Assembly: GCF_032930845.1 (NCBI RefSeq)
Contig: NZ_CP136758.1
Coordinates: 1,751,001-1,815,000, forward strand
From: Parvularcula sp. LCG005
GTDB taxonomy: Bacteria; Pseudomonadota; Alphaproteobacteria; Caulobacterales; Parvularculaceae
Reading direction: 5' to 3'
Length of the DNA stretch: 64,000 nucleotides
Shown here: piece after piece, positions 1 to 64,000 of the stretch
Layout: each line of letters begins with the position of its first letter
How positions within the stretch are numbered: the stretch's first letter is position 1
The notes under the pieces: generated by a model
Told to the model about the DNA's origin: nothing
Seen by the model: the letters and a program-made list of their open reading frames with translations, nothing else
Database searches by the model: none
Program-made: the position numbers and the translations under genes

Positions 1-35
1 CGCGAACGCATCGATATCAGCTTGTCGTAAGATGC

Positions 36-464
36 CTACTGTCGACGATATTCACTCCGACTGAAGTTGTAGTTCATCGTGCTTTTTCGGCCGGTCTCGA
101 TCACGGCCATGCCGTTTTCAGTCTTCGGCGCATAGCGCCAAGATAAAATGGCAGCAACAGCGGAGGCATTGAAACAGACGTCTGAGGTCTCGATCACGAT
201 TACGTTGTCTGTCGTCCCATCCGCTAAAATATCGTAAGTCATTGTCACCGACGCCTGCCCCTTTTTGCATGTTTGGGTGCCGCTGGGGCCACGCTCTGGC
301 GGCGCGCACATTAAGACGGGAATGGCGTCATGGTCGCCTTCAGGCAAAGGCTCGGAATTGATTATCGGTGGCGCACTTGAGTATGCACAACGTGGCGCTT
401 TCTCGGTTACTCCAATACCCGCCACAACGAGTATTGAAGCAAATAGCCACGTCGTTGCAATCAC
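36..464 (-). CDS. Small secreted TonB C-terminal-domain-like protein
   Basis: This 142-residue protein opens with one hydrophobic segment (about residues 3-20), read as a signal peptide or anchor. The part from about residue 68 to 120 has the shape of a TonB C-terminal domain: a beta strand ([12 protein letters not shown]), a helix after NASAVAAIL and the closing [11 protein letters not shown] strand. There is no proline-rich spacer and no ExbB/ExbD nearby, so it is not a complete energy transducer. The start is GTG at 464 and overlaps the nuoB stop as GTGA, so it is probably translated by coupling to nuoB, where nuoC would usually follow. Two Cys pairs could form disulfides. Function unknown; the domain assignment is moderately secure. 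Confidence 0.7.
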
Positions 465-1111
465 CGACGGATCGTCCCCTCGCGGCGGATCTTCTTCTGC
501 AGCTGCAGAAGACCATAGACCAACGCTTCGGCCGTTGGCGGGCAGCCTGGGACATAGACGTCCACAGGTACGATCCGGTCACAGCCGCGCACCACAGAAT
601 AGCTGTAGTGATAGTAGCCACCGCCATTGGCGCAGGAGCCCATGGAGACCACATAGCGCGGCTCTGGCATCTGGTCGTAAACCTTGCGGAGGGCTGGGGC
701 CATCTTGTTGGTCAACGTACCGGCGACGATCATCAGGTCGGACTGGCGCGGGGACGCCCGCGGCGCCATCCCAAACCGCTCCATGTCATAGCGCGGCATG
801 GACGCCTGCATCATCTCAACGGCGCAACAGGCCAGACCGAACGTCATCCACATGAGCGAGCCGGTGCGCGCCCAGTTGATCACTGCATCGGCGGGTGCGG
901 TCATGAAACCGCGGTCAGCCAGCTGGTCATTGAGGCCTTTGAAGAAAGGGTCTTCGTCCGTTGGATTGTATCCGGGCACATATGAGCGCGCGGCCGTACC
1001 GTAAGGCAGATCCGATGGTTTGATAATCGTCGGTGCCTGACCAGGTTTGGCGGTCTGTGGCATGTCCAGGCCGGTGACCGGCTTGGTTGTGGGTTTGTCT
1101 TTTAGCGCCAT
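461..1111 (-). CDS. nuoB: NADH-quinone oxidoreductase subunit B (NuoB)
   Basis: NuoB is the peripheral-arm subunit of respiratory complex I that carries iron-sulfur cluster N2, the last electron donor before ubiquinone. The [11 protein letters not shown] segment and the later GSCANGGG and [11 protein letters not shown] segments hold the four cluster cysteines, and the length (216 residues) is normal. An upstream in-frame codon at 1132 would add seven residues, but the ATG at 1111 has an AAAGGAG ribosome site 8 bases ahead and overlaps the end of nuoA by only 10 bases, so it is preferred. It lies second in an operon behind nuoA, and its stop overlaps the start of the TonB_C-like gene. Confidence 0.97.
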
Positions 1112-1497
1112 TCGAGCGCTCCTTTCTTCCACTCATAGAGGAAGCCGATAAAGAACACTGCAATGAACACGAACATCGACCAGAAACTGAAAATCTGGAA
1201 ACTGCGATCCAGCCCAAGCTCCGGGTTGAACAGCGTCACGGCCCACGGAAACAGGAAGGCCACGTCGAGGTCGACGATGATGAACAGGATGGCGACGATG
1301 TAGAACTGCACGTCAAACTTCATCCGGGAATCTTCGAACGCTTCGAACCCGCATTCATAGGTCGATACTTTTTCAGGATCGGGGTTCGATGGCGCCAGGA
1401 CCATGGGCAGCACCATCAATAGGATGGTGATGACGGACGCCAGTCCGATGAAAATAAGGATCGGCAGATAATTCTGCAGAAATACGGGATCAGCCAT
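1102..1497 (-). CDS. nuoA: NADH-quinone oxidoreductase subunit A (NuoA)
   Basis: NuoA is a small membrane subunit of complex I at the junction of peripheral and membrane arms. The 131-residue product shows three membrane helices (about 9-31, 67-88 and 97-119) and the family signature [20 protein letters not shown], with the Cys of the quinone-site loop. The ATG at 1497 gives [12 protein letters not shown], the usual family start; a longer reading to 1638 adds a low-complexity tail unlike NuoA. It is the first complex I gene, transcribed away from the alpha-glucosidase at 1721, so the promoter must lie in 1498-1720. Confidence 0.96.
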
Positions 1498-1720
1498 GGG
1501 GCAGCAGCTCCGGTCATCGCGAGGGCCCGCCGGAATCGGCAGGCAGAATTGCTCCGCGCTATAGGCGCTTTTCGTCCCGTTTGGAAAGGCATAGGGCGCG
1601 GTAAAAAGGCGCGCTTTTCCATCCTTCTGCCTCAACATCGGCGAAAAATCGGCAAATCACGCTAATTGAGCAGTAACACCGGCGGGCTCAGAGTCAGCCA
1701 AAAGAGACGGAGGACAAGTT

Positions 1721-3364
1721 ATGACCGACCCCACCGCCGAGATCCTGCTGGGTCTGACAGAGGATTGGTGGCGCGGCGCCGTCATTTATCAGATTTACCC
1801 GCGCAGCTATCAGGACAGCGATGGCGACGGCATTGGTGACCTGCCCGGTATCATCGACCGGCTGGATCACGTGGCGAGCCTCGGGGTCGACGGGATCTGG
1901 CTGTCGCCCTTCTTCCCCTCGCCCATGGACGACTTTGGCTACGACATCTCTGACTATTGCGGCGTTGATCCCATGTTCGGGACCCTGGCGGATTTTGACC
2001 GCCTGGTCGCAAGAGCCCATGATCTTGGCCTCAAGGTTATCATCGATCAGGTCTACTCCCATACATCTGACCAGCATGCCTGGTTCGAAGAAAGCCGGCA
2101 GGACCGGACAAACGACAAAGCGGACTGGTTCGTCTGGGCCGATCCGAAGGAGGACGGCTCACCGCCCAATAACTGGCAGTCGGTGTTCGGCGGCCCCGCC
2201 TGGGCGTGGGAGGCAAGACGCCAGCAATATTACCTGCACAATTTCCTGACGAGCCAGCCGGACCTCAATTTACGGCACCCTGAAGTCGAAGCCGCCATCC
2301 TGTCGGTCACCCGGTTCTGGCTTGACCGAGGCGTCGACGGCTTCCGGCTCGACGCTTTGAACTTCGCGATGCACGACCCGTCCCTACGCGATAATCCACC
2401 GGCGCCAAAAGAAGGCGCAAAGCTGACCCGCCCCTTCGACTATCAGTTGCAGACGTATAATATGTCTCATCCCGACATTCCGGAATTTCTCGCGAAAATC
2501 CGGGCTGTCACTGATGAATATGAGGGTCGCTTCACCGTGGCCGAAGTCGGCGGGGTGGATGCCCTGTCGGAAATGAAGGCGTTCACTGCCGGAAACAATC
2601 GGCTGAATTCCGCCTATAATTTTGATTTTCTCTATGCGGACAAGCTTTCGTCCCACCGCATGCGTGCTTCACTGGAAGGGTGGACCGATAACCCAGATGA
2701 GGGTTGGCCCTCCTGGGCGTTCTCGAACCATGATGCCCCTCGGGCGGTGAGCCGATGGGCCCCGCCAGCACACCGCGTTCAGGCGGCTAAACTTTATGCC
2801 ATGCTGCTTCTGACCCTGCGCGGCAATGTGTTTCTGTACCAGGGCGAAGAACTGGGCCTGCCTCAGGCTGAGGTGCCGTTCGAGAAACTGAAAGACCCGG
2901 AGGCCATCGCCAACTGGCCACTCACATTGGGCCGGGATGGGGCGCGTACACCGATGCCGTGGCGAGGCGATCACCGAAACGGGGGCTTTTCAGATGGCGA
3001 CCCGTGGCTCCCCATGGACCCCCGCCACCTGCCGCTCGCCGTTCACGCGCAGGAGGAGGACGAGCACGCCGTCCTGCATTTTATCCGTCAGCTGATCCGC
3101 ATGCGTCACACCTCTGCAGCCTTGCGGCGCGGCAGCCAGACTTTTCTGGATACGGACGACACACTCATCGCGTACTGGCGCGTGCTCGACCACGAAAAGG
3201 TTCTGTGTCTGTTCAATATCGGGGAGCAGGAAGCAGACACTGATGGACTGATCCAGCAGAACTGCACGCGGCTGGTTTCAATCGGTCTTGACGAAGACGG
3301 TCAGGCCGTGCCTGCGGTCTTGCCGCCATTCTCCGGCGTCATCCTGCACTGTGCGCCGGATTGA
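1721..3364 (+). CDS. GH13 alpha-glucosidase / oligo-1,6-glucosidase
   Basis: A 547-residue glycoside hydrolase of family 13, most like subfamily 23 alpha-glucosidases that cleave maltose, isomaltose or sucrose-type alpha-glucosides. It begins WWRGAVIYQIYPRSYQDSDGDGIGD, with the calcium-type loop at about 32-40. The conserved regions are D109-H114, the nucleophile D211 in GFRLDALNF, the acid/base E275 in FTVAEVGG and the transition-state Asp D338 in FSNHDAPR. No signal peptide is visible, so it should act in the cytoplasm on imported oligosaccharides. A GGAGG site lies 7 bases before the ATG. The following methyltransferase starts inside its stop codon (TGATG). Confidence 0.95.
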   Translation: MTDPTAEILLGLTEDWWRGAVIYQIYPRSYQDSDGDGIGDLPGIIDRLDHVASLGVDGIWLSPFFPSPMDDFGYDISDYCGVDPMFGTLADFDRLVARAHDLGLKVIIDQVYSHTSDQHAWFEESRQDRTNDKADWFVWADPKEDGSPPNNWQSVFGGPAWAWEARRQQYYLHNFLTSQPDLNLRHPEVEAAILSVTRFWLDRGVDGFRLDALNFAMHDPSLRDNPPAPKEGAKLTRPFDYQLQTYNMSHPDIPEFLAKIRAVTDEYEGRFTVAEVGGVDALSEMKAFTAGNNRLNSAYNFDFLYADKLSSHRMRASLEGWTDNPDEGWPSWAFSNHDAPRAVSRWAPPAHRVQAAKLYAMLLLTLRGNVFLYQGEELGLPQAEVPFEKLKDPEAIANWPLTLGRDGARTPMPWRGDHRNGGFSDGDPWLPMDPRHLPLAVHAQEEDEHAVLHFIRQLIRMRHTSAALRRGSQTFLDTDDTLIAYWRVLDHEKVLCLFNIGEQEADTDGLIQQNCTRLVSIGLDEDGQAVPAVLPPFSGVILHCAPD

Positions 3365-3942
3365 TGACGGCTGACCCTGCCAATGGATATGATGCTGCGG
3401 CAGAGGCATTTATCAGTGCCCGATCCCATATCGGGAAGGCGCTGGTCACTGAGTGGGTGGCGGGCCTCAATGACAATGCGGCGGTTCTGGACATTGGTGC
3501 CGGGCATGGTGTCCTGACAGAAATCATTGCCGCGTCCGGACGCCCGGTCTGGGCCATCGAGCCCTCGCCCCGCCTGTGCGAGGCATTTCGAGCCCGACTG
3601 CCGGATATACCGATTGCCTGTGAAAAGGCAGAAGACAGCGCTTTTTTTGACCGAAAATTCGACGGGATCACGGCGATCGGCGTCATCTTCCTTCTACCTC
3701 CCGCCACCCAGCGCGCTGTTTTGTTGCGGTCGGCGCAAGTCCTTCGCCCCGGCGGTCAGCTTCTTTTCTCCGCACCTGTGCAGGCCTGTGAATGGACCGA
3801 CGTTCTGACCGGTCAGGTCTCACAATCGCTGGGCCGCGACGCCTATCAGGCGATCTTGCGCAAAGCGGGCCTGGACTTGCGCGGCATCCGCGAGGACGAA
3901 GGCGGATCGTCCTATTATCTCGCCGCCAGGGACGGGGCTTAA
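3364..3942 (+). CDS. Class I SAM-dependent methyltransferase
   Basis: A 192-residue class I methyltransferase. The AdoMet motif I is VLDIGAGHGVL (about 42-52), an acidic residue at the end of strand 2 sits in AIEPSPRL, and a later LRPGGQLLFSAP segment matches motif III/post III. Two genes of the glucosidase pair are coupled by TGATG, so the ATG at 3364 is the start. The substrate cannot be told; the sequence has the general Methyltransf_11/25 look of small-molecule or lipid methyltransferases. Its 3' end overlaps the convergent oxidoreductase gene by four bases. Confidence 0.88.
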   Translation: MTADPANGYDAAAEAFISARSHIGKALVTEWVAGLNDNAAVLDIGAGHGVLTEIIAASGRPVWAIEPSPRLCEAFRARLPDIPIACEKAEDSAFFDRKFDGITAIGVIFLLPPATQRAVLLRSAQVLRPGGQLLFSAPVQACEWTDVLTGQVSQSLGRDAYQAILRKAGLDLRGIREDEGGSSYYLAARDGA

Positions 3943-5162
3943 GCCAGGTCTTTCAGCATGACGCCGGGATCTGTCAGGGCCGCGGCGTCCACCTGCCCGC
4001 CCCGCATGATCAGCATCTTGGACTGCACATAGTCCGCCGGCGCATTCACACTGTCACATGCGGTCAGCCGCCCGTTACGGCGATAGAATACGGAAAAACT
4101 GTCCGTTGACGGATCGCCGCGCACTAATTCTTCATCAAAGCCTGATGACAGCCCCATTGTCTGCAAGCGGATGTCAAACTGGTTCGACCAGAACCACGGC
4201 ACCGAATTGTACTCAGCCGCAAGACCGGCAATCGTCTTGGCGGCCACCGCCGCCATGTCATTGGCATTCTGCACCGATTCAAGCCGGATTGTCGCGTTAT
4301 CCGCATACCGATTGACATGCAGCGCGCAGTCGCCAATCGCATAGATATTGTCGAGCGTCGTCCGGCATTGATCATCGACGAGGACGCCATTGCCCCCTTC
4401 CGCCCCGATCGCCAGAAGCGGTGCCACGTTCGGTTCAATACCGATACCAACAACCACGAGATCCGCCGGAAGCTGTTCGCCATTGGCAAGCTGAACAGCC
4501 TCGACCTGCCCCTGCTCACCAATCAACTGTTGCACACCGGTAGCGAGACGGAAATCGCAGCCTGCGGACCGATGCCGCGCGGTCATGTAGTCAGCGATCA
4601 TTGGTCCCGCCACCCGAGACAGAACGCGGCTCTGCGCCTCAACGACCGTCACCGCACGGCCCATCTTTCGCAGGACCGCAGCTGCCTCCAGCCCGATATA
4701 GCCGCCGCCAATGACCACGACATTATCGATGTGCTCCAGCCGGTTCATGATGCGATCAATATCAGCACGTGCACGGATGGTAGTCACCCCGCCCAGCGAT
4801 GCGCCGGGACAGGACAGTCGGCGCGGGGTTCCCCCCGCTGCCCAGACCAGCGAACCATAGCCGATATCCTTGCCACGTGCGGTCACGACCCGCTGCTGCG
4901 CGGGATCGATGGCGACAATCTGTGTGTCGCGCAGCAGTTCGATATTCTGGTCGGTCCAGTATTGAGTTGCTTTCAAGAGGATTCGGTCGAAAGTCTTCTC
5001 TCCGGCCATATACTCTTTGGACAGAGGAGGCCGATGGTAGGGATACTCAGGCTCATCGCCCACCAGCGCGATCGAGCCTGTAAATTTTGCCTGCCGCAAA
5101 ACGGCGGCCGCCTGCGCACCGGCATGACCGGCCCCCACGATGATGACATCAAATCTTTCCAT
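3939..5162 (-). CDS. NAD(P)/FAD-dependent ferredoxin/rubredoxin-type reductase
   Basis: A 407-residue two-dinucleotide-fold flavoprotein of the putidaredoxin/rhodocoxin reductase type. It has an FAD-binding motif at the N terminus (VIIVGAGHAGAQAA), an NAD motif at about 148-160 (VVVIGGGYIGLEAA), the second FAD contact IYAIGDCALH, and a C-terminal reductase domain beginning near PWFWSNQFD. Such enzymes pass electrons from NADH to a small ferredoxin that feeds a P450 or ring-hydroxylating oxygenase. Neither a ferredoxin nor an oxygenase is in the window, so the partner is unknown. It is divergent from the AraC regulator at 5299. Confidence 0.9.
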   Translation of the reverse strand: MERFDVIIVGAGHAGAQAAAVLRQAKFTGSIALVGDEPEYPYHRPPLSKEYMAGEKTFDRILLKATQYWTDQNIELLRDTQIVAIDPAQQRVVTARGKDIGYGSLVWAAGGTPRRLSCPGASLGGVTTIRARADIDRIMNRLEHIDNVVVIGGGYIGLEAAAVLRKMGRAVTVVEAQSRVLSRVAGPMIADYMTARHRSAGCDFRLATGVQQLIGEQGQVEAVQLANGEQLPADLVVVGIGIEPNVAPLLAIGAEGGNGVLVDDQCRTTLDNIYAIGDCALHVNRYADNATIRLESVQNANDMAAVAAKTIAGLAAEYNSVPWFWSNQFDIRLQTMGLSSGFDEELVRGDPSTDSFSVFYRRNGRLTACDSVNAPADYVQSKMLIMRGGQVDAAALTDPGVMLKDLA

Positions 5163-5298
5163 GTCTTGGGTCGTAAACGATGCATTTTGATTGTCCAGCG
5201 GCGGTTGCGAAGGGTGACGTGGCTGGGCGTTCCATGATAATCACATTGGAAACTGATGCGAAGTGCCGCCCGTTCGATCGGGCTGAGAGGGAATGGTC

Positions 5299-6336
5299 AT
5301 GGGGTCAGTTGTAGTACCCTGGAGCTTTGTCGAGCCTCTTGTCACGACGATCGGCCTGTCCGCTGCCGATGCTGAGGATGCCATTACGTCTTCTGGCATC
5401 GCTGTGCAGCCGGGTGATGACCTCTCTTTGGGCGACTATTTCCGGGTTCGCGCCGCGTTCGTCGCGAAGCTTCAGGATGAGACCTGTCGCATGTCGTCGC
5501 GGCAGCTGGTCCCCGGATCGACGCAATTCGTCCTGAACCACATCCCGCCGCGCGGCACGCTGGCCGAGGTGATGACGGTTCTGGCGGAAGCCTATAATCT
5601 GCTGCATGGCGGCGCGTTCAACCGGGTCGAGAGCCATACCGACACCGTCGACTTCGTCGTGGATGACAGCAATTTCCCCTATAACGCCGATGTGGGTGCC
5701 GACTATAAGCTGTTCCTGATGGAGAGTACGCTCATCTATCTGTTCGGGCTGCTCGCCATCATCGCCCCGCACTGGGCCACCCACAGCCTGCGGCAGGTGG
5801 AAATCCGGCGGCCGGCGGGTGAAAGCGCCGGGCATCTGAATTTCTGGTCCATGCCGATCAAACAGGGCAGTGACAGCTATCGCCTTGTTTTCGATCTGGA
5901 ACGCGCCTCCCGTCCGTTCAACGGGCGGGACGATCTGCCGACCAGCAACGGTGCGCTGGACCAAGAGATTGCGGCGGCGATTGATACGCTCTCGGATGAT
6001 GGCGCCACTGGTCGCGGCCTCGTCGCCGATGTGGAAGCGATCCTCCTCAGCGGCGAGACGGAACAGGAATCCGTTGCTGCGCTCCTGCAGATGAGCTCCG
6101 CCACCCTGCGCCGGCATCTGTCACAGGAAGGCGAAAGCTTTCGCGATGTGCGCAAGCGTATCCTGAACGCCCAGGCGAAGGTCCTTTTGCGGGCGAAAAT
6201 ATCCATCGCGGACGTGGCCCAGCAATTGGGCTTTTCGGATATCCGTAGCTTCAATCGCGCCTTCCAGCAGTGGAACGGCCTGACGCCCCACGCTTACCGC
6301 ACCGAACTGAAGAGCATTCTCCAAATAGCCGAGTGA
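5299..6336 (+). CDS. AraC-family transcriptional regulator
   Basis: A 345-residue regulator with a long N-terminal ligand-binding half of the PF12625 type (about 1-200) and a C-terminal AraC double helix-turn-helix from about 245. The HTH part has SVAALLQMSSATLRRHL as the first helix-turn-helix and ISIADVAQQLGFSDIRSFNR as the second, closing with the usual GLTPHAYR. The ATG at 5299 is preferred over 5293 because GAGAGGG then lies 7 bases upstream. It stands directly ahead of a TonB receptor, hydrolase and MFS carrier on the same strand and is the likely local activator. The inducer is unknown. Confidence 0.9.
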   Translation: MGSVVVPWSFVEPLVTTIGLSAADAEDAITSSGIAVQPGDDLSLGDYFRVRAAFVAKLQDETCRMSSRQLVPGSTQFVLNHIPPRGTLAEVMTVLAEAYNLLHGGAFNRVESHTDTVDFVVDDSNFPYNADVGADYKLFLMESTLIYLFGLLAIIAPHWATHSLRQVEIRRPAGESAGHLNFWSMPIKQGSDSYRLVFDLERASRPFNGRDDLPTSNGALDQEIAAAIDTLSDDGATGRGLVADVEAILLSGETEQESVAALLQMSSATLRRHLSQEGESFRDVRKRILNAQAKVLLRAKISIADVAQQLGFSDIRSFNRAFQQWNGLTPHAYRTELKSILQIAE

Positions 6337-6442
6337 GCGAAAATGTTCACTGCGCGTGCGCGGTCCGGTCATGGGCGAGGTGCCCAGACTGCCCTAACGT
6401 GACGGCAATAATCGCTGCAAAGACAGCAATTCGGAGGAAACC

Positions 6443-8737
6443 ATGAAATCATTTCGTCAACCCATGCTTCGTCACGCCTTGTTCGCAGGCGCATCAATTG
6501 CCGCGCTGTCGGGGTGGGGCCCTGTCGCCGCGCAAACCGCCGATGGCGCCTATGAAAGCGATGACACGATCGTCGTCAGTGCCCGTCGTCGGGAAGAGAC
6601 ATTGCAGGATGTGCCCCTCGCCGTCACAGCCGCCACAGCAGATGAATTGAATCAGATTGGCGCCGTCGATATCACGTCGGTACAGCGTATTACGCCCAAC
6701 GCGACGATCGAAGTGGCGCGCGGCTCGAACTCGACGCTCATCGCTTTCATTCGCGGTGTTGGACAGCAGGATCCGCTTTGGGGCTTTGAGCCTGGCGTCG
6801 GCGTCTATGTGGACGATGTCTTTATTGCCCGGCCACAGGGTGCAGTGCTCGATATCTTCGACCTTGAGCGAATCGAAGTGCTGCGCGGACCGCAAGGGAC
6901 ACTTTACGGTCGCAACACAATTGGCGGGGCCATCAAATACGTCACCAAGCGTATGGACATGGATAACCCGACCTTCTCGGCACGTGCCAATGTCGGCTCC
7001 TATGGTCAGTTCGACCAAATCCTGTCTGGCTCGGTACCGCTGGGTGAGACATTTGCGATCGGCGGCGCCATTGCCAATTACAAACGCGACGGGTACGGCA
7101 CAAACCTGAACACCGGCGCCGAGCACTACAACAAGGACCTCCGCGCCTATCGCCTGAGTGCAGAATGGGCCCCGACGGATACGTTCAGCATCCGGATCTC
7201 CGGTGATAAGACAGAAGACGATTCCAACGCCAAGCACGGTCACCGCCTTCTGCCGAGCGCCGACGGTACGGTGCCCGTCACCGACAATGTCTATGACACG
7301 CGCGCCGGCCTTGGCGATGGCAACAAGGTTGTGACCCAAGGTGCATCACTGACGGCGGAATGGGATGTGAACGACATGTTCACCGTGAAATCCGTCACCG
7401 CCTATCGCGAAAGCGATACCGTGACGCCGATCGATTTCGACGCCCTCCCAGAACCCGATTTTGACGTTCCCGCACGCTATATCGACGACCAGTTCAGCCA
7501 GGAATTCCAGCTCCTGTTCAACACGGACCGCCTGTCCGGTATCGCCGGGGTCTACTATCTCGACGGCAATGCGTCGGGTGAGTTCGACGCTGTGCTGTCG
7601 GCGCTGGGCCTGAGCATTTACACTTCAGGCGACCAGAAGAAGGAAAACTTCTCGGTCTATGCGGATATGACCTATGACGTGACCGATCGTCTGAGTGTGT
7701 CGGTCGGCGGTCGCTACACGGAGGATGAAACAACGGCGGACGTTAATCGCGAAGTCTGGCTTGGCCTCGGGTCCGGCTCCTTCTTCCCGGAGAACACCAC
7801 GTCGATCTTCGCCGGTCGCCAGACGGGGTATGAGGGCCTTAACCGAAAGGATGACCAGTTCACCCCGCGCGTTTCGGTTGCCTATGAAGCGACACCGAAC
7901 ACCAATCTGTACGCCTCCTATTCTGAAGGCTTCAAGGCAGGCGGCTTTGACCCTCGCGCACGCGGTGACCTCGATCCGCTCGGTCTGTCCCAAGAAGGGT
8001 TCGCCCCTGAAAAGGTCAAGAGCTATGAAGTCGGCATGAAGGGCAGCGCAGCGGATGGTCGCCTGACCTATGCCATCGCCGCCTTCCTCGCCGACTATAC
8101 CGACCAGCAGATCACGGTGCAGTCGGGCGCTGATTCCGATAATGACGGGACCAATGACACCTTCGTATCGTCCGTCTTCAACGCCGGGTCTTCGACCTAT
8201 AAGGGCGTTGAGATCGAGAGCGCGTTCCGCGCGACCGACAATCTGACCCTGACCGCGATGATGGGGTATATCGACGCCGAGATCGACGAGATCGTCTCTG
8301 CCGGTGTGAACATCGCCGATCAGTTCGTGACTCAGAACACGCCGGAGCTTCAGGCACGGCTCGGCTTTGCCTACGAATATCCTGAAACGGTCTATGGCGG
8401 CTCATTGCAGTTCAACGGGGCTGCTGAATATCGCAGCGAGTACTACCTGTTCAACGTGCCGAACCCCGGCTTTGACGCTGGCGACAGTGTCATCTTTCCG
8501 GCCGGTGGCCCCGCCCTCGACCCGGATGAGTACACATTGCTGAACCTGAGCGCGAACTGGACGTCGTCTGACGACCGTTATCGGATCGGCCTGCATGGTC
8601 GCAACCTGACGCAGGAAGAGTACCGCGTGGCGGCCTATAACTTCGTGACGCCAAGCCAGCTTGGTCTCGACAGTGCGTACTCCGCTTTCTACGGCGCCCC
8701 GCGCACCGTGACAGCGACGTTCGAATACCGCTACTAA
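6443..8737 (+). CDS. TonB-dependent outer-membrane receptor (small-molecule type)
   Basis: A 764-residue TonB-dependent receptor. A signal peptide ends near PVAAQ (about residue 30), a TonB-box-like DTIVVSARRREETLQDVP follows, then the plug with IRGVGQQDP and VDDVFIARPQGAVLD and the LRGPQGTLYGRNTIGGAI segment, then a long beta barrel. The chain ends in an aromatic residue after TATFEYRY, the usual barrel-assembly signal. GGAGG lies 6 bases before the ATG. The RRREETLQDVP subtype is abundant in sphingomonads and relatives, where it often takes up siderophores, lipids or aromatic compounds rather than glycans. The following hydrolase and MFS gene suggest uptake and processing of an ester. Confidence 0.95.
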   Translation: MKSFRQPMLRHALFAGASIAALSGWGPVAAQTADGAYESDDTIVVSARRREETLQDVPLAVTAATADELNQIGAVDITSVQRITPNATIEVARGSNSTLIAFIRGVGQQDPLWGFEPGVGVYVDDVFIARPQGAVLDIFDLERIEVLRGPQGTLYGRNTIGGAIKYVTKRMDMDNPTFSARANVGSYGQFDQILSGSVPLGETFAIGGAIANYKRDGYGTNLNTGAEHYNKDLRAYRLSAEWAPTDTFSIRISGDKTEDDSNAKHGHRLLPSADGTVPVTDNVYDTRAGLGDGNKVVTQGASLTAEWDVNDMFTVKSVTAYRESDTVTPIDFDALPEPDFDVPARYIDDQFSQEFQLLFNTDRLSGIAGVYYLDGNASGEFDAVLSALGLSIYTSGDQKKENFSVYADMTYDVTDRLSVSVGGRYTEDETTADVNREVWLGLGSGSFFPENTTSIFAGRQTGYEGLNRKDDQFTPRVSVAYEATPNTNLYASYSEGFKAGGFDPRARGDLDPLGLSQEGFAPEKVKSYEVGMKGSAADGRLTYAIAAFLADYTDQQITVQSGADSDNDGTNDTFVSSVFNAGSSTYKGVEIESAFRATDNLTLTAMMGYIDAEIDEIVSAGVNIADQFVTQNTPELQARLGFAYEYPETVYGGSLQFNGAAEYRSEYYLFNVPNPGFDAGDSVIFPAGGPALDPDEYTLLNLSANWTSSDDRYRIGLHGRNLTQEEYRVAAYNFVTPSQLGLDSAYSAFYGAPRTVTATFEYRY

Positions 8738-8762
8738 GATACCTGTAGCGGCCTCCCAGAGG

Positions 8763-8791
8763 CAGGACGGACATCGGTGCCGTCCGTCCTG
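8763..8791 (+). terminator. Hairpin between receptor and hydrolase
   Basis: A perfect 10-bp inverted repeat, CAGGACGGAC with GTCCGTCCTG, separated by nine bases, lies 25 bases after the receptor stop. No T-run follows, so it may be a partial terminator or an mRNA-stabilising hairpin that lowers expression of the downstream hydrolase and carrier relative to the receptor. Confidence 0.6.
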
Positions 8792-8828
8792 TCCGCCTTT
8801 GACTGTTTCGAACGAAGTGGAGCGCGTC

Positions 8829-9749
8829 ATGCGCCTTTTCCTACGCTGCGCCGCGACGGCGCTGCTTGTCTCCCTCGCCCATGCCCAACCTGCCGAGCCC
8901 CTCTCGCCAAACACAGACGTTGAGGCCCGGTACACCGAGGCCAGTGACCAGTTCGTGCCGATCGGCGAGGCCACCGTCCGCATCCGGACTGAAGGGCCAC
9001 AGGACGGCTATCCCGTGATCCTTCTGCATGGCTTCACCTTCAGCCTCGAGACATGGGATCAATGGGCCGATGCCCTGTCACCCAATTTCAAGGTCATCCG
9101 GTATGATCTGATGGGCCATGGCCTGACAGGTCCCGACCCGCAGGAACGCTATTCCCCCGAAGAGCGTGCCGCCACAATCGGTGACGTGATGGACGCGCTG
9201 GACATCGAAGAGGCGGTCATCGTCGGCAATTCACTGGGCGGCTTGGCCGCCTGGCGGTTCGCGGCAGACCACCCAGAGCGGGTGAAGCGGTTGGTGCTCG
9301 TCAGCCCCGGTGCCTATGCGATGAACGGGGTGGCGGACGAACCCGTACCGGTGCCGCCCGCGCTCGCCTATTACCTCCGCGAAGTGCCAGAGGTGGGACT
9401 GCGCGCCAGCATTGGCCGGATTTACAGCTATCCCGACCGGATCAGTGCTGATCGCCTCCAGACCCTGTATGACATGATGAAGCGTCCCGGCAATGGCGAC
9501 GCCTTCGTCAAGTCGATTGAGGAATTCGTCCTGCCGGATCCCGCTGCCGCATTGGCTAAGGTGACATCGCCCACTCTTCTCCTCTGGGGTACCGAGGACA
9601 AGGTCATTCCCGTCGATCACGCTGGGCGCCTGCTCGGCCATCTGCCGAACGCGCAGCTTGTCCTTTACCCGGGCATTGGGCACGTACCGCAGGAAGAATC
9701 CGCAAAATCCATTCGGGACGTGAAAGCGTTTCTCTACGATCTGAAATGA
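8829..9749 (+). CDS. Exported alpha/beta hydrolase
   Basis: A 306-residue alpha/beta-fold hydrolase. The ATG at 8829 gives a clean signal peptide (MRLFLRCAATALLVSLAHA), so the enzyme is probably periplasmic. The oxyanion segment is ILLHGFTFSLETWD, the nucleophile elbow is VGNSLGG, and the Asp and His of the triad are in LWGTEDKVIP and PGIGHVPQEE. This arrangement suits an esterase, lactonase or C-C hydrolase. Its stop overlaps the next start as ATGA, coupling it to the MFS carrier. It would act on a compound brought in by the upstream receptor before transfer across the inner membrane. Confidence 0.88.
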   Translation: MRLFLRCAATALLVSLAHAQPAEPLSPNTDVEARYTEASDQFVPIGEATVRIRTEGPQDGYPVILLHGFTFSLETWDQWADALSPNFKVIRYDLMGHGLTGPDPQERYSPEERAATIGDVMDALDIEEAVIVGNSLGGLAAWRFAADHPERVKRLVLVSPGAYAMNGVADEPVPVPPALAYYLREVPEVGLRASIGRIYSYPDRISADRLQTLYDMMKRPGNGDAFVKSIEEFVLPDPAAALAKVTSPTLLLWGTEDKVIPVDHAGRLLGHLPNAQLVLYPGIGHVPQEESAKSIRDVKAFLYDLK

Positions 9750-11077
9750 GCCAAGTGATGGACAAGCCTCAAACCACTGCGAAATATCGCGCCTACATCC
9801 TTTTCATTCTCGTGGTCGTCTACACGTTCAACTTCATTGACCGTCAGATTATCGGCATCCTGAAGGAACCGATCAAAGAGGAACTGGGCCTGACCGATAC
9901 GCAGTTGGGCTGGCTCGGCGGCCCGGCCTTTGCCATTTTCTACACCACGCTCGGGGTCCCCATAGCCTGGCTGGCCGATCGAACCAGCAGAACGTGGATT
10001 ATGACCGGCGCATTGTCGATCTGGAGCGCCATGACAGCCGTCTGCGGCCTTGCGATGTCGTTCTGGCAGTTGTTCCTGGCCCGGGTCGGTGTGGGCGTGG
10101 GTGAAGCCGGCGGCGTCGCCCCGGCTTATTCTCTGATCTCGGACTATTTCCCCGAAGACAAGCGCGCGCGCGCTTTGAGCATCTATTCCTTCGGTATACC
10201 GATTGGGAGCGCGATCGGTATCGTGCTGGGCGGTGTCCTCCTCGACCTGATCGGCTGGCGCTACGCTTTCTTCATCGTCGGCATTCTCGGGCTTCTCGTC
10301 GCACCGATCTTTCTCTTCACGGTACGGGAACCCCTGCGCGGCGCCTTCGACGCCGGTGGGGCCACCACGGAAAAGGCCAGCTTTGGCGACGTCATGGCCG
10401 TTATCGCCAAAAAGCCGAGCTTCTGGACGCTGTCCCTGGGCGGCGCCAGTTCCTCCATGATGGGATATGGACTGATCTATTGGCTGCCGTCCTATTATTA
10501 CCGTAGCTTCGGCGACGCGCTGCCCGGCTTTTTCTCGTGGCTGCCTGACTTTCTCGTTCCCAACAATCCGGGGCCGCTGCTTTACGCGTCCTATTTCTAT
10601 GGCGCGATCCTGTTGTTTGGCGGGATGCTGGGCGTCTGGGCCGGTGGTTGGGCGGCTGACAAATTCGGCAAGAAGTCGAAAGGCGCCTATGCGATGATCC
10701 CGGCCATCGCGTTTGTCTTCACGATTCCATTCTTCCTGCTGGGCGTTCTGTCAAATTCCCTCCTGGCCGTGTTTCTCGCCTTTATGGTCATCCAGACACT
10801 GAGCCTGATCTGGCTCGGCCCGATCATCACGGCCGTGCAGCATCTGGTGCCGCCAAACATGCGCACAACGGCGTCGGCTATCTTCCTGATGATCAACAAT
10901 CTGATCGGGATCGGGGTCGGGACACTGCTTTTAGGATGGCTGTCGGACGTGATGCGAGAGCAGTTCGGCAATGAGTCCCTGCGCTATGCCCTTTTGTCAG
11001 GGACCGGCTTCTATGCCATTGCCGCGGCGCTGCTGTTCATCACGGCACGGACATTGAAAAAGGACTGGCACCGCTAG
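9746..11077 (+). CDS. MFS transporter, spinster-like
   Basis: A 443-residue major facilitator protein with about twelve membrane helices. The N-terminal YTFNFIDRQIIGILKEPIK and the loop IAWLADRTSRTWIMT are typical of the spinster-like branch found beside TonB receptors in alphaproteobacteria. It would carry the product of the neighbouring periplasmic hydrolase across the inner membrane. Coupled to the hydrolase by ATGA. The substrate is not evident. A strong hairpin overlaps its last codons and ends the operon. Confidence 0.9.
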   Translation: MSQVMDKPQTTAKYRAYILFILVVVYTFNFIDRQIIGILKEPIKEELGLTDTQLGWLGGPAFAIFYTTLGVPIAWLADRTSRTWIMTGALSIWSAMTAVCGLAMSFWQLFLARVGVGVGEAGGVAPAYSLISDYFPEDKRARALSIYSFGIPIGSAIGIVLGGVLLDLIGWRYAFFIVGILGLLVAPIFLFTVREPLRGAFDAGGATTEKASFGDVMAVIAKKPSFWTLSLGGASSSMMGYGLIYWLPSYYYRSFGDALPGFFSWLPDFLVPNNPGPLLYASYFYGAILLFGGMLGVWAGGWAADKFGKKSKGAYAMIPAIAFVFTIPFFLLGVLSNSLLAVFLAFMVIQTLSLIWLGPIITAVQHLVPPNMRTTASAIFLMINNLIGIGVGTLLLGWLSDVMREQFGNESLRYALLSGTGFYAIAAALLFITARTLKKDWHR

Positions 11078-11087
11078 GCGCCAGTCC
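11062..11087. terminator. Bidirectional hairpin between convergent MFS and GH95 genes
   Basis: GGACTGGC and GCCAGTCC form an 8-bp perfect stem with a further GC-rich inner pairing across the MFS stop codon. It sits in the 16-base space between convergent genes and could serve both. No clear T-run is present. Confidence 0.55.
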
Positions 11088-11093
11088 CGTCTC

Positions 11094-13463
11094 TTATTCA
11101 TCAAACCGAAGGGTGACGGGGTCACCGGCTGTCAGCTGAACCTGACGAACCCCGCCGTCAAAGACCTCATTGCGAAGCTGCACCGTCGCCGTCTGGCCGG
11201 AGACCAGCTGCACACGGGTCAGCTGCCCATCGGCCCAATCCAAATCGACTGTCACATCACCCCGCGCGCGCAGGCCGGTGATGGAACCGGTTGGCCATGC
11301 GGACGGCAATGCCGGCAGCAGATGGATCTCATCATGCTGGCTCTGCAGCAGCATTTCGCCCACACCAGACGCTGCGCCGAAATTGCCGTCAATCTGGAAC
11401 GGCGGGTGTGTATCGAACAGGTTCGGCAGTGTACTGCCGGTCAACTGTTCCTGAAGCAGCTTGTAGGCGCGGTCACCATCGTGAAGACGGGCCCACAGAT
11501 TGATCTTCCAAGCCTTGCTCCAGCCGGTGCCGCCATCGCCGCGGGCGTTCAGGATGGTTCTGGCCGCATCCGCCAGTTCCGGCTCATTGGCGACATCGAT
11601 CTGGCGTCCGGGATGCAGCGCATAAAGCTGGGAGATGTGACGATGCTCATTGTCCTGCTCATCAAGATCTTCCTTCCACTCCTGTAGCTGCCCCCATGAG
11701 CCAATTTTCAGCCCCGGGTCCATCTGCATCCGCTTGGCGGCCAGCGTGTCGGCGAAGGCGTCATCACCCAGGATACGGGCCGCCTCTTCCGTGTTGCGGA
11801 ACAGGTCATAGACCAGCTGTTGCGACATCGCCGCGCCAAGAACGAAAGGTCCGTGTTCGGGGCTGAAGCTTGGCGCGACCACGAGCTTGCCGTCGCGTGG
11901 ATCCTCGACCAGCGCGGTCAGCCACGGTTGCGCAGCGCCTTTCATGATCGGGTAGACGCTTTCAAGCACTGTCTTGTCCGCCGTATACCGATAATGATCG
12001 TAGAGATGCTGGCTGAGCCACGCTGCGCCTTCGGGTTGCCAGAAGGCGGTGGGCCATTCAATTAGCCCAGTAAACCCGTAGATATTGGTGTTGAGAAAGA
12101 CCGCCCATCCCTCATCCGACCCCAGAATTTTCTGGGCAGAGGCTTGTCCCGCCTCGCTCAATTGGCGCGTGAACTCGATGAACGGCGGAAGCGTCTCAGA
12201 CAGGTTCAGGAAGTCAGCGGGCCAATAGTTCATCTGCAAATTGACATTGACGTGGTAATCGCCGTTCCACGGCGGAGTCTTGGAATTGTTCCAGACGCCC
12301 TGCAGATTGGCTGGCAGTGATCCTTCGCGCGATGAGGATATCAACAGATAACGTGCATAAGCGAAATATAGCGCCTCAAGATAGCGCTGATCTGGTTCGG
12401 TCAAGGTCAAATAGGACGCAAGCAGATCATCGGTCATATGCTCTGTCGCATGCTGACCAATATCAAGGTCCACACGGTCCGCAATTGTGCGGTAGTCATC
12501 TGTGTGATGCGCCAGAACGTCGGTCCAACCGGCCGAACGAGCCGCGGTTGCACGGTCCACAACGCCCGCTAGAGGGTCATCGCCCCGATAGGAAGGATAG
12601 TCGGGGGCGTAGTTGGTGCCCGCCGCAACAAAGACCGTGACGTAGCTCGCGTTCGTGACCTGCAGCCCATCGCCGTTTGGCGTGACGTCGCCATCACTGT
12701 CCACTTCCAGATGGGTGGCATAGACGAGGCCGTTATCATCAAGCGCGCCCTGTGCCGTCAGCCCTGTGGATGAGCTATCAAAACTCACTGTACGGTTGTC
12801 GGGAATATCGAATGAAATGCTTGCCGATACGGGTGGACCATCGATCTCGTAACGGGCAACGATGACCTGGTCCGGAAAGCTGGCAATATATCGCTGACTG
12901 AACGATCGATCGCCAACATCGTACGCTACGGTTGCCATGGCATCATCCAGGCTCAGCTCGCGGCGATAGTTCGTCACATTGCTATCGCCCAGACCGAAAT
13001 CCACAACGACTTCACCAAAGCTCTGATAATGTCCGTAGCCTGTCATATTCTGGCCAAGACGCTCAGCGGCCTCTTCCGGCGTCATTGGTCCATTTTCGAT
13101 GATGTCCGCCGTCACCGCCTTGACCTCATCGGCAAGAGACCCTTCCGTCAGCCCGAAATTATACCCTTCCTGCGAGCCCGGCCCACCAGTCCACAGCGTC
13201 TTCTCATTGAATTGAAGACGGTCAGTAGATGGCGCGCCCGTTACCATCGCGCCCATTGCCCCATTGCCGATAGGCAGACCGTTGGGCTCCCAATCGGCCG
13301 CTGGTTCATCATATTGAAGTCGCAATAACGGCAGGTCTCTTTCGACGGGTCCGGCTTGAGCCGGCGCCGCGACAGGGTCTTGTGCCGCGCTCTTCTTAAC
13401 GTCCGGCGACTGGCCACAGGCGCAAAGCGCGATGAGGGCTGCAGAAAGGTAAAGGGTTTTCAT
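11094..13463 (-). CDS. GH95 alpha-L-fucosidase, lipoprotein
   Basis: A 789-residue family 95 glycoside hydrolase, an inverting 1,2-alpha-L-fucosidase family active on the fucosyl-galactose end of xyloglucan side chains and host glycans. The N terminus is a lipoprotein signal (LCAC, Cys16), so it is probably tethered to a membrane facing the periplasm. The GH95 N domain starts at about 46 (LRLQYDEPAADWEPNGLPIG). The asparagines that activate water in this family are in HVNVNLQMNYW (about N406, N408), the acid is in SFSPEHG, and FQIDGNFG holds the conserved Asp. Its start overlaps the FAH hydrolase stop as ATGA with GAGGAG upstream: it is the last gene of the fucose operon. Confidence 0.95.
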   Translation of the reverse strand: MKTLYLSAALIALCACGQSPDVKKSAAQDPVAAPAQAGPVERDLPLLRLQYDEPAADWEPNGLPIGNGAMGAMVTGAPSTDRLQFNEKTLWTGGPGSQEGYNFGLTEGSLADEVKAVTADIIENGPMTPEEAAERLGQNMTGYGHYQSFGEVVVDFGLGDSNVTNYRRELSLDDAMATVAYDVGDRSFSQRYIASFPDQVIVARYEIDGPPVSASISFDIPDNRTVSFDSSSTGLTAQGALDDNGLVYATHLEVDSDGDVTPNGDGLQVTNASYVTVFVAAGTNYAPDYPSYRGDDPLAGVVDRATAARSAGWTDVLAHHTDDYRTIADRVDLDIGQHATEHMTDDLLASYLTLTEPDQRYLEALYFAYARYLLISSSREGSLPANLQGVWNNSKTPPWNGDYHVNVNLQMNYWPADFLNLSETLPPFIEFTRQLSEAGQASAQKILGSDEGWAVFLNTNIYGFTGLIEWPTAFWQPEGAAWLSQHLYDHYRYTADKTVLESVYPIMKGAAQPWLTALVEDPRDGKLVVAPSFSPEHGPFVLGAAMSQQLVYDLFRNTEEAARILGDDAFADTLAAKRMQMDPGLKIGSWGQLQEWKEDLDEQDNEHRHISQLYALHPGRQIDVANEPELADAARTILNARGDGGTGWSKAWKINLWARLHDGDRAYKLLQEQLTGSTLPNLFDTHPPFQIDGNFGAASGVGEMLLQSQHDEIHLLPALPSAWPTGSITGLRARGDVTVDLDWADGQLTRVQLVSGQTATVQLRNEVFDGGVRQVQLTAGDPVTLRFDE

Positions 13464-14314
13464 GATTGCTCCTCATACGCCACAACAAGCTGATGTTGCT
13501 CCCCCAGCCCATCAATACCCAGTGCCATACGGTCACCGGCATTGAGAAAGACGGGCGGCTTTTGACCGAGACCAACGCCGGGCGGCGTACCGGACGAAAT
13601 GATATCCCCCGGCTCGAGCGTCATGAACCGGCTGATATAGGAAACAAGGAACGCTGGACCGAAAATCATCGTCTTTGTCGATCCATCCTGATACTGATGG
13701 CCATTGACCTTGAGCCACATGCCAAGAGACAGCGGATCAGGCACTTCATCTGGGGTCACAAGCCACGGGCCGATTGGACCGAAGGTGTCGCATCCCTTCC
13801 CCTTCATCCACTGGCCGCCCATTTCGATCTGGAATGCGCGCTCCGAAATGTCGTTGATGACGCAATAACCTGCGACATGGTTCAACGCGTTGGCCTCCGA
13901 TACGTGCCGGGTTGTCTTGCCAATGACAATGCCCAGCTCGACCTCCCAGTCCATCTTTGTTGAGCCGAGGGGCTTGATGACATCGTCATTCGGACCACAG
14001 ATTGATGACGTCGCCTTGGCAAAAAGGATGGGCTCGGTGGGCGGCTCGGCCCCGGTCTCAGCCGCGTGATCTGCATAATTCAGACCGACACAGATGAATT
14101 TCGGCACATGCCCCACACAGGGGCCGACGCGCTCCGTCATCGGGATGACTGGAAGGGTCGAAAGATCAACGCTGGCAAGGGCTCGGAGGTTGTCAGGATC
14201 GAGATCCGAACCGGCCAGATCTGTGACGTGCCCGCTTAAATCTCGCCATTTTCCGTCAGCATCAACGACCGCTGGTCGCTCCTGTCCGGGCGCTCCAACA
14301 CGCAGGAATTTCAT
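13460..14314 (-). CDS. FAH-family 2,4-diketo-3-deoxy-L-fuconate hydrolase
   Basis: A 284-residue fumarylacetoacetate-hydrolase-family enzyme. The metal site is seen in DWEVELGIVIGK and ISERAFQIEMGG, and the family segment SGTPPGVGLG is near the C terminus. In the oxidative L-fucose route this fold splits 2,4-diketo-3-deoxy-L-fuconate into pyruvate and L-lactate. The assignment to fuconate rather than rhamnonate rests on context: SDR, dehydratase, lactonase, fucP and alpha-fucosidase share the transcript. A GAGGAC ribosome site precedes the ATG. Confidence 0.88.
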   Translation of the reverse strand: MKFLRVGAPGQERPAVVDADGKWRDLSGHVTDLAGSDLDPDNLRALASVDLSTLPVIPMTERVGPCVGHVPKFICVGLNYADHAAETGAEPPTEPILFAKATSSICGPNDDVIKPLGSTKMDWEVELGIVIGKTTRHVSEANALNHVAGYCVINDISERAFQIEMGGQWMKGKGCDTFGPIGPWLVTPDEVPDPLSLGMWLKVNGHQYQDGSTKTMIFGPAFLVSYISRFMTLEPGDIISSGTPPGVGLGQKPPVFLNAGDRMALGIDGLGEQHQLVVAYEEQS

Positions 14315-14335
14315 GGCTTGTCCTCTTTCAAGTCG

Positions 14336-15067
14336 TCAGTTTGACCAGGCACCGTCTATGATGGCGGATGTGCCCGTTACGAATGCTGCGTCATCGCTCG
14401 CCAGATAAGTGGCCAGGCCCGCGATCTCTTCTGCCTTCCCGAGACGGCCCATGGGCTGTCTGGAAACGAAGGCTTTCATTGCAGCCTCATAATCGCCGGT
14501 GTCTTTGAGACGTTGCCGCAGGGAAGGCGTATCGATGGTTCCCGGACAGATGGCGTTGCAACGGATATTCCTGTCAACGTAATCAGCCGCGACCGCCTTT
14601 GTCATGCCGATGACCGCCGCCTTGGTCACGCTGTACGCAAAGCGATTTGGCACGCCTTTGATTGAACTGGCGACAGATGACATATTGATGATCGATCCGC
14701 CCCCAGCCGAAATCATGCCCGGCAGAAATGTACGGATCATCCGGTACATGCTGGTGACATTGATGTCACAGGAGCGTGACCAGGCGTCTTCATCTGTCTC
14801 CAGAATGGCGCCCGCGTGGACCCACCCTGCACAATTGAACAAAATATCGATATTCCCGGCACGCTGATGCGCCTCAGCGATACTGTCCGGAGACGTCACA
14901 TCCAGATGAAACGCATCGGCAAAACCGTGGTCAGAAAGACCTTGAGCGTTCACATCAGTCGCGATGACTTCTGCGCCTTCCGCCGCGAAACGCTCCGCCG
15001 TTGCCAGACCGATTCCCTGCGCCGCCGCGGTGATGAGGGCGCGCTTGCCCGCTAGCCGTTTACTCAT
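14336..15067 (-). CDS. SDR 2-keto-3-deoxy-L-fuconate dehydrogenase
   Basis: A 243-residue short-chain dehydrogenase with the cofactor motif ITAAAQGIGLA at about 11-20, NCAG near residue 77, the catalytic Ser in NMSSVASS and the Tyr-Lys pair in FAYSVTKAA. It closely resembles the BDH2/2-keto-3-deoxyfuconate dehydrogenase branch and would oxidise 2-keto-3-deoxy-L-fuconate at C4 with NAD. The ATG at 15067 lies two bases past the dehydratase stop; longer readings are unlikely. The chain ends SAIIDGAWSN, normal for the family. Confidence 0.9.
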   Translation of the reverse strand: MSKRLAGKRALITAAAQGIGLATAERFAAEGAEVIATDVNAQGLSDHGFADAFHLDVTSPDSIAEAHQRAGNIDILFNCAGWVHAGAILETDEDAWSRSCDINVTSMYRMIRTFLPGMISAGGGSIINMSSVASSIKGVPNRFAYSVTKAAVIGMTKAVAADYVDRNIRCNAICPGTIDTPSLRQRLKDTGDYEAAMKAFVSRQPMGRLGKAEEIAGLATYLASDDAAFVTGTSAIIDGAWSN

Positions 15068-15068
15068 C

Positions 15069-16277
15069 TCAACGCGCTCCTGCAGCCGTAGGCAGGCATG
15101 CCGGCCCGATCGGTTCAAATGATTTATAGGTCAGCAGAAACTCCTGATGCCCCAATGCCTCGGATGCGGTCTGTTGGCCGCGGGCCGTATTGACGACGCA
15201 GTCGTAGATTTCCGATCCCACATCTTCGAGTGTGGCGTCCGTTTCCAGAATACGCCCGGCGTCAATATCCATGTCTTCCGTCAGCTTGCGGTATGTTTCC
15301 GGATTTGCGCAGATCTTGATGACCGGCGATATGGCTGAGCCAACGACGGATCCACGACCTGTCGTGAACAGAACAAGATGGGCGCCACAGGCGATCATCT
15401 CGACGATTTCAGCGTTGTCGGCAATATTCGGAAAGCCAAAACGCGGCTCGCCATCGGGCACCACGTCGAGCAGATAAAGTCCCGGTCCCGGGGGCACGTC
15501 ACCCGGCTTGATAATGCCGCTGATCTTGGACGAGCCCGACTTGGCGTAGGCCCCCATGGATTTCTCTTCGATCGTCGTCAGGCCACCATCCGCATTGCCT
15601 GGCGCAAAGCTGCCAAAGCCCAGTGTACTGTAATATCGCTCCGCCTTTTCAACGGACTCGCGGATAAATGCGCCGAGCTCAGGCGTCAGGGCCCGATCCT
15701 CCATGATCGCCTCGCAACCGATCAGCTCCCCGGTCTCTTCGAAAATACACGTGGCGTCCTCAGCAACCAGTTGATCAAAGCAGCGTCCAACCGCCGGGTT
15801 CGCCGTAATACCGCTTGTCCCATCAGAACCACCGCAGATCGTGCCGACAATCAGCTCACTGACATCCATATCCACACGCTCGGTCTGCGCTGTCGCCGCT
15901 GCGCGCGTCCGCCTGACAGCCTCGACGCCAAGATCAATGGTCTTGCGCGTTCCGCCGCTCTCCTGAATCACCAGTAGCTCCGCTGGACGACCGCTTGCTT
16001 CGACCGCCCGAAGAAGGCCGTTGCGCTGAAAGCTTTCACACCCCAGAGACACCAGGACCACAGACCCCACATTGGGATGGGTGCACAACGCCTTCATCAA
16101 GCGATTGGCATACTGATTAGGAAAACATCCCGGAAAGCCGATCAGATGGACATCGGGATCGTTCGTTGCGCTGACGATCTGTCGCGCCACATGGTGGGCA
16201 CATTCAACAAGATACGCCACCACCGTCACATCGCGGATGCCCTTGCGACCATCCTGTCTTAAATACCCTTGAAACAT
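15069..16277 (-). CDS. UxaA-family sugar-acid dehydratase, large (catalytic) subunit
   Basis: A 402-residue C-terminal-type subunit of the altronate/galactarate dehydratase family (UxaA/GarD_C). Family segments seen are GFPGCFPNQYANR, GTICGGSDGTSGITANPAVG, the FTTGRGSVVGSAISPVIKICANP segment (near 300) and conserved cysteines expected to hold the metal or iron-sulfur site. It starts within the stop of the small subunit (TAATG). In this operon it fills the place of L-fuconate dehydratase, which in the classical pathway is an enolase-superfamily enzyme. That substrate is inferred from neighbours; altronate is less likely because no uronate genes are present. Confidence 0.87.
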   Translation of the reverse strand: MFQGYLRQDGRKGIRDVTVVAYLVECAHHVARQIVSATNDPDVHLIGFPGCFPNQYANRLMKALCTHPNVGSVVLVSLGCESFQRNGLLRAVEASGRPAELLVIQESGGTRKTIDLGVEAVRRTRAAATAQTERVDMDVSELIVGTICGGSDGTSGITANPAVGRCFDQLVAEDATCIFEETGELIGCEAIMEDRALTPELGAFIRESVEKAERYYSTLGFGSFAPGNADGGLTTIEEKSMGAYAKSGSSKISGIIKPGDVPPGPGLYLLDVVPDGEPRFGFPNIADNAEIVEMIACGAHLVLFTTGRGSVVGSAISPVIKICANPETYRKLTEDMDIDAGRILETDATLEDVGSEIYDCVVNTARGQQTASEALGHQEFLLTYKSFEPIGPACLPTAAGAR

Positions 16278-16615
16278 TATGAACCGTCCTGCGCGTCACC
16301 GCGGTCGTGTGTTGAAATATACTGACTTGCCATATTGTGCGTGTGAAGATGGTCACCGCGTTTGACGTCATGGGTCACGATGCCGATAGGAGCACCGTAT
16401 TTCACGACTTCCTCACCCATCTTCATATCCTGCCGCGCGATTTTATGTCCCGAGCCAATCCGGTTCGGCATCTCGAACGTCTCGGCATCGACCAGAATTA
16501 CCTGCCCTGCCTCGATCGATGTCGGCAGGAGAACCACATTATCGGTCGGGTGGAGCAGAATTGTTCGCACCGGAACAACGTCAGAGACAGGGACTGTACC
16601 CGTTCTTGTCATCAC
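16277..16615 (-). CDS. UxaA-family dehydratase, small SAF-domain subunit
   Basis: A 112-residue protein matching the N-terminal SAF domain of altronate/galactarate dehydratases, which in many species is fused to the large subunit. It shows the core strand IGSGHKIARQDMKMGEEVVKYG and the end GDHLHTHNMAS, whose histidines belong to the family signature. Two starts are possible: GTG at 16615 (overlapping the upstream stop as GTGA) or ATG at 16612 (TGATG). Together with the next gene it forms the split dehydratase. Confidence 0.87.
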   Translation of the reverse strand: MMTRTGTVPVSDVVPVRTILLHPTDNVVLLPTSIEAGQVILVDAETFEMPNRIGSGHKIARQDMKMGEEVVKYGAPIGIVTHDVKRGDHLHTHNMASQYISTHDRGDAQDGS

Positions 16616-17682
16616 ATCAGTTCTCCACTCAAACCCGGAATTGCGGCACGCGGATTAATGAGACCCTTTGTTCGCAACTTATCCCAGGCCTTGTTGCTAA
16701 TCGGCTGCCGCAAGGCATCGCCTGCTGCACGCACTTCTTCAATCGAGGCGAAACCCGCCAGCACATTGCCAACGGCGGGGTGAAAAAACGGAAATTGTAG
16801 TGCTGCCCGATGAAGCGGTACGCCAAAATCATGCAGCGTCCGACGCAGCGCATTTGCCTTTTCAGCAATTTCTGCCGGCACGTCGCCGTAATTGTAATAG
16901 GCGCGACCTTCGCCCTTTGTCGCAAGGATGCCGGAATTGAACGGCCCGCCTACGACCAGTTCGATACGCGCATCGAGGCAATGCGCCAGAAAATCGATCG
17001 CTTCTCGCTGCTCAAGCAACGTGTATCGTCCAGCCAGAAGAAACACATCCATGTCGAACAGCACCATGGCATTGCGACACACCTGCCACTCATTCGCGCC
17101 AAGACCGATTGCCTTGACCGCGCCCGAGGATTTCAGCTGCTGCATCGCGCGATAGCCGTTCTTGGCAAAGGCCTCCCAATGGCGCTGGGCCTCAGCGCCG
17201 TGCGTTGCCTCTCCCAGATCATGGGCATACAGAATATCGACTGTCGAGACACCAAGCCGCTCAAGGCTCTGCTCGAAAGAGCGCATGATTCCGTCATAGG
17301 TATAATCAAATACCGGCTCAAAAGGGTAGCCATTGAAGAAGCCGTGGCGCAGTCCCGTCGCCTTCGCCGGGTCAATAGGCTCAAGCCGACGCCCGACTTT
17401 GGTAGAGATCGTCAACTCATCACGATTGACCGAGGCAACGAAACGGCCAAGACGTTCTTCACTCAAACCGAAGCCGTAATGCGGTGCTGTATCGAAATAG
17501 CGCATGCCAAGACGATGCGCTTCACGCATTGTCTCATCGGCCGTCCAGTCCGTTATCTCCGTATACAGATTTCCGATAGGCGCGCAGCCAAAGCCGAGCC
17601 GGTCAATGGACGGCTCATCGCTCTTTCCCCGGAATATTGGCAGGCGATTGGCCTGGGGACGGATTGGTGAAGATGTGGTCAG
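16612..17682 (-). CDS. Aldo/keto reductase, probable L-fucose dehydrogenase (CTG start)
   Basis: A 356-residue aldo/keto reductase of the L-fucose/D-arabinose dehydrogenase type, expected to oxidise L-fucose to L-fuconolactone with NAD(P). The catalytic set is D in YFDTAPHYG, Y in the same segment, K in STKVGRR and H in LYAHDLGEA. The first ATG in frame (17529) would remove the N-terminal beta strand and glycine loop. The frame stays open upstream and encodes DRLGFGCAPIGNLYTEIT, the expected family N terminus, but has no ATG, GTG or TTG back to a stop at 17695. The best start is CTG at 17682, which overlaps the iclR stop as CTGA with GAGGGG 8-9 bases ahead. ATC at 17685 is the alternative. 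Confidence 0.85.
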   Translation of the reverse strand: MTTSSPIRPQANRLPIFRGKSDEPSIDRLGFGCAPIGNLYTEITDWTADETMREAHRLGMRYFDTAPHYGFGLSEERLGRFVASVNRDELTISTKVGRRLEPIDPAKATGLRHGFFNGYPFEPVFDYTYDGIMRSFEQSLERLGVSTVDILYAHDLGEATHGAEAQRHWEAFAKNGYRAMQQLKSSGAVKAIGLGANEWQVCRNAMVLFDMDVFLLAGRYTLLEQREAIDFLAHCLDARIELVVGGPFNSGILATKGEGRAYYNYGDVPAEIAEKANALRRTLHDFGVPLHRAALQFPFFHPAVGNVLAGFASIEEVRAAGDALRQPISNKAWDKLRTKGLINPRAAIPGLSGELM

Positions 17683-18506
17683 GATGGCGCCCCCTCACCC
17701 AGTGAAGGGTTGCCATCAAGGGCTTTCGTTATGGCCGCTACTGCCTCCAGCAGGAATTCACGGCTTTCATCGATCGTCGCGCGCGGCATTTTGACGGCCA
17801 GATAGGGTACGGTCAGTGCAGCAACGGCGCCGCGAGGCCCCATGACCGGTGCCGAGATATCGGTCACCCCATTGACGAATTCACTGGGCGCCATGGCATA
17901 ACCACGCTCAAAGGTCTTGGCCGACGCACGGACAAACCTGGCGATCTCGTCCACATTGGCGGATTCGGAAAAATGCTCACGCCACCGGGCTTTGGTCTCT
18001 TCAGGTTGACCGCCATACAGCATCAGACCTGAATTGGAGTCGATAAGACGTCGGCGGTAACCAACGCGTACAGAAAACCCAAGGTCGCCCGTGCTTTCAA
18101 TCCGGGCAACGACGACAATCTGATCACCAGACGCGACGACCAGATGGCACGACTGTCCAATCTTTTGCACGAGTATCTGCATGACCGGCAAAGCGGACGC
18201 GATCAGCGTCTTCATGGGCGCGCGAGACAGGCCGAGAGTGAACAGGCGGTCGGTCAGGACGTACCCCTCGCCTGCCTGATCCACAGCGATATAGCCGCGA
18301 TACTCAAGCACCTGCAGCATACGGAAGATTTCGCTGAGTGATTTGCCGCATTTTTCAGCGATCTGGGTTGATGTCATGGGCTGCGCCGCGGCCGACATCA
18401 GTTCAAGAATATCGAGGCCTTTCTCGAGCGCTGGGGCACGATATTTCGGCTCGGCTGTGGGGCCGACCAGGCTAAGTTGAGGCTTATTGGGCGAATTGCC
18501 AGACAT
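17679..18506 (-). CDS. IclR-family transcriptional regulator
   Basis: A 275-residue IclR-type regulator with an N-terminal winged helix (about 25-85; LDILELMSAAAQPMTSTQIAEKCGKSLSEIFRMLQVLE) and the C-terminal effector domain, including SCHLVVASGDQIVVVARIES and DISAPVMGPRGAVAALTVPY. It sits inside the fucose operon between the lactonase and the aldo/keto reductase, and is the obvious candidate to sense a fucose pathway intermediate and control fucP and the upstream TonB receptor. AGGA lies 7 bases before the ATG. Confidence 0.93.
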   Translation of the reverse strand: MSGNSPNKPQLSLVGPTAEPKYRAPALEKGLDILELMSAAAQPMTSTQIAEKCGKSLSEIFRMLQVLEYRGYIAVDQAGEGYVLTDRLFTLGLSRAPMKTLIASALPVMQILVQKIGQSCHLVVASGDQIVVVARIESTGDLGFSVRVGYRRRLIDSNSGLMLYGGQPEETKARWREHFSESANVDEIARFVRASAKTFERGYAMAPSEFVNGVTDISAPVMGPRGAVAALTVPYLAVKMPRATIDESREFLLEAVAAITKALDGNPSLGEGAPS

Positions 18507-18515
18507 CAGACGATC

Positions 18516-19370
18516 CTACGTTACTGCTTTGGCTGCGTAGAGTTTCCACGCCGTGTCACCAAAAATTTCATTTTGTGATGAAGGACTTATATTATGGCAC
18601 AAATCCTTCGCCATGGACAGCCAGTCACCGTAATTTGATGACAGAGTGAGGACTGGCCAATCACTCCCCCATAGCAGTTTTTCCGGGCCAAATATCGCCA
18701 ACAGGACGTCGACATAGGGTCGCAAGTCGCCCGCTGTCGCACCGGTCGGCGCTTCGGTCAGCAGGCCCGACAGCTTGCAGTACACATTGGGTAGTCCTGC
18801 AAGTCTGGCCATGGCGCAGCGCCAGTCCTCGAACAGTGCCTGATCGCCGATTGCCGGCTTCGCGCCGTGATCGATGACCATCCGCAACGCCGGGCGTGAC
18901 GCCTTCATGGTCGCCAAAGCGTCGAGATGGCGCAGATCGACCAGCGCATCGAAGACAAGATCGCGTTTCTCAACTTCATCGAGACCCGCTCGCAATTCGT
19001 CCCCAGCGATCCAGTCCGACGGCGCTATCGCCTGCAACATCGGGCGGACGCCGACCAGCGGGCCCCTGGCCCTGTAGCGATCGAGCTGAGGGCCCACATC
19101 GTCTGCCGCGAGATCGCACCAGCCGACAACGCCCAGGACAGCATCATTGTTCGCGGCAATGTCGAGCAGGTACTCGGTATCGTCCGTCGTGGGCTGCGAC
19201 TGCACCAGAATAACCTGCTCAATATTCTGATCGGCGATCAGGGACAGAAGATCTTCAGGCAGGAAGTCACGATAGATCTGCGCCAGATCCGGCGTGGGCC
19301 AGGACTGTCCGTGCTGACCGATCGTCCACAGATGGACGTGGGAATCAATGCGCACGGCCGATTGCGTCAT
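18516..19370 (-). CDS. L-fuconolactonase (amidohydrolase_2 family)
   Basis: A 284-residue amidohydrolase-2 family protein. Metal-site and family segments are RIDSHVHLW at the N terminus, LRMVIDHGAKP in the middle and LLWGSDWPVL near residue 240. In the oxidative fucose pathway this fold opens L-fucono-1,5-lactone to L-fuconate. The ATG at 19370 overlaps the fucP stop as ATGA; longer upstream reading runs through fucP and has no family similarity. The order fucP-lactonase-iclR-dehydrogenase fits the pathway. Confidence 0.9.
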   Translation of the reverse strand: MTQSAVRIDSHVHLWTIGQHGQSWPTPDLAQIYRDFLPEDLLSLIADQNIEQVILVQSQPTTDDTEYLLDIAANNDAVLGVVGWCDLAADDVGPQLDRYRARGPLVGVRPMLQAIAPSDWIAGDELRAGLDEVEKRDLVFDALVDLRHLDALATMKASRPALRMVIDHGAKPAIGDQALFEDWRCAMARLAGLPNVYCKLSGLLTEAPTGATAGDLRPYVDVLLAIFGPEKLLWGSDWPVLTLSSNYGDWLSMAKDLCHNISPSSQNEIFGDTAWKLYAAKAVT

Positions 19371-20644
19371 GGCGCCACCACGACATGCCGCCGCCGGCAG
19401 GACCAGCCGAACGCGGCCACGCCCACAAAGGCGATGAGCGGCGCTGACATCGCAAGATTGATGTTCATGATGTCCGACATACGGCCGACAAGCATCGCCA
19501 TCACCGCCCCGCCGATAATCGCCATTACGAGGAGCGACGATGCGGATTTGGTTTTGGCCCCGAGGCCATCGAGTGTCAGGGCAAAGATCGTCGGGAACAT
19601 GAGCGACATGAAAAAGCTCGTCGCAGCCAGCGCATAAAACCCTGTGATGCCCGGCGCTACAACCGCCACTGCGCAAAGCGCCACGTTGATCAACGCATAG
19701 GTCGTCAACATTGCCCAGGCAGGGACCCGCGTCATGACGGCCGTACTGGCGAAACGCCCGATCATGAAGGCCACGAATGACGCCGTGAGCACCTTGGCGG
19801 CAGCGGTCTCTCCCATGCCGTCAATCGTGTAAGTCCCATAGCGGATGAGAAAGCTCCAGATCCCGACCTGCGCGCCGACATAAAGAAACTGCGCCAGAAC
19901 CCCGAACATGACCCGACCGTCGCCGAGCAGTGACATCACCCCGACATGGCTGTCAGCCGTCGTTTCCTCTTCGTCGCGGGTTTTGGGGAAAGCCGTGAGG
20001 AACGCCACAACGGCAAGTGCCAATACGCCAAGCGCAAGAACGAGATAAGGGCCCTTCACCGTGGCGGCCTCTGCAATACGAAACGCGTCCAGCGACGCAT
20101 GATCCATCGCAGCAAGCTCCTCCGTCGAAGGCTCATGCCCTGTCAGGATAAAAGCCTGTCCGATCAGCGAGCCGGCGATGACACCCAGCGAATTGAACGA
20201 CTGGGCAAAGTTGAGGCGTCGGGCGGCGGTTTCCGAGGAGCCCAGCACCGACATCAGGGGGTTGGCGGATGTTTCAAGAAACGCAAGGCCACTGGCAATG
20301 ACGAATAACGCCCCCAGAAACAGGCCATAGACCCGCGCTTCAGCCGCCGGAAGGAACAGGAGCGCGCCGCAGCCGAACAGCACAAGACCGACAATGACAC
20401 CGGCCTTGTAGCCGAACCGGCGCATGAGCAGCGAGGCGGGAATGGCCCAGACAAAATAGCCGAAATAGAAGGCGGACTGCACGAGGCTTGATTGCAGGTC
20501 CGTGAGCGTGAATGCCTTTTTGAACTGTGGCACCAGAATGTCGTTCAGACTGTTCGCAATGCCCCAAAGGAGAAAAAGCGAAAACACCAGAATAATTGCC
20601 GGCAGAAATCGCCCCTGCGTATCGCGCCCGGTTTCACTGGTCAT
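19367..20644 (-). CDS. fucP: L-fucose:proton symporter (FucP family MFS)
   Basis: A 425-residue major facilitator protein with about twelve helices. FucP-family marks are LFLLWGIANSLNDILVPQFKK in helix 1, SAFYFGYFVWAIPASLLMRRFGYK in helix 2 and the loop GLAFLETSANPLMSVLG in helix 4, with the acidic residues of the proton/sugar path. It imports L-fucose across the inner membrane. It is the first gene of the minus-strand fucose operon; GGGAGGGCGAGC precedes the ATG. A hairpin of AGGGG and CCCCT lies just upstream (about 20673-20687). Confidence 0.92.
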   Translation of the reverse strand: MTSETGRDTQGRFLPAIILVFSLFLLWGIANSLNDILVPQFKKAFTLTDLQSSLVQSAFYFGYFVWAIPASLLMRRFGYKAGVIVGLVLFGCGALLFLPAAEARVYGLFLGALFVIASGLAFLETSANPLMSVLGSSETAARRLNFAQSFNSLGVIAGSLIGQAFILTGHEPSTEELAAMDHASLDAFRIAEAATVKGPYLVLALGVLALAVVAFLTAFPKTRDEEETTADSHVGVMSLLGDGRVMFGVLAQFLYVGAQVGIWSFLIRYGTYTIDGMGETAAAKVLTASFVAFMIGRFASTAVMTRVPAWAMLTTYALINVALCAVAVVAPGITGFYALAATSFFMSLMFPTIFALTLDGLGAKTKSASSLLVMAIIGGAVMAMLVGRMSDIMNINLAMSAPLIAFVGVAAFGWSCRRRHVVVAP

Positions 20645-20921
20645 AGCTCGCCCTCCCGACGAATGATGAAATGAGGGGTTCGGCCCCTTCTTGACTTCTG
20701 CAGGCGGTCAGGCTGGCCGATCGCGCACCCGGCCCGGCAGGTCCAGCGTCACCCTACTGTGTTTTCAGCAGGGTCGTCACGGCAATGTTGACGATAAGCT
20801 GAGCAGCCAAGCCGACGCCAGCCATCCCCAATCAGACCGCCATCCGGCCCGGAGTAGGCAGCGCCCACGCCGCCCGTTGTTCGGGTTGGGCATGGGCGCT
20901 GCCACCTTTAGCGTGACAGGA
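20645..20921. other. Intergenic region between TonB receptor and fucP
   Basis: This 277-base stretch holds the fucP promoter region near 20645-20700 and the receptor hairpin at its other end. No convincing gene is present; a 23-codon hydrophobic frame on the minus strand (about 20758-20829) has only a weak ribosome site. No IclR operator could be defined by eye. Confidence 0.5.
20857..20903 (-). terminator. Long-stem hairpin after the TonB receptor
   Basis: GGCAGCGCCCA and TGGGCGCTGCC are a perfect 11-bp inverted repeat around a 25-base loop, starting 19 bases after the receptor stop. There is no T-run on the minus strand, so it may be a weak terminator or an RNA-stabilising structure that sets receptor over fucP expression. 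Confidence 0.6.
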
Positions 20922-23699
20922 TTAGTAGGTCGCTCTCAGACGGATGCTGATCCGACGATCGTTGATTACGTAATCCCGTGGACGATTCTCGAACCCTTGA
21001 TAGGTGTACCGAATTTCGTCCAGCATGTTCACAGCATCGAGTGACAGGTTGAGGTTGTCGTTCAGCTGATAGCTGACAGACCCGTCAAGCGTGCCGTAAG
21101 CATCGTCGTAGATCGGCAGGTTGCCGGTCCCATTGCCCGAGGTCGTGCGGACAAAATCATCGCGCCAATTATAGGCGAGACGCGCCGAGATCGGGCCCTG
21201 CTCGTAAAGGCCAACGAGGTTATAGCTGTTTTCAGACAGCCCCTCGAGCGGTACCAGAAGCGGGTTGCCAACGGCATCAACAGCGGACGGGCTTGGCGCT
21301 TCACTGTCAACATAGGTGTAGTTCGCCTGCAGGCCCAGACCGTTCAACGGCGCCGGCAGCATGTCAAAGAAGGTCTGCATACCTACTTCGAAACCCTGGA
21401 TCGTGCCATCTTCGCCGTTCACCGGTGCGCTGACCGTGAATTCCTGCGAACCGTAACCCGGCACGTCGAAATCGGTCGTGTACACACCGTTCTGGATGAA
21501 GTTATGAACGTTCTTCCGGAACAGCGTCATGTAGGCAATGCTGCCCTCTTTCCAGTAATGTTCCAGCGAGACATCGTACTGATCGACGACAAGCGGTTTC
21601 AGGCCGGGATTGCCGCCGGAGCCGGTATAGGCCTGAGCCTGGCTTGGCTGCAGCACGGGTGCCGTCGACGGATCATTGTCAGCGTCATAGTAGTTCTGGC
21701 TGAGCGAGAAATTGCCGCGCAGGTCATAGAAGCTTGGACGAGACAGGCCGCGAGAGGCTGCGACGCGAAGCTGCAGATCATCCTGAAGGAAGAACCGGAT
21801 GTTCATGCTCGGCAGGAACTCAATATAGTCCTGCTCAACCGAGATGTCGGAGACTGACTGAATGTCCGTACCCGTGTCAGAAGGATCGCGGTAGGTCAGC
21901 GTCTGCGTACCGTCGGCGACAACCTTGGTCTGCACAACGCGAAGGCCGATATTGCCGTCATAGGGTGTTGGCACGGCATTATTGCCGAATTTCAGCATGC
22001 CGTAGGCCGCCAGCGTCTCTTCTTCCTGGGTGTTGAACTCGTCGAACGGCGTGAAGCCTGCGACGGCACCGGAGAGCGGGTTCAGGTTCGCCAGCGTGAC
22101 AAGCGATTCTTCACCCATGGCCAGCAAAGCCGGATCAACGACGAAGTGCGGACCGAAGTTTGCTGTCGCACCGTCGCCCCGGAAGAAATCATCCTGATAA
22201 GGATCGAGTGCGTAATATTCCGGGAACTCGTTATACTCGGCAGTCGCAATATCACTCCCATCCCATGGTGGACCGGAGATGGATTGCCAGTCAAAGCCAG
22301 AGTCAGCTGTTTCGATATCCTTGGTGGTGTATCGGACACCTGAGGTGAATGAGCGGAAAACGCTGCCCTCGTCAAAATCCCACTCGAGGTCGAGGCGCGC
22401 TGCGGTTTCACTGCCGGTGTTTTCCGCCGACCGTGACATCAACGCCTGATACGTATAATTATCCGGGTTCGTCAGGAAGTCATCCGGTGTCACCGTGAAG
22501 GTGGGCAGATCACCTGTCAGATCCATCAGGAAATTGAAGCCGCCGGTGGTCGTACCAAAGCCCGTCGGGTCGGTGAAGCTGGTGTCGGAATCTACATATT
22601 GCAGGTCACCAGAAACGCGGAAACCATCGCCCTCATCCCATTTGAACCCGGCGCTATAATCCGTGGTCCGGGAATCGCGGACGGTGTGTCGCGTAAAGGA
22701 CTGGGTCGGTGGACCAGCAAAGCCGCCGGTCAACATGGTGCCGTCTTCATCGAAGGTGAAATCACCAACAGGGGTCAGCGCCCCGTTGTCACCCGCGCCA
22801 TAGGCGAACATACCCGTCTGAGGATCGGTAAAGGTGTAGTCCGACGTCAACACCATAGCGTGGAATTCAAGGTCAGCACTCGGACGATATTGGAAGGCCA
22901 ACGAACCGCCAAGGCGTTCACGGTCGCCGTTCCACGATGAAATGCCGGCACCGGAAGCAATATAGTTATTGCCGAAATCCTCACGCTGGAAGAAAGGCTC
23001 GATCGTGATGGCATCCTCGCGGAAATACCCCTTGCCGTAGGACAGGTTGAACAGGAAGCCGAATTCCTGATCACCGCTCATCCACCGGTCGCTGAGAAGT
23101 GCGGAGGCGTTATAGCCGGTCTTCTCACGAAGGTCGTAATGCACAGCCTGAATTGCGCCGGAAATGGTCCGGCCCGCACTGTCAAAAGGCATCCGTGTGC
23201 GCAGGTTCACCAGGCCGCCAATGCCGCCTTCGATCTGCTCCGCCGACGGGTTCTTGTAGACATCGATACCGGCAAGCAATTCGGCCGGAACGTCTTCCCA
23301 ACTCAAGCCACGACCATCAATGGTCGAGAAGATATCGCGGCCGTTCAGCTCGGTACGAACTTGGGTCAAGCCACGAATGGCGACGCCGGAACCTTCACCG
23401 CGGTTACGGGAGATCTGGACACCGGAGATACGCTGCAGCGCTTCGGCGACGTTGACGTCAGGCAGTTTACCGATGTCGATGGCAACGATACTGTCGACAA
23501 TCTCCTCGGCATTCTGCTTGCGCTCGACAGCGCTCGTCAGACTTGACCGCTGGCCGGTCACCACAATTTCGTCAGCAGCCGGTTCATCGACCGTGTCGTC
23601 CTGTGCAAAAGCAGCGGGTGCGGCAAATGCCATCAACGATAGTGCCGACACCGATGTCGCCAGTCGAAGGGCATGCCTGGAATGCTGTCCCAATCTCAT
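20922..23699 (-). CDS. TonB-dependent receptor, Caulobacter/Xanthomonas carbohydrate type
   Basis: A 925-residue outer-membrane receptor. The ATG at 23699 has a perfect AGGAGG 7 bases ahead and gives a signal peptide ending FAAPAAFAQ. A TonB-box-like ADEIVVTGQ follows, then the plug typical of the Caulobacter-Xanthomonas subfamily: GKLPDVNVAEALQRISGV, RGEGSGVAIRGL and NPSAEQIEGGIGGLVNLRT. The barrel ends ISIRLRATY. Members of this subfamily mostly import plant-glycan oligosaccharides and lie next to flavin halogenase genes, as here. Position between the fucose operon and the xyloglucan enzymes suggests fucosylated xyloglucan oligosaccharides as substrate, an inference. Confidence 0.94.
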   Translation of the reverse strand: MRLGQHSRHALRLATSVSALSLMAFAAPAAFAQDDTVDEPAADEIVVTGQRSSLTSAVERKQNAEEIVDSIVAIDIGKLPDVNVAEALQRISGVQISRNRGEGSGVAIRGLTQVRTELNGRDIFSTIDGRGLSWEDVPAELLAGIDVYKNPSAEQIEGGIGGLVNLRTRMPFDSAGRTISGAIQAVHYDLREKTGYNASALLSDRWMSGDQEFGFLFNLSYGKGYFREDAITIEPFFQREDFGNNYIASGAGISSWNGDRERLGGSLAFQYRPSADLEFHAMVLTSDYTFTDPQTGMFAYGAGDNGALTPVGDFTFDEDGTMLTGGFAGPPTQSFTRHTVRDSRTTDYSAGFKWDEGDGFRVSGDLQYVDSDTSFTDPTGFGTTTGGFNFLMDLTGDLPTFTVTPDDFLTNPDNYTYQALMSRSAENTGSETAARLDLEWDFDEGSVFRSFTSGVRYTTKDIETADSGFDWQSISGPPWDGSDIATAEYNEFPEYYALDPYQDDFFRGDGATANFGPHFVVDPALLAMGEESLVTLANLNPLSGAVAGFTPFDEFNTQEEETLAAYGMLKFGNNAVPTPYDGNIGLRVVQTKVVADGTQTLTYRDPSDTGTDIQSVSDISVEQDYIEFLPSMNIRFFLQDDLQLRVAASRGLSRPSFYDLRGNFSLSQNYYDADNDPSTAPVLQPSQAQAYTGSGGNPGLKPLVVDQYDVSLEHYWKEGSIAYMTLFRKNVHNFIQNGVYTTDFDVPGYGSQEFTVSAPVNGEDGTIQGFEVGMQTFFDMLPAPLNGLGLQANYTYVDSEAPSPSAVDAVGNPLLVPLEGLSENSYNLVGLYEQGPISARLAYNWRDDFVRTTSGNGTGNLPIYDDAYGTLDGSVSYQLNDNLNLSLDAVNMLDEIRYTYQGFENRPRDYVINDRRISIRLRATY

Positions 23700-23952
23700 C
23701 TCGTTTCCTCCTGTTGGAGGCTCGCAAAAGAGCCTCATGATTTTGATCACGCCGTTGTCTCCGGCGATTTTCTGTCAGCGGTTGATGATCCGCCTGTCCG
23801 CTTTCCCCACCAGCGCGGGACAAACCTGGCCGACCACCAGAATATTAAAAGCACTTTCATATATGACATTTCGCAAACTCGATCAACACATATAAAACTG
23901 TTTTTACAGGCGGTTGGCCGCAAGAAATGTTGCCCTGCACCATAAAAAAGGG

Positions 23953-25479
23953 ATGGATATGACCCAGGTTTCTGACGGCTTCGTCCGTAATATCGCTATC
24001 ATCGGCGGCGGTACGGCAGGATGGATGACAGCGGCCGCTATCATCCGTGCAATGAAAGATTATCCCTGCACGGTGACATTGGTGGAGTCAGGCGACATCG
24101 GCACCGTTGGCGTTGGCGAGGCGACCATCCCGCCGATACAACTGTTCAACCGCATGCTGAAAGTGAGTGAGGACGAATTTGTCGCCGCCACGCAGGGTAC
24201 ATTCAAACTGGGAATAGAGTTCTCAAACTGGCGCCAGAAAGGTGACAGCTATTTTCACCCCTTTGGCAAATACGGCGCCGATATCGACGCGGTGCCGTTT
24301 CATCAATACTGGCGAAAGATGCATCGCCGGGGTCGCGCGCCCGCGCTTGAGGCCTTTTCACTGTCCACCATGGCCGCCAAGGCCGGCAAATTTTCTCCCC
24401 CAAGCGCGGATCCCAAATCGGTCCTGTCCCAGATGTCCCACGCTTATCATTTTGACGCGGGGCTCTATGCGTTGTTCTTGCGCCGCTACGCTGAAGCCAG
24501 GGGCGTGAAGCGACTTGACCGGACGGTCCGTGATGTCCGCCTGAATGCCGAGAGCGGTTTTGTCGAAGCCGTTGTGTTCGATGACGATGAGGAATTGTGC
24601 GCCGACTTTTTTATCGATTGCACCGGCTTTCGCGGACTATTGATCGAGGGGGCCTTGGAGACAGGCTATGAGGACTGGTCCCACTGGCTTCCGTGCGACA
24701 GGGCCGTGGCCGTGCCGTGTGAGCAGTTTGGGGCGCCCCTGCCCTATACCCGATCCACCGCGCGGGAAGCTGGGTGGCAATGGCGGATCCCGCTGCAGCA
24801 CCGCATTGGCAATGGCTACGTCTATTGCAGTGAGTATTGCGACGACGACAAGGCCGTCTCGACACTGATGAACAATCTGGATGGCGCGCCATTGTCTGAT
24901 CCTCGCCACCTGCGCTTTACGACGGGCAAGCGGAAGAAGTTCTGGAACAAGAACGTCCTCGCCATCGGCCTGTCAGCGGGGTTCATGGAACCACTCGAAT
25001 CGACCAGCATCCATCTGATCCAGGCTGCGATCGCGAAGTTGATGACCGTCTATCCGGATCGAAGGTTCGATCCGATCGATATCGACGAATACAACCGCCT
25101 GACTGAGATCGATTACCTCCGTATACGCGACTTCATCATCCTTCACTATCACGCCACCCAGCGGGACGATGCGCCGCTATGGGAGTATGTCCGCAATATG
25201 AGCATACCCGATACGCTCCAGCACAAGTACGATCTGTACGGCAGCCGGGGACGGGTTTTCCGGTATGACGAAGAATTGTTCGCGGACACGAGCTGGGTTG
25301 CGGTGTTTGAGGGCCAGGGGATCCAGCCCGACCGCTATGACCCCCTTGTTGACACCTATGATGAAGAGAAGCTGGCCGCTGTCCTTGAGCGGATGCGCCG
25401 AACGATTGTCGCGGGGGTCGACAGCCTGCCTGCTCATGAGGATTATATCGCGCGCCATTGTGCGGCAGCGAGCGTTTGA
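23953..25479 (+). CDS. Flavin-dependent tryptophan-halogenase-like protein
   Basis: A 508-residue member of the tryptophan halogenase family (PF04820). It has the FAD motif IIGGGTAGWMTA (about 16-26), VGVGEATIPP, the lysine that carries the halogenating species in TFKLGIEF (K85, matching K79 of PrnA) and the diagnostic W-x-W-x-I-P in GWQWRIP. These marks suggest an active halogenase. Genes of this family beside sugar TonB receptors are common in Caulobacter-like bacteria, but their natural substrate is not known. Divergent from the receptor across 23700-23952, so the two probably share control. Confidence 0.92.
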   Translation: MDMTQVSDGFVRNIAIIGGGTAGWMTAAAIIRAMKDYPCTVTLVESGDIGTVGVGEATIPPIQLFNRMLKVSEDEFVAATQGTFKLGIEFSNWRQKGDSYFHPFGKYGADIDAVPFHQYWRKMHRRGRAPALEAFSLSTMAAKAGKFSPPSADPKSVLSQMSHAYHFDAGLYALFLRRYAEARGVKRLDRTVRDVRLNAESGFVEAVVFDDDEELCADFFIDCTGFRGLLIEGALETGYEDWSHWLPCDRAVAVPCEQFGAPLPYTRSTAREAGWQWRIPLQHRIGNGYVYCSEYCDDDKAVSTLMNNLDGAPLSDPRHLRFTTGKRKKFWNKNVLAIGLSAGFMEPLESTSIHLIQAAIAKLMTVYPDRRFDPIDIDEYNRLTEIDYLRIRDFIILHYHATQRDDAPLWEYVRNMSIPDTLQHKYDLYGSRGRVFRYDEELFADTSWVAVFEGQGIQPDRYDPLVDTYDEEKLAAVLERMRRTIVAGVDSLPAHEDYIARHCAAASV

Positions 25480-25594
25480 TTTACGGCACAACGCTCGTCC
25501 CATAGCGCTTCTGCGCGCGTCGATAAAATAACTGCTTTGACAGTCAAGGCGTGCGCTGATTTTTGAAGATCACGGATGATCAGGGGAGGCTGTG

Positions 25595-26965
25595 ATGAGT
25601 GACGAGCAGGAACTATACCACGCTGCCGATAAAATGGCGGCCGACTATCTCGCCCATATCACGGACCGTCCCGTCTTTCCCGGCCCTGACATGGTGGCGC
25701 AGCTTGAGCAATTGGGCGGCGCCTTGCCGACGCAGCAGAATGACCCGCACGCCGTGCTGGACATGCTAAGCCGTATTGGCGGGGCCGCCACTACCGCTAC
25801 CAATGGCCCGAACTATTTTGGATTCGTCATCGGCGCCCTTTTGCCCATCGCTGGCGCCGCCGAGCGGATCGCCCTGGCCTGGGATCAATGTGCGTCGAGC
25901 CATGTGAACTCGCCCGCCATGGCTGCAATCGAGAAAACGGCCGGCCAATGGCTGCTCGAGATCCTCGATCTGCCCCGCGACACCGCAGTGGGTTTTGGGA
26001 CGAGTGCGACAGCATGCGGATTTTCAGCTCTCGCCGCGGCGCAGACCTACCTTCTGCGCCAATCCGGTTGGGACCTTGACAGATCGGGCCTGCGCGGTGC
26101 GCCGCCGGTTCGTATTGTCGTGCCTGACACGGTCCACGTGACCGTGAAGAAGGCTATTCGGCTGTTGGGATTTGGCACCAGAGACATCGTCACAGTACAG
26201 ACCGATGATTTTGGCCGGATGCGGCCTGACGCCCTGCCGCACTTTGATGCCCTGACCGTCCTCTGCCTGCAGGCGGGTGATGTGAATACCGGCGAGTTCG
26301 ATCGGTTCTCGGACATCATCCCGACAGCAAAAGCGGCCGGGGCATGGGTTCATGTCGACGGCGCATTCGGTCTGTGGGCGCGTGCCAGTCAGGACAAGCG
26401 GTCGTCGACCGATGGCGTCGAGCTGGCGGATAGCTGGACCACGGACGGTCACAAGACGCTGAACACGGCCTATGACAGCGCCGTCACGATCTGTCGCCAT
26501 GCTGATCTTCTGGCCTCGACCATGAATGCCGAGGCGGCGTATGCGCCCAGCGAGACGGATGCCCAGAAAAACCTGACGCTTGAATTTTCCCGCCGCGCCC
26601 ACGGCCTTGGCTTCTGGGCTGTTCTGCAGACACTGGGACGCTCCGGTGTCGGATCCATGGTCGATGGCTACTGCGCGCTGGCAACCCAGCTCGCTGAAGG
26701 CTGCAGGGAAGCCGGTGTCACCGTTCTCAACCGTGTGGTCTTCAATCAGGTCCTCTGTCAGCTTGCAGATCCTGCTGATACACCGGCGTTCCTGAAACTG
26801 ATCGAGCAGGACAACGCCGTCTGGTTCGGACCGACGATGTGGCGCGGGCAGCCCGCCTTCCGATTGAGCGTATCGTCGTGGCGTACGGACGAAGACGCTA
26901 TTCGCCGAGCCCTGGACGCCATCGGGCGAGCGCTTCACCAGCTGGAATGTCAGAAGAACGGGTAA
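25595..26965 (+). CDS. PLP-dependent group II decarboxylase-like protein
   Basis: A 456-residue PLP enzyme of the aromatic-amino-acid/glutamate decarboxylase group. Seen are NGPNYFGFVIGAL and the later HVNSPAM motif, GTSATACGFSALAAA, WVHVDGAFGLWAR with the PLP-binding Asp, and the Schiff-base lysine in SWTTDGHKTLN. The ATG at 25595 has GGGAGG 7 bases upstream. It follows the halogenase on the same strand after 115 bases and may share a transcript. Substrate unknown: some relatives are decarboxylases, others act as aldehyde synthases or sphingosine-phosphate-type lyases. Confidence 0.87.
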   Translation: MSDEQELYHAADKMAADYLAHITDRPVFPGPDMVAQLEQLGGALPTQQNDPHAVLDMLSRIGGAATTATNGPNYFGFVIGALLPIAGAAERIALAWDQCASSHVNSPAMAAIEKTAGQWLLEILDLPRDTAVGFGTSATACGFSALAAAQTYLLRQSGWDLDRSGLRGAPPVRIVVPDTVHVTVKKAIRLLGFGTRDIVTVQTDDFGRMRPDALPHFDALTVLCLQAGDVNTGEFDRFSDIIPTAKAAGAWVHVDGAFGLWARASQDKRSSTDGVELADSWTTDGHKTLNTAYDSAVTICRHADLLASTMNAEAAYAPSETDAQKNLTLEFSRRAHGLGFWAVLQTLGRSGVGSMVDGYCALATQLAEGCREAGVTVLNRVVFNQVLCQLADPADTPAFLKLIEQDNAVWFGPTMWRGQPAFRLSVSSWRTDEDAIRRALDAIGRALHQLECQKNG

Positions 26966-26999
26966 CAGGATAGTGCCAGGCCACCACGTGAGAGTGTGC

Positions 27000-27275
27000 C
27001 TATTTTCGACGCCCGCCCAGGACGGCGACGAGCTCCTCAACCTTGGCGCGTCGCTCCTCAAGGTCATCAGCGCGAAGCGCGTGGTCAACGCATGTGGACA
27101 GGTGATCCTGCAGGATAACAGCCTCCAGACTACCAAGAGCGGCCTTGATCGCCTGCACTTGCCGCAGAATGTCGATACAATAACGATCGTCCCGCACCAT
27201 ACCGGTGACACCGCGCACCTGCCCCTCAATCCGGGCAAGCCGTTTTACCGCAGCAGTCTTGGTATTCTCGTTCAT
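27000..27275 (-). CDS. csoR: CsoR-type copper-sensing repressor
   Basis: A 91-residue all-helical repressor of the CsoR/RcnR/FrmR family. The copper(I) ligand set C-H-C is complete: C33 in DRYCIDIL, H58 and C62 in DHLSTCVDHA, at the spacing of M. tuberculosis CsoR (36/61/65). This points to Cu(I), not nickel or formaldehyde. The ATG at 27275 (MNENTKTAAVKRL) has GGAG ahead and is the usual family start; a longer frame to 27335 runs into the divergent promoter. It faces a glutaredoxin-MauE gene with a clear CsoR operator between them, and may also control the Cus operon at 44-51 kb. Confidence 0.93.
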   Translation of the reverse strand: MNENTKTAAVKRLARIEGQVRGVTGMVRDDRYCIDILRQVQAIKAALGSLEAVILQDHLSTCVDHALRADDLEERRAKVEELVAVLGGRRK

Positions 27276-27336
27276 CGCCCATCTCCGCGCTGCGACTATC
27301 ACAGCGAACATCGGCCAATCCGACGAACAGGCCAAA

Positions 27337-27366
27337 TTGACGCCTTCGACCGCTGCCCCATATACC
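27337..27366 (+). promoter_or_regulatory. Sigma-70 promoter of the glutaredoxin-MauE gene
   Basis: TTGACG at 27337-27342 and TATACC at 27361-27366, 18 bases apart, lie 26 bases upstream of the ATG at 27392. The -10 element is overlapped by the CsoR-type operator, giving a simple block-and-release arrangement. Confidence 0.65.
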
Positions 27367-27377
27367 CCTATAGGGTA
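27363..27377. promoter_or_regulatory. CsoR operator
   Basis: TACCC-CTATA-GGGTA is an inverted repeat in the form typical of CsoR boxes (TACCC-N5-GGGTA). Its centre CCCTATAGGG is a perfect 10-bp palindrome. It covers the -10 element of the divergent gene next to csoR itself. Confidence 0.75.
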
Positions 27378-27391
27378 AGCAGGAGGCGCTT

Positions 27392-28192
27392 ATGAGTGCA
27401 ACCCCAATGCAGGAAACACAGTCAGATCTGGCCGCAGGCCGACGCCGGAAGGCCCAGCTCTATCGCATGGTCATGCCCGGGCATGTCTGCCCCTATGGGC
27501 TCAAGTCGAAATGGATGCTCGAGCGCAATGGCTATGACGTTGAGGACCATCACCTGACCACCCGTGCGGAAACCGATGCGTTCAAGGAGAAGCATGGGGT
27601 CAAAACGACTCCGCAGACCTTTATCGGCGACAACCGCATCGGCGGCTATGATGCGCTCAAAACCTATTTTGGCAGCAGACTTGCGCGCAAAGAAGGCGCG
27701 ACGACCTACACGCCGGTCCTGGTCATCTTTGGCATCTGCGCGCTCATGGCGTGGGGCGCCAGTCTGGTTGCGACCGGACAGGTCTTCAGCCTGCGGGGGA
27801 TTGAATGGTTCGCCTCATTCTCCATGGCCGTTCTCGCTATTCAGAAACTGCAGGACGTCGAAAGCTTTTCGACCATGTTTCTGAACTACGACCTTCTGGC
27901 CCGGCGTTGGGTGCCCTACGGCTATATCTATGCCTTTGCTGAGGGGCTGGCGGCTGTGCTCATGATCGCGGGCGGCGGATTTGCGCTGGTCGGGTCCCCT
28001 ATCGCGCTGGTGATCGGGACGATTGGCGCTGCGTCGGTCTTCAAGGCCGTCTATATCGACAAACGCGCGCTCAAATGCGCCTGTGTCGGCGGCAATTCGA
28101 ATGTACCGCTCGGCTTTGTCAGTCTGACGGAAAACCTCGTCATGATGGCCATGGGGATTTGGATGCCGTTCAAGATGCTGGTTCTTGCCTGA
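27392..28192 (+). CDS. Glutaredoxin-MauE/DoxX-like redox membrane fusion protein
   Basis: A 266-residue fusion. The N-terminal part (about 20-95) is a glutaredoxin fold with the dithiol motif CPYG (MVMPGHVCPYGLKSK) and the cis-Pro segment GVKTTPQTFIG. The C-terminal part (about 105-265) has four to five membrane helices of the MauE/DoxX-like family, with a CACVGG Cys pair near residue 230. Such fusions commonly stand next to csoR and are thought to move electrons across the inner membrane to periplasmic thiol or metal partners. AGGAGG precedes the ATG. Control by copper through CsoR is strongly implied by the operator. Exact substrate unknown. Confidence 0.87.
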   Translation: MSATPMQETQSDLAAGRRRKAQLYRMVMPGHVCPYGLKSKWMLERNGYDVEDHHLTTRAETDAFKEKHGVKTTPQTFIGDNRIGGYDALKTYFGSRLARKEGATTYTPVLVIFGICALMAWGASLVATGQVFSLRGIEWFASFSMAVLAIQKLQDVESFSTMFLNYDLLARRWVPYGYIYAFAEGLAAVLMIAGGGFALVGSPIALVIGTIGAASVFKAVYIDKRALKCACVGGNSNVPLGFVSLTENLVMMAMGIWMPFKMLVLA

Positions 28193-28416
28193 TGATGCTA
28201 TCAGCGCCAGCCGGCGCTATGGCCCAGATTGTCAGTCGGCGTCTTGGTTAGACGCCGAGGGACAGCGGCGACTCGCGGCAACGGACTTGACGAAACGTCT
28301 TTATCTGGAAGCAGGCGAAGGTGTTCTGGTCGTGGGGAAGTTGGGTCTCGTGATGAACAGCATCGCCGACGGCGACGCCATGTGCCGCTGACCGATGAGG
28401 CGATTAAGCGACAAAA

Positions 28417-28440
28417 AAAAGGGGGCCGACGCCCCCTTTT
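28417..28440 (-). terminator. Intrinsic terminator of the GH35-GH31 operon
   Basis: GGGGGC and GCCCCC form a 6-bp stem with a CGAC loop; it is flanked by AAAA(AAAA) and TTTT so the stem extends and a run of eight T follows on the minus strand. It lies 15 bases past the GH31 stop. It is A/T-flanked on both sides and could also end transcription from the plus-strand csoR-linked gene. Confidence 0.9.
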
Positions 28441-28455
28441 CCTTTCCCACAGTGC

Positions 28456-31389
28456 TTATTCCATCGACACGTCGACAGCTGCGCCTGTGTAGGTGATAGT
28501 GCTGTCGGGCTCAGCATCCATCGCAAAGCCATCATCGCCGTCCGGTGAAACGAAGCGAACATGAATGACACGCTCTTCCGGCATGCTCTGAAGTTCGCCT
28601 TCAACCGCACCGATCGTCAGTGTGCCTGTCTCCTCGCTCCACGTCATTGGTATACGAACGTAGGCTTCGTCCTCATAGTCATAAGTCAGGCCATCATCTT
28701 CATACAACGAGAATGAGGCATCAGCGCCTGTATAGACATAGATGGTCAATTCACCATTCGTGTCGTCCGCCGTGGACTGAATGTCCGGCCCCATAGGCAC
28801 GATCGAACCCTCACGCACATAAAGCGGCATGCGGGCGAGTGGCGCGTCGGCAGTGACCGTCTGGCCACCGTCAAAATGCTCACCGCTTTCGAAATCATAC
28901 CAGCCAGACCCTGCAGGCAGATAGACATCCCGTTCACGCGCTTTGAATTCGTAGACTGGCGCGACGAGGAAGCTGGAGCCGAACAGGTACTGGTCATTGA
29001 TGTCCCAGACCTTCTTGTCGTCTTCGAAGTCCATCACGAGGCCGCGCATCATCGAACCATCTTTGAGGGTCGTGTCTGCTGCCAGCGTGTAGATGAACGG
29101 CATCAGGCGGTAACGCAGCTTGTCGTAATAGACCATCGATTCATAGGGATCTGACCCTTCAGGCGCGAGGTTGTAGATCTCGCGGAAAGGAAATTCCCCG
29201 TGACTGCGGAAGAGCGGGGTGAACGCACCGAGCTGGAACCAGCGGGTGTTCAGTTCACGCCATTCTTCGATATGCGCCGGATCTTCATCCGTATAGCGCT
29301 GCTCGACGGCAAAACCGCCAATATCGAATGTCCAGTTTGGCACGCCGGACATTGAGAAGTTCACACCGGCAGCAACCTGTTCCTTCAGGTCTTCCCAGCG
29401 CGCAACCACGTCCCCGGACCATGCGGAAACGCCGTAGCGCTGGATGCCGGGGAATGCCGAACGGGTCAGGATGAAGACCCGCTCATTCGGGTCCGAACCC
29501 TCGCGCTCACCTTCGTAAACGGCCTGAGCGTTCACGAGGGCGAAAGAGTTGAAGTACTGGGCACCGGGACCCATGGCCGTTGGGCCAATCCGCAGTGCCC
29601 GTTCCCGATGCGACAGGTTCGAGTGGAGGTCAGGTTCCACAGCGTCCATCCACCAAGCGTCAAAGCCTTTCGAATCCAGCGCTTCTTTCATTTGAGACCA
29701 GAACAGCTCGCGCGCCTCGGCACTGTACGGATCATAGAAGGAGTTGCGATACCCCTGCCCGACCCAGTCACGAGTATCCATCATCAACTGCCGCTGATAA
29801 ATGGCACCGATTTCCTCCAGCGCTTTCGCATTGGCCGTAGTCGGATAGAATTTCGGCCACACCGAAATCATGATCCGCGCGTTCATCTCATGAACGGCGT
29901 CGACCATGGCAGCGGCATCGGGGAAGCGCTCGAGATCAAATTTGTGGCTGCCCCATTCCTTTTCCGGCCAATAGAACCAGTCGAGGACAATGTTATCGAT
30001 CGGGATCTTCCGGTCACGATAGCCTTTCAGGGCGTCCAGCAGTTCATCCTGGGTCGTATAGCGCTGGCGGCTCTGCCAGAAACCGTAGGCCCATTTAGGC
30101 AGCATCACCGACTCACCCGTCAGTGTACGGTACCCGGCAATGACGTCATCGATCTTGTCGCCATCAGCGGCCACGAAGTAATAGTCGATGACCTGTGCCA
30201 CGTCGGAGGCGAAGGAGAGGTCGTCCTGTTGTTCGGCGGGAAGCGGGTCGAGATGCTCGAGCCGGAAATAGCCATCATTGGCGATCCACTCGATCTCGAT
30301 ATCCTTGCTCTCACCCGCGACCATGTCGACATCGAAGGTGAAGTAATAAGGGTTCCAGTTCTGGCGCCACCGGTCGACAACGGTTTCGCCATCCACCTTG
30401 ATCGTCAGATAGGACGAACCATAGGCGCGGAATTTATGCGTGCCCGTTGTTTTGGCTTCCAGACCACCGGTCCAGACGACTTTCTCAGGACTTTCGGTGC
30501 CGAATGGCTCCGGGAAGACGTCGCGTACAGCCTCGCCGCTTGCATACTGGTCAGGAGGCAGGAACTGGTAGTCAGGATCCCGCTCGCGGGTTTCAGCCTG
30601 TACCTTTCCGTTCTCGTCGTAATAGCGGCCGGTCAGTCCGCCTTCCGATCCATCCTCACCGCGCACGATCAGCGTCTCATCCAGCGGCTGGAACGGACGA
30701 GGATCGCCAAAGCGGGTAATGGACGCGTTGTCCCACAGAATACCGTAATCGCCTGTCGAGGCCACAAACGGCATGGCGATGGAGATATTGTGCTGGGCCA
30801 GTTCCACGGTTTCGCCGGCCATGTTCATCTGGCCGTTTTGGTGCTGCCCCAGGCCGTAAAAGCCGGGTTCACCGACCGGCTGCCACGCCTGTTGAACCGA
30901 GTAGAACTGTTCGCCTTGCACCATTTTTGGTGTCATGACGCGGCGGTCTTCTGCCAGCAGTTCATTGCCATCGCCATCGAGGAAACGAACCTTGCCGTCA
31001 GCACGCGAGATTTCCACGCGCAGGCCCTCAGTCGAGAGACTGGCAACATTGCGCCCCTTACGGACGTTATATTCAGGTCGGGCGGGGAAATCTGTGACGA
31101 TCAGGCTTTCATCGCGGACGAACTGACCTTCAGGGTCCGCCGAAACGCGAACGATCCCCTTGGCGACGACTTCCACACGAACGACGGCGGCGTCGTTGCT
31201 ACGGGGAGTAACGATCAGGCCGCCTTCAATATCCTCGATGCCCGGTGCGCGCCGGACCTGTTTGACTTGACCGTCCGTGCCGTACACATCGTTCTTTGAC
31301 TGCCCTTGGGCGTAGGCGGGCAGTGCGCCCATGGCGAGGGCAGCAACTGCCAGTGCCGATGCCGATACCAGCTGTTTGCGAATAGTCAT
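28456..31389 (-). CDS. GH31 alpha-xylosidase with PA14 insert
   Basis: A 977-residue family 31 glycoside hydrolase with an N-terminal signal peptide (to about PAYAQ). The N-terminal beta domain is interrupted at about 250-385 by a PA14 carbohydrate-binding module (GLTGRYYDENG to DGYFRLEHLDPLP). The catalytic barrel has the nucleophile D582 in WWMDAVEPD and the acid/base D660 in SAWSGD. The overall build matches xyloglucan alpha-xylosidases such as Cellvibrio Xyl31A, which remove the xylose at the non-reducing end of xyloglucan oligosaccharides. Coupled to the GH35 gene by ATGA with GGAGG ahead. Possibly periplasmic. An alpha-glucosidase function is less likely given the neighbours. Confidence 0.94.
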   Translation of the reverse strand: MTIRKQLVSASALAVAALAMGALPAYAQGQSKNDVYGTDGQVKQVRRAPGIEDIEGGLIVTPRSNDAAVVRVEVVAKGIVRVSADPEGQFVRDESLIVTDFPARPEYNVRKGRNVASLSTEGLRVEISRADGKVRFLDGDGNELLAEDRRVMTPKMVQGEQFYSVQQAWQPVGEPGFYGLGQHQNGQMNMAGETVELAQHNISIAMPFVASTGDYGILWDNASITRFGDPRPFQPLDETLIVRGEDGSEGGLTGRYYDENGKVQAETRERDPDYQFLPPDQYASGEAVRDVFPEPFGTESPEKVVWTGGLEAKTTGTHKFRAYGSSYLTIKVDGETVVDRWRQNWNPYYFTFDVDMVAGESKDIEIEWIANDGYFRLEHLDPLPAEQQDDLSFASDVAQVIDYYFVAADGDKIDDVIAGYRTLTGESVMLPKWAYGFWQSRQRYTTQDELLDALKGYRDRKIPIDNIVLDWFYWPEKEWGSHKFDLERFPDAAAMVDAVHEMNARIMISVWPKFYPTTANAKALEEIGAIYQRQLMMDTRDWVGQGYRNSFYDPYSAEARELFWSQMKEALDSKGFDAWWMDAVEPDLHSNLSHRERALRIGPTAMGPGAQYFNSFALVNAQAVYEGEREGSDPNERVFILTRSAFPGIQRYGVSAWSGDVVARWEDLKEQVAAGVNFSMSGVPNWTFDIGGFAVEQRYTDEDPAHIEEWRELNTRWFQLGAFTPLFRSHGEFPFREIYNLAPEGSDPYESMVYYDKLRYRLMPFIYTLAADTTLKDGSMMRGLVMDFEDDKKVWDINDQYLFGSSFLVAPVYEFKARERDVYLPAGSGWYDFESGEHFDGGQTVTADAPLARMPLYVREGSIVPMGPDIQSTADDTNGELTIYVYTGADASFSLYEDDGLTYDYEDEAYVRIPMTWSEETGTLTIGAVEGELQSMPEERVIHVRFVSPDGDDGFAMDAEPDSTITYTGAAVDVSME

Positions 31390-33065
31390 TGTTCTTCCTC
31401 CGATTTGGCCATTGCTCGGCCTTCCTGTTCTACCTCAGTCTCGTCAGGGACAAGTGTCACCCGCAAGACCTCACCACGATCGGTGAAATTCAGTCCGTAG
31501 TCTGTCTGATCGCCGTTCCACATACGGCGGAACTGCCAGTCACCGTTTTTCCATTCGACCTCTTCTGCAGACAGGAAGGTGAAGCCACCCTCCTTGCGAT
31601 CGAATGTGACACGAGAGCCGAGCCCCGTAACCAGGAACTGATGATCGTCCAGTTTCGCGATGAGCACACCGGCATTAACGTCTGGTTCCCGGTTCAAATT
31701 TTCACCCATAAACGTCCAGTCGGGCATGGCAAACTGCCACAGATCATAGTCGATCCGCGCCGTCCATTCCCCAAGGTCCAGGGTTTGCGGTGCCGAGTCA
31801 TCCGGCCGTGCCGCGCCCCAGACGTCGCTTTCAAATGAAAGCCGTGCCCATTCATCGGCGAAGGGAGCGACGATGCCGAACACATCCGCAAATGGCTCAA
31901 TAACCTCTGCTGAGGTGACGTTGCCGCCCAATGGATAATTGCCGTAGCCGGAGTAATCCATGCCGAATGGCGCAAAGCCAATGGCCCGCTGCCCCAGCGA
32001 AGCGAAGAAATATCGCGCGAAATCATCACGGTTTCCCGTCTCAGAAACAAACAGTGGGTTGTTCGCCGCCTGATAATTCCTGAGCGCCGCCATGTAGCTT
32101 TCATGATCCGACTTGTAGATGTCCGGCGACAGAAGTGACAGGGCTGGCGCCGCCGCCTGCCAGACCTCCAGCATGTTGTCGGTCGGGCCGCCAGAAGCGT
32201 AGGAGGACGGATCAGTATCCTTCAGCGGATCGCGGATAGCGGCATTGGTGTACATGGGCAAATCGTAGACATCCTTGCCCGCCTGAGCGACCTTGCCGAC
32301 ATAATCGCCAATGGACCAAGCGTGAAACGCCTCATCAGCATCGTCGCCAAAGACTTCAACCCACGTCCCGGGTTCCTTGCCAAGGGCCGTGGTGAGACGC
32401 GACGGCACTTCACCGTCAAACGCCGCCTGTGCCGCCGCGCCGTAATCGCGGACGGAGCCATAGGTCCCGGTCTCGTTCTGTACCTGGACCATGATGACCG
32501 TCTGGTCCCGATCCTTCTTTTTCAGATAGGTCAGCAGTTCACGGAAGGCTTTCTTGTCCGCCTCGAGCGTTTCATTGCCATAGGGTGACAGGGCATAGGA
32601 AGGCGTGCCGTCATTCTTGATGAGGCGCGGGAAACGCTCGGTATCCAGCTTGACCCATGCGGGCGTGTATTTGGGGCTCGTATTCTTCCATGTCCCGAAC
32701 CACAGAAGCACAACCCGCACATCGCGCTCACGTGCCTGAGGGATCAGGGCGTCGAGGTAGGAGAAATCGAATTTGCCTTCCTCTGGCTCAATCTGCTCCC
32801 AAGCAACCGGGATCATGAGCGTATTGGCGTGCAATTCTTCGACGGCAGGCCAGACTTCAGGCAAAACTGCTGGATAGTTTGAAGAATTGTGCGCCTGCGC
32901 TGCGATCATCAGGAACGGCTTGCCGTCGACGAAGAGCGCGTGACGACCGTCCTGTGACCTGATCTCTGACAAATCCTGCGCCATGGCGGACGACATCATG
33001 GCCGCCATGCTTGCGCCGATTAGGAAGGGTCGCAGGGATGTTCGGACTATCTCGTGAATTACCAT
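31386..33065 (-). CDS. GH35 beta-galactosidase (xyloglucan type)
   Basis: A 559-residue family 35 glycoside hydrolase with a signal peptide ending SSAMA. The barrel opens KPFLMIAAQAHNSSNYP; the acid/base is E198 in VQVQNETGT and the nucleophile E342 in FVSETGNRDD. The C-terminal beta domain is of the short DUF5597 type, as in Cellvibrio Bgl35A, which strips galactose from xyloglucan oligosaccharides. First intact gene of the GH35-GH31 pair; GAGGAAC precedes the ATG. Upstream is the remnant of a further exported protein that once led the operon. Confidence 0.94.
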   Translation of the reverse strand: MVIHEIVRTSLRPFLIGASMAAMMSSAMAQDLSEIRSQDGRHALFVDGKPFLMIAAQAHNSSNYPAVLPEVWPAVEELHANTLMIPVAWEQIEPEEGKFDFSYLDALIPQARERDVRVVLLWFGTWKNTSPKYTPAWVKLDTERFPRLIKNDGTPSYALSPYGNETLEADKKAFRELLTYLKKKDRDQTVIMVQVQNETGTYGSVRDYGAAAQAAFDGEVPSRLTTALGKEPGTWVEVFGDDADEAFHAWSIGDYVGKVAQAGKDVYDLPMYTNAAIRDPLKDTDPSSYASGGPTDNMLEVWQAAAPALSLLSPDIYKSDHESYMAALRNYQAANNPLFVSETGNRDDFARYFFASLGQRAIGFAPFGMDYSGYGNYPLGGNVTSAEVIEPFADVFGIVAPFADEWARLSFESDVWGAARPDDSAPQTLDLGEWTARIDYDLWQFAMPDWTFMGENLNREPDVNAGVLIAKLDDHQFLVTGLGSRVTFDRKEGGFTFLSAEEVEWKNGDWQFRRMWNGDQTDYGLNFTDRGEVLRVTLVPDETEVEQEGRAMAKSEEEQ

Positions 33066-33154
33066 CAGTTCCTCGCCTTAATTCGCAAATCTTATAAATT
33101 TGCTTTTATCAGTAAAAATTTTTTCTGACCAGCAGCTTTGCCTCTACGCGTCCT

Positions 33155-33310
33155 TCAGCGCTCTGTATCTGAAATCGCGGTATCGCACATCTCCCTCACC
33201 CATCGCGAAATAGGCCGGACGCAGACTGAGGCTCTTGCCGCCACGGGCAAGGCGCCGGCGCCGACACCGGCCAGCACTGCGGATTTCAGAAGGTCACGCC
33301 GGGTGCTCAT
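33155..33310 (-). pseudogene. Remnant of a Tat-exported protein gene
   Basis: An ATG at 33310 with GGAG 9 bases ahead opens a 51-codon frame beginning with a twin-arginine signal (MSTRRDLLKSAVLAGVGAGA, ending LPVAARA). The frame then ends at TGA 33155. From about codon 27 a second frame on the same strand reads LRPAYFAMGEGDVRYRDFRY and stops at TAG, and this looks like the true C terminus of a protein. The simplest reading is a gene that lost its middle and its frame, leaving start and end. It led the GH35-GH31 operon, so the lost protein probably belonged to xyloglucan use. The family of the lost part is not identified. Confidence 0.6.
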
Positions 33311-33356
33311 CTATTTTCTCCGAATAAAGATCAATTAAACAGGAAACGGCTGAACG

Positions 33357-33378
33357 CTCAGGCAGCGCGCTGCCTGAG
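33357..33378. promoter_or_regulatory. 22-bp perfect palindrome, candidate operator
   Basis: CTCAGGCAGCG followed at once by its reverse complement CGCTGCCTGAG: 22 bases of perfect dyad with no spacer. It lies about 46 bases upstream of the decayed Tat gene start, that is in the leader or promoter of the GH35-GH31 operon. Such perfect, spacer-free dyads suit LacI- or TetR-type repressors; as RNA it would also make a tight hairpin. Confidence 0.5.
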
Positions 33379-33547
33379 AGACGTGTGTCGTTGCTGTCCA
33401 GAATGTCTTCCGTGCGGCGACCGATGCGCTTCAGTCGCGAAAAGATAAGCACCTGCCACGTTTCCTCGCCTTCAGATCAGCGCGCTTTCTTTTGAGCGCG
33501 TTGTACACGAATGATCGTCTTCTTCGACACGACCGCCAATTTTTTGC

Positions 33548-33569
33548 TGCAACGCACCATTTCGTTGCA
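33548..33569. promoter_or_regulatory. Inverted repeat TGCAACG-N8-CGTTGCA
   Basis: Two perfect 7-bp arms with an 8-base AT-richer spacer in the middle of the divergent control region, about 370 bases from the GH5_4 start. The size (22 bp) fits a dimeric regulator site. No regulator for it can be named; the LytTR-type regulator at 36.3 kb usually binds direct repeats, so it is a poor candidate. Confidence 0.4.
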
Positions 33570-33938
33570 ATCGACATAATTGTTCGGTATTCAACTTTCC
33601 TCGTTGGCTTCTTGCCTCAGACGAAGCAGTGCAGGCAAGTCAAATTGGCGTCAGTGTCAATGAAGAGGCCTTGTTGGGCGTTGTTTAGATCGCCCGAAGC
33701 GCCGCCTTAGCGAAGCGCGAATCCGCTTCGCACCACGCCTGAACCGGCTCGCAACAATTCCGCCCTGAAGCTAGGCTAACGGCGTCAAGATGGCTTGGTT
33801 TGAACAGACACTTCACGATAGCGTGGATCGACGTGCAGCGTTTTTGAGCAAGCGCCAACAAGGCGGCGCCATGCAGACCTGCAAATGAGACAAGAATGGC
33901 AGGCATGCCACACCATCGAACTGACGGAGGAACAGGAC

Positions 33939-35177
33939 ATGAATAGATTCTACGCGCTCACCTGCGCTGCTGCACTCGCGTTGACAGCAATGGGTCTCGC
34001 CGCCTCTTCTCAGGCCGCGGAGCTCGAACGATCAAGCGCCATGGCGACGGTCCAGGCGTTTCCGGACTACAATACCGAGCCGGCCGCTCCTGACGCCACC
34101 GGCATGGACAGCGACGCCAAAGTCATGGCGAAGCGCATGCATCTTGGCTGGAATCTGGGCAACACGCTTGAGGCGACGGGTGGCGAAACCGCGTGGGGCA
34201 ACCCTTTGACACCCCCGGCCCTGTTCAAAATCGTCAAGGAGAGTGGCTTTGATGCTGTCCGACTGCCAGTATCCTGGGATCAGTATGCTGATCAGGATAC
34301 GGCAGAAATTGAGGCTGCGTGGCTGGACCGTGTCGAAACCGTGGTTCAGGCAGCGCTGGATGCAGACCTTGCCGTTGTGATCAATATTCACTGGGATGGC
34401 GGCTGGCTGGAGGAGCACTTGCTGCCGGCGTCGGCTGACACGGTTGATCAAAGACAGCGCGCCTATTGGCAGCAGATCGCGACCAGATTTCGGGACTATG
34501 ACGAGCGGCTGGTTTTCGCCAGCGCGAACGAGCCGAATGTTGATACGGCTGAACAGATGACTGTTCTTGCGCGCTATCATCAGACCTTCGTCGATACCGT
34601 TCGCGCAACGGGCGGTCGCAATGCCTATCGCAACCTGATTGTTCAGGGACCTCGGACCGATTTCGAGAGAACGAACGATCTGTGGACGGACGTGCCAACT
34701 GACAGCGTGGCCGACAGGCTGATGATGGAGTTGCATTTCTACACGCCGTACCAGTTCACCCTGATGGTCGAGGACCAGGATTGGGGACAGATGTTCTGGT
34801 TCTGGGGCAAGGAAAATCATTCCCGCAAAAAGCCCAGTCGCAATTCCAGCTGGGGCGAAGAAGACCAGGTTGATGATCTGTTCGACAAGGTCGAGCGCCA
34901 ATTCGTGGACAAAGGCATTCCTGTCATCATCGGTGAATATGCCGCCATGCTGCGCGGCAATCTGAAAGGCAAAGATCTCGAACTGCATCTTGCCTCGCGC
35001 GCCGATTACCTGGAGTTTGTAACAAAAGCGGCCATGGAGCGCGGCATGGTTCCGTTCTATTGGGATGCTGGCGGCCAGGTGGGCCAGGGTTTTGGCCTGT
35101 TCGACCGCGAAAACCTCAAGGTCACCGACGAGGCTGCGTTGAACGCCATCATGGACGGAGCAGCCGCGGCGGAATAA
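33939..35177 (+). CDS. GH5 subfamily 4 endo-glucanase / xyloglucanase
   Basis: A 412-residue secreted enzyme; the ATG at 33939 gives a signal peptide ending ASSQA. The GH5_4 features are MHLGWNLGNTLEA, FDAVRLPVSWDQY, the subfamily mark NIHWDGGWLEEH (about 149-160), the acid/base E198 in FASANEPN, LHFYTPYQFT and the nucleophile E333 in VIIGEYAAM. Many GH5_4 enzymes are endo-xyloglucanases, which suits the GH31, GH35 and GH95 neighbours; mixed-linkage glucanase or cellulase activity is possible. No carbohydrate-binding module is present. It is followed after 34 bases by a two-component pair. Confidence 0.93.
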   Translation: MNRFYALTCAAALALTAMGLAASSQAAELERSSAMATVQAFPDYNTEPAAPDATGMDSDAKVMAKRMHLGWNLGNTLEATGGETAWGNPLTPPALFKIVKESGFDAVRLPVSWDQYADQDTAEIEAAWLDRVETVVQAALDADLAVVINIHWDGGWLEEHLLPASADTVDQRQRAYWQQIATRFRDYDERLVFASANEPNVDTAEQMTVLARYHQTFVDTVRATGGRNAYRNLIVQGPRTDFERTNDLWTDVPTDSVADRLMMELHFYTPYQFTLMVEDQDWGQMFWFWGKENHSRKKPSRNSSWGEEDQVDDLFDKVERQFVDKGIPVIIGEYAAMLRGNLKGKDLELHLASRADYLEFVTKAAMERGMVPFYWDAGGQVGQGFGLFDRENLKVTDEAALNAIMDGAAAAE

Positions 35178-35211
35178 AGATGGCCGCCAAGATAACGGCC
35201 CAAAGGATTAG

Positions 35212-36327
35212 TTGCGGCAGGTGATGATCGCTCAACAGAAAATGCGGGCGCCTGCCGCGCTGCCCACGTCGTTTTCCAGTCTGGCCTTTCTGCCAAAGCT
35301 CTTTGTGCTGTGGACCGTGATCGGCGCAGTCTTGGCGCTGCCCAATATCATTCAGCTGTCTGAATGGATCAGCCTGCCAGCGAAGATCATCGAGGGATGG
35401 GCGTGGGCGCTGCTCACCTATCTTCTGCTCGTGATCGACCGTCGACTGTCACGGACGGGCTTGTCAGACCTGCGCCAGCTGATCGTGCTGGCATGTCTCA
35501 GCGTTCCATTCTCCTTTGCCTATGTGGGCATGGCAGGGCTATTTCTTTATCCGATCGATGCGGTCATCTGGAGCCCGATCAAGGCACCGGAATTCGCGCT
35601 ATACTATTTCATCGGTGGCTGGGTTCAGTACGCGGCCGTCGTTGGCGTAATGTGGGCGGTGAAATATCATCGCCGCCTGCTCGCAAGCCAGGTCGAAATC
35701 GGTCGTCTCGAAAAGCATATTCTTGAGGCCCGACTGAATGCCCTGCGCCTGCAGCTTGAGCCGCACTTCCTGTTCAACGCCCTCAACGCCATTTCCGCAG
35801 AAACGAGCAGAGACCCGCAGGCAACGCGGGACATGATCGGTAATCTGGCAGAGCTGTTGCGCCATTCTCTGGCGCACAAGGATACCAATGAGATCTCGCT
35901 CAAGGCGGAATTACGGCTCCTCGACCACTATCTGTCGATCCAGCGGCTGCGCTTCGGCGATCGCATCCGGTTTGACATCAACGTAGATAGCGCCGCGCTT
36001 AACGCCGTGGTGCCAGCCATGACGCTGCAGCCCATTGTCGAAAACGCGCTCCGCCATGGCGTTGAAAATCGTCTGTCGGGTGGTGTCGTTGAAATCGCTG
36101 CGGAGAAGAAAGGCGGGCATGTTCATGTCACCGTTAGCGACAATGGCGTCGGTCTTCCTCGCGACTGGTCGATGTCGAAATCTTCCGGGCTGGGCCTGAG
36201 TGTTACGCGGGAGCGACTTGCGGCCCTTTATGGACGCCGTGCGGAAGAACTTTTCTCAATATCCAATCGTGCTACGGAAGGCACTATTGTGCATATCGAA
36301 CTCCCCGATCCTGATGTCAGCCTCTGA
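35212..36327 (+). CDS. LytS-type sensor histidine kinase
   Basis: A 371-residue membrane kinase of the His_kinase (LytS/YehU) family. The N-terminal half has about four membrane helices (26-150). The phospho-acceptor H185 is in LEPHFLFNALNAIS, followed by the ATPase domain with VENALRHGVENR (N box), SDNGVGLP and SGLGLSVTRERL. The start is uncertain: TTG at 35212 has AAGGA 4 bases ahead; GTG 35221 and ATG 35224 are alternatives. It overlaps the response regulator gene by 14 bases and is a standard partner for a LytTR regulator. Location behind GH5_4 suggests a glycan-related or envelope signal. Confidence 0.92.
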   Translation: MRQVMIAQQKMRAPAALPTSFSSLAFLPKLFVLWTVIGAVLALPNIIQLSEWISLPAKIIEGWAWALLTYLLLVIDRRLSRTGLSDLRQLIVLACLSVPFSFAYVGMAGLFLYPIDAVIWSPIKAPEFALYYFIGGWVQYAAVVGVMWAVKYHRRLLASQVEIGRLEKHILEARLNALRLQLEPHFLFNALNAISAETSRDPQATRDMIGNLAELLRHSLAHKDTNEISLKAELRLLDHYLSIQRLRFGDRIRFDINVDSAALNAVVPAMTLQPIVENALRHGVENRLSGGVVEIAAEKKGGHVHVTVSDNGVGLPRDWSMSKSSGLGLSVTRERLAALYGRRAEELFSISNRATEGTIVHIELPDPDVSL

Positions 36328-37126
36328 CCCCCATCGCCGTATTTGCGCGCTTGTTGTCGATGACGAAGCACCGGCGCGGGCCCGTCTGTGCGATCTTCTC
36401 GGCCAGCACAACGTCATCGACCGCATTGACGAGGCGGCCAACGGCGTCGAGGCTATAGAAATTATCCGGAACAGCCCACCCGACATCGTCTTTCTGGATG
36501 TCCGGATGCCCGTGATCGATGGCTTTGGGGTCATCGATGCGATTGGCAGCGATGCCATGCCACTCACGATTTTTGTCACTGCCTATGATCAATATGCACT
36601 TCAGGCTTTTGACGCCAATGCGGTCGACTATCTGGTCAAGCCGTTCACCGACGCCCGGTTTGCGGAGACCATATCCAGGGTGATCTCGCGGACATCAGAC
36701 GCGACGAAACACCTTCATCCTGATACGGATCAGCACGAACGCCTTGCATCGCTTCTCAGGATGATCAAGGCCGATGATGGCCAGGCAGAATACTTGTCGC
36801 GATTTGCAATCAAGAGCGGCGAGGTCACAAAATTTGTCGCTACCGAGGATATCGACTGGATCCAGGCGGCGGGCGTCTACGTCAACATCTACTCCAAGGG
36901 TCAGGAATACCTGTTTCGGTCGAGCCTTACGGCCGTCCTCGAAAAACTCGACCCCGGCCAGTTCTGCCGCATTCACCGGTCCGCTATCATCAATCTCAGC
37001 TCGATCGCAGAATTGGGACGGCGCAGCCACGGCGAGTTCGATGTGACGCTGGTCGACGGCACACAGCTCATCATGTCAAGAACGTACAAGGCCGAATTTG
37101 AGAGGACGATTGGACAGTCCCTTTAG
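36314..37126 (+). CDS. LytTR-family response regulator
   Basis: A 270-residue regulator. The receiver domain (about 10-125) has the acidic pair in VVDDEAPAR, the phospho-acceptor D62 in VFLDVRMPVIDG and the Lys in YLVKPF. The C-terminal LytTR DNA-binding domain (about 165-268) carries IDWIQAAGVYVNIYSKG and FCRIHRSAIINLSSI. The ATG at 36314 lies within the end of the kinase gene; longer readings run through kinase coding sequence. With the preceding LytS-type gene it forms a complete two-component system. Confidence 0.93.
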   Translation: MSASDPHRRICALVVDDEAPARARLCDLLGQHNVIDRIDEAANGVEAIEIIRNSPPDIVFLDVRMPVIDGFGVIDAIGSDAMPLTIFVTAYDQYALQAFDANAVDYLVKPFTDARFAETISRVISRTSDATKHLHPDTDQHERLASLLRMIKADDGQAEYLSRFAIKSGEVTKFVATEDIDWIQAAGVYVNIYSKGQEYLFRSSLTAVLEKLDPGQFCRIHRSAIINLSSIAELGRRSHGEFDVTLVDGTQLIMSRTYKAEFERTIGQSL

Positions 37127-37273
37127 GCACCTCGCTCGTCATCGCCGTCGCCTGTCCTATCCGGTACTTTGCACGTGCAGGTCTTGTTGAAAGGGCTGCG
37201 AGGAAAGTTCCGAAAAGGAGGATTGAGCGGGCTGGTCGCACTGCACACGGATGGCCGTTTCAAGGACGTGTCT

Positions 37274-39073
37274 TCAGACGGCTTTCACAGGAGGCTCAGC
37301 GGATACCCCACCCAGCGTATTGGGTACAGACGAGACGTGCTGCACGACGATCTCGGGATCGAGTTTCCTCAAAGCCGAAAATTGACTGAGGAACACCTCG
37401 CCAGTGAGGTTCTCCATGAAACGCGACCTTTTCAGACCGTCCATGACCGGCCCCTTCACCTCTGATAAATGGAAAGTCACTTCTGAATCGCGCAGGCGGG
37501 CGTTGAGCGCCTCCAGACTCTCGAGGGCACTTGCATCAATTGAGTTCACCGCCGGGCACATCAGGACGAAGTGCCGAACGGATGGGTTCTGTGCCACAAG
37601 GTCATAAACCGCATCTTCCAACCCCCGTGCGTTGGCAAAATACAGGGACTCATCAACACGCAGCGTGATGACCTTGGTGCCGGTCACGACGTCATGTCGG
37701 TCCGTATTGCGAAAATGCTCTGTTCCAGGAACAAGACCGACGATGGCCATGTGCGGGCGCGACGTCTTCAGCAGGAAGAGAAAGAGTGACAGGGCAACGC
37801 CGGTCACGACGCCGGCCTCAACGCCGAAGCCCAGTGTGACGAGTATTGTCGCAATCATCGCGGCGCCATCGGACTTTGAGTAGCGGACCGTTTCGCGAAC
37901 CGCCTTAAGGTCCACCAGGGACAATACGGCGACGATGATGGTGGCGGCCAGCGTGGCCTTCGGCAAATAGGTCAGAAGCGGTGTCATGAACAACGCCGCC
38001 AATCCAATCCCGATCGCCGTATAAGCGCCCGCAGCAGGCGTTTCCGCGCCTGCATCGTAGTTCACTGCGGATCGAGCGAAGCCCCCTGTCACGGGGTAGC
38101 CGGAAGAAAACCCGCTCGCCAGGTTGGCGGCGCCCAGCGCGATAAGTTCCTGGTCTGGATCAATCCGTTGACGTCTCTTCGCCGCGAGGGTCTGGGCGAC
38201 GGATATCGATTCCACAAAGCCGATGATGGAAATGAGGATGGCCGGGCCAATGAGTGCCTTTACCAGCGCCAGGTCAAAGCGCGGCACACTGAGGGGCGGC
38301 AGGCTCCCCTCAACCTCGCCGACAATCGCGACCCCTTGCGCATCAAGGCGCAGCCAGGCCGTAAGTCCAATGGTCACGGCCACGGCCAACACCGGGCCTG
38401 CCTTGGCGACCATGCCCGCCGCCTTTTCATCCATGCCGATGGCGGTCAGGAACGGCGCTAGACCTTTCCGAACCCAGAAGAGAAATGCCGTAGAGCCTGC
38501 ACCAATCATCAGGGTGGGCAGATTTAAGTCACTGATATGTCGGGCAAGTGAGGTCAGAAGCAGGAACAGGTTTTCGCCGTCGGCGTCGACACCAAAAATA
38601 TGCTTGAGCTGGCTCGCCGCGATGATGAGACCCGAGGCCGTAATAAACCCGGAAATGACAGGGTGACTGAGAAAGTTTGCCAGGAACCCAAGACGGAACA
38701 GTCCCATCAGCACAAGGAAGGTTCCAGAGAGAACTGCAAGCATGATTGCAGCAGCAAGATACCCCGCTGTCCCCTGCTCCGCGACCTGCCCCACCGCCGC
38801 AGCGGTGAGAAGGGACACTACAGCAACCGGACCAACGGCAAGGGTCCGCGATGTCCCAAAAATGGCGTAAGCGACGAGCGGCAGGATAGATGCATAAAGC
38901 CCCACCTGTGGCGGAAGGCCCGCCAGGAGCGCGTAGGCGAGAGATTGCGGGATCAGCATGATCGTCACGATCACGGCCGCCAGTGCATCGTTCGCGAAGG
39001 TCTCACCGCGATAGGCTTTCGCCCATGAAAGGATCGGCAGCCAGTCCCGCCGCCGTGACTGCCGAAGTGTCAT
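37274..39073 (-). CDS. SulP-family anion transporter with STAS domain
   Basis: A 599-residue SulP (SLC26-type) carrier. The membrane part (about 25-430) has the family segments AVIVTIMLIPQSLAYALLAGLPPQVGLYASILP and GFSSGYPVTGGFARSAVNYDAGA. The STAS domain (about 455-580) has VRHFVLMCPAVNSIDASALESLEAL. It is the last gene of the peroxiredoxin-bigR-dioxygenase operon, 11 bases after the dioxygenase, so it probably moves sulfate or sulfite produced by persulfide oxidation, or takes up sulfate. The direction and ion cannot be told from sequence. Confidence 0.92.
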   Translation of the reverse strand: MTLRQSRRRDWLPILSWAKAYRGETFANDALAAVIVTIMLIPQSLAYALLAGLPPQVGLYASILPLVAYAIFGTSRTLAVGPVAVVSLLTAAAVGQVAEQGTAGYLAAAIMLAVLSGTFLVLMGLFRLGFLANFLSHPVISGFITASGLIIAASQLKHIFGVDADGENLFLLLTSLARHISDLNLPTLMIGAGSTAFLFWVRKGLAPFLTAIGMDEKAAGMVAKAGPVLAVAVTIGLTAWLRLDAQGVAIVGEVEGSLPPLSVPRFDLALVKALIGPAILISIIGFVESISVAQTLAAKRRQRIDPDQELIALGAANLASGFSSGYPVTGGFARSAVNYDAGAETPAAGAYTAIGIGLAALFMTPLLTYLPKATLAATIIVAVLSLVDLKAVRETVRYSKSDGAAMIATILVTLGFGVEAGVVTGVALSLFLFLLKTSRPHMAIVGLVPGTEHFRNTDRHDVVTGTKVITLRVDESLYFANARGLEDAVYDLVAQNPSVRHFVLMCPAVNSIDASALESLEALNARLRDSEVTFHLSEVKGPVMDGLKRSRFMENLTGEVFLSQFSALRKLDPEIVVQHVSSVPNTLGGVSAEPPVKAV

Positions 39074-39084
39074 CGATCTGCCTG

Positions 39085-40002
39085 TCAGAGTGCGTTGAGA
39101 GGGATTTTGAGATATTGCTGACCGTTATCTTCCGGATCCGGAAGATGACCAGCATTCATGTTGACCTGAACCGATGGCAGGATGAGCGTCGGCATCGCCA
39201 GGGTCGAATCCCGCTCGGTGCGCATCTTGACGAACTCTGCCTCGGTCACGCCGTCGTGGACGTGAATGTTTTCTTTCTTCTGTACCCCGATTGTCGCCTC
39301 CCAGGCATAGTCGTCGCGGCTCTTGGATTTGTAGTCGTGGCAGAGAAACATGCGGGTGTCGTCGGGTAGCAGGAACAGACGCCGGATCGACCGAAACAGT
39401 GTAGCGGCATCGCCGCCGGGGAAATCACAGCGCGCCGTCCCAAAATCCGGCATGAAGATCGTGTCCCCGACAAAAAGGGCGTCGCCGATCAGATAACTCA
39501 TACAGGCCGGCGTATGCCCCGGTGTGTGAATCGCCACACCCTTGAAACGGCCAATCTCGAAGGTAGCCCCATCGTCAAACAGGACATCGAACTGCGAGCC
39601 ATCGCGCTGGAAGGCTGTCCCTGCGTTAAAGACCTTCCCGAAGACATATTGCACCGTCTTGATGTCCGAGCCGATGGCAATCCGGCCACCGAGCTTTTCT
39701 TTCAGATACGGCGCTGCGGAAAGGTGATCGGCATGCACGTGGGTCTCAAGAATGAGATCGACGCTGAGCGCCTTCTGGGCAATGAAATTGAGAATCCTGT
39801 CGGCGCTGACCGTCGTCGTCCGACCAGACTTGTTGTCGAAATCGAGCAGGCTGTCGATGATGGCCGCGGCTTTGGCGTCCTGATCATAGACGACGTATGA
39901 AACAGTGTTTGTTGCCTCATCAAAAAAGGCCTCAACCTGCGGCGCATCATACGGATGATCTTGTATAGTCTCTGGCAAGGCAAGAATGGGACTAGCGGAC
40001 AT
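39085..40002 (-). CDS. blh: Persulfide dioxygenase (Blh/ETHE1-like MBL-fold)
   Basis: A 305-residue metallo-beta-lactamase-fold enzyme of the Blh/ETHE1 group, which oxidises glutathione persulfide to sulfite with a single iron. The metal segment ETHVHADHLSA is canonical, TPGHTPACMSY gives the second His and GDTIFMPDFGTARCDFPGGD the Asp and a family arginine/cysteine segment. Position immediately after a BigR-like repressor repeats the BigR-blh order of Agrobacterium and Xylella. Function in sulfide detoxification is therefore well supported. Confidence 0.93.
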   Translation of the reverse strand: MSASPILALPETIQDHPYDAPQVEAFFDEATNTVSYVVYDQDAKAAAIIDSLLDFDNKSGRTTTVSADRILNFIAQKALSVDLILETHVHADHLSAAPYLKEKLGGRIAIGSDIKTVQYVFGKVFNAGTAFQRDGSQFDVLFDDGATFEIGRFKGVAIHTPGHTPACMSYLIGDALFVGDTIFMPDFGTARCDFPGGDAATLFRSIRRLFLLPDDTRMFLCHDYKSKSRDDYAWEATIGVQKKENIHVHDGVTEAEFVKMRTERDSTLAMPTLILPSVQVNMNAGHLPDPEDNGQQYLKIPLNAL

Positions 40003-40011
40003 CTTGAGCTC

Positions 40012-40401
40012 CTATCGCTCACTGTGAGGAAGAATGCGGGCGAAAACGCTTCCTGCCTCGCGCCTGGCTTTTGGTTTGACGGGCGGCGGCGCTATCGGCT
40101 CTTGGCCGCACAAAATGGCGATGATGCTCGCCGCTTTGGGCTCGACAAGGGAGTAAAAGACGGCTTTGGACTCGCGCCGACCCTCAATCAGGCCAGCTTC
40201 ACGAAGCTTGCCCAACTCCTTGGACAGCGACGGCTGACGGATGCCTGTCCGCTCCTCGAGCTCACCGACGCCACATTCTCCGCTCGTCAGCTCACAGACG
40301 AGCCGAAGGCGCTGCGGGTTCGCGAGCGCACGCAGGAAGTCAGCTGCCTTTTCCGCCTTTTCCTCCATCTCGCTTGGTCGAATGAGAATGTTTGTATTCA
40401 T
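40012..40401 (-). CDS. bigR: ArsR-family BigR/SqrR-like sulfide-responsive repressor
   Basis: A 129-residue winged-helix repressor of the ArsR fold. Recognition region: VGELEERTGIRQPSLSKELGKLREAGLI. Cysteines at 36, 43 and 98 are present; BigR and SqrR use a pair, one in helix 2 and one in helix 5, that is joined by persulfide, and C43 and C98 fit best. No metal-site ELCVCDL motif is present. The chain has a short C-terminal extension past the fold. It starts inside the stop of the peroxiredoxin gene (ATGA) and probably represses both its own operon and the divergent yeeE genes. Confidence 0.88.
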   Translation of the reverse strand: MNTNILIRPSEMEEKAEKAADFLRALANPQRLRLVCELTSGECGVGELEERTGIRQPSLSKELGKLREAGLIEGRRESKAVFYSLVEPKAASIIAILCGQEPIAPPPVKPKARREAGSVFARILPHSER

Positions 40402-41036
40402 CGGGTCCCTCCTGCATACCAGTTCCCGCCAGCCGTCACGGCCTCGGCATCTGTGGCAGGCGCGCTGTTGAGCAGTTCTTCGCCCTTGCTCCAGCCTTCT
40501 GGCGCAACCCGCTCATTCCCGGCGGTTGCCTGCAGCGCTTCAACGAGGCGTAGAAGCTCGGCGACAGACCGGCCAACCTCCATCGGATAATGGACCATGG
40601 CCTTGAGCGTTCCGTGCGGATCAATGACGAACACGGAGCGCACGGTTGCCGTTGAGCTCGCACCGGGATGGATCATGCCATAGCTCCCAGCAATGGCGAG
40701 CGATGGATCCTCCAGTAACGGGAAATACGGACGAATACCGAAGTCAGCCTCGATCCGGTCGAACCAGGCGAGGTGCGAATAGACGCTGTCCACCGACAGG
40801 CCGATCAATGCACAGTCTAAAGCCTCAAACTGGTCCCTGGCCTTGGTCAATCCGACGAATTCAGACGTGCACACCGGTGTAAAATCAGCCGGGTGCGCAA
40901 AGAGCATGACCCACCGGCCAGCATAATCGGACAAACGAATGCGACCCTGTGTCGATCTGGCTTCAAACAGCGGCGCTGGCTCATCGAGCCTCGCCATTGG
41001 GAGCCCGCTATCCTGCTGGGGCGCAACATCGAACAT
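40398..41036 (-). CDS. Peroxiredoxin, Prx6/1-Cys type
   Basis: A 212-residue peroxiredoxin. The peroxidatic cysteine C56 lies in PADFTPVCTSEF, and the conserved Arg is in TVRSVFVIDPHGTLKAM. The long C-terminal arm and the SVDSVYSHLAWF segment match the Prx6-like group. The ATG at 41036 (MFDVAPQQ) has AAAGGCGG ahead; the frame could start ten codons earlier, but that ATG lies inside the palindromic promoter. As first gene of the bigR operon it may reduce peroxides or react with polysulfide formed when sulfide is detoxified. Confidence 0.9.
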   Translation of the reverse strand: MFDVAPQQDSGLPMARLDEPAPLFEARSTQGRIRLSDYAGRWVMLFAHPADFTPVCTSEFVGLTKARDQFEALDCALIGLSVDSVYSHLAWFDRIEADFGIRPYFPLLEDPSLAIAGSYGMIHPGASSTATVRSVFVIDPHGTLKAMVHYPMEVGRSVAELLRLVEALQATAGNERVAPEGWSKGEELLNSAPATDAEAVTAGGNWYAGGTR

Positions 41037-41065
41037 AAAACCCGCCTTTACAATAGTTGCTGCCA

Positions 41066-41093
41066 TATATTATATACTATCGACAAATGTCAA
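41066..41093. promoter_or_regulatory. AT-rich dyad in the divergent sulfide promoter
   Basis: TATAT-T-ATATA (41066-41076) is an 11-base dyad between the divergent peroxiredoxin and yeeE genes. On the minus strand TTGACA (41093-41088) stands ahead of the AT run, which can act as -10. BigR-family repressors bind AT-rich imperfect dyads over such promoters, so this is the likely operator. Confidence 0.55.
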
Positions 41094-41143
41094 CTAATGC
41101 CCGCTGCCGTTGTTCCGGCAAAGGCGCCACCAGGACACTTTCT

Positions 41144-41578
41144 ATGGCCCCAGTTACGATGTTTACCCCTGTCACAGCCCTGCTAGGTGGCGCCATGATC
41201 GGGTTGGCAGCGACGCTATTGATGCTCTCTCTCGGCCGAATTGCCGGGATCAGCGGCATTCTTGCCGGTGCGCTCGGCCGCAATGGAACCGATCGGCCCT
41301 GGCGGCTCGCCTTTCTCGCCGGCCTCATCGCGCCGGGCCTAGCCCTTGCGATGATGGGTCAATTGCCGGATTTTACTTTCGTTGCTAGTGGGCCGCTTCT
41401 AATCGTTGCTGGCCTTCTTGTCGGTTTTGGCACGCGTCTTGGGTCGGGCTGCACGAGTGGTCATGGGGTATGCGGACTGGCGCGTCTCTCCCTCAGGTCT
41501 CTGGTCGCTGTCCTGACGTTCATGGCCGCGGGCGTCGTCACCGTCGGCGCTCTGCGCCACGCCGTCGGAGGTTTCTGA
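41144..41578 (+). CDS. YeeE/YedE-type sulfur transport protein, first half
   Basis: A 144-residue membrane protein of the sulf_transp (DUF395) family with four helices. The conserved cysteine segment GSGCTSGHGVCGLARLS matches the thiosulfate-transport motif of TsuA/YeeE. In BigR operons such proteins are thought to move sulfur compounds across the inner membrane. The ATG at 41144 is chosen because earlier codons encode a basic, non-membrane stretch. Its stop overlaps the next ATG (TGATG); the two genes together match one full YeeE. Confidence 0.88.
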   Translation: MAPVTMFTPVTALLGGAMIGLAATLLMLSLGRIAGISGILAGALGRNGTDRPWRLAFLAGLIAPGLALAMMGQLPDFTFVASGPLLIVAGLLVGFGTRLGSGCTSGHGVCGLARLSLRSLVAVLTFMAAGVVTVGALRHAVGGF

Positions 41579-42015
41579 TGCGCTCTCTGATTTCTTCTTT
41601 CCTAATCGGCAGCCTTTTCGGCGGTGGGCTGATCGTCTCCGGCATGACGGACCCCGCCAAGGTGCAGAATTTTCTGGATGTGTTTGGCCAGTGGGATCCA
41701 AGTCTCGCTCTTGTCATGGGCGGCGCACTGGCCGTAACGTTCATCGGCTTCCGGCTCGTATGGCGTCGCCCTGCGCCCCTTGACCATGATCGCTTCGAGA
41801 TCCCCCGTTCAAACCAACTGACCAAAAGCCTGATCATCGGGTCTGTTCTATTCGGGGCGGGCTGGGGTCTTGCCGGTCTTTGTCCGGGACCTGCCCTTGC
41901 CGTCATCCCCATGGCGCCAGGACCTGCGATGATTTTCTTCGTCGGTCTCTACGGCGGCGTGATTCTTCACACCGTCTGGGAAAAGAAAAAGGCGGAACGC
42001 CCGGTGCGCGAATAG
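41578..42015 (+). CDS. YeeE/YedE-type sulfur transport protein, second half (DUF6691)
   Basis: A 145-residue membrane protein with four helices, partner of the preceding gene. It begins with FLIGSLFGGGLIVSGMTDPAKVQNFLDVFGQWDPS and has the conserved GAGWGLAGLCPGPALA with one Cys, the counterpart of the Cys segment in the first half. Translational coupling by TGATG indicates an assembled pair. Confidence 0.88.
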   Translation: MRSLISSFLIGSLFGGGLIVSGMTDPAKVQNFLDVFGQWDPSLALVMGGALAVTFIGFRLVWRRPAPLDHDRFEIPRSNQLTKSLIIGSVLFGAGWGLAGLCPGPALAVIPMAPGPAMIFFVGLYGGVILHTVWEKKKAERPVRE

Positions 42016-42103
42016 GGCTTGCGGCGGCAACAACGACCCCCTTGACCACGGGCAACCCTCACAGCACGCGTTGTCCAGAACAACATTTTGGAATTGACCG
42101 GCA

Positions 42104-43441
42104 ATGAAACTTGAAAAAATCAAGACCGAGGGTCTCGCCCATCTATCCTATCTCCTCACTTCCAATGGCGAAGCAGCCGTTATCGATCCGAGGCGCGATA
42201 TCGATGTCTATCTCGACCCGGCGCGGCGCGATGGGTGCCGCATCACGCATATTTTTGAGACCCATCGGAACGAAGATCTGGTCTCTGGCGCAGGTCTCCT
42301 CGCCGAAGTGACGGGAGCGGACGTTTGGCACGGCCCCAACCCGGCAGAGCCTATACGATATGCGAAAACGACGCGGGAGGGCGACAGCTATCAGGTTGGC
42401 GACGCCAGGATTGAGGTTCTCGAAACCCCTGGTCATACTTACGACTCGCTGTCCTTCATTTTATTCGATCAAAGCGCTCAAGACGGGCCGGTTGGGGTTT
42501 TTACCGGCGACGCCCTTTTTGTCGGAGACGTGGGGCGCACAGATTTTTATCCGGGCAAGGAACGTGAGGTCTCCGGGCTTCTCTATGACAGCCTTCAGAA
42601 ACTGCTGAAGCTGGGCGACCATGTCCTTCTGTACCCTGCCCATGGTGCCGGGTCGGTTTGCGGGTCGGGAATGGCCGACCGCGAATTCTCCACTATCGGG
42701 CACGAACGGCGTAACAATCCACGCCTTGGGCTCGACCGCGACGCCTTCATCGAGGCGAAACTGGCCGAGCATCATGAGCAACCGCCCTATTTCCGGCTGA
42801 TGGAACGCCTGAACGTCGAAGGCGCCTCACCGACGCGGCGCTACCCCCTGCCGCCGCCCAAACCGATCCTGAAGGCATCAGCCGAGGACAGCCAGCTTGT
42901 GGACGTCCGCGGCGTTGTCGACTTTGCGGGCGCCCACATTCCCGGTTCGATCGCCATTCCCGACGATATGCTCGCTGCATTTGCAGGCTGGGTGCTGGAT
43001 CCTGATCAGGCGATCGATCTTGTCTGCAGGGACGCCGCACAGGCTGAGCGCTCGGTTCTGACCCTCGAGCGGATCGGGTATGATCATGTTGAGAGTTTCC
43101 GTACCGGGATGGTACCAGTCGCCTCGTCCGGGGCGGCCTTCGCATCCCTGACCATGGTTGGCACAGAAACGGTCAGGGAACGGCTGGGCACTGGGGGGTG
43201 GATGCTTCTCGATGTGCGCGGCATCGACGAGTTCGCCGCCGGGCATATCGAGGGCGCAACAAACATCTATCTGGGACACCTGCCCTCCCGTGTTGCGGAA
43301 CTTCCCCGCGATAAGTCGATCACGGTGATGTGCGGAAGCGGAGCCCGGGCGACGATTGCGGCATCGATCCTGCTGCGAAATGGATTTGAGAACGTCGATG
43401 TCTATCTGGGCTCCTGGAAGGCCTGGACCTCATCGATATAG
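42104..43441 (+). CDS. Persulfide dioxygenase-rhodanese fusion (CstB-like)
   Basis: A 445-residue fusion: an MBL-fold dioxygenase (about 1-235) followed by two rhodanese domains (about 265-345 and 355-445). The first metal segment is ETHRNEDLVSG rather than THVHADH; H54, H111 (TPGH) and D136 (TGDALF) still match the three iron ligands of ETHE1 enzymes. The second rhodanese has the active-site loop MCGSGAR with its Cys; the first has LVCRDAAQ. CstB-like proteins turn persulfide into thiosulfate. It lies 88 bases after the yeeE pair, probably in one transcript. Confidence 0.9.
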   Translation: MKLEKIKTEGLAHLSYLLTSNGEAAVIDPRRDIDVYLDPARRDGCRITHIFETHRNEDLVSGAGLLAEVTGADVWHGPNPAEPIRYAKTTREGDSYQVGDARIEVLETPGHTYDSLSFILFDQSAQDGPVGVFTGDALFVGDVGRTDFYPGKEREVSGLLYDSLQKLLKLGDHVLLYPAHGAGSVCGSGMADREFSTIGHERRNNPRLGLDRDAFIEAKLAEHHEQPPYFRLMERLNVEGASPTRRYPLPPPKPILKASAEDSQLVDVRGVVDFAGAHIPGSIAIPDDMLAAFAGWVLDPDQAIDLVCRDAAQAERSVLTLERIGYDHVESFRTGMVPVASSGAAFASLTMVGTETVRERLGTGGWMLLDVRGIDEFAAGHIEGATNIYLGHLPSRVAELPRDKSITVMCGSGARATIAASILLRNGFENVDVYLGSWKAWTSSI

Positions 43442-43508
43442 GCTCCGACAGACAGACGGACGGCGATATAGGCGTCAGCAAACTTTGCGAGAATAGCTGC
43501 GCCGGGGA

Positions 43509-44228
43509 TCAGCGCCGCCGTCGTACTGATTGCCACCGCCCGTAGGAACGGCGCATGCGAAACACCAGGATTGTCAGCCCAGAGACAGACACGAGCAAGC
43601 CAAGTCCCGCTGAAACGATGAGCAGTGGATGATTGAAGTCGGCGCCGTCGTCATAGTCCATGACGTGAAGACGCCAGAAGAAGTCGAACAGCCGCCATGT
43701 ATCCGAACGGCGGGCACGGACCTTTCCCGTATCCGGATCGACATAAAGGCGGGTATTTCCGGCGTCGTCGAATTGTACCTGCCAGACGGGTCCGCCCGGT
43801 CCGTACTCGGAGGGCGGATCGGTCAACATCTTTACGCTGGCGACCTGCCCGTCTCCGGCAAAGTCATATTCGGCGATCTGCCTCGCAAGCGCTTGAGGCA
43901 CGGGTGAAATGATCGTCCCTTCTTTAGCCTCGACGATCACGGTACGCGCTCCCCCGTGCAGTTCCCAGACAGGCTCACCAAGGAGTCGGCTTAGCGTGGC
44001 ATTTTCCACGGCCTCCATTCCTGCCGCCTTGACCGCCTGTTCCAGAGAAACGATGGCGCCAGGATCGACGGCCACGATTGGCGCGTCGGCGACCTTATGG
44101 TCGCCGCGGACACGTTCGATGGGCAACACACTCATCACAAAGCCGCCCAGAATCCACAGAAGGACCTGGACGCCGATAATCAGGGCGATCCACTTATGAA
44201 GGCGGACGGCCCACCGCAACAGCGCCAT
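43509..44228 (-). CDS. PepSY-domain membrane protein of the Cus operon
   Basis: A 239-residue protein with an N-terminal membrane helix (about 13-36), an outer segment with PepSY features (YVDPDTGKVRARRSDTWRLFDFFWRLHVMDY) and a C-terminal helix (about 203-225). The FWRLHVMDY segment is shared with PepSY-type iron and copper reductase-like proteins. It is the last gene of the efflux operon, three bases after cusF. Exact role unknown; it might reduce or hand over the metal at the inner membrane. Confidence 0.82.
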   Translation of the reverse strand: MALLRWAVRLHKWIALIIGVQVLLWILGGFVMSVLPIERVRGDHKVADAPIVAVDPGAIVSLEQAVKAAGMEAVENATLSRLLGEPVWELHGGARTVIVEAKEGTIISPVPQALARQIAEYDFAGDGQVASVKMLTDPPSEYGPGGPVWQVQFDDAGNTRLYVDPDTGKVRARRSDTWRLFDFFWRLHVMDYDDGADFNHPLLIVSAGLGLLVSVSGLTILVFRMRRSYGRWQSVRRRR

Positions 44229-44231
44229 GGA

Positions 44232-44657
44232 TTAGTGATCCATCTCTGCCATGCAGTCGCTCATTTCTGTGCCCTGATCACATATATGGGTGACACGCCA
44301 TGACCCGTCGCGGCCCTGCTTGACCATGAACATCACCTCGTCACCTGCTGAGAGGGTCGCCAGATCGACATTACCCGTCGTCCCGAAGGCCATCGTCATC
44401 GCGGCCATATCTGCGCCTGCAAGCGGGCCATGATCGATCTCGATCCGACGTCCTTCCAGGTCAACCGACACAATCCGTCCCTCACCATGAGCCAGACCTT
44501 CGCCCATGGATCCGCTGTGGTCGGACATATCGTGTTCTGCCATCTCGTCGATGGCCGTGGCCGCCACCTTGGTGTCAGGCGTAGCTGCCTCTTCGCTTGG
44601 CCCGCCACACGCGGCGAGGGCCAGCATCGACGCAGTCAGCAGAATGATCGGTTTCAT
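44232..44657 (-). CDS. cusF: CusF-like periplasmic copper-binding lipoprotein
   Basis: A 141-residue protein with a lipoprotein signal (LAAC, Cys17) and a C-terminal CusF domain (about 57-125). The metal segment reads DHGPLAGADMAAMTM: H76, M87 and M89 match H36, M47 and M49 of E. coli CusF, but the cation-pi tryptophan (W44) is replaced by M84 at the exact spacing. A second His-Met stretch, EHDMSDHSGSM, lies before the domain. GAGGAG precedes the start; 44660 is an alternative ATG. It would pass Cu(I)/Ag(I) to the CusCBA pump. Confidence 0.87.
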   Translation of the reverse strand: MKPIILLTASMLALAACGGPSEEAATPDTKVAATAIDEMAEHDMSDHSGSMGEGLAHGEGRIVSVDLEGRRIEIDHGPLAGADMAAMTMAFGTTGNVDLATLSAGDEVMFMVKQGRDGSWRVTHICDQGTEMSDCMAEMDH

Positions 44658-44675
44658 CATATATCTCCTCAAGGT

Positions 44676-47600
44676 TTAGTTTTGCGGTATAGAATGGCGA
44701 TCGCCAAGAGCAGACGCGCGCCGGGCGTCCAATTGGTGCGAGACCCAGACCGTGTAGATCACGGGGATCACGATGAGGGTCAGAAGAGTTGTCGAGATCA
44801 TGCCCCCCAGCATCGGCAGGGCAATACGGCGCATCACGTCCGATCCAAGGCCTTCAGTGAAGAAGATCGGCGCCAGACCGACAATAATCGTTGAAACCGT
44901 CATTAGCTTCGGCCGCACGCGGAGGACGGCACCATGCGTGACGGCACGAATGAGACCCGGCAAATCCGCCGGACGCTCTTCTCGCACTTGGGCATCGATA
45001 TAAAGTAGCATTACCACGGCGGTCTCGACTGCGATGCCCCCGAGCGCGATGAAGCCGACAGCGACGGCAACGGAAAAGTCGTATCCAGCACCCCACAGCG
45101 CCCACAGACCACCAAGGAGTCCAAAAGGCAGGGATGCCATGATGATCAGCGTGCGGTCCAAACGCCCGAAATGCAGCATCAGAAGGAGGAAGATGAGCCC
45201 CGCTGCGGCGGGAATGGCGATCCGTAATCGCGCAGCCGCTTCCTCGAGCTGTTCATACTGGCCGGACCATTCGATGGCGTAGCCCGGCGGCAGCGCGATC
45301 GCCTTGTCCACCACGTCCCGCGCCTCGGAAACATAGCCGCCAAGATCGCGCCCCGTGATATCGACAAAGACCCAGCCCGTCATGCGCGCGTTCTCTGAAC
45401 GGATCATTGGCGGGCCCTCAGCGAACACGATATCCGCCACCTCGCCTAGCGGGATATGACTGCCCGATGCACTGGGTATCAGGATATCCCCAAGGTCCTC
45501 TGGACGCTCACGGAACGGACGGTCATAGCGCAGAAGGATGTCGTAGCGCTCTCGACCTTCGACGCTTTGGGACAGAGGCATGCCGCCAATGGCCGTCTGC
45601 ACGACCATCTGAAAAGTCCCCATGTCGATATTTCGCCGCGCGAGCTCGGCCCGGTCGGGCTGGATTTCGAGATAGCGCCCCCCAAGCACGCGATCCGCAA
45701 AGGCGGACCGTGTCCCCGGCACCTCAGCGACGACGGCCTCGATCTCCTGGGCGATCCTTTCAATCTCTCCAAGGTCGTCGCCCGTCACCTTGATGCCGAC
45801 CGGCGTGCGCACGCCGGTCGAAACCATATCCATACGGATCTTGATGGGATACCCCCAGCTGTTGACGAGACCCGGCATCTGAAGCCGCCGATTGAGATCG
45901 TCGATCAGCGCTTCGGGGGTCACGCCGTCGCGCCACTCCTCCCGAGGCTTCAGCCGGATCCAGGTTTCAATCATCGTCAACGGGGCGGGGTCGGTGGCCG
46001 TATCGGCCCGTCCAGCTTTACCGAAAACGCTTTCAACCTCTGGCACCCCGGCGATCACACGGTTCGTCTGCCCCAGAATCTCGCGAACCTTGGTCTGGGA
46101 CACCCCGGGCAAGGTCGACGGCATGTAGAGAAGCTCGCCTTCGTAGAGCGCGGGCATGAATTCTGATCCCGTCCGCGACAGAGGAATGAGGGCGCTGAGC
46201 ATCAGGAGCGCCGTCAACCCGATGGTCGCCCAACGGTATCGCATGGCAAGCGCCAGGACAGGCCGGTACGCCGCGACGAAGAAACGGTTTACCGGATTGG
46301 CCTCCTCCCGCCGGATCCGCCCGCGCAAGAGCCAGACCATCAGGACCGGCACAAGCGTCACGGAAAGCAATGCTGCGAAGGCCATGGCGTAGGTCTTGGT
46401 GAAGGCCAGCGGCGAGAAGAGCCGGAAACTCTGGCCGGTCAAGGCAAAGACCGGCAGAAAGGACACCACGATAATCAGGAGGGAGAAAAAGACCCCAGGG
46501 CCCACCTCCTTCGCTGCGGTCAGGATCGCGGCGCGTCGTTCCGTGGGCGACGGATCATCGAGCCCCGAAAGCTTACGGCTGGCGTTCTCCACCATGACGA
46601 TCGACGCATCCACCATGGCGCCGATGGCGATGGCGATGCCGCCCAGCGACATGATGTTTGCCGTGACGCCCTGCCCGGACATCACCAGAAAGGCCCCGAG
46701 AACGCCGAGCGGCAACGTGATGATCGCGACAAACGCCGCCCTGACGTGCAGCAGGAAGATCAGCGTCACGAGGGCGACAGCGATCCCCTCCTCAACCAGC
46801 TTATGTTCGAGATAGGAGACAGCGCCCTCGATCAGCGGCGCCCGATTGTAGACCGGCACGATCTCGACCCCATCAGGCAGCCCGCCTCGCAATTGGTCAA
46901 GCTTCGTCTCGACACGGTCGATCACTTCCAGTGCGTTCTCTCCGTCGCGCATCACCACGATGCCGGCAACGACCTCGCCCTGGCCATTAAGATCAACGAC
47001 ACCGCGGCGAAGGGCGGGACCTTCGACGATGCGGGCCAGGTCGCCGAGCGTCACGGGTGTGCCGTCCGCTGCGTAGACAACTGCCTGCTCGAGGTCCTCT
47101 CGCTCGTCGACATAGCCGGAGGAGCGGACCATGAACTCTGTCTCCCCCTGCTCGATCACGCGACCGCCCACTTCTGCGCTGGCGCCGCGGACCGTCTCGG
47201 CAATTTGCCCGATAGGTACGTTGAAAACGCGCAGCTTGTTGGGATCGATGAGCACCTGATACTCGCGGACATATCCGCCGACAGAAGCGACCTCGGCCAC
47301 CCCTTCGACGGCAGAGAGCTCGAGCTTCAAGAACCAGTCCTGGATGGAGCGCAGCTCGGCAATGTCTGTTCTGCCGGTCCTGTCGACCAACGCGTACTGA
47401 TAGATCCAGCCCACCCCCGTGGCGTCGGGACCAATCTGGGGCGTCGCCGCCTCGGGCAGGACGTCGCCAAGGCGGGAGAGCGCCTCCACCACCCGCGAAC
47501 GCGCCCAGTAAAGGTCCACATCATCCTCGAAAATGACGTAGACGAAGCTCGTCCCGAACATGGACGCCCCGCGCACATCCTTCGTCTTCGGCAGCCCAAG

Positions 47601-47870
47601 AAGCTGCGTTGACAGGGGATAGGTGACGAGATCCTCGACGATCTGGGGAGACTGGCCGGGGAAGTCGGTCCGGATAATCACCTGAGTGTCTGTCAGATCC
47701 GGGATTGCGTCCAAAGGTGTCCGCTGCACGGCCAACCATCCCGAAACGGCAAGCGCCGCCGCGAGGCCCACAACGATAAGCTGATTGCGGACGGACCAGT
47801 CGATAAGGGCCGCCACCCAGCTTTTCGAGGGATCATGGCCGGTCAGAGAGGGTTCAAGATCGCTCATCAT
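44676..47870 (-). CDS. cusA: CusA-type heavy-metal RND efflux pump
   Basis: A 1064-residue inner-membrane RND protein of the heavy-metal efflux group, driving Cu(I)/Ag(I) out with protons. Marks: TDTQVIIRTDFPGQSPQIVEDLVTYP and LGLPKTKDVRGASMFG at the N-terminal porter domain, GAMVDASIVMVENA in helix 4 and MPGLVNSWGYPIKIRMDM with TGVRTPVGIKVTG in the porter. These follow CusA more than CzcA. It is in order cusC-cusB-cusA-cusF. It starts six bases past cusB. Confidence 0.95.
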   Translation of the reverse strand: MMSDLEPSLTGHDPSKSWVAALIDWSVRNQLIVVGLAAALAVSGWLAVQRTPLDAIPDLTDTQVIIRTDFPGQSPQIVEDLVTYPLSTQLLGLPKTKDVRGASMFGTSFVYVIFEDDVDLYWARSRVVEALSRLGDVLPEAATPQIGPDATGVGWIYQYALVDRTGRTDIAELRSIQDWFLKLELSAVEGVAEVASVGGYVREYQVLIDPNKLRVFNVPIGQIAETVRGASAEVGGRVIEQGETEFMVRSSGYVDEREDLEQAVVYAADGTPVTLGDLARIVEGPALRRGVVDLNGQGEVVAGIVVMRDGENALEVIDRVETKLDQLRGGLPDGVEIVPVYNRAPLIEGAVSYLEHKLVEEGIAVALVTLIFLLHVRAAFVAIITLPLGVLGAFLVMSGQGVTANIMSLGGIAIAIGAMVDASIVMVENASRKLSGLDDPSPTERRAAILTAAKEVGPGVFFSLLIIVVSFLPVFALTGQSFRLFSPLAFTKTYAMAFAALLSVTLVPVLMVWLLRGRIRREEANPVNRFFVAAYRPVLALAMRYRWATIGLTALLMLSALIPLSRTGSEFMPALYEGELLYMPSTLPGVSQTKVREILGQTNRVIAGVPEVESVFGKAGRADTATDPAPLTMIETWIRLKPREEWRDGVTPEALIDDLNRRLQMPGLVNSWGYPIKIRMDMVSTGVRTPVGIKVTGDDLGEIERIAQEIEAVVAEVPGTRSAFADRVLGGRYLEIQPDRAELARRNIDMGTFQMVVQTAIGGMPLSQSVEGRERYDILLRYDRPFRERPEDLGDILIPSASGSHIPLGEVADIVFAEGPPMIRSENARMTGWVFVDITGRDLGGYVSEARDVVDKAIALPPGYAIEWSGQYEQLEEAAARLRIAIPAAAGLIFLLLMLHFGRLDRTLIIMASLPFGLLGGLWALWGAGYDFSVAVAVGFIALGGIAVETAVVMLLYIDAQVREERPADLPGLIRAVTHGAVLRVRPKLMTVSTIIVGLAPIFFTEGLGSDVMRRIALPMLGGMISTTLLTLIVIPVIYTVWVSHQLDARRASALGDRHSIPQN

Positions 47871-47876
47871 GCCTGC

Positions 47877-49532
47877 CTAGTGATTATGCCCGGCCATGGC
47901 GGGGCGATTTGAAGGTGCACCGCCCATCGTCATGGCTTCGGGCCATTCGATACGCTCGGCAACGCCGTTGCCATAGGGATTGATCGGCCCACTGCCCTCC
48001 TGCACCCAAAGGTGATCTTCTTCGGTTTGGAAGAGCGCCAAACCGTTGTCTGCATAGTGCTGCGGGGCCCCCTCAAGAAGCCACGGGCGCAGGCCTTCCA
48101 TGAGATCAGAAAGCGCAGCTGCCAGTTCTTCAGGGCCGTCCGCGTTCTGAGCAGCCCGAACCGCTCCCTCAGTATGCAGAATGATCGGTGAAAGGCGCGT
48201 GTTTGCATACCGCGCGCGCAGTGTTTCTCCAACGCGCAAGGTCGGCTCAAGGAAACTCGGCTGCACCGAATAGCCATCCACCAGCGCCTCGTGGATATAG
48301 AGCGCGGCATCGACGAAGTGATCGACCATTGCCAACGTCTCCTCGGTCATCGGCAGATCCGAAAGCGCAACCTCAGGGCCGAGGCCGCCGCTCATCTTCG
48401 CAAAACCCTCCCTGAGGCTTGATTCGGAATCGAGCAGGAACTGGCCGCTGGTGACAATCTCCTCGCCCGGTTGCAGGCCCGCGATGATTTCTGTGCGTCC
48501 CATGGCGGACAGCCCGGTCTGCACCGGCCGAGGCGCGAACCGACCGCCGCCCAGCGCGATCACCACATGGGCGCCGCGACTATCGCGCAGGATTGCTTCG
48601 CTCGGCACGGAAAGACGCGGCCTGTCCTCAACCGCAAAAGTAACATCTGCATAGGCACCAGGCCGAAGGGCGTTGTTCTCGTTCGACAGGACGATCCGGA
48701 CGCTGCCTGTTCGGGTCTCAGCATTGACGGTCGGATAGACGTAATCGACCCGGGCTTCCCGCTCGGGCACTGCGGCAGCGGACACGCTGACGGTCGCAAG
48801 CGTCCCCTCTGCGATCGCTGGAAGGTCCTGCTCCGCCACCGAAGCAATAATCCACACTTCGTCATAGCGCTGTAGGCGGAGGATGATGGCCCCGGGTCGC
48901 ACATAGGTTCCGTCGCGGACGGCCAGCTCAGCGACGACACCGTTCTCCTCCGCCGTCACTGGCATGCGCTCGATCACGGCACGGCCTTCTCGCAGGCTTG
49001 CAATGACCGCGTTCTGCATGCCGAGGGAGCGCAGGCGCTGGGCCGCAGCGTCGATACGGCCATCAGCTCCCGTCCGTAACGCAGCGAGATAGTCCTGCTG
49101 GGCGCCGATCAGGTCCGGGCTGTAAACGCGGTAAAGAAGGTCCCCCTTTTCGACGCGATCACCTTCGGCCGTCACCGAGAGGTCCTCGATCCATCCTTCG
49201 ACGCGCGACGCTACGACTGTTTCAGCGCGGGTACTTGGCTCAACACGGCCGAAAGCGCGAATCTGCCGCGCAAACGAGACGACTTCTGCCGGAGCCGTGC
49301 GTACACCCATGGTCTGAATCATGGCGGAGGAAACGGCGATGCCTTCCTCCCTTCCGCTATCGCCCGAGGATGCTTGGGCGACAGGCACAAGATCCATCCC
49401 GCAGATGGGGCAGACTCCATCAGCGTCCGTGGAAATGTAGTGAGGGTGCATGGGACAGGTGTAGCTCGCCGCCTCTTGCCCGTGCGCGATACCTGCGAAC
49501 AGGACGATGAAAACGAAGAAAAGATGTCTCAT
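47877..49532 (-). CDS. cusB: CusB-type periplasmic adaptor with heavy-metal-binding domain
   Basis: A 551-residue membrane-fusion protein. After a signal peptide (ending GIAHG) comes a small heavy-metal-binding domain, YTCPMHPHYIS...CPICGMDLVPV (about 24-48), often present in CusB/CopB systems. Barrel-sandwich, helical hairpin and beta-barrel parts follow (GRVEPSTRAETVVASRVEGW; VRPGAIILRLQRYDEVWI). A C-terminal extension of about 130 residues ends AMAGHNH, His- and Met-bearing and perhaps metal-binding. The stop of cusC overlaps its start (ATGA). Confidence 0.93.
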   Translation of the reverse strand: MRHLFFVFIVLFAGIAHGQEAASYTCPMHPHYISTDADGVCPICGMDLVPVAQASSGDSGREEGIAVSSAMIQTMGVRTAPAEVVSFARQIRAFGRVEPSTRAETVVASRVEGWIEDLSVTAEGDRVEKGDLLYRVYSPDLIGAQQDYLAALRTGADGRIDAAAQRLRSLGMQNAVIASLREGRAVIERMPVTAEENGVVAELAVRDGTYVRPGAIILRLQRYDEVWIIASVAEQDLPAIAEGTLATVSVSAAAVPEREARVDYVYPTVNAETRTGSVRIVLSNENNALRPGAYADVTFAVEDRPRLSVPSEAILRDSRGAHVVIALGGGRFAPRPVQTGLSAMGRTEIIAGLQPGEEIVTSGQFLLDSESSLREGFAKMSGGLGPEVALSDLPMTEETLAMVDHFVDAALYIHEALVDGYSVQPSFLEPTLRVGETLRARYANTRLSPIILHTEGAVRAAQNADGPEELAAALSDLMEGLRPWLLEGAPQHYADNGLALFQTEEDHLWVQEGSGPINPYGNGVAERIEWPEAMTMGGAPSNRPAMAGHNH

Positions 49533-50764
49533 GACGTCACCAGCAGGCTGTTGGCTTCTGCCGTCAGCGCAATCACGCGCGCTCGTTCTGCCGCCAATTG
49601 TGACCGCAACTCCAGGGCGGCGAGTTCGGCATCAATGACCGCGGAATAAGCACCGTACCCCGCCTCATAGTTTGACCGCGCAGCGCGGGCCTGTTCGTCC
49701 AGCCCCGCGACTTTGACGTCGAGCAGGCGAACGCTGTCCTCTGCGGCGATGCGCGCCGCATCGAGCCGTTGCCAGGCCGCCTGTGCCGTCCGGGCGGTGG
49801 CGGCAAGATCGGACCTCGCCCCAGCCTCCCTCGCCTTCGCCGCGCGCAGCTTGGGGTCCTGATTGTTTCGTTTCCACAGCGGCACCGTGAAGCTGATCTG
49901 GGCCGAGAACCAATCATCGCCCCGGAAGGTCTCACCCGGCAGACCGGAGCCGGCCTCCCGTTGCTGGTAGGTGACCCCCACGCCCCAGTTGGGCCTGTAC
50001 GCCGCCTCGGCCCGCATCGTGCCGGCTTCGGCAATGTCGATCCCGGCATCGGCCAGTCTGACTGCATGGAAAGCGTTCGCCTCACCCCCCCATTTTCGCG
50101 GCGCGATGGGCGGCAGATCCGTCTGCGGCACGTCGCCCACGAGGTCGATGAGTGTCGCCTCGACCGCGGCCATTTCAGCGGCGAGTCCGGCCTGACGGCG
50201 GTCAAGCTCGACGCGCTCGACATCGATCTGCGCCAGACGAAATGCCACCGCCCGGCCGGCCGCGAGATCGGTTTGCACCGTCTCGGTCAGGGCAGCAAAA
50301 GCGACGGCCTGTGATTTGAGAACTTGCGTCTGCTCGGCAATCCGCTGCCGGTCCGCCAGGGCGGTAATAAGATGGGCGCGCAAGGCCGCGAGCCTTTGAT
50401 CAGCCAACAGACGCAGTCGTGTCGCTTGCCCATCGGACATCGCCGCACCCGCGCGACGGGCTTTCAAATTGGGGATATCCTGCCGCACGCCGATGGCCTT
50501 GTTGGTGGGCAAAAAGCGGTCGAACGCCGGATCCTCCACAGGCAAATTGTTGATGCCCAGGCTGATGACGGGATCCGGCAGGCCGAGCGCCGCCAGACCA
50601 TCTGCCCCGATCGCTTTCGTCTGCCATTCGAGCGACTGGAGAGCGGGATGTGCACGAAGACGCGCCTCGAGATCATCAAAGGATTGGGCGTGTGCGGAGA
50701 CGAGCAGGAGCGGCGCGGCCAGAACGGCCGAGAACACGCGGCTGAGCGATAGTGATGTTGACAT
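49529..50764 (-). CDS. cusC: CusC-type outer-membrane efflux protein (TolC family)
   Basis: A 411-residue TolC-family outer-membrane factor, the exit duct of the copper/silver pump. The signal peptide ends LLLVSAHAQ. Two outer-membrane efflux repeats are visible (about 25-205 and 220-405) with the heptad-like coiled-coil ARAARSNYEAGYGAYSAVIDAELAALELR. The ATG at 50764 is chosen for its signal peptide, though no clear ribosome site precedes it; a TTG at 50815 would add 17 residues. It follows the small Cys-rich gene. Confidence 0.9.
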   Translation of the reverse strand: MSTSLSLSRVFSAVLAAPLLLVSAHAQSFDDLEARLRAHPALQSLEWQTKAIGADGLAALGLPDPVISLGINNLPVEDPAFDRFLPTNKAIGVRQDIPNLKARRAGAAMSDGQATRLRLLADQRLAALRAHLITALADRQRIAEQTQVLKSQAVAFAALTETVQTDLAAGRAVAFRLAQIDVERVELDRRQAGLAAEMAAVEATLIDLVGDVPQTDLPPIAPRKWGGEANAFHAVRLADAGIDIAEAGTMRAEAAYRPNWGVGVTYQQREAGSGLPGETFRGDDWFSAQISFTVPLWKRNNQDPKLRAAKAREAGARSDLAATARTAQAAWQRLDAARIAAEDSVRLLDVKVAGLDEQARAARSNYEAGYGAYSAVIDAELAALELRSQLAAERARVIALTAEANSLLVTS

Positions 50765-50832
50765 AAAAAATCCGACGGCTGAACGAACAAAAAGGACGCG
50801 CGGAGGCACGTCCAAGCGGGTTCAGCGTCGGA

Positions 50833-51222
50833 TCAGAGAAGGAGACGTTGCTTGAGGGTCAATGGCGTCTGCCCCGGGGGCGCAGTGCAGGGAGGCCGAA
50901 TAAAACCTGTTGTCACCGGCGGCAGGCTGATCGCGAGCTCCACCGCCACGGGCTGCAGGATGATTACCTCGGGCGCTCTTTCGTAAGCAGCCTTGAGGGT
51001 TTGTTTTGGTGTCGCCCAAGCCTTCGTTACGCAGGCATCGCATCCGGGGCAGTCGCCTTGGTCTGGCGGCGTCGGTTTCGTCTCGCCATGGCAGGGCGGA
51101 TCAGCCGGCGCGGCGCTGACGATTTCGCCATGACCGCTTTCAGTCAGGCAACAGGCCATCGCCGGCCCTGCCATGAATAGCAGCGCCGCCACCAAACCGA
51201 GAAGGCGAGCCGAAAGCGTCAT
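50833..51222 (-). CDS. Small Cys-rich exported protein leading the Cus operon
   Basis: A 129-residue protein with a signal peptide ending GPAMA. The mature part starts CCLTESGHGE, then has PPCHGETK and DCPGCDACVT, giving seven to eight cysteines and two histidines, and ends with a hydrophobic, proline-rich tail. No catalytic motif is known to me. As first gene of the efflux operon with a CsoR-like site ahead, a periplasmic copper-binding or copper-sensing role is likely but inferred. Confidence 0.8.
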   Translation of the reverse strand: MTLSARLLGLVAALLFMAGPAMACCLTESGHGEIVSAAPADPPCHGETKPTPPDQGDCPGCDACVTKAWATPKQTLKAAYERAPEVIILQPVAVELAISLPPVTTGFIRPPCTAPPGQTPLTLKQRLLL

Positions 51223-51255
51223 GGAAAGAAAACTAACCGCAATTGATTAATACTG

Positions 51256-51269
51256 ATACCCCCTGGGTG
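51256..51269. promoter_or_regulatory. CsoR-like operator ahead of the Cus operon
   Basis: ATACCCCCTGGGTG contains ACCC-N3-GGGT arms and closely resembles the operator at 27363-27377, though the spacer is two bases shorter. It lies 35-47 bases upstream of the first Cus gene, beside a TATTAAT -10-like element (minus strand, about 51247-51253). Control by the intact CsoR at 27 kb is plausible. Confidence 0.5.
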
Positions 51270-51319
51270 CATCGTCCATTTCTTATGCGACAAATTAGCA
51301 TGGTCTGCCGCTGTTTTGC

Positions 51320-51560
51320 CTACGCGCGCCGCTCGTTGGGTGTCTTGAACTGGAGGGCGCGCTCGACGCATGCGCTGAGGCGATTGTTCCGAATGACCCA
51401 CACCGGGGACGCTAAGCGCTTGCCTTGAGCGCCTGCACCTGCCGGACGGATCAATAGAGTAACGGTCGTTGCAGAGGGTCTTTGAGTACGCGCGCACGTG
51501 GCCCTCTCCCCCTGCAAAACGCTGACTGACGGACGATCGGATGTCGGACGGCGTCAGCTC
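51320..51560 (-). pseudogene. csoR: Decayed csoR gene
   Basis: Three frames read in turn give a CsoR protein: frame one SQRFAGGEGHVRAYSKTL then NDRYSID; frame two VRQVQALKASA then a stop; frame three VIRNNRLSACVERALQ to NERRA and a stop. These align in order with the intact CsoR (KRLARIEGQVRG, DDRYCIDILRQVQAIKAAL, VILQDHLSTCVDHAL, EERRA). At least two frameshifts break it. Two of three copper ligands are lost (Cys to Ser, His to Asn), so it decayed some time ago. The upstream limit is approximate. It stands exactly where a repressor of the Cus operon would be expected. Confidence 0.8.
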
Positions 51561-51825
51561 ATTCTCCCGGTCGGAATGAGCGACAATCGGATCGGCAGGT
51601 GCGACGACAGAAAGTCGGATTGACAGGAATAATGAGTGGTACACTGATGAGTAAATCGAGGTCCACCATTCCCGATGAAGACCCTGTCTGGGGGCCATTT
51701 TCGTGAATACCGACCGTCCTCTGCGGAAAATGCCGTCTGGGTGACCGTTTCGCTTATCAACGAATTTTATTGACATTCCAGCCTCAAGGCCCACGCTAAC
51801 ATATGATAGTTTGGGGGACTACAGC

Positions 51826-52467
51826 ATGAAAAACATTATCTTCGGAGCAGTTGCGCTGGTGTTCGCGATGGGCCAGGCCCATGCGGCACTGCTCTTAAAG
51901 CTCGACGCGATCGGCGAAGGCGCTGCGAGCGATGCTGGCTCGAACGATGGCGGGTTTTTTATCACCCTGTCTATACCCAGCACGAGCTTTTCCTACTCTG
52001 AGGCTTTCGACCCGTCATTCGTACTCTTTGCCGGTACGCTGATCACAGAAGACACGACGCTGCGCGCGTCATCGGGCGCCGCGTTCGATCTTTTCGCCGA
52101 GTCGTTGACGGATGGGGATAGCCAGTTGATTTATCTTACCATAGGCCGCAACATCGGTGGCACACCATCGGCTGTAAGCGTAGTGGGACAATACGAGAGC
52201 AGTTTTTTCCGCTCTGCGAACCCATTGGTTACTGTCAACGCCAGCACAAATGGTATTGACCTTGCGTCCTTTGTGATCACCGAAGTGGTCATGACAATCA
52301 GCAATGTCGAGGCGTCCGCCTCCACCACGGGTTACTTCATCAAGTTTGACCGAACGCTAGAAATCTATGGCACGCCGGCCGCAGTGCCCGTTCCGGCTGC
52401 GCTGCCGCTGATGGGAGCGGGGCTCGGCCTATTTGCTGCACTCCGTCGTCGCCGGCGCGCTCGTTAA
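51826..52467 (+). CDS. PEP-CTERM/VPLPA-CTERM surface protein
   Basis: A 213-residue exported protein: signal peptide ending GQAHA, a beta-rich middle with no known domain, and a C-terminal sorting signal VPVPAALPLMGAGLGLFAAL followed by six Arg-rich residues. This is the VPLPA-CTERM form of the PEP-CTERM signal, cut by exosortase-type enzymes in exopolysaccharide-producing bacteria. No exosortase is in the window. Convergent with a second protein of the same class. Confidence 0.85.
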   Translation: MKNIIFGAVALVFAMGQAHAALLLKLDAIGEGAASDAGSNDGGFFITLSIPSTSFSYSEAFDPSFVLFAGTLITEDTTLRASSGAAFDLFAESLTDGDSQLIYLTIGRNIGGTPSAVSVVGQYESSFFRSANPLVTVNASTNGIDLASFVITEVVMTISNVEASASTTGYFIKFDRTLEIYGTPAAVPVPAALPLMGAGLGLFAALRRRRRAR

Positions 52468-52556
52468 ACGGCTACGATCGAACGCGGTGAGTTCGAACCT
52501 CTTGGCTAAGATCGGCAGCGGAGCGCGCGGAGATCTATGGCAAGTGGCTCTCCTTC

Positions 52557-53105
52557 TCAGACGGTAGCAGAGACGCTTCGGACGGACCCTTGCAATCCAA
52601 TGCGGCGACGTGCGAGCGCGACGCTTGCAATACCCACCAGAAACAATGGGATGGCACCAGGAATGGGTACGGGGACGGCCATCGTCTCAACATCGAAACC
52701 AAAGGCCGTACCGGGAACAGAGTCTGACCACCCGAACACCAGACGCTGAAACTGGAAGCCATCCGAAAACTCCGTCATCAACGTATCCACACCAGCAACC
52801 TGGACAAGTGTGTTGTTGAACCGGCCGTCCACCCAACTGATCGAGAGGTCGGTGAAGAGTGTTTCAACCGCCGCACTGGTCACAGCAGCCTGTGCCTTTG
52901 CGAGGACGGTGCCACCAGGGTTACGAAAATCAACAACATACATCCCAGCACCGCCCAGTTCTGACGAGGCAACGCCAAAGAACAGACTGTCAGACTGAAC
53001 ACTATAGGTCCCGCCGGTCGACGCCACGAGCGTCGCTGCAAGAGCAGATTGCGAAAGAGGCATCGACAATACGCCAAGCATCATCGCTTTTTTAATACTC
53101 GCCAT
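52557..53105 (-). CDS. PEP-CTERM-like surface protein
   Basis: A 182-residue exported protein: signal peptide ending SQSALA, a beta-rich middle, and the C-terminal signal VPVPIPGAIPLFLVGIASVA with ARRR after the helix. Unusually, 14 residues follow the basic cluster. The sorting signal is a variant of PEP-CTERM. It faces the plus-strand PEP-CTERM gene; the two middles show no evident similarity, so this is not a simple duplicate. Confidence 0.8.
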   Translation of the reverse strand: MASIKKAMMLGVLSMPLSQSALAATLVASTGGTYSVQSDSLFFGVASSELGGAGMYVVDFRNPGGTVLAKAQAAVTSAAVETLFTDLSISWVDGRFNNTLVQVAGVDTLMTEFSDGFQFQRLVFGWSDSVPGTAFGFDVETMAVPVPIPGAIPLFLVGIASVALARRRIGLQGSVRSVSATV

Positions 53106-53293
53106 ATTGGCCTCCAGTAAATTGGAAAATTATCGAACTCGATCAAATAAGATCTGGTCAGTTTGTGGGGTCGCGCGCTGGCAGATCACCAGGCGGGGGC
53201 AGGTCGCCCGATATTTGTGACCAGCCAACGCGCGCAAGTCATATCCCTCTCCCCCAAGGTCTACGACTTGATCTTGATGAGCCGTCCAAACGC

Positions 53294-53488
53294 CTAGTTG
53301 AGCGCTTTTTCAGCTGCATTCAGCTCGGTCATGCACAGCTTGTTGTCGTTGGCTTTGTGAGCTTTCTCTGCGGCAGAGTAATGCTTGAAAGCCTCGTCTT
53401 TTTTCGGCCCCGCAGGGGCTTTGTCCCAAGTCGCTTTCACTGCCTGCATTTTTTCTTCGGCGTTTGAATTTGTTTTTTCCGATGACAT
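53294..53488 (-). CDS. Small conserved helical protein
   Basis: A 64-residue, highly charged, helical protein. The core APAGPKKDEAFKHYSAAEKAHK with a closing CMTELNAAEKAL resembles short uncharacterised proteins seen in alphaproteobacteria, where A-E-K-A-H-K and a following E-L-D-A-A are kept. AAAGGA lies before the ATG. No function is known. Confidence 0.75.
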   Translation of the reverse strand: MSSEKTNSNAEEKMQAVKATWDKAPAGPKKDEAFKHYSAAEKAHKANDNKLCMTELNAAEKALN

Positions 53489-53961
53489 AAAATGGTCCTT
53501 TCAGGACATTCGCGAAAACGACATCACTCTGCTCATCGAACTCGACGCTGAGAGCTGACAGTTGAAGCCGTTTTCCCGGAGATACCCGGAACAGTTCCAG
53601 GTATGTGTCCACTTTTGCCACATGCGGCGGCGCACGGCACTGATCGACGTTAGTGTACGGACCGTTTGATTGATTTATGCGTATATAGGGCGAAGTCTGC
53701 TCGATCGCACAAAGACGATAACTCAGATAATTCGTGATTGCCTCGCAATTGCTGCGCTCAAGACAATGCCAGCGCTTCCATCGAGAAGGTCTCAAGCGAG
53801 GACAAGCGTCGCCGATTTTGCAGTATATACGGATGATTACGCATCAATAGCGTTGATGCTGACGACGCAGGTCACTGAATTTGAGTTTTGCTTTTGGAGC
53901 CCCTCACGCAGGGGCTTGTTCGACGTCCTCTGGATCGCACCCCTCGCAAAGGATACCCGAA
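53489..53961. other. Intergenic region without a supported gene
   Basis: Frames here have poor protein character on both strands. A 6-bp hairpin GCCCCT/AGGGGC with a CACGC loop lies at 53899-53915, 46 bases ahead of the next gene. Nothing else is recognised. Confidence 0.5.
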
Positions 53962-54321
53962 ATGAATTTGAACAGAGTGACCAGACGAAAAATCGCCTTC
54001 CGGCGTGCTTTCAGACTGGGCGGGGTCGAATACGAGCTTCCCGCAGGTGTGTACACGGTCGAGACCCATGAGACGGCAATCGAAAGCGCTTCATTTATCG
54101 CCTTCATAGCCATCTCGACGGTACTTTTCGCCGAAAGGGCGGCTGGAGGCGCCGAACTGGCAACGCGTTGGCGCATCGATCCCGGCGATCTGGCTGCTGC
54201 GATCGAGCGGGATCTCTCCTCAACCTGCCCTCAGAACGCAGAAGACAAGCCGCCTCTCTTGCGTACACAAATCAATTCAATCCGTCGCGCTGAAAATGAG
54301 GGCTGGCCACCTCGCGAATAA
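53962..54321 (+). CDS. Conserved hypothetical protein
   Basis: A 119-residue protein. The N-terminal segment KIAFRRAFRLGGVEYELPAG followed by YTVETHETAIESASF resembles a family of short uncharacterised proteins in Rhizobiales and relatives, in which a beta-rich N-terminal part is followed by a helix. AAAGGA stands 9 bases before the ATG at 53962; upstream readings lack support. No signal peptide, no known function. Confidence 0.75.
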   Translation: MNLNRVTRRKIAFRRAFRLGGVEYELPAGVYTVETHETAIESASFIAFIAISTVLFAERAAGGAELATRWRIDPGDLAAAIERDLSSTCPQNAEDKPPLLRTQINSIRRAENEGWPPRE

Positions 54322-54387
54322 CAGTCCGGTGTCGCTTGTTCAGTCGAATATGCGACTTTCAAACCATTCGGCGTCCAGCCCATAGCC

Positions 54388-54717
54388 CTATTCGACGAGT
54401 TCGGAGCCTGACGAGAGTTCGCGAAGTTCCATTGCACGCTCTGCATTGCGTTTGGCGGCCTCCCCTTCTCGCACCATCGCTTCGCCACGGCGACGATCCT
54501 CCTGCCCCTCACGGATTTGGCGATCACCGCTGCGGATCAGTTCCTCACCTCGCTTCATCGCAGTCTCGCCATCGTTCCAATCCTTGCCGATGGCGCTGGT
54601 CTCTCCACCCTGGTCTTTGAGTTGGTCACCGTAGCTTCTGTCCCCCACGCCGTAAGCGCAGCCGGACAAGGCAATGCACCCAGGAATGAGAAACATATAT
54701 TTTTTGATCGTATTCAT
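54388..54717 (-). CDS. Lipoprotein with charged coiled-coil tail
   Basis: A 109-residue lipoprotein; the lipobox is LSGC (Cys about 20). From about 48 a long charged helix runs through a loose 11-residue pattern (GEELIRSGDRQIREGQEDRR, GEAMVREGEAAKRNAERAME), likely a coiled coil. AAGG precedes the ATG at 54717 by 9 bases. Similar small lipoproteins are found in many proteobacteria without known function; an envelope structural role is possible. Confidence 0.75.
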   Translation of the reverse strand: MNTIKKYMFLIPGCIALSGCAYGVGDRSYGDQLKDQGGETSAIGKDWNDGETAMKRGEELIRSGDRQIREGQEDRRRGEAMVREGEAAKRNAERAMELRELSSGSELVE

Positions 54718-54833
54718 CTGAATATGCCTTTTTGAGATCTGCTTCTTTAATCGCAACGCACAGGATATTTGATTGTGTTGTGACACGTCGAAGACCGAAG
54801 GGGCGCGCTGTCGGCGGAAGATGATCTGTTCGA

Positions 54834-54967
54834 TCACTTGCTCTTTTTCGGCTGAGGCACCGGCTTGAAGACATTGATCGGTTTCGACGTATCTACCGGT
54901 TCCGGCCCGGCAGGCGCCTTTTCGGTTTCTTCGCTTCTTTATTTCCGCGTCGCGCTTTGTTGGCCAT
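54834..54967 (-). pseudogene. Frameshifted small basic protein gene
   Basis: From ATG 54967 the reading MANKARRGNKEAKKPK runs into an early stop in its own frame. Moving one frame at the A-run (54919-54922) continues as APAGPEPVDTSKPINVFKPV and ends PQPKKSK at 54834. The joined protein (about 44 residues) looks like the widespread short MANK-x-RGN-REAKKPKK proteins of alphaproteobacteria. One missing A in a four-A run would explain it, so either a real indel, a sequencing slip or a slippery site. Confidence 0.6.
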
Positions 54968-55242
54968 TGTCTCTCTATTCCTTATACGGAGACCACGTTC
55001 CGGCCCCGTGCCGTCACGCGCACACAGTCTTGGATGCGACCGAGCAGCTATGGTTTCTTTCCGGCCCGGTTGTGGGGCGACCATGCACTGAGGCGCCCTC
55101 ACACGTACTAACCTTGGTCAGTGCGTTCCGGCAGATCGTATCGGAAAAACTTGCCTGCCTTCCCGACGCTGAGTGCGTCTCCAGGGCGCGGAAAGTTCGC
55201 AGGAAAAGGTGCGGTATTCTGATAATTGGCGGTGGCGCGTTT

Positions 55243-55965
55243 TTAAGTCAGCATGTTGAGGACATCGGCATACCACACGGCATTGAGACCCAGGACCTCA
55301 TCAAGTTTCGGGTCGCGTGATGCCGCTTCAAGACGTGAAGCGTGGACGCCGAGGAGCTTATAGTTCTCGATGTCGCCGTCTCCGCACATTCGCATTACAA
55401 CGGGTGCGCCACTGATCCCGCGATGAGTCCGCGCATCGACGAGGAAATAGCCAAGGCCCTGAAATCTGACCCCGTAGGCCGAGGCAAGACCGGCCTGTCG
55501 TACGACGGGCAGGAGGTGCAGCTGATCATGAAAGCCCAAGGGATAGCCCACAGTGAGGAGCGTTGACCCGACTTTGATCACGGTCTCCTCGTTTGGCATA
55601 TTCACCTCGGAAAACGTCCTGTACATTGCATTCTCAGGCATTGCCATCCGATCAATTTCGATCACCGCCACATCGACATCGCCGCCGCTATCTCTCGCCC
55701 CTCGCCATATGCTGGCACCCTTGATGTAAAGGGGGATCGACAGACCTGCGGCAGACGTTAAATTCTTCTGGTCCGTATGAAGATCGATCACCAGACGGCT
55801 CGGTCGATGGCCGCTCGCTGCATCGTGCACAACATGATTGGCTGTCACAAGAAAGAGGCGGCCACGGTGCTCATAGAAAAAACCTGTCGCGCTCGTCAGG
55901 AGTCGATCGATATCATAGGTGCCGATGCGGACCGTCGATAGCAGGATGTCGTCGAGGTGGCTCAT
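55243..55965 (-). CDS. Trypsin-like serine protease-fold protein
   Basis: A 240-residue protein with a chymotrypsin-like fold. The triad is visible: H44 in TANHVVHD, D98 in DVDVAVIEID and S185 in HRGISGAPVV. No signal peptide and no PDZ domain are present, so it differs from DegP-type proteases and is probably cytoplasmic or exported by an unknown route. Function unknown. It lies alone on the minus strand, after the Cys-repeat protein gene by 70 bases. Confidence 0.85.
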   Translation of the reverse strand: MSHLDDILLSTVRIGTYDIDRLLTSATGFFYEHRGRLFLVTANHVVHDAASGHRPSRLVIDLHTDQKNLTSAAGLSIPLYIKGASIWRGARDSGGDVDVAVIEIDRMAMPENAMYRTFSEVNMPNEETVIKVGSTLLTVGYPLGFHDQLHLLPVVRQAGLASAYGVRFQGLGYFLVDARTHRGISGAPVVMRMCGDGDIENYKLLGVHASRLEAASRDPKLDEVLGLNAVWYADVLNMLT

Positions 55966-56035
55966 TTCAGCATGTCCTTCAAGATTGATGGTTGCGGCTC
56001 ATCGGTCTCGGACCGCAGGGGTTACCGCCCATGGC

Positions 56036-56722
56036 CTAGTCATTAACGCGACACTCGTCTCCAGCGCGCCTGAAGGGGCGATGGCATTCCCAATCGTTCC
56101 CCGAATGATCAAGGTGGGCCAACTCGGGCAGTTCGATGCGGATGCAAGTCTCATTTTCGACGCGATACCCTCGATCGCACTTCCATCCAGTGCGGTAGGT
56201 GGCATCAACGATATAGGCATTCTGCGGTGCACTGATTTTCTGACATACCGACCCCGTCGCCTTGAAGCCGCGTTCGCAGGACCATCCATCACCATTTTCG
56301 TCGTCGGAAAGAAATCCGTTTGCGGGAACGTCGATCAGTTCGCAGATATTGCGGCGTCGCGCGTATCCACGGTCGCATGCCCACCTTGATCCGAACGCCT
56401 CCAAATACGCATCGTCGGGGATCGGAATTGGGGCGCAGGCGTTGCCGTCCTCCTCAAAGCCCCTGGAACATTCCCAACCACGACCATACCCCCGCCCGGA
56501 AAGATAGGCATTCTCTGGAACCTCGATCCGAACACACCCCTTCCCGTCATTACGAAATCCGCTGTCGCACTCCCAGCCTGGGCCGTACTGGCGCTCAGTC
56601 GCATTCATTGGGGTCTGCTCGCTTCCCGCCTGTGCTGCTGCGCCGTTAAGCGTGCCCTGAACGGTGAACATGATCAGGGTCAGAGCTGTGATCAGTCCAA
56701 TGGCGCTGCGTTTATCTCTCAT
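56036..56722 (-). CDS. Exported protein of six Cys-pair repeats
   Basis: A 228-residue exported protein (signal peptide to about residue 31, ending GAAAQA). The mature part is built of six repeats of 31-33 residues, each W-x-C-x10-C followed by I-x-(V/I/L)-P-x-N-A-(Y/F)-L. The C-x10-C spacing is exact in all six; the last repeat is short and ends the chain. The strict Cys pair per repeat suggests one disulfide in each unit, EGF-like in size but not in pattern. No enzyme motif. Possibly a surface binding or scaffold protein; function not known. Confidence 0.82.
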   Translation of the reverse strand: MRDKRSAIGLITALTLIMFTVQGTLNGAAAQAGSEQTPMNATERQYGPGWECDSGFRNDGKGCVRIEVPENAYLSGRGYGRGWECSRGFEEDGNACAPIPIPDDAYLEAFGSRWACDRGYARRRNICELIDVPANGFLSDDENGDGWSCERGFKATGSVCQKISAPQNAYIVDATYRTGWKCDRGYRVENETCIRIELPELAHLDHSGNDWECHRPFRRAGDECRVND

Positions 56723-57220
56723 ATCGCACTTCTCCTGCTGCTCGCCGTCCTGTCTGAAAAGGCCCCGGCCTGTCGGCGACGGCCGGCCAGGGAGATCATT
56801 CGTTTGCGAACGGAAACAGAGTCAGATTTTTTGACGAGACGTCGTGAAACTGACTATTCAAGCAAACTGCCTGCTCTCTCTTGACGGTCGGTGGGGCAAC
56901 TAAAGCCGCCTGGCCTTGCGGACCTCCAGAGTTTGTTCCGTTCACCTTGGTTTACGTGTGGGTCCCAAGTGTTGCGGGCTCGAGCTCCTCGCGCCCAATC
57001 AACACGAAACGGTCTGGCCGATTAGCTTCACGATCCCGCCGGCAGCAGTATACCGCCCGTAGTGGCTCCCACCCCCTGAAAGCGAGAAAGCATTGTCGCC
57101 ACTCGATCTGCGACAGCATGCAGGCTTTGATACTTTGCCTTCGACCACGGTGCTTTGCGCCTTCAGCCTGCAAATCGTTGCCTTTGAGTTCCCGTACTGA
57201 GGTTCCGGCGATGTCGAGCC
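56723..57220. other. Intergenic region without a supported gene
   Basis: Nearly 500 bases upstream of the Cys-repeat gene. Open frames on both strands (56881-57255 plus, 56952-57224 minus) have little protein character. The minus frame begins ATGA-coupled to the stop of the gene at 57221, so a poorly conserved product cannot be fully excluded. A CGACGGCCGGCC GC-rich dyad lies near 56775-56790. Confidence 0.45.
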
Positions 57221-57454
57221 TCATGGGCGGCGGACGGAATTGCCGCCCGCAATAATAGCTCTGATCAGGTCGGCGACCGCCTTGTGGAGCTCCGGATCAT
57301 TTTTCGTAGGAGGCTGTTCATGGGCCGCGGCGGCATCTCTCAAAACCCCCAGGATCTCGTCTTCGGGAAGGACACCGTGATCGTTCAACGCAAGAAGCAG
57401 CGCTTCACAGATCGTCAGCGCCGCAACGCCCTCTATATGGGGTGATCTCGACAC
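57221..57454 (-). CDS. Small conserved hypothetical protein
   Basis: A 77-residue protein starting at GTG 57454 with GGAAAGG about 9 bases ahead. The core GVAALTICEALLLALNDHGV with LPEDEILGVLRDAAAAH and a final LIRAIIAGGNSVR matches a family of short helical proteins found in Rhizobiales and relatives, often next to regulators. Divergent from the Crp/Fnr gene at 57603. No function known. Confidence 0.72.
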   Translation of the reverse strand: MSRSPHIEGVAALTICEALLLALNDHGVLPEDEILGVLRDAAAAHEQPPTKNDPELHKAVADLIRAIIAGGNSVRRP

Positions 57455-57602
57455 TGTGATGGTCCTTTCCAAGGGCAGCCGGCGGATCGAAGGCCCGGCG
57501 GTGCACCCGCCTACTGTGACTGAGAGTGGAAGGGACCGGACTGATCCAAAGCAGCCCGAGGATGATATTCTCTGCTAGTGTGTACTGCACGGGAGACGTC
57601 AG

Positions 57603-58331
57603 ATGAACGCCAGGAGCCCACTTGCCCGAAAACTCTCGAACTTCGTTCGCTTGAACGAGGCTGAGCTTCTTGTTCTGGACGGCTTTGAGCGTCGGCGGAC
57701 CGACTTCGCTTCAGGCAAGGATCTGGTCCAGCAAGGTCAGTCCAAGCACACAGCCTATATTCTCTCGTCTGGCTGGGTGTGCTCTTACAAGCTGCAGCCC
57801 GACGGATCGCGTCAGATCGTTGATTTTCAGATCCCAGGAGACTTTCTCGGACTTCGGAGCGTGCTCCTGCGGACATCAGACCACAGCTTTGAGGCTGTGA
57901 CCGATATTCAAGCCGCTCAGGTCCATGCGAAAGACCTCTTGGCGGCGTTTTCTGATACGCCGCGACTGGCGACAGCCGTATTCTGGGCGGCATCGCGGGA
58001 CGAAGCGATGGTTGTCGAGCATCTCGTCAATTTGGGGTGTCGTGACGCGGACGCCCGTATGGCGCATTTTCTCCTCGAACTGGCAAGTCGTCTGTCGCTC
58101 GTTGGGCTGGGAACCAAACAGGGATACGATTGTCCGTTGACGCAGTATCACCTCGCAGATGCTCTTGGACTGAGCGCCGTGCACGTCAACCGGGTCCTGC
58201 GCAAACTGAGGGAGCGAGGCCTCGTCACCTTCCGCGAAGGACACGTGACTTTTAATGACATAGACGGATTGATTAAGCTCGCTGAATTCGATCCCGGCTA
58301 TCTTGATCAGGAAGATCCGGTGTTGCTTTAG
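57603..58331 (+). CDS. Crp/Fnr-family transcriptional regulator
   Basis: A 242-residue regulator with an N-terminal cyclic-nucleotide-binding-like beta roll (about 20-130: GQSKHTAYILSSGWVCSYKLQPDGSRQIVDFQIPGDFLG) and a C-terminal winged helix (about 150-225: PLTQYHLADALGLSAVHVNRVLRKLRERGLV). There is no N-terminal Cys cluster, so it is not an oxygen-sensing Fnr, and the cAMP-contact Arg-Ser is not evident. This branch is common in alphaproteobacteria with unknown ligands. GGGAG precedes the ATG. Confidence 0.93.
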   Translation: MNARSPLARKLSNFVRLNEAELLVLDGFERRRTDFASGKDLVQQGQSKHTAYILSSGWVCSYKLQPDGSRQIVDFQIPGDFLGLRSVLLRTSDHSFEAVTDIQAAQVHAKDLLAAFSDTPRLATAVFWAASRDEAMVVEHLVNLGCRDADARMAHFLLELASRLSLVGLGTKQGYDCPLTQYHLADALGLSAVHVNRVLRKLRERGLVTFREGHVTFNDIDGLIKLAEFDPGYLDQEDPVLL

Positions 58332-58336
58332 GCCGT

Positions 58337-58367
58337 TTTCCGCGCCAAGGACGCTCAACCGCGGAAA
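58337..58367 (+). terminator. Hairpin after the Crp/Fnr gene
   Basis: TTTCCGCG and CGCGGAAA form an 8-bp stem around a 15-base loop, beginning five bases past the stop. No T-run follows, so termination is likely weak. Confidence 0.45.
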
Positions 58368-58491
58368 TTCCCATATCGGATAATAGCGGATAGTGCAGAG
58401 CGGCCATTCTCATTTGTGGTGAGATCGAACAGCATTTTCATCCGCCCACCAAACACATGGTCCTACTAGACCCACACCGGCCCTATTTGCT

Positions 58492-58662
58492 TCACGCGGA
58501 GCGTCGTCTGCTTTCGGCAATGGCATCTTTGAGCGACGTGTAGCGATAAGATCCTACGTGGAAGTGGTCCACCGTTGTTCGCACGACGCCATAGCGATCT
58601 TTCAACATCTGATCGTCGAGCTGTCGGGCCTCTTCGGCACGAAATTTATCGGGACTCGTCAT
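58492..58662 (-). CDS. Small hypothetical protein (56 residues)
   Basis: ATG 58662 opens a 56-codon frame with GGAAGGG 8 bases ahead. The product has an acidic/basic first half (SPDKFRAEEARQLDDQML) and a C-terminal part VDHFHVGSYRYTSLKDAIAE ending RRRSA, where the F-H-x-G-x-Y-R-Y-(T/S)-x-L-x-D-A pattern resembles other short alphaproteobacterial proteins. It overlaps the previous small gene by 17 bases. Function unknown. Confidence 0.65.
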   Translation of the reverse strand: MTSPDKFRAEEARQLDDQMLKDRYGVVRTTVDHFHVGSYRYTSLKDAIAESRRRSA

Positions 58663-58897
58663 TGTTTGACCCTTCCGACGTAAAATCCTTCCCGCGCATC
58701 CAAAATGCGGTATCGGTCTTGGCCTGTTCGTCGGAAATGCCCGACCGGATCTTGATCATGTTTTGCAGCTGTCCGGCCGTCTTGATGGAGCCGAGGTCGA
58801 TCATGGTCAGGAACGGCCATCTCGCCTTGGCACCCGCCCGATATCCCGTCTTCCGCTCGACCACTACTTGCGGCTCTCCGCCTGAGAATCCAAACAT
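58646..58897 (-). CDS. Small hypothetical protein (83 residues)
   Basis: Starts at ATG 58897 with AGGAGAAGG ahead. It begins MFGFSGGEPQVVVERKTGYR and is a mostly soluble protein without signal peptide or motif. The strong ribosome site and the coupled second gene support real translation. The region upstream (58920-59050) is markedly AT-rich and would hold its promoter. Function unknown. Confidence 0.65.
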   Translation of the reverse strand: MFGFSGGEPQVVVERKTGYRAGAKARWPFLTMIDLGSIKTAGQLQNMIKIRSGISDEQAKTDTAFWMRGKDFTSEGSNNDESR

Positions 58898-59084
58898 CGC
58901 CTTCTCCTATATTTATTTTCACATCTATGAACTATAAGTGGAGATCGTTTTCCGATAAACAATGCAAATAATTATATATATTCTTTTTATTTCATGTCGT
59001 TTTATTCAACATTCGACCTTCTTATTTTCTCGACTACAAAAGTTCTTGTGTGATCCGAACTTGCCCCCCCTGCCCACTCGCAGG

Positions 59085-59750
59085 TCAAAAATGGCAGGCA
59101 CCTGTGCCTTGCGGAGGGATCGATAGGCCTACGGACAGCCCCTGGTTCGTAGAACGGTAATCGATCGTCCCACCAATCTGATCGACCAGTCCCCGCACAA
59201 CGCGCGAGCCTGTGCCTGACGTCGCCTTGCCTGAAGTGGCGGTCGGCAAGCCGGGACCATTATCATTGATCTCGACCCGGACGGTCCCGCCAGCATCCCT
59301 GCTGCAGCTGACTTCAATCCTGCATGACTGGCTCGGCCGCCCACTGAATTTGATCGCATTGGTAATGATTTCGGCGACGATCTGTGCCGTAGGAAGCAAA
59401 CGATGCGGCGCGAGCCTGCAATCTTCCGCAAGCCGCCGAACGATGACAATTTCTCCGGCAAGGCCAGACCCGAGCGCCGAGCAAACCAGACCCAAATGGT
59501 GACCGAGATCGACGGAGCTCTGCATCCCTTCTGACGAAAGCAATCGATGGAGCTGAGAGATCACCGTAATTTGCGCGACGATTGCTTCGAGAAGTCGGGA
59601 AAGATCCTTGACGTCAGGACCAGGGTCACGCCGGGCAAGCTCGCCACCAGTGAGCCGGACATAGCTCGCAAGCATTGAAAGATGATTGGCAATCCTGTGG
59701 TCGGCCTCGGCCTGCTGGAAGCCGTTCGGATGGACGTCGCCCGTGGTCAT
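59085..59750 (-). CDS. HisKA_2/HWE-type histidine kinase, short soluble form
   Basis: A 221-residue kinase core. The phospho-acceptor region EADHRIANHLSMLASYVRL is of the HisKA_2 type; the ATPase part has IVAEIITNAIKFSG (N box), INDNGPGLP and the GTGSRVVRGLVDQIGGTI segment. No sensor domain and no membrane helix. The ATG at 59750 has GAGGGA 8 bases ahead; an ATG at 59831 would add 27 residues without clear homology. In alphaproteobacteria such short kinases often act in the general stress response; here no partner regulator is adjacent. Confidence 0.85.
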   Translation of the reverse strand: MTTGDVHPNGFQQAEADHRIANHLSMLASYVRLTGGELARRDPGPDVKDLSRLLEAIVAQITVISQLHRLLSSEGMQSSVDLGHHLGLVCSALGSGLAGEIVIVRRLAEDCRLAPHRLLPTAQIVAEIITNAIKFSGRPSQSCRIEVSCSRDAGGTVRVEINDNGPGLPTATSGKATSGTGSRVVRGLVDQIGGTIDYRSTNQGLSVGLSIPPQGTGACHF

Positions 59751-60448
59751 CACTTGTATCCCTCGCTCGGTCACGTTGATGAAACTGGCACCTCGTGGCG
59801 TCACCCCCTCATTGATCTGTTGGATGAACATCCCTGATCGTTGAACGGACCCACGGATACCTGAGTCCGCTTATCCGGGCATCGCATTGCGCGTATTCGG
59901 GTGCACTGCTCGAAGTTAGCCCAGAGACATTTTCAAATGGAATTGGGGGCAGCGCCGCGCTCGCCTCAGGACAGGCCGATGCCGTTCAACATCGAACGGA
60001 CAAAAGGTAAGCTTGTGGCGGTAGACCGAAACCAACGCCCACTCATCGGCATCATGCGACGAACAGAAAGGGCACCGATCGGTGTCCTGATCATTTCGTG
60101 TCAGAATGAGTTGGAAAAGTTCCCATCAAGGGGACGTCACAATTTCACAACCAACGGTTGTGGCGCGAGTGACGGGCCTAGAAACGAAATTTTTCCTAAT
60201 ATAAATCAACGATATACACATGTCGAGACGAAATTTGTAGCACAGTCCCGGGCCGATTTGTGGCACAGTCCGAGCCAGCACAATGATGTCCTTTTCCAAA
60301 TTATTCACGAAGCCGAAGAACCACGACTGCCGTCTGTGCGACCGGCGATAAGAACCAATCGCATATAGATTTCCCGAAAGACTGGGAGATTAAATACCAG
60401 TTGTAGACGCCACCGTCCTAGAGCCGTTACCCGCGCGCGAGAGCTCAC
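59751..60448. other. Long intergenic region with short tandem repeat
   Basis: About 700 bases with no supported gene. Frames on both strands (for example 59901-60368 plus) lack family character. The one structure noticed is a direct repeat at 60233-60271. The right part follows nasS; no strong terminator was seen there. Confidence 0.45.
60233..60271. repeat. 16-bp direct repeat, period 23
   Basis: ATTTGTAGCACAGTCC (60233-60248) and ATTTGTGGCACAGTCC (60256-60271) differ by one base and are 23 bases apart, close to two helical turns. They could be paired protein sites or a remnant of a mobile element end. Confidence 0.5.
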
Positions 60449-61660
60449 TCAGGCTGAGAACACTTCGTCCAACGGCTCGCGAACGCTGTGTCGGGCAAAT
60501 TGCTCGAGGTAGATCATCGGGCTCGCGCTGTGGAAGACGGATCGGTCGAGCAACCGGTTCGTCTCCGTCCCGCCCTCAACCTGGATGTCCTGATCAGGCA
60601 CCGCAATATTTAGCGCATTTGCGGCCAGTCGGAAGAGATCAGTTCGGAAAGCAGGGCGCAGCGTCGTCAGCACGTCCCCCGCAGACTTGAGCTGTCCCCA
60701 CCGCACCATTTGCACGGCCAGCCAAGCCGCCTTGGACAACCAGGGAAAACTGGCGGTGCCTGCGTCGTACACGGTATAGTCAGGCACTGCGATCCGTTCA
60801 CCAGAGGTAGGCTGAACGGCGTTGCCGCTCAACGATGGCAAAATCAGCTCAGCGGGTTGCGCAACATATTCAGGCAGGGCCAACAGCTCGGCGGCCGCGC
60901 GTTGGCCGTCCGACGTCTTCAAGAGCTGCACCGCCTTCAACAAGGCCCGCAGAAGCGCCTGATGGGTATCATGGTGTTCGTCGAGCCAGTCCCTGCGGAC
61001 ACCAAGGACCTTTTCCGGCGCTGCCGACCAGATATCACGACCGAAGAGGATCTGCCTCCCCACTCCTCGATCAACCGCGACCGTGTTCCAAGGCTCCCCG
61101 ACGCAATATCCGTCGATTTCTCCCGCTTCGCAGGCCCGGACCATTTCTGGCGGAGGCACAACAATCAGGCGCACGTCCCGGTCCGGGTGCAGACCGGCAT
61201 CGGCAAGCCAATAGCGCAAGAGGTAATTGTGCGCGGAGAACGGATACACCATCGCGAGGGTCAACGGCGGTTTGCCTGCCCTGAAGCGTTCGGACGCCAC
61301 CATCCGCAAGCCCTCCGCCGTTGGCGGTCTGCCGGGCTCGAATGGGCGGAGACGACTAATCTCCTCATACAAGCGATTGGATACGGTGATACCATTGCCA
61401 TTGAGGTTGAACGCAAACCCCGTCGCGAAACTGGTCGGGATAGGAGCAAGCCCAAAGGCTGATGCGACAACCATCGGCGCAAGCATATGAGCGCCGTCGA
61501 GCTCTCCGTAGGCTACCTTATCACGGATCAGCGCCCAGGAACGCTCCTTGCGCAGTTCAACGTCGAGACCCTCATCGGCGAATAGCCCCATCTCCTTGGC
61601 GAGAACCAGCGGAGACGCGTCGGAAAGCGGGATGAACCCCAGACGGATCTTGTCGGTCAT
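60449..61660 (-). CDS. nasS: NasS nitrate sensor (NrtA-like binding protein)
   Basis: A 403-residue protein of the NrtA/NasS nitrate-binding fold (IRLGFIPLSDASPLVLAKEMGLFADEGLDVEL at the start; IDGYCVGEPWNTVAVDRG in the middle). There is no signal peptide or lipobox, which separates NasS from the periplasmic transport protein. NasS holds NasT inactive until it binds nitrate or nitrite. It overlaps the nasT stop as ATGA, so the two partners are made together. Confidence 0.93.
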   Translation of the reverse strand: MTDKIRLGFIPLSDASPLVLAKEMGLFADEGLDVELRKERSWALIRDKVAYGELDGAHMLAPMVVASAFGLAPIPTSFATGFAFNLNGNGITVSNRLYEEISRLRPFEPGRPPTAEGLRMVASERFRAGKPPLTLAMVYPFSAHNYLLRYWLADAGLHPDRDVRLIVVPPPEMVRACEAGEIDGYCVGEPWNTVAVDRGVGRQILFGRDIWSAAPEKVLGVRRDWLDEHHDTHQALLRALLKAVQLLKTSDGQRAAAELLALPEYVAQPAELILPSLSGNAVQPTSGERIAVPDYTVYDAGTASFPWLSKAAWLAVQMVRWGQLKSAGDVLTTLRPAFRTDLFRLAANALNIAVPDQDIQVEGGTETNRLLDRSVFHSASPMIYLEQFARHSVREPLDEVFSA

Positions 61661-62283
61661 AACGCGCTATCCTTACCGAGCAGCGCAGAGACGGACAGCA
61701 GCTCCTCCGCAATAGTCTTGAGCGGCTTGCCCGATTTCATCGAGACGTCCCGCATGGCCTTGTAGGCGTCGCTTTCAGACATGCCGCGTTTTTCCATGAG
61801 CACGCCTTTGGCGCGCTCGATGAGCTTGCGCGCCTCGAGATCGTCCTTGGATCGCTGAAGCTCCTTCCACAAACTATCGACCATCCGGAACCGCTCAATC
61901 GCGATCTCGATGATGGGACCAACGCGCTGCTTTGAGAGCCCGTCGACCACATAGCCGCTCACCCCCGCCTGAACGGCCTCTTTGGCGAGGGTGCCATCGT
62001 CATCCTCGACGAACATGACGATCGGCTTGGGATTCTCGCGCGCCACGATCCTGAGGTTTTCCAGCGTATCGCGATCCGGGGATTCACAGTCGATGATGAT
62101 CACGTCTGGCTGCAGTTCCGCAATCTTATCGAGGAGCGCGACTGCCGATGTATCGTTCGCCTGCCGAACCACCGCCTTGCCCGCCAAGCCCTCTTCCACG
62201 ATGCGCGCTCTTGCTGGGTCGCTGTCGACCAGCAGGACGATCAGCGGCGCTTCGACTGCGTTTGGGACTGGGTCAGGCTGCAT
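61657..62283 (-). CDS. nasT: NasT ANTAR-domain antiterminator
   Basis: A 208-residue two-domain protein: a receiver-like domain (about 12-130; IVLLVDSDPARARIVEEGL, VIIIDCESPDRDTLENL) and a C-terminal ANTAR RNA-binding domain (about 140-200; ARKLIERAKGVLMEKRGMSE, AYKAMRDVSM). When released from NasS, NasT binds a double hairpin in the leader of nitrate genes and prevents termination. That leader should lie ahead of the nasA operon, beyond the window. Confidence 0.94.
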   Translation of the reverse strand: MQPDPVPNAVEAPLIVLLVDSDPARARIVEEGLAGKAVVRQANDTSAVALLDKIAELQPDVIIIDCESPDRDTLENLRIVARENPKPIVMFVEDDDGTLAKEAVQAGVSGYVVDGLSKQRVGPIIEIAIERFRMVDSLWKELQRSKDDLEARKLIERAKGVLMEKRGMSESDAYKAMRDVSMKSGKPLKTIAEELLSVSALLGKDSAL

Positions 62284-62318
62284 AAAAATCGCTGGCTCAA
62301 GGCATGGCTTGTCAAAAT

Positions 62319-62348
62319 ATTGTGCGCTGCAGCGTGGCTGGAGGTCAA
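62319..62348 (-). promoter_or_regulatory. Candidate sigma-70 promoter for nasT-nasS
   Basis: On the minus strand TTGACC (62348-62343) and CACAAT (62324-62319) are 18 bases apart in the 86-base gap between cysG and nasT, about 36 bases before the nasT ATG. This would let the sensor pair be made without the nitrate operon. Confidence 0.45.
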
Positions 62349-62369
62349 GGGAAAGTACGATTTCTCCTC

Positions 62370-63734
62370 CTAGGCAGCGATCTCAGCAGGCGCCGCCATC
62401 GCACCGGTACGCGCCTGTCGGAAAACCTCACCAATGCCGATCATCACGGGAAGGTCTCTTTCAATCTCATCCGTCAGGAGGGCGGAAAGGCAGGTCGTCC
62501 ACGCCCGCCCATCAGCCCGGGCGACCCCCTGGGCCACGCCGACGGGTGTTGCCGGGTCTAGCCCCTCGTCAATCAGGCGCGCCGCCAGCTCGGGAGCCGT
62601 CTTGGCACCCATATAAACGATTAGCGTCGTCGCTGGATCGGCGCAGGCGCGCCAGTCGAGATCCGGCAAAATGCCCCGACGGCTATGGGCCGTGATAAAC
62701 TTCACCCCCTGCGCACAATCGCGGTGGGTCAACGAGACGCCAAACTGGGCCGCCGCCGCCAGCGCCGTAGTGATGCCCGGTACGATGTCGACGGGAATCC
62801 CGGCCTTCTCGAGGAACGCGATTTCCTCGCCGGCACGCCCGAAAATCATCGGATCGCCGGATTTAAGGCGCACCACGCGACGTCCCTGCTGCGCGAGCTT
62901 CAGCATCGTATTGTTGATGTCCTCCTGGCGGCACGACGCACGCCCGCCCCGTTTGCCAACCAACAGCCGCTTTGCCTCCCGACGCGCAAGATCAAGCACC
63001 TCATCAGAGACCAGATCGTCGAACAGGATGACATCGGCGGATTGCAGTGCACGGAGGGCCTTGAGGGTGAGAAGCTCGGCGTCGCCCGGACCGGCGCCAA
63101 CGAGGGTGACCTTGCCGGAGTCTGTGTCTTTCATCGGGTCTGACATCATCAGGAGGGGCCCCGCCTCTTCGGCAGGACGGAAGAAAGCGGCACGCGCAAA
63201 TCGTTCCCACACGGCACGCCGGGCCGACTTGTCCGGAATCCGTCGGGCCAGTTCGCCGCGCAGCGTTTTGGCCGCCGCCGCCCAGTCGGCTATGCCCGAT
63301 GGCAACAGCGTTTCGATCCGCTGACGGATCGCCTGCCCGAGGATCGGCGAAGCTCCGGCGGTCGAAATCGAAACGACGACCGGCGACCGGTTGACGATCG
63401 AGCCGAACTGAAAATCGCAAAACGCTGGCTTGTCGATCACATTGCACGGTACCCCCGCGCCCTTTGCCGCGTTGTAGAACGCGTTCGCTCCGGCGTCACA
63501 GTCAAAGTCACCCAGCGCCAGGCTGACACCCTCGAAAGACCGCGGGTCAAACGGTCCATCGACGCCGGCGTCGCGCAAGGTCGCACCGGCGGCCGTCAGG
63601 AGCTCTTTCTTCCATTCAAGACCCTCACCCTCCCCGGCAACAAGGACCGTCTTGCCGTGAAGATCGAAAAACACGGGCAATACGGACAAGGGCTGGATGG
63701 CCTTCACCGCTTGGTTCTCGGGTCTACGCTGCAT
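62370..63734 (-). CDS. cysG: Siroheme synthase (CysG-type fusion)
   Basis: A 454-residue fusion for siroheme, the cofactor of assimilatory nitrite and sulfite reductases. The N-terminal part (about 12-200; LPVFFDLHGKTVLVAGEG) is precorrin-2 dehydrogenase/ferrochelatase; the C-terminal part (about 210-450) is uroporphyrinogen-III methyltransferase with VTLVGAGPGDAELLTLKALR, VVRLKSGDPMIFGRAGEE and VDIVPGITTALAAAAQFG. The ATG at 63734 has GGAGG 6 bases ahead and overlaps the nasA stop by 11 bases. Confidence 0.95.
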   Translation of the reverse strand: MQRRPENQAVKAIQPLSVLPVFFDLHGKTVLVAGEGEGLEWKKELLTAAGATLRDAGVDGPFDPRSFEGVSLALGDFDCDAGANAFYNAAKGAGVPCNVIDKPAFCDFQFGSIVNRSPVVVSISTAGASPILGQAIRQRIETLLPSGIADWAAAAKTLRGELARRIPDKSARRAVWERFARAAFFRPAEEAGPLLMMSDPMKDTDSGKVTLVGAGPGDAELLTLKALRALQSADVILFDDLVSDEVLDLARREAKRLLVGKRGGRASCRQEDINNTMLKLAQQGRRVVRLKSGDPMIFGRAGEEIAFLEKAGIPVDIVPGITTALAAAAQFGVSLTHRDCAQGVKFITAHSRRGILPDLDWRACADPATTLIVYMGAKTAPELAARLIDEGLDPATPVGVAQGVARADGRAWTTCLSALLTDEIERDLPVMIGIGEVFRQARTGAMAAPAEIAA

Positions 63735-64000
63735 CTTCAGCCTCCAGCATTCGCGCAATTTCAGGGCGGCATGACCCACAATTGGTTCCGGCGCCTGTGC
63801 AGGCGGCGACCGCCTCAACCGAGAGCGCGCCGCCCCGGCAAGCGGCCATGATCTCATTCGCGCCGACATTCATGCACGAACACACGGTCGGACCAGGATC
63901 AGGTCTATCCTTACCCGGACGACCTGCGAGCACGGACAGCCTGTCCGCCTCATCCATCTCCGTGCCGATGAGGCCCGTCAGCCACGCGCGAGACACAGCG
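63724..64000 (-). CDS. nasA: Assimilatory nitrate reductase, C-terminal end (partial)
   Basis: Only the last 91 or so codons lie in the window; the frame stays open through the right edge. The visible part is a BFD-like [2Fe-2S] domain with CSCMNVGANEI and GTNCGSCRPE, the four cysteines characteristic of the C terminus of many proteobacterial NasA proteins. Placement ahead of cysG, nasT and nasS supports nitrate reductase rather than nitrite reductase NirB, which has a similar domain in its middle. Confidence 0.82.
   Translation of the reverse strand, partial: AVSRAWLTGLIGTEMDEADRLSVLAGRPGKDRPDPGPTVCSCMNVGANEIMAACRGGALSVEAVAACTGAGTNCGSCRPEIARMLEAEDAA

Follow-up and report, generated by a model that had tools for sequence, protein, structure and literature searches.

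Related systems

The closest described counterparts of the locus analyzed here come from studies on xyloglucan utilization and on L-fucose catabolism. The xyloglucan locus of Cellvibrio japonicus shares with it GH31, GH35, GH95, and a TonB receptor; GH31 and GH35 are co-transcribed in C. japonicus and are overlapping genes here. The passages on that locus name neither an endo-xyloglucanase nor fucose catabolism, whereas here GH95 ends a run of fucose genes that includes an IclR regulator, and a GH5 gene is located nearby (PMC4285296). The XyGUL of Xanthomonas citri is similar in combining an endo-enzyme, GH31, GH35, GH95, receptors, and adjoining monosaccharide catabolism, but has GH74, CE20, and xylose genes where our locus has GH5 and fucose genes (PMC8245568). 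Thus, fucose breakdown is absent from the passages on both of these proteobacterial xyloglucan loci (PMC4285296, PMC8245568), whereas here the breakdown of a branch sugar, a candidate regulator, and polymer-cutting enzymes occur together.

The dehydrogenase, lactonase, dehydratase, SDR, and FAH-type hydrolase are shared with the oxidative (non-phosphorylating) L-fucose pathway, as described for route 3 (PMC11199699). Unlike in that description, the pathway genes here are joined to a TonB-dependent receptor (TBDR), a halogenase, GH95, and xyloglucan enzymes, the dehydratase is of a split, UxaA type, and no mutarotase was recognized. In mat bacteria, a FucR with predicted sites on oxidative L-fucose loci has been described, including a Rhodobacteraceae genome; xyloglucan genes are not mentioned in the passages, nor are the family and the motif of this FucR, and the likeness lies in the predicted control of fucose loci (PMC5507952). 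FucR of Campylobacter jejuni is an IclR-family repressor of an L-fucose operon, the promoter of which it binds, and was not released by L-fucose itself in EMSA; glycoside hydrolases do not figure in the passages on this regulator, and the similarity is one of family and role (PMC12566272). In the fungus Trichoderma reesei, the regulator FUR1 responds to fucose and activates polysaccharide-degrading enzymes as well (PMC12370193), a case that provides an analogy only. Judged by titles and the opening parts of abstracts, none of the open-licence papers found on xyloglucan together with L-fucose, fuconate, or IclR describes a joining of this kind.

Organization of the locus

The window, that is, the entire 64,000-nt stretch of the Parvularcula sp. 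LCG005 genome that was analyzed, had been reported in a preliminary description to contain a combined xyloglucan-degrading and L-fucose-oxidizing system. Every gene named in that description was found in its place; the end coordinate given for the system, 36327, is that of a LytS-type histidine kinase (35212..36327, plus strand; Pfam) directly following GH5, not of GH5 itself. The kinase is accompanied by a LytTR response regulator (36200..37126, plus strand; Pfam). Missing from the original gene list were a flavin-dependent halogenase (23914..25479), an IclR regulator (17679..18506), and the PLP decarboxylase, CsoR, and glutaredoxin-MauE genes located between the halogenase and GH31. The interpretation is supported by the sequence for the hydrolases, the fucose route, the placement of GH95, and the recurrence of the joined system, and has to be amended with respect to the role of the receptor and the claim that all steps of oxidative L-fucose breakdown are present.

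The minus-strand run GH95-FAH-SDR-UxaA-SAF-AKR-IclR-lactonase-FucP (11094 to 20644) is tightly packed, with overlaps or gaps of at most ~21 nt, the one exception being the 149 nt that separate AKR from IclR. The TBDR lies on the same strand, 277 nt beyond FucP. GH95 is indeed placed inside this run, at its end, and the overlap and shared direction suggest that it is co-transcribed with the fucose genes. A terminator-like hairpin (11061..11088, minus strand) with a 12-pair stem and a T-rich tail is located just 3' of GH95; the hairpin scan overall yielded 15 sites compared to 14.8 in shuffles. GC3 ranges from 0.58 to 0.77 over 25 genes, and the composition shows no sign of a recent insert. As had been claimed, the window contains no GH3; all six GH3 matches in the complete genome are located elsewhere.

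Xyloglucan-type hydrolases

The best matches of GH31, GH35, GH95, and GH5 are enzymes of solved structure that come for the most part from known xyloglucan loci, which supports the original assignment of these proteins to xyloglucan-type hydrolases, and GH31, GH35, and GH95 are clustered with a TonB receptor as in proteobacterial xyloglucan utilization loci. The predicted alpha-xylosidase GH31 (28456..31389, minus strand) matches PDB 7kmp (XacXyl31; 1062.8 bits) and 2xvg (Xyl31A; 1035.9 bits); its PA14 domain (residues 304-376) scores 23.3 bits, slightly below the Pfam cut-off of 24, and its NCBIfam matches are below the cut-offs. The GH31 gene overlaps by 4 nt that of the predicted GH35 beta-galactosidase of the DUF5597 type (31386..33065, minus strand), for which the best PDB matches are 3u7v, followed by 5jaw/4d1i (Bgl35A) and 7kmn (XacGalD), with 475.1 bits against NF051902 (cut-off 500). 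The GH5 protein (33885..35177, plus strand), a putative secreted endo-xyloglucanase with a Sec-like signal read by eye, can be assigned to GH5_4 by its closest match, 5oyc (cel5D; E 2.4e-151); CjGH5D is a GH5_4 endo-xyloglucanase (PMC5816542). GH95 (11094..13463, minus strand), a predicted alpha-1,2-L-fucosidase, contains Pfam GH95 domains, matches PDB 4ufc best and then 7kmq (XacAfc95), and probably carries a lipoprotein signal, with a lipobox-like ALCACGQ read by eye.

Putative oxidative L-fucose pathway

The fucose route itself is supported by the sequence. FucP (19367..20644, minus strand), the predicted L-fucose:H+ symporter, scores 393.2 bits against TIGR00885, above the cut-off of 280.4. 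The AKR (16612..17529, minus strand), a putative L-fucose 1-dehydrogenase, contains an Aldo_ket_red domain, with L-galactose dehydrogenase as the best PDB match. The putative L-fucono-1,5-lactonase, an amidohydrolase (18516..19370, minus strand), scores 200.6 bits against NF052480, below the cut-off of 400. The dehydratase is of the UxaA/GarD family, with two subunits, and L-fuconate is its putative substrate: the large subunit (15069..16277, minus strand) contains GD_AH domains and is 77% and 76% identical to its counterparts in the fucose loci of Amphiplicatus metriothermophilus (G001) and G011, respectively, and the 112-aa small subunit (16277..16615, minus strand) is a SAF-domain protein (Pfam SAF, 28.1 bits, cut-off 21) that is found also in G001, G011, G510, and G511. 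The AKR/UxaA gap had been considered as the place of a mutarotase gene, wrongly, given that it holds the SAF subunit.

The SDR (14336..15073, minus strand), a predicted L-2-keto-3-deoxyfuconate 4-dehydrogenase, best matches 8xwk/8y11, the L-KDFDH of H. huttiense (PMC11199699), and retains equivalents of all four named substrate residues, Arg148, Arg192, Arg214, and Trp252, as in route 3. The FAH-family protein (13460..14314, minus strand), the putative 2,4-diketo-3-deoxy-L-fuconate hydrolase, has as its best PDB match 8gsr (E 3.9e-91), an L-2,4-diketo-3-deoxyrhamnonate hydrolase, and scores 412.6 bits against NF053535, under the cut-off of 500. The claim of a complete pathway has to be qualified in two respects: the AKR gene has no regular start codon in frame, and no L-fucose mutarotase was recognized among the scanned genes of the cluster. 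The AKR frame is open to 17694, without ATG, GTG, or TTG ahead of the 305-aa ORF, and GGGGAAAGAG together with an ATG is located in another frame at the 5' end; the AKR 5' end therefore looks frameshifted, whether in vivo or as an assembly error.

Receptor and halogenase

The TonB-dependent receptor (20922..23750, minus strand; TIGR01782, 702.5 bits) is present as described, and yet its closest relatives suggest a link with fucose, not with xyloglucan. Across 62 genomes of the same family and 144 of the Gilvimarinus gilvus family, its three closest matches (64-65% identity) are all located beside a halogenase; the third of these is beside GH95, and the other two, in G510 and G511 (Gilvimarinus gilvus family), belong to a pure fucose cassette of the order TBDR-halogenase-fucP-lactonase-IclR-AKR-SAF-UxaA-SDR-FAH, with no GH31, GH35, or GH95 homolog in the 58 kb read. 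Because these cassettes contain the receptor and the halogenase without the three hydrolases, we assign both genes to the fucose module.

The halogenase (plus strand; PF04820, 658.4 bits), with 6frl (BrvH) as the best PDB match, contains equivalents of K83 and E349 and the WxWxIP motif, the catalytic signature that it shares with BrvH, an enzyme of the same type; unlike that of BrvH (PMC5945002), its gene is set in a receptor/fucose cassette. In the open-licence literature, we found no paper that links such halogenases to a TonB receptor together with a polysaccharide or glycoside hydrolase. The locus places this type of halogenase beside a defined sugar. One speculative and rather unlikely scenario is that the halogenase, catalytically intact, functions within the fucose import and oxidation cassette and is inherited together with it, with an aromatic partner of either the glycan or the receptor as its substrate, and that the FucR of this cassette took over the xyloglucan enzymes, with fucose breakdown signaling the plant cell wall.

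Recurrence of the joined system

The joined system recurs: among the 12 alphaproteobacterial xyloglucan-type loci read, full joining to GH31-GH35 was detected in our locus and in two relatives. In G001, all genes are in one direction, in the order TBDR-Hal-Hal-GH35-GH31-FucP-lactonase-IclR-AKR-SAF-UxaA-SDR-FAH-GH95; in G011, fucP and GH35-GH31 diverge from one 742-nt gap, and GH95 is beside FAH. Partial joining was observed in G073, from another family (GH31-GH35-GH74-like-IclR-TBDR-Hal-GH29-FucP-SDR-enolase-type dehydratase-SDR), where neither FAH nor AKR was seen in 75 kb and the lactonase match was just 21%. The fucosidases and dehydratases differ among related joinings.

Predicted operators of the IclR regulator

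The IclR-family protein (minus strand; Pfam) is a candidate FucR whose relatives are found beside fucose genes. The IclR gene adjoins fucose genes in our genome and in G001, G011, G010, G323, G303, G112, G510, and G511, and in part in G073; three of the six IclR relatives examined (G076, G244, and G292, one of them a 3.7-kb contig) had no fucose-pathway gene detectable with the queries used.

The palindrome searches were controlled by mono-nucleotide and then by dinucleotide shuffles. With the relatives only, 1 of 10 shuffles outscored the W=14 motif, and the searches with W 16 and 18 converged elsewhere; the motif was therefore distrusted until other genomes were tested. Exact counting of 4- and 5-nt dyads in ten promoters found nothing present in at least four. 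Operator matrices were then learned de novo solely from the IclR-upstream stretches of seven other genomes. With these matrices, the predicted operator TTTCATATATGACA between the receptor and the halogenase (23855..23868, no strand assigned) ranked first of the ~64,000 window positions (W 12, 14, and 16); the 3.08-Mb genome contains only one further place within two mismatches of TTTCATATATGAAA. The GH35 and TBDR sites ranked 1 and 2 in G001 (W 14 and 16), and the GH95 and fucP/GH35 sites ranked 1 and 2 in G011. In G510 and G511, the top three sites of 20 kb are the receptor promoter, the Hal/fucP gap, and the IclR/AKR gap, that is, 6 of 6, compared to an average of ~3 of 6 for permuted matrices, which reached 6 in 4 of 500 cases. 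Palindromic sites are thus shared by promoters across genomes, as in a FucR regulon, with exceptions. In other genomes, palindromes often come in pairs spaced by 18-19 nt, which fits the 18-22 nt spacing of IclR-family sites (PMC8222616); our own sites have no second palindrome.

A weaker predicted operator, TTTTATCAGTAAAA (33104..33117, no strand assigned), is located ~45 nt ahead of GH35. It ranked second in the W=14 search and in two later scans that are not independent of that search, and fell outside the top four in the cleanest test, with matrices from other genomes only; in the leave-one-out search, a different string scored best in the GH35 gap. The degenerate operator pattern occurs in the genome at three places without a mismatch and at 34 with at most one. 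Omission of G011 in the leave-one-out search yielded a different, GC-rich motif, and the ranks for G051 and G073 were a weak 5 and 6; the G073 site ranked third to sixth across searches. G051 belongs to the same genus, and its GH31 and GH35 are 72-73% identical; it yielded no IclR match at E 1e-20 and lacks a site of this kind. In G236 and G332, with no IclR match in the 40 kb read, motif-like strings are located away from the xyloglucan genes. Upstream of fucP in the window and in the IclR/AKR gap, there is no operator (ranks 532 and 174, respectively); therefore, for the fucose genes to be controlled here, transcription starting at the receptor promoter would have to continue across a strongly folding 281-nt stretch. 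Taken as a whole, the placement of the sites suggests an IclR-type FucR as the likely regulator of uptake and also, with clearer signs in relatives, of the xyloglucan enzymes.

A proposed composite locus and alternative readings

We interpret the locus as a composite of a xyloglucan module (GH5, GH35-GH31) and a fucose module (receptor/halogenase, fucP, lactonase, IclR, AKR, two-subunit dehydratase, SDR, FAH hydrolase, and GH95), in which IclR would be the FucR controlling the receptor/halogenase promoter and, in this lineage, also GH35-GH31 or GH95, a reading to which we give a probability of roughly 0.62. Gene content, signature residues, recurrence, and motif placement are the observations from which we infer substrates, IclR binding, transcription, and the inducer. 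GH5 would cut extracellular xyloglucan, and the receptor would take up fucosylated oligosaccharides; GH31, GH35, and GH95 would act in the periplasm, removing xylose, galactose, and fucose. The L-fucose released by GH95 would be imported by FucP and converted, via the lactone, L-fuconate, 2-keto-3-deoxyfuconate, and the 2,4-diketo acid, to pyruvate and L-lactate. FucR would bind TTTCATATATGAAA-type palindromes and respond to a compound of the fucose pathway. Uptake, and perhaps polymer cleavage as well, may in this way be switched by fucose. The locus offers a testable answer to the question of which signal reports xyloglucan, left open for C. japonicus (PMC4285296).

Considerably less probable, in our estimate, is that the two modules are independent neighbors, in which case the fucose cassette would act on other fucosylated glycans and the small xyloglucan module would just happen to be close by. 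The cassette does stand alone in G510 and G511, the GH74-like-GH95-GH31-GH35 cluster of G051 comes without fucose genes in 50 kb, three genes without an evident link separate the modules here, and our own GH35 operator is weak; independence fits poorly, however, with the joining in G001 and G011, and partly, with different enzymes, in G073, and with the predicted operators ahead of GH35 and GH95 in relatives. Still more doubtful is a pathway for L-galactose, instead of or besides L-fucose, with GH95 as an L-galactosidase. The closest solved relative of the AKR would agree with this, as would 4ufc, the best PDB match of GH95, which has been called an alpha-L-galactosidase (PMC8245568), but FucP is above its cut-off, the SDR has the equivalent of Trp252, which recognizes the C6 methyl group of the fucose acid (PMC11199699), and alignments place His, not Thr, at the polymorphic GH95 position, a position that was found not to be decisive (PMC8245568).

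Palindrome matches outside the locus

A palindrome match with at most two mismatches is present in 59 of the 62 genomes of the same family, far more genomes than with the backward control, and the palindrome might conceivably mark a regulator present throughout the family. Four matches away from xyloglucan loci were inspected, and all four are inside ORFs under a longest-ORF rule. No clear operator was found in the surroundings of the GH3 genes (five of the six were scanned, and the sixth, at 2076345, lies within one of the stretches). One operator match overlaps a GH3 start codon, possibly by chance.

Gene content of the locus

The locus joins an oxidative fucose cassette to a locus of the xyloglucan type; both kinds are known, and the combination is a new variant. 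The window covers bases 1,751,001-1,815,000 of a single-contig 3.08 Mb genome, and the preliminary description proposed a combined xyloglucan-degrading and L-fucose-oxidising system in it. The gene content it listed for the window is confirmed by Pfam and NCBIfam, and its interpretation holds in part only. None of the four hydrolases (GH31, GH35, GH5, and GH95) reaches a curated NCBIfam cut-off. Searched against solved structures with phmmer, GH31 matched 7kmp (1062.8 bits) and 2xvg; GH35 matched 3u7v, 5jaw/4d1i, and 7kmn; GH5 matched 5oyc (Cel5D; E 2.4e-151); and GH95 matched 4ufc and 7kmq. According to PMC8245568, 7kmp, 7kmn, and 7kmq are XacXyl31, XacGalD, and XacAfc95 of X. citri, and PMC4285296 gives 4d1i as CjBgl35A and 3u7v as a Caulobacter enzyme.

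Among the fucose genes, FucP scores above the TIGR00885 cut-off, and the lactonase and FAH match NCBIfam models below their cut-offs. The best solved relatives of the SDR are 8xwk/8y11, identified as L-KDFDH in PMC11199699, and equivalents of all four residues named there (Arg148, Arg192, Arg214, and Trp252) are present in the window SDR. The dehydratase belongs to the UxaA/GarD family and consists of two proteins, of 402 aa and 112 aa (SAF). The core of the AKR is intact; ahead of its 305-aa ORF, the frame contains no ATG, GTG, or TTG, and the start codon that does follow a good ribosome-site-like sequence is in a different frame. The homologues in Amphiplicatus metriothermophilus (G001/L002) and in two genomes of the Gilvimarinus gilvus family (G510, G511) have the full N-terminus. 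In the window, the AKR 5′ end is either truly frameshifted or misassembled. No L-fucose mutarotase was recognised among the cluster genes scanned.

Among the genes absent from the preliminary description are an IclR regulator within the fucose run and a flavin-dependent halogenase (23914-25479, plus strand) divergent to the TonB-dependent receptor (TBDR; 20922-23750, minus strand). The closest PDB match of the halogenase is BrvH, and the catalytic Lys and Glu and the WxWxIP motif are all there. PF04820 genes are numerous, with 7 in this genome and at least one in 20 of the 21 handles searched (one genome entered twice). Three further genes with no evident link lie between the halogenase and GH31 (25592-28192): a PLP-dependent decarboxylase, a CsoR-type metal-sensing repressor, and a glutaredoxin-MauE fusion.

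Several minor features were observed. The receptor-fucP stretch (20645-20925) has a strong predicted RNA fold (-138.4 kcal/mol over 281 nt, z -3.9), a long GC-rich stem with no T tract. A short ORF in the GH35/GH5 gap (33155-33310, minus strand), perhaps a gene remnant, has a start resembling a Tat signal peptide. A LytS/LytTR two-component pair (35212-37126) follows GH5 after 34 nt, in the same orientation, and its signal may be connected with GH5. SulP permease, metallo-beta-lactamase, peroxiredoxin, rhodanese, and CusA/HlyD-type efflux genes (37274-49532) form a possible sulfur/metal neighbourhood.

Recurrence of the joining

G001, with halogenase coordinates identical to those in the genome of L002, Amphiplicatus metriothermophilus, is a member of the window's genome family, which is therefore probably Parvularculaceae. 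GH95 relatives are present in 5 of 62 family genomes (E <= 1e-40), and GH35 of the window type in 6 of 385 class genomes, our own included (E <= 1e-60). We compared 12 alphaproteobacterial xyloglucan-type loci. Eight carry GH31 and GH35 (our own, G001, G011, G051, G073, G236, G332, and G386); the other four (L004, L007, L018, and L063) are named loci in which GH95 occurs with GH35, read with limited flanks. Full joining occurs in three: our own, G001, with 14 genes in a single co-directional run (tblastn), and G011, with divergent operons. G073, from another family, is joined in part: it carries FucP, an enolase-superfamily dehydratase (Pfam MR_MLE), an SDR (54%), a GH29 (263.5 bits in Pfam), and what we take by eye to be GH74; neither FAH nor AKR was found in 75 kb. 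Its dehydratase is 62-66% identical to genes of G323, G303, and G112 whose neighbours include AKR, SDR, FAH, and lactonase. Fucose genes are limited to one FucP-like gene (33%) in G386 and to an enolase-type dehydratase within the limited flanks of L004; none were found in G051, G236, G332, or the limited flanks of L007, L018, and L063. GH29 proteins 52-58% identical to that of G073 (L112-L115, L118) lie near the GH31-GH35 pair in G236, G332, and G386, and no GH95 was found in these loci.

A wider survey took the best 80 GH95 loci from 574 relatives, some of the loci being cut off by contig ends. Three or more genes of the fucose pathway lie in the flanks of 10 of them, nine actinobacterial and one alphaproteobacterial, so that other lineages, too, have GH95 next to fucose oxidation. 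The actinobacterial joining is apparently a separate event. GH31 or GH35 is present in 8 of these 80 loci, 6 of which also have a halogenase. GH95, fucose oxidation genes, and xyloglucan enzymes are joined in one of the 80, L002. Fucose oxidation genes adjoin GH95 in Micromonospora, a Micromonosporaceae strain, and Plantactinospora (L011, L014, L017, L023, and L026).

Two proposed modules

The only other match of the receptor in the 62 family genomes is in G001 (42%; E <= 1e-150). In the Gilvimarinus gilvus family, which NCBI places in Cellvibrionaceae, 3 of 144 genomes carry relatives of 64-65% (E <= 1e-200, with at most six candidates scored per genome). Two of the three, G510 and G511, share the order TBDR-halogenase-FucP-lactonase-IclR-AKR-SAF-UxaA-SDR-FAH, and their halogenase and UxaA are 69-70% and 73% identical, respectively, to those of the window. 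Within the 58 kb read, these genomes have no GH31, GH35, or GH95 homologues; G511 has one weak GH5 match (28%). In the third, G454, GH95 is followed by TBDR-halogenase. These arrangements lead us to place both the receptor and the halogenase in a fucose module that moves between lineages, with xyloglucan enzymes joined to it in the window.

Predicted operator of the IclR regulator

The IclR regulator of the cassette (candidate name FucR) probably controls uptake via the receptor and, more clearly in the relatives than in the window, the xyloglucan enzymes, as suggested by predicted operators. TTTCAT..ATGAAA-like sites emerged from palindrome discovery on the relatives' xyloglucan promoters (1 of 10 shuffles scored better); with G011 left out, the motif was not recovered. 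A five-site matrix built from our own locus, G001, and G011 was applied to seven loci that carry an IclR relative (38-43%); the best match adjoins IclR or sits in a fucose gap in all seven, a count that permuted palindromic matrices reach in 1 of 500 cases, two of the loci being given two gaps each. A de novo search in IclR-upstream stretches of the same seven genomes, so that our own sequences were left out of training, yielded the same palindrome at widths 12, 14, and 16; the stretches searched were drawn after the five-site matrix matches were known, and some were fixed at ~300 nt rather than verified gaps.

With the de novo matrices, our receptor/halogenase site ranks first at every width (19.8 bits vs 11.8 for the runner-up at width 14). 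In G001, the GH35 site ranks first and the TBDR site second at widths 14 and 16; in G011, the GH95 site ranks first and the fucP/GH35 site second. The three cassette promoters are the top three matches in both G510 and G511 (6 of 6). The AT-richness of these gaps raises the average of permuted matrices to ~3, and 4 of 500 such matrices score the full 6. Across the matrices tried, the G073 site ranks third to sixth. Our GH35 site ranks second with some matrices and falls outside the top four with the de novo IclR-upstream matrices, and no predicted operator was found ahead of our fucP. Two places in our genome lie within 2 mismatches of the palindrome, the second inside an ORF; a looser pattern, allowing up to one mismatch, occurs at 34 places.

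In the other genomes, a second palindrome is often found at a distance of 18-19 nt; the predicted sites in our own are single. This spacing was found before comparison with PMC8222616, which prints a spacing of 18-22 nt for IclR-family regulators; its group-1 half-site resembles the half-site found here, but the printed spacer is longer. In Gilvimarinus gilvus (L154), TTTYATATAGTAAA is repeated at 8286 and 10862, upstream of GH95 and TBDR, and is perhaps a related operator.

Follow-up and report, generated by a model that had tools for sequence, protein, structure and literature searches.

CsoR has been described in M. tuberculosis, B. subtilis and S. lividans as part of an autoregulated operon, and both csoR sequences considered here derive from the same family. 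Another kind of copper control is known from Rhodobacter capsulatus, where a CutF-like leader together with a stem-loop makes the translation of the next gene copper-dependent (PMC9973294; PMC8456105). The genes found most often beside those for CutF-like proteins encode outer membrane efflux proteins (PMC9973294), and a related leader, CruR of Bordetella, acts in the opposite sense (PMC9426467).

This study revealed that a cus efflux operon of the marine bacterium Parvularcula sp. LCG005, located in the 64,000-nucleotide stretch analysed here (the window), has lost the CsoR repressor gene that formerly headed it, which persists as a pseudogene at 51320-51557. The best overall explanation, which we consider probable, combines this pseudogene with a retained operator, control in trans by the CsoR encoded at 27 kb and an additional translational layer; within it, the occupancy of the operator by this CsoR and the function of the leader are proposed from sequence. 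The features of the locus are as follows.

51561 to 51577, unstranded: decayed remnant of the upstream csoR operator, now ATTCTCCCGGTCGGAAT where G005, a relative of the same genus, has ATACCCCCAACGGAGTAT; low matrix score
51320 to 51557, minus strand: csoR pseudogene, recognized from tblastn fragments, DNA similarity to the csoR of relatives and a syntenic intact copy in G005
51256 to 51272, unstranded: retained putative CsoR-type operator ATACCCCCTGGGTGCAT, between the pseudogene and the operon, before the leader ORF and the cus genes
50833 to 51222, minus strand: CutF-like leader ORF of 129 aa, first gene of the operon, conserved in relatives
50769 to 50834, minus strand: predicted hairpin, from the leader stop codon to just before the cusC ATG (50764-50762)
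49529 to 50764, minus strand: cusC-like outer membrane efflux protein (PF02321, E 1.3e-23)
47877 to 49532, minus strand: cusB-like adaptor (PF16576, E 1.1e-66)
44676 to 47870, minus strand: cusA-like RND pump (TIGR00914, over cut-off)
44232 to 44672, minus strand: cusF-like copper protein (PF11604, E 1.7e-20)
43509 to 44228, minus strand: PepSY-domain membrane protein (PF03929, PF03413), at the end of the operon; gene order shared with G005

An earlier note on this DNA had claimed that three frames rebuild a CsoR along its length, and this was borne out. With the 27-kb CsoR, at 27003-27275 on the minus strand, as query, tblastn returned three collinear, linked minus-strand matches between residues 6 and 77 with a joint E of 0.001: 51539-51450 (residues 6-35, frame -3), 51447-51418 (residues 37-46, frame -2) and 51397-51323 (residues 53-77, frame -1). 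The proposed placement stands for 51320-51557, on the minus strand, and DNA similarity runs from about 51557 to about 51280, being weak at this 3' end. When 51223-51826 was compared by blastn with 60 related genomes, csoR genes were the top matches, with E values of 1.1e-9 for Aquisalinus luteolus (G015) and 1.3e-7 for G005, and DNA alignments of the pseudogene with intact csoR genes scored 18-25 standard deviations above shuffled sequence. No plasmid record was found to resemble the region.

With regard to the state of the gene, similarity to PF02583 CsoR proteins extends along its length, but there is no single open reading frame with a start and the Cys-His-Cys copper ligands are incomplete. 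The start position carries no ATG, GTG or TTG, at least two changes of reading frame occur, and stops are present at 51414-51412 in the frame of the second fragment and at 51322-51320 in that of the third. The earlier note had reported the first two ligands as replaced by Ser and Asn. Cys33 is indeed Ser, but His58 has become Arg (CAC to CGC), the Asn standing at the neighbouring Asp57, and Cys62 is kept. Differences from the G005 csoR amount to 0.39, 0.36 and 0.51 per site at the three codon positions, compared with 0.08-0.19, 0.07-0.12 and 0.41-0.60 for intact csoR genes. Substitutions in the pseudogene thus fall on all codon positions, and it is no longer constrained as a coding sequence; a rough estimate is that this has been so for the greater part of the time since its lineage and that of G005 split.

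The suggestion that related strains be searched for an intact copy proved fruitful. G005 carries an intact 91-residue csoR in exactly the syntenic position. There the gene is the first of the cus operon, whose order is shared with the window (csoR, leader ORF, cusC, cusB, cusA, cusF, pepSY); the encoded proteins other than CsoR are 71-93% identical. This shared order identifies the pseudogene as the former head of the operon and upholds the claim that the local repressor was lost. As a DNA tree gave no placement for the pseudogene (branch length 2.86), synteny is the basis for regarding it as an orthologue of the G005 gene. The ancestral order, read from these sequences, is operator, csoR, a probable internal operator, leader, cusCBAF and pepSY, and survives in G005.

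The earlier note had also claimed that a CsoR-like operator remains, and one was found at 51256-51272, outside the interval given there for the pseudogene. It has the canonical spacing and two mismatches to ATACCC-N5-GGGTAT, both in one half, and ranks 4th among 127,967 positions by a half-site matrix; in the pattern scans a spacing of 5 picks up this site and a spacing of 6 does not. All 17 of its bases are identical in G005, while the adjoining pseudogene is 61% identical. The chance of an 18-base identical run in the stretch is about 2%, as estimated from a 62% background, so that the identity to G005 taken by itself is suggestive of operator conservation; it could also reflect constraint on a promoter. 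The operator reading is strengthened by matching sites in several other genera, at the same internal spot in the gap between csoR and the leader ORF. Relatives also have an ATACCC-N5/6-GGGTAT dyad upstream of csoR. The left half of the retained site is degenerate (ATGCAC for ATACCC), which may make CsoR binding at this predicted site weak. In Luminiphilus and other Halieaceae (L155-L166), most csoR genes have two upstream CsoR-type dyads, 34 bp apart.

Other relatives also lack an intact csoR at this place. The leader-cus operon of G004, G009 and G008 has no csoR immediately upstream, yet it is directly preceded by an operator-like dyad. In A. luteolus (L025:4908-4991 and 4440-4850), all that is left of csoR is its final 28 codons, followed by the near-perfect operator ATACCCCTTGAGGGGTAT and then the leader-cus operon. 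Like the window, this genome thus has a csoR remnant before a retained operator and the leader-cus operon; it differs in the shortness of the remnant, in the near-perfect dyad and in having a full csoR at a distance of 3.4 kb.

G005 also has a second csoR (L023:8734-9006), which is nearly identical to copies in Hyphomonas and Henriciella (L110 and others) and lies in the same metallo-beta-lactamase/rhodanese-csoR-leader-cus block, an arrangement that suggests a copper island exchanged not long ago. At L022:9867-16607 of G005, csoR is divergent from genes for a copper ATPase and a multicopper oxidase. The oxidase has no match in the genome of the window and the ATPase only a 36% match, so that at the csoR end half of a copper island may have been lost from this genome. 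These oxidase and ATPase comparisons were left out of the reasoning on cus control.

The intact CsoR reported at 27 kb was confirmed. It lies 24 kb from the pseudogene, with the following features.

27000 to 27275, minus strand: intact CsoR (PF02583, E 1.3e-26; Cys33-His58-Cys62), the proposed regulator in trans
27362 to 27378, unstranded: CsoR operator, flanked by csoR and the divergently oriented glutaredoxin/MauE gene
27392 to 28192, plus strand: glutaredoxin-MauE fusion gene, divergent from csoR (PF07291, over cut-off)

Genome-wide scans were made by patterns and by families. This protein is the sole CsoR match in the genome; it combines the family profile with a nearby operator and a Cys-His-Cys site that is intact on alignment with solved CsoR proteins, and is 76% identical to the CsoR of the G005 cus operon. 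The core of its operator is a perfect TACCC-N5-GGGTA, which occurs nowhere else in the 3.08 Mb genome. The fusion gene has glutaredoxin-type NCBIfam matches and a weak PF00462 match below cut-off, and its pairing with csoR recurs in G009, G015 and other relatives. CueR was sought in the genome and not found; CusR-like response regulators are present, none of them over the family cut-off and none in the cus operon. Sulfur-related genes occupy 37274-43441, in the interval that separates the cus operon from the intact csoR: a SulP permease, a peroxiredoxin, DUF6691 and two metallo-beta-lactamase proteins, of which one has rhodanese domains. In other genera the rhodanese fusion is found directly upstream of csoR. 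A strong operator-like match at 37303-37320, ATACCCCACCCAGCGTAT, lies inside the 3' end of the sulfate-permease gene and is probably due to chance.

The simplest reading is that the cus operon is controlled in trans by the 27-kb CsoR. This is favoured by the kept operator, by the single intact CsoR with its own operator, by the lack of a CueR, and by the csoR-less cus operons of the genus and family that have an operator. According to this reading, csoR and its own upstream operator would have decayed while the internal operator before the leader ORF stayed. Without copper, the 27-kb CsoR would most likely bind 51256-51272, and it would release the operator once Cu(I) fills the Cys-His-Cys site. 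The leader and the hairpin ahead of cusC would probably add a second, translational copper check.

The leader ORF corresponds to the published description of CutF-like proteins (PMC8456105, PMC9973294): it is shorter than 170 aa, has no Pfam domain, and has a putative signal peptide (a hydrophobic N-terminal segment read from the sequence), a Cys motif and a C-terminal PP. The Cys motif, CPGCDAC, is of the CXXC type instead of CXXXC, and the C-terminus reads RPP...TPLTLKQRLLL. No match was obtained among Pfam and NCBIfam profiles, including DUF2946/CruR (PF11162). The same leader occurs in relatives among the Parvularculaceae and Hyphomonadaceae, with an unusually conserved C-terminal TP-(V/I/L)-(T/S)-LKQR. 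The hairpin (-37.5 kcal/mol, z -8.2) is predicted as a stem-loop before cusC that would shield its ribosome-binding site; z is -5.5 in G005 and weaker in G004 (-1.3) and G009 (-2.6). By analogy, leader and hairpin probably form a second, translational copper switch on the operon.

These elements could also carry most of the control themselves, with the hairpin and leader gating cusC and CsoR playing a minor part at a weak site. We regard this as rather unlikely, albeit the most serious alternative. The hydrophobic N-terminus, CPGCDAC and conserved Pro-rich end of the leader, the z value of the hairpin and the published precedent, with outer membrane efflux genes as the commonest CutF-like neighbours (PMC9973294), all speak for it. 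However, the operator-like site is unchanged amid diverged surroundings, which argues that something still reads it, and relatives that have kept CsoR possess the leader as well, so that both layers normally coexist.

Control in trans with a translational layer is likewise preferred to a free-running pump, transcribed constitutively since the repressor was lost, which the earlier note had offered on equal terms with regulation in trans. Of these two options the latter is favoured, and equal standing of the former is not supported: although the local repressor is dead and the operator imperfect, the operator is the same as in G005 while the adjoining gene has lost its coding constraint, an intact CsoR is encoded in the same genome, and other cus operons of the genus and family without an adjacent csoR keep an operator. 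In addition, the CutF-like leader and hairpin could give copper control independent of CsoR, and a pump with such a leader is unlikely to be simply free-running. We therefore judge constitutive expression to be improbable. That the similarity to csoR is a product of chance or a sequencing artefact can be dismissed as next to impossible: the protein-level match is modest on its own, but the DNA-level matches, the shuffle test and the syntenic intact gene in G005 rule out chance, and substitutions across all codon positions, with a difference of 39%, are not explicable by sequencing error.

A local repressor could thus be lost while control is kept, given a binding site beside the pump and a closely related repressor elsewhere. 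We tentatively suggest, with somewhat less than even confidence, that the cus operon of Parvularculales and Hyphomonadales has two locks, the internal CsoR operator and the CutF-like leader with its hairpin, which would allow csoR to be shed with copper control kept; the stages would be an intact gene (G005), a wreck (the window), a C-terminal stub (G015) and complete absence (G004, G009). A single cus operon of a free-living bacterium would carry both a transcriptional switch (CsoR) and a probable translational one (CutF-like). That a redundant local repressor is lost is nothing unusual, and the kept internal operator, the parallel losses and the leader add modest interest.

Compared with the described CsoR systems, the candidate operator here is likewise a C-rich/G-rich dyad, and csoR heads the copper operon in relatives. 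In the window, by contrast, the local csoR is dead, and the operator-like site that is left separates it from the pump operon. With regard to CutF and CruR, the leader is set apart from both by the lack of a Pfam DUF2946 match, and differs from CutF in preceding a cusC-type gene rather than cutO and in having CPGCDAC rather than CXXXC. Nevertheless, like CutF of Rhodobacter capsulatus and CruR of Bordetella pertussis, it is a small protein that has a Cys motif, a hydrophobic N-terminus and Pro-Pro at its C-terminal end and is encoded by the first gene of a copper operon; a stem-loop is predicted to precede the following gene, as it does in cutFOG (PMC9973294).
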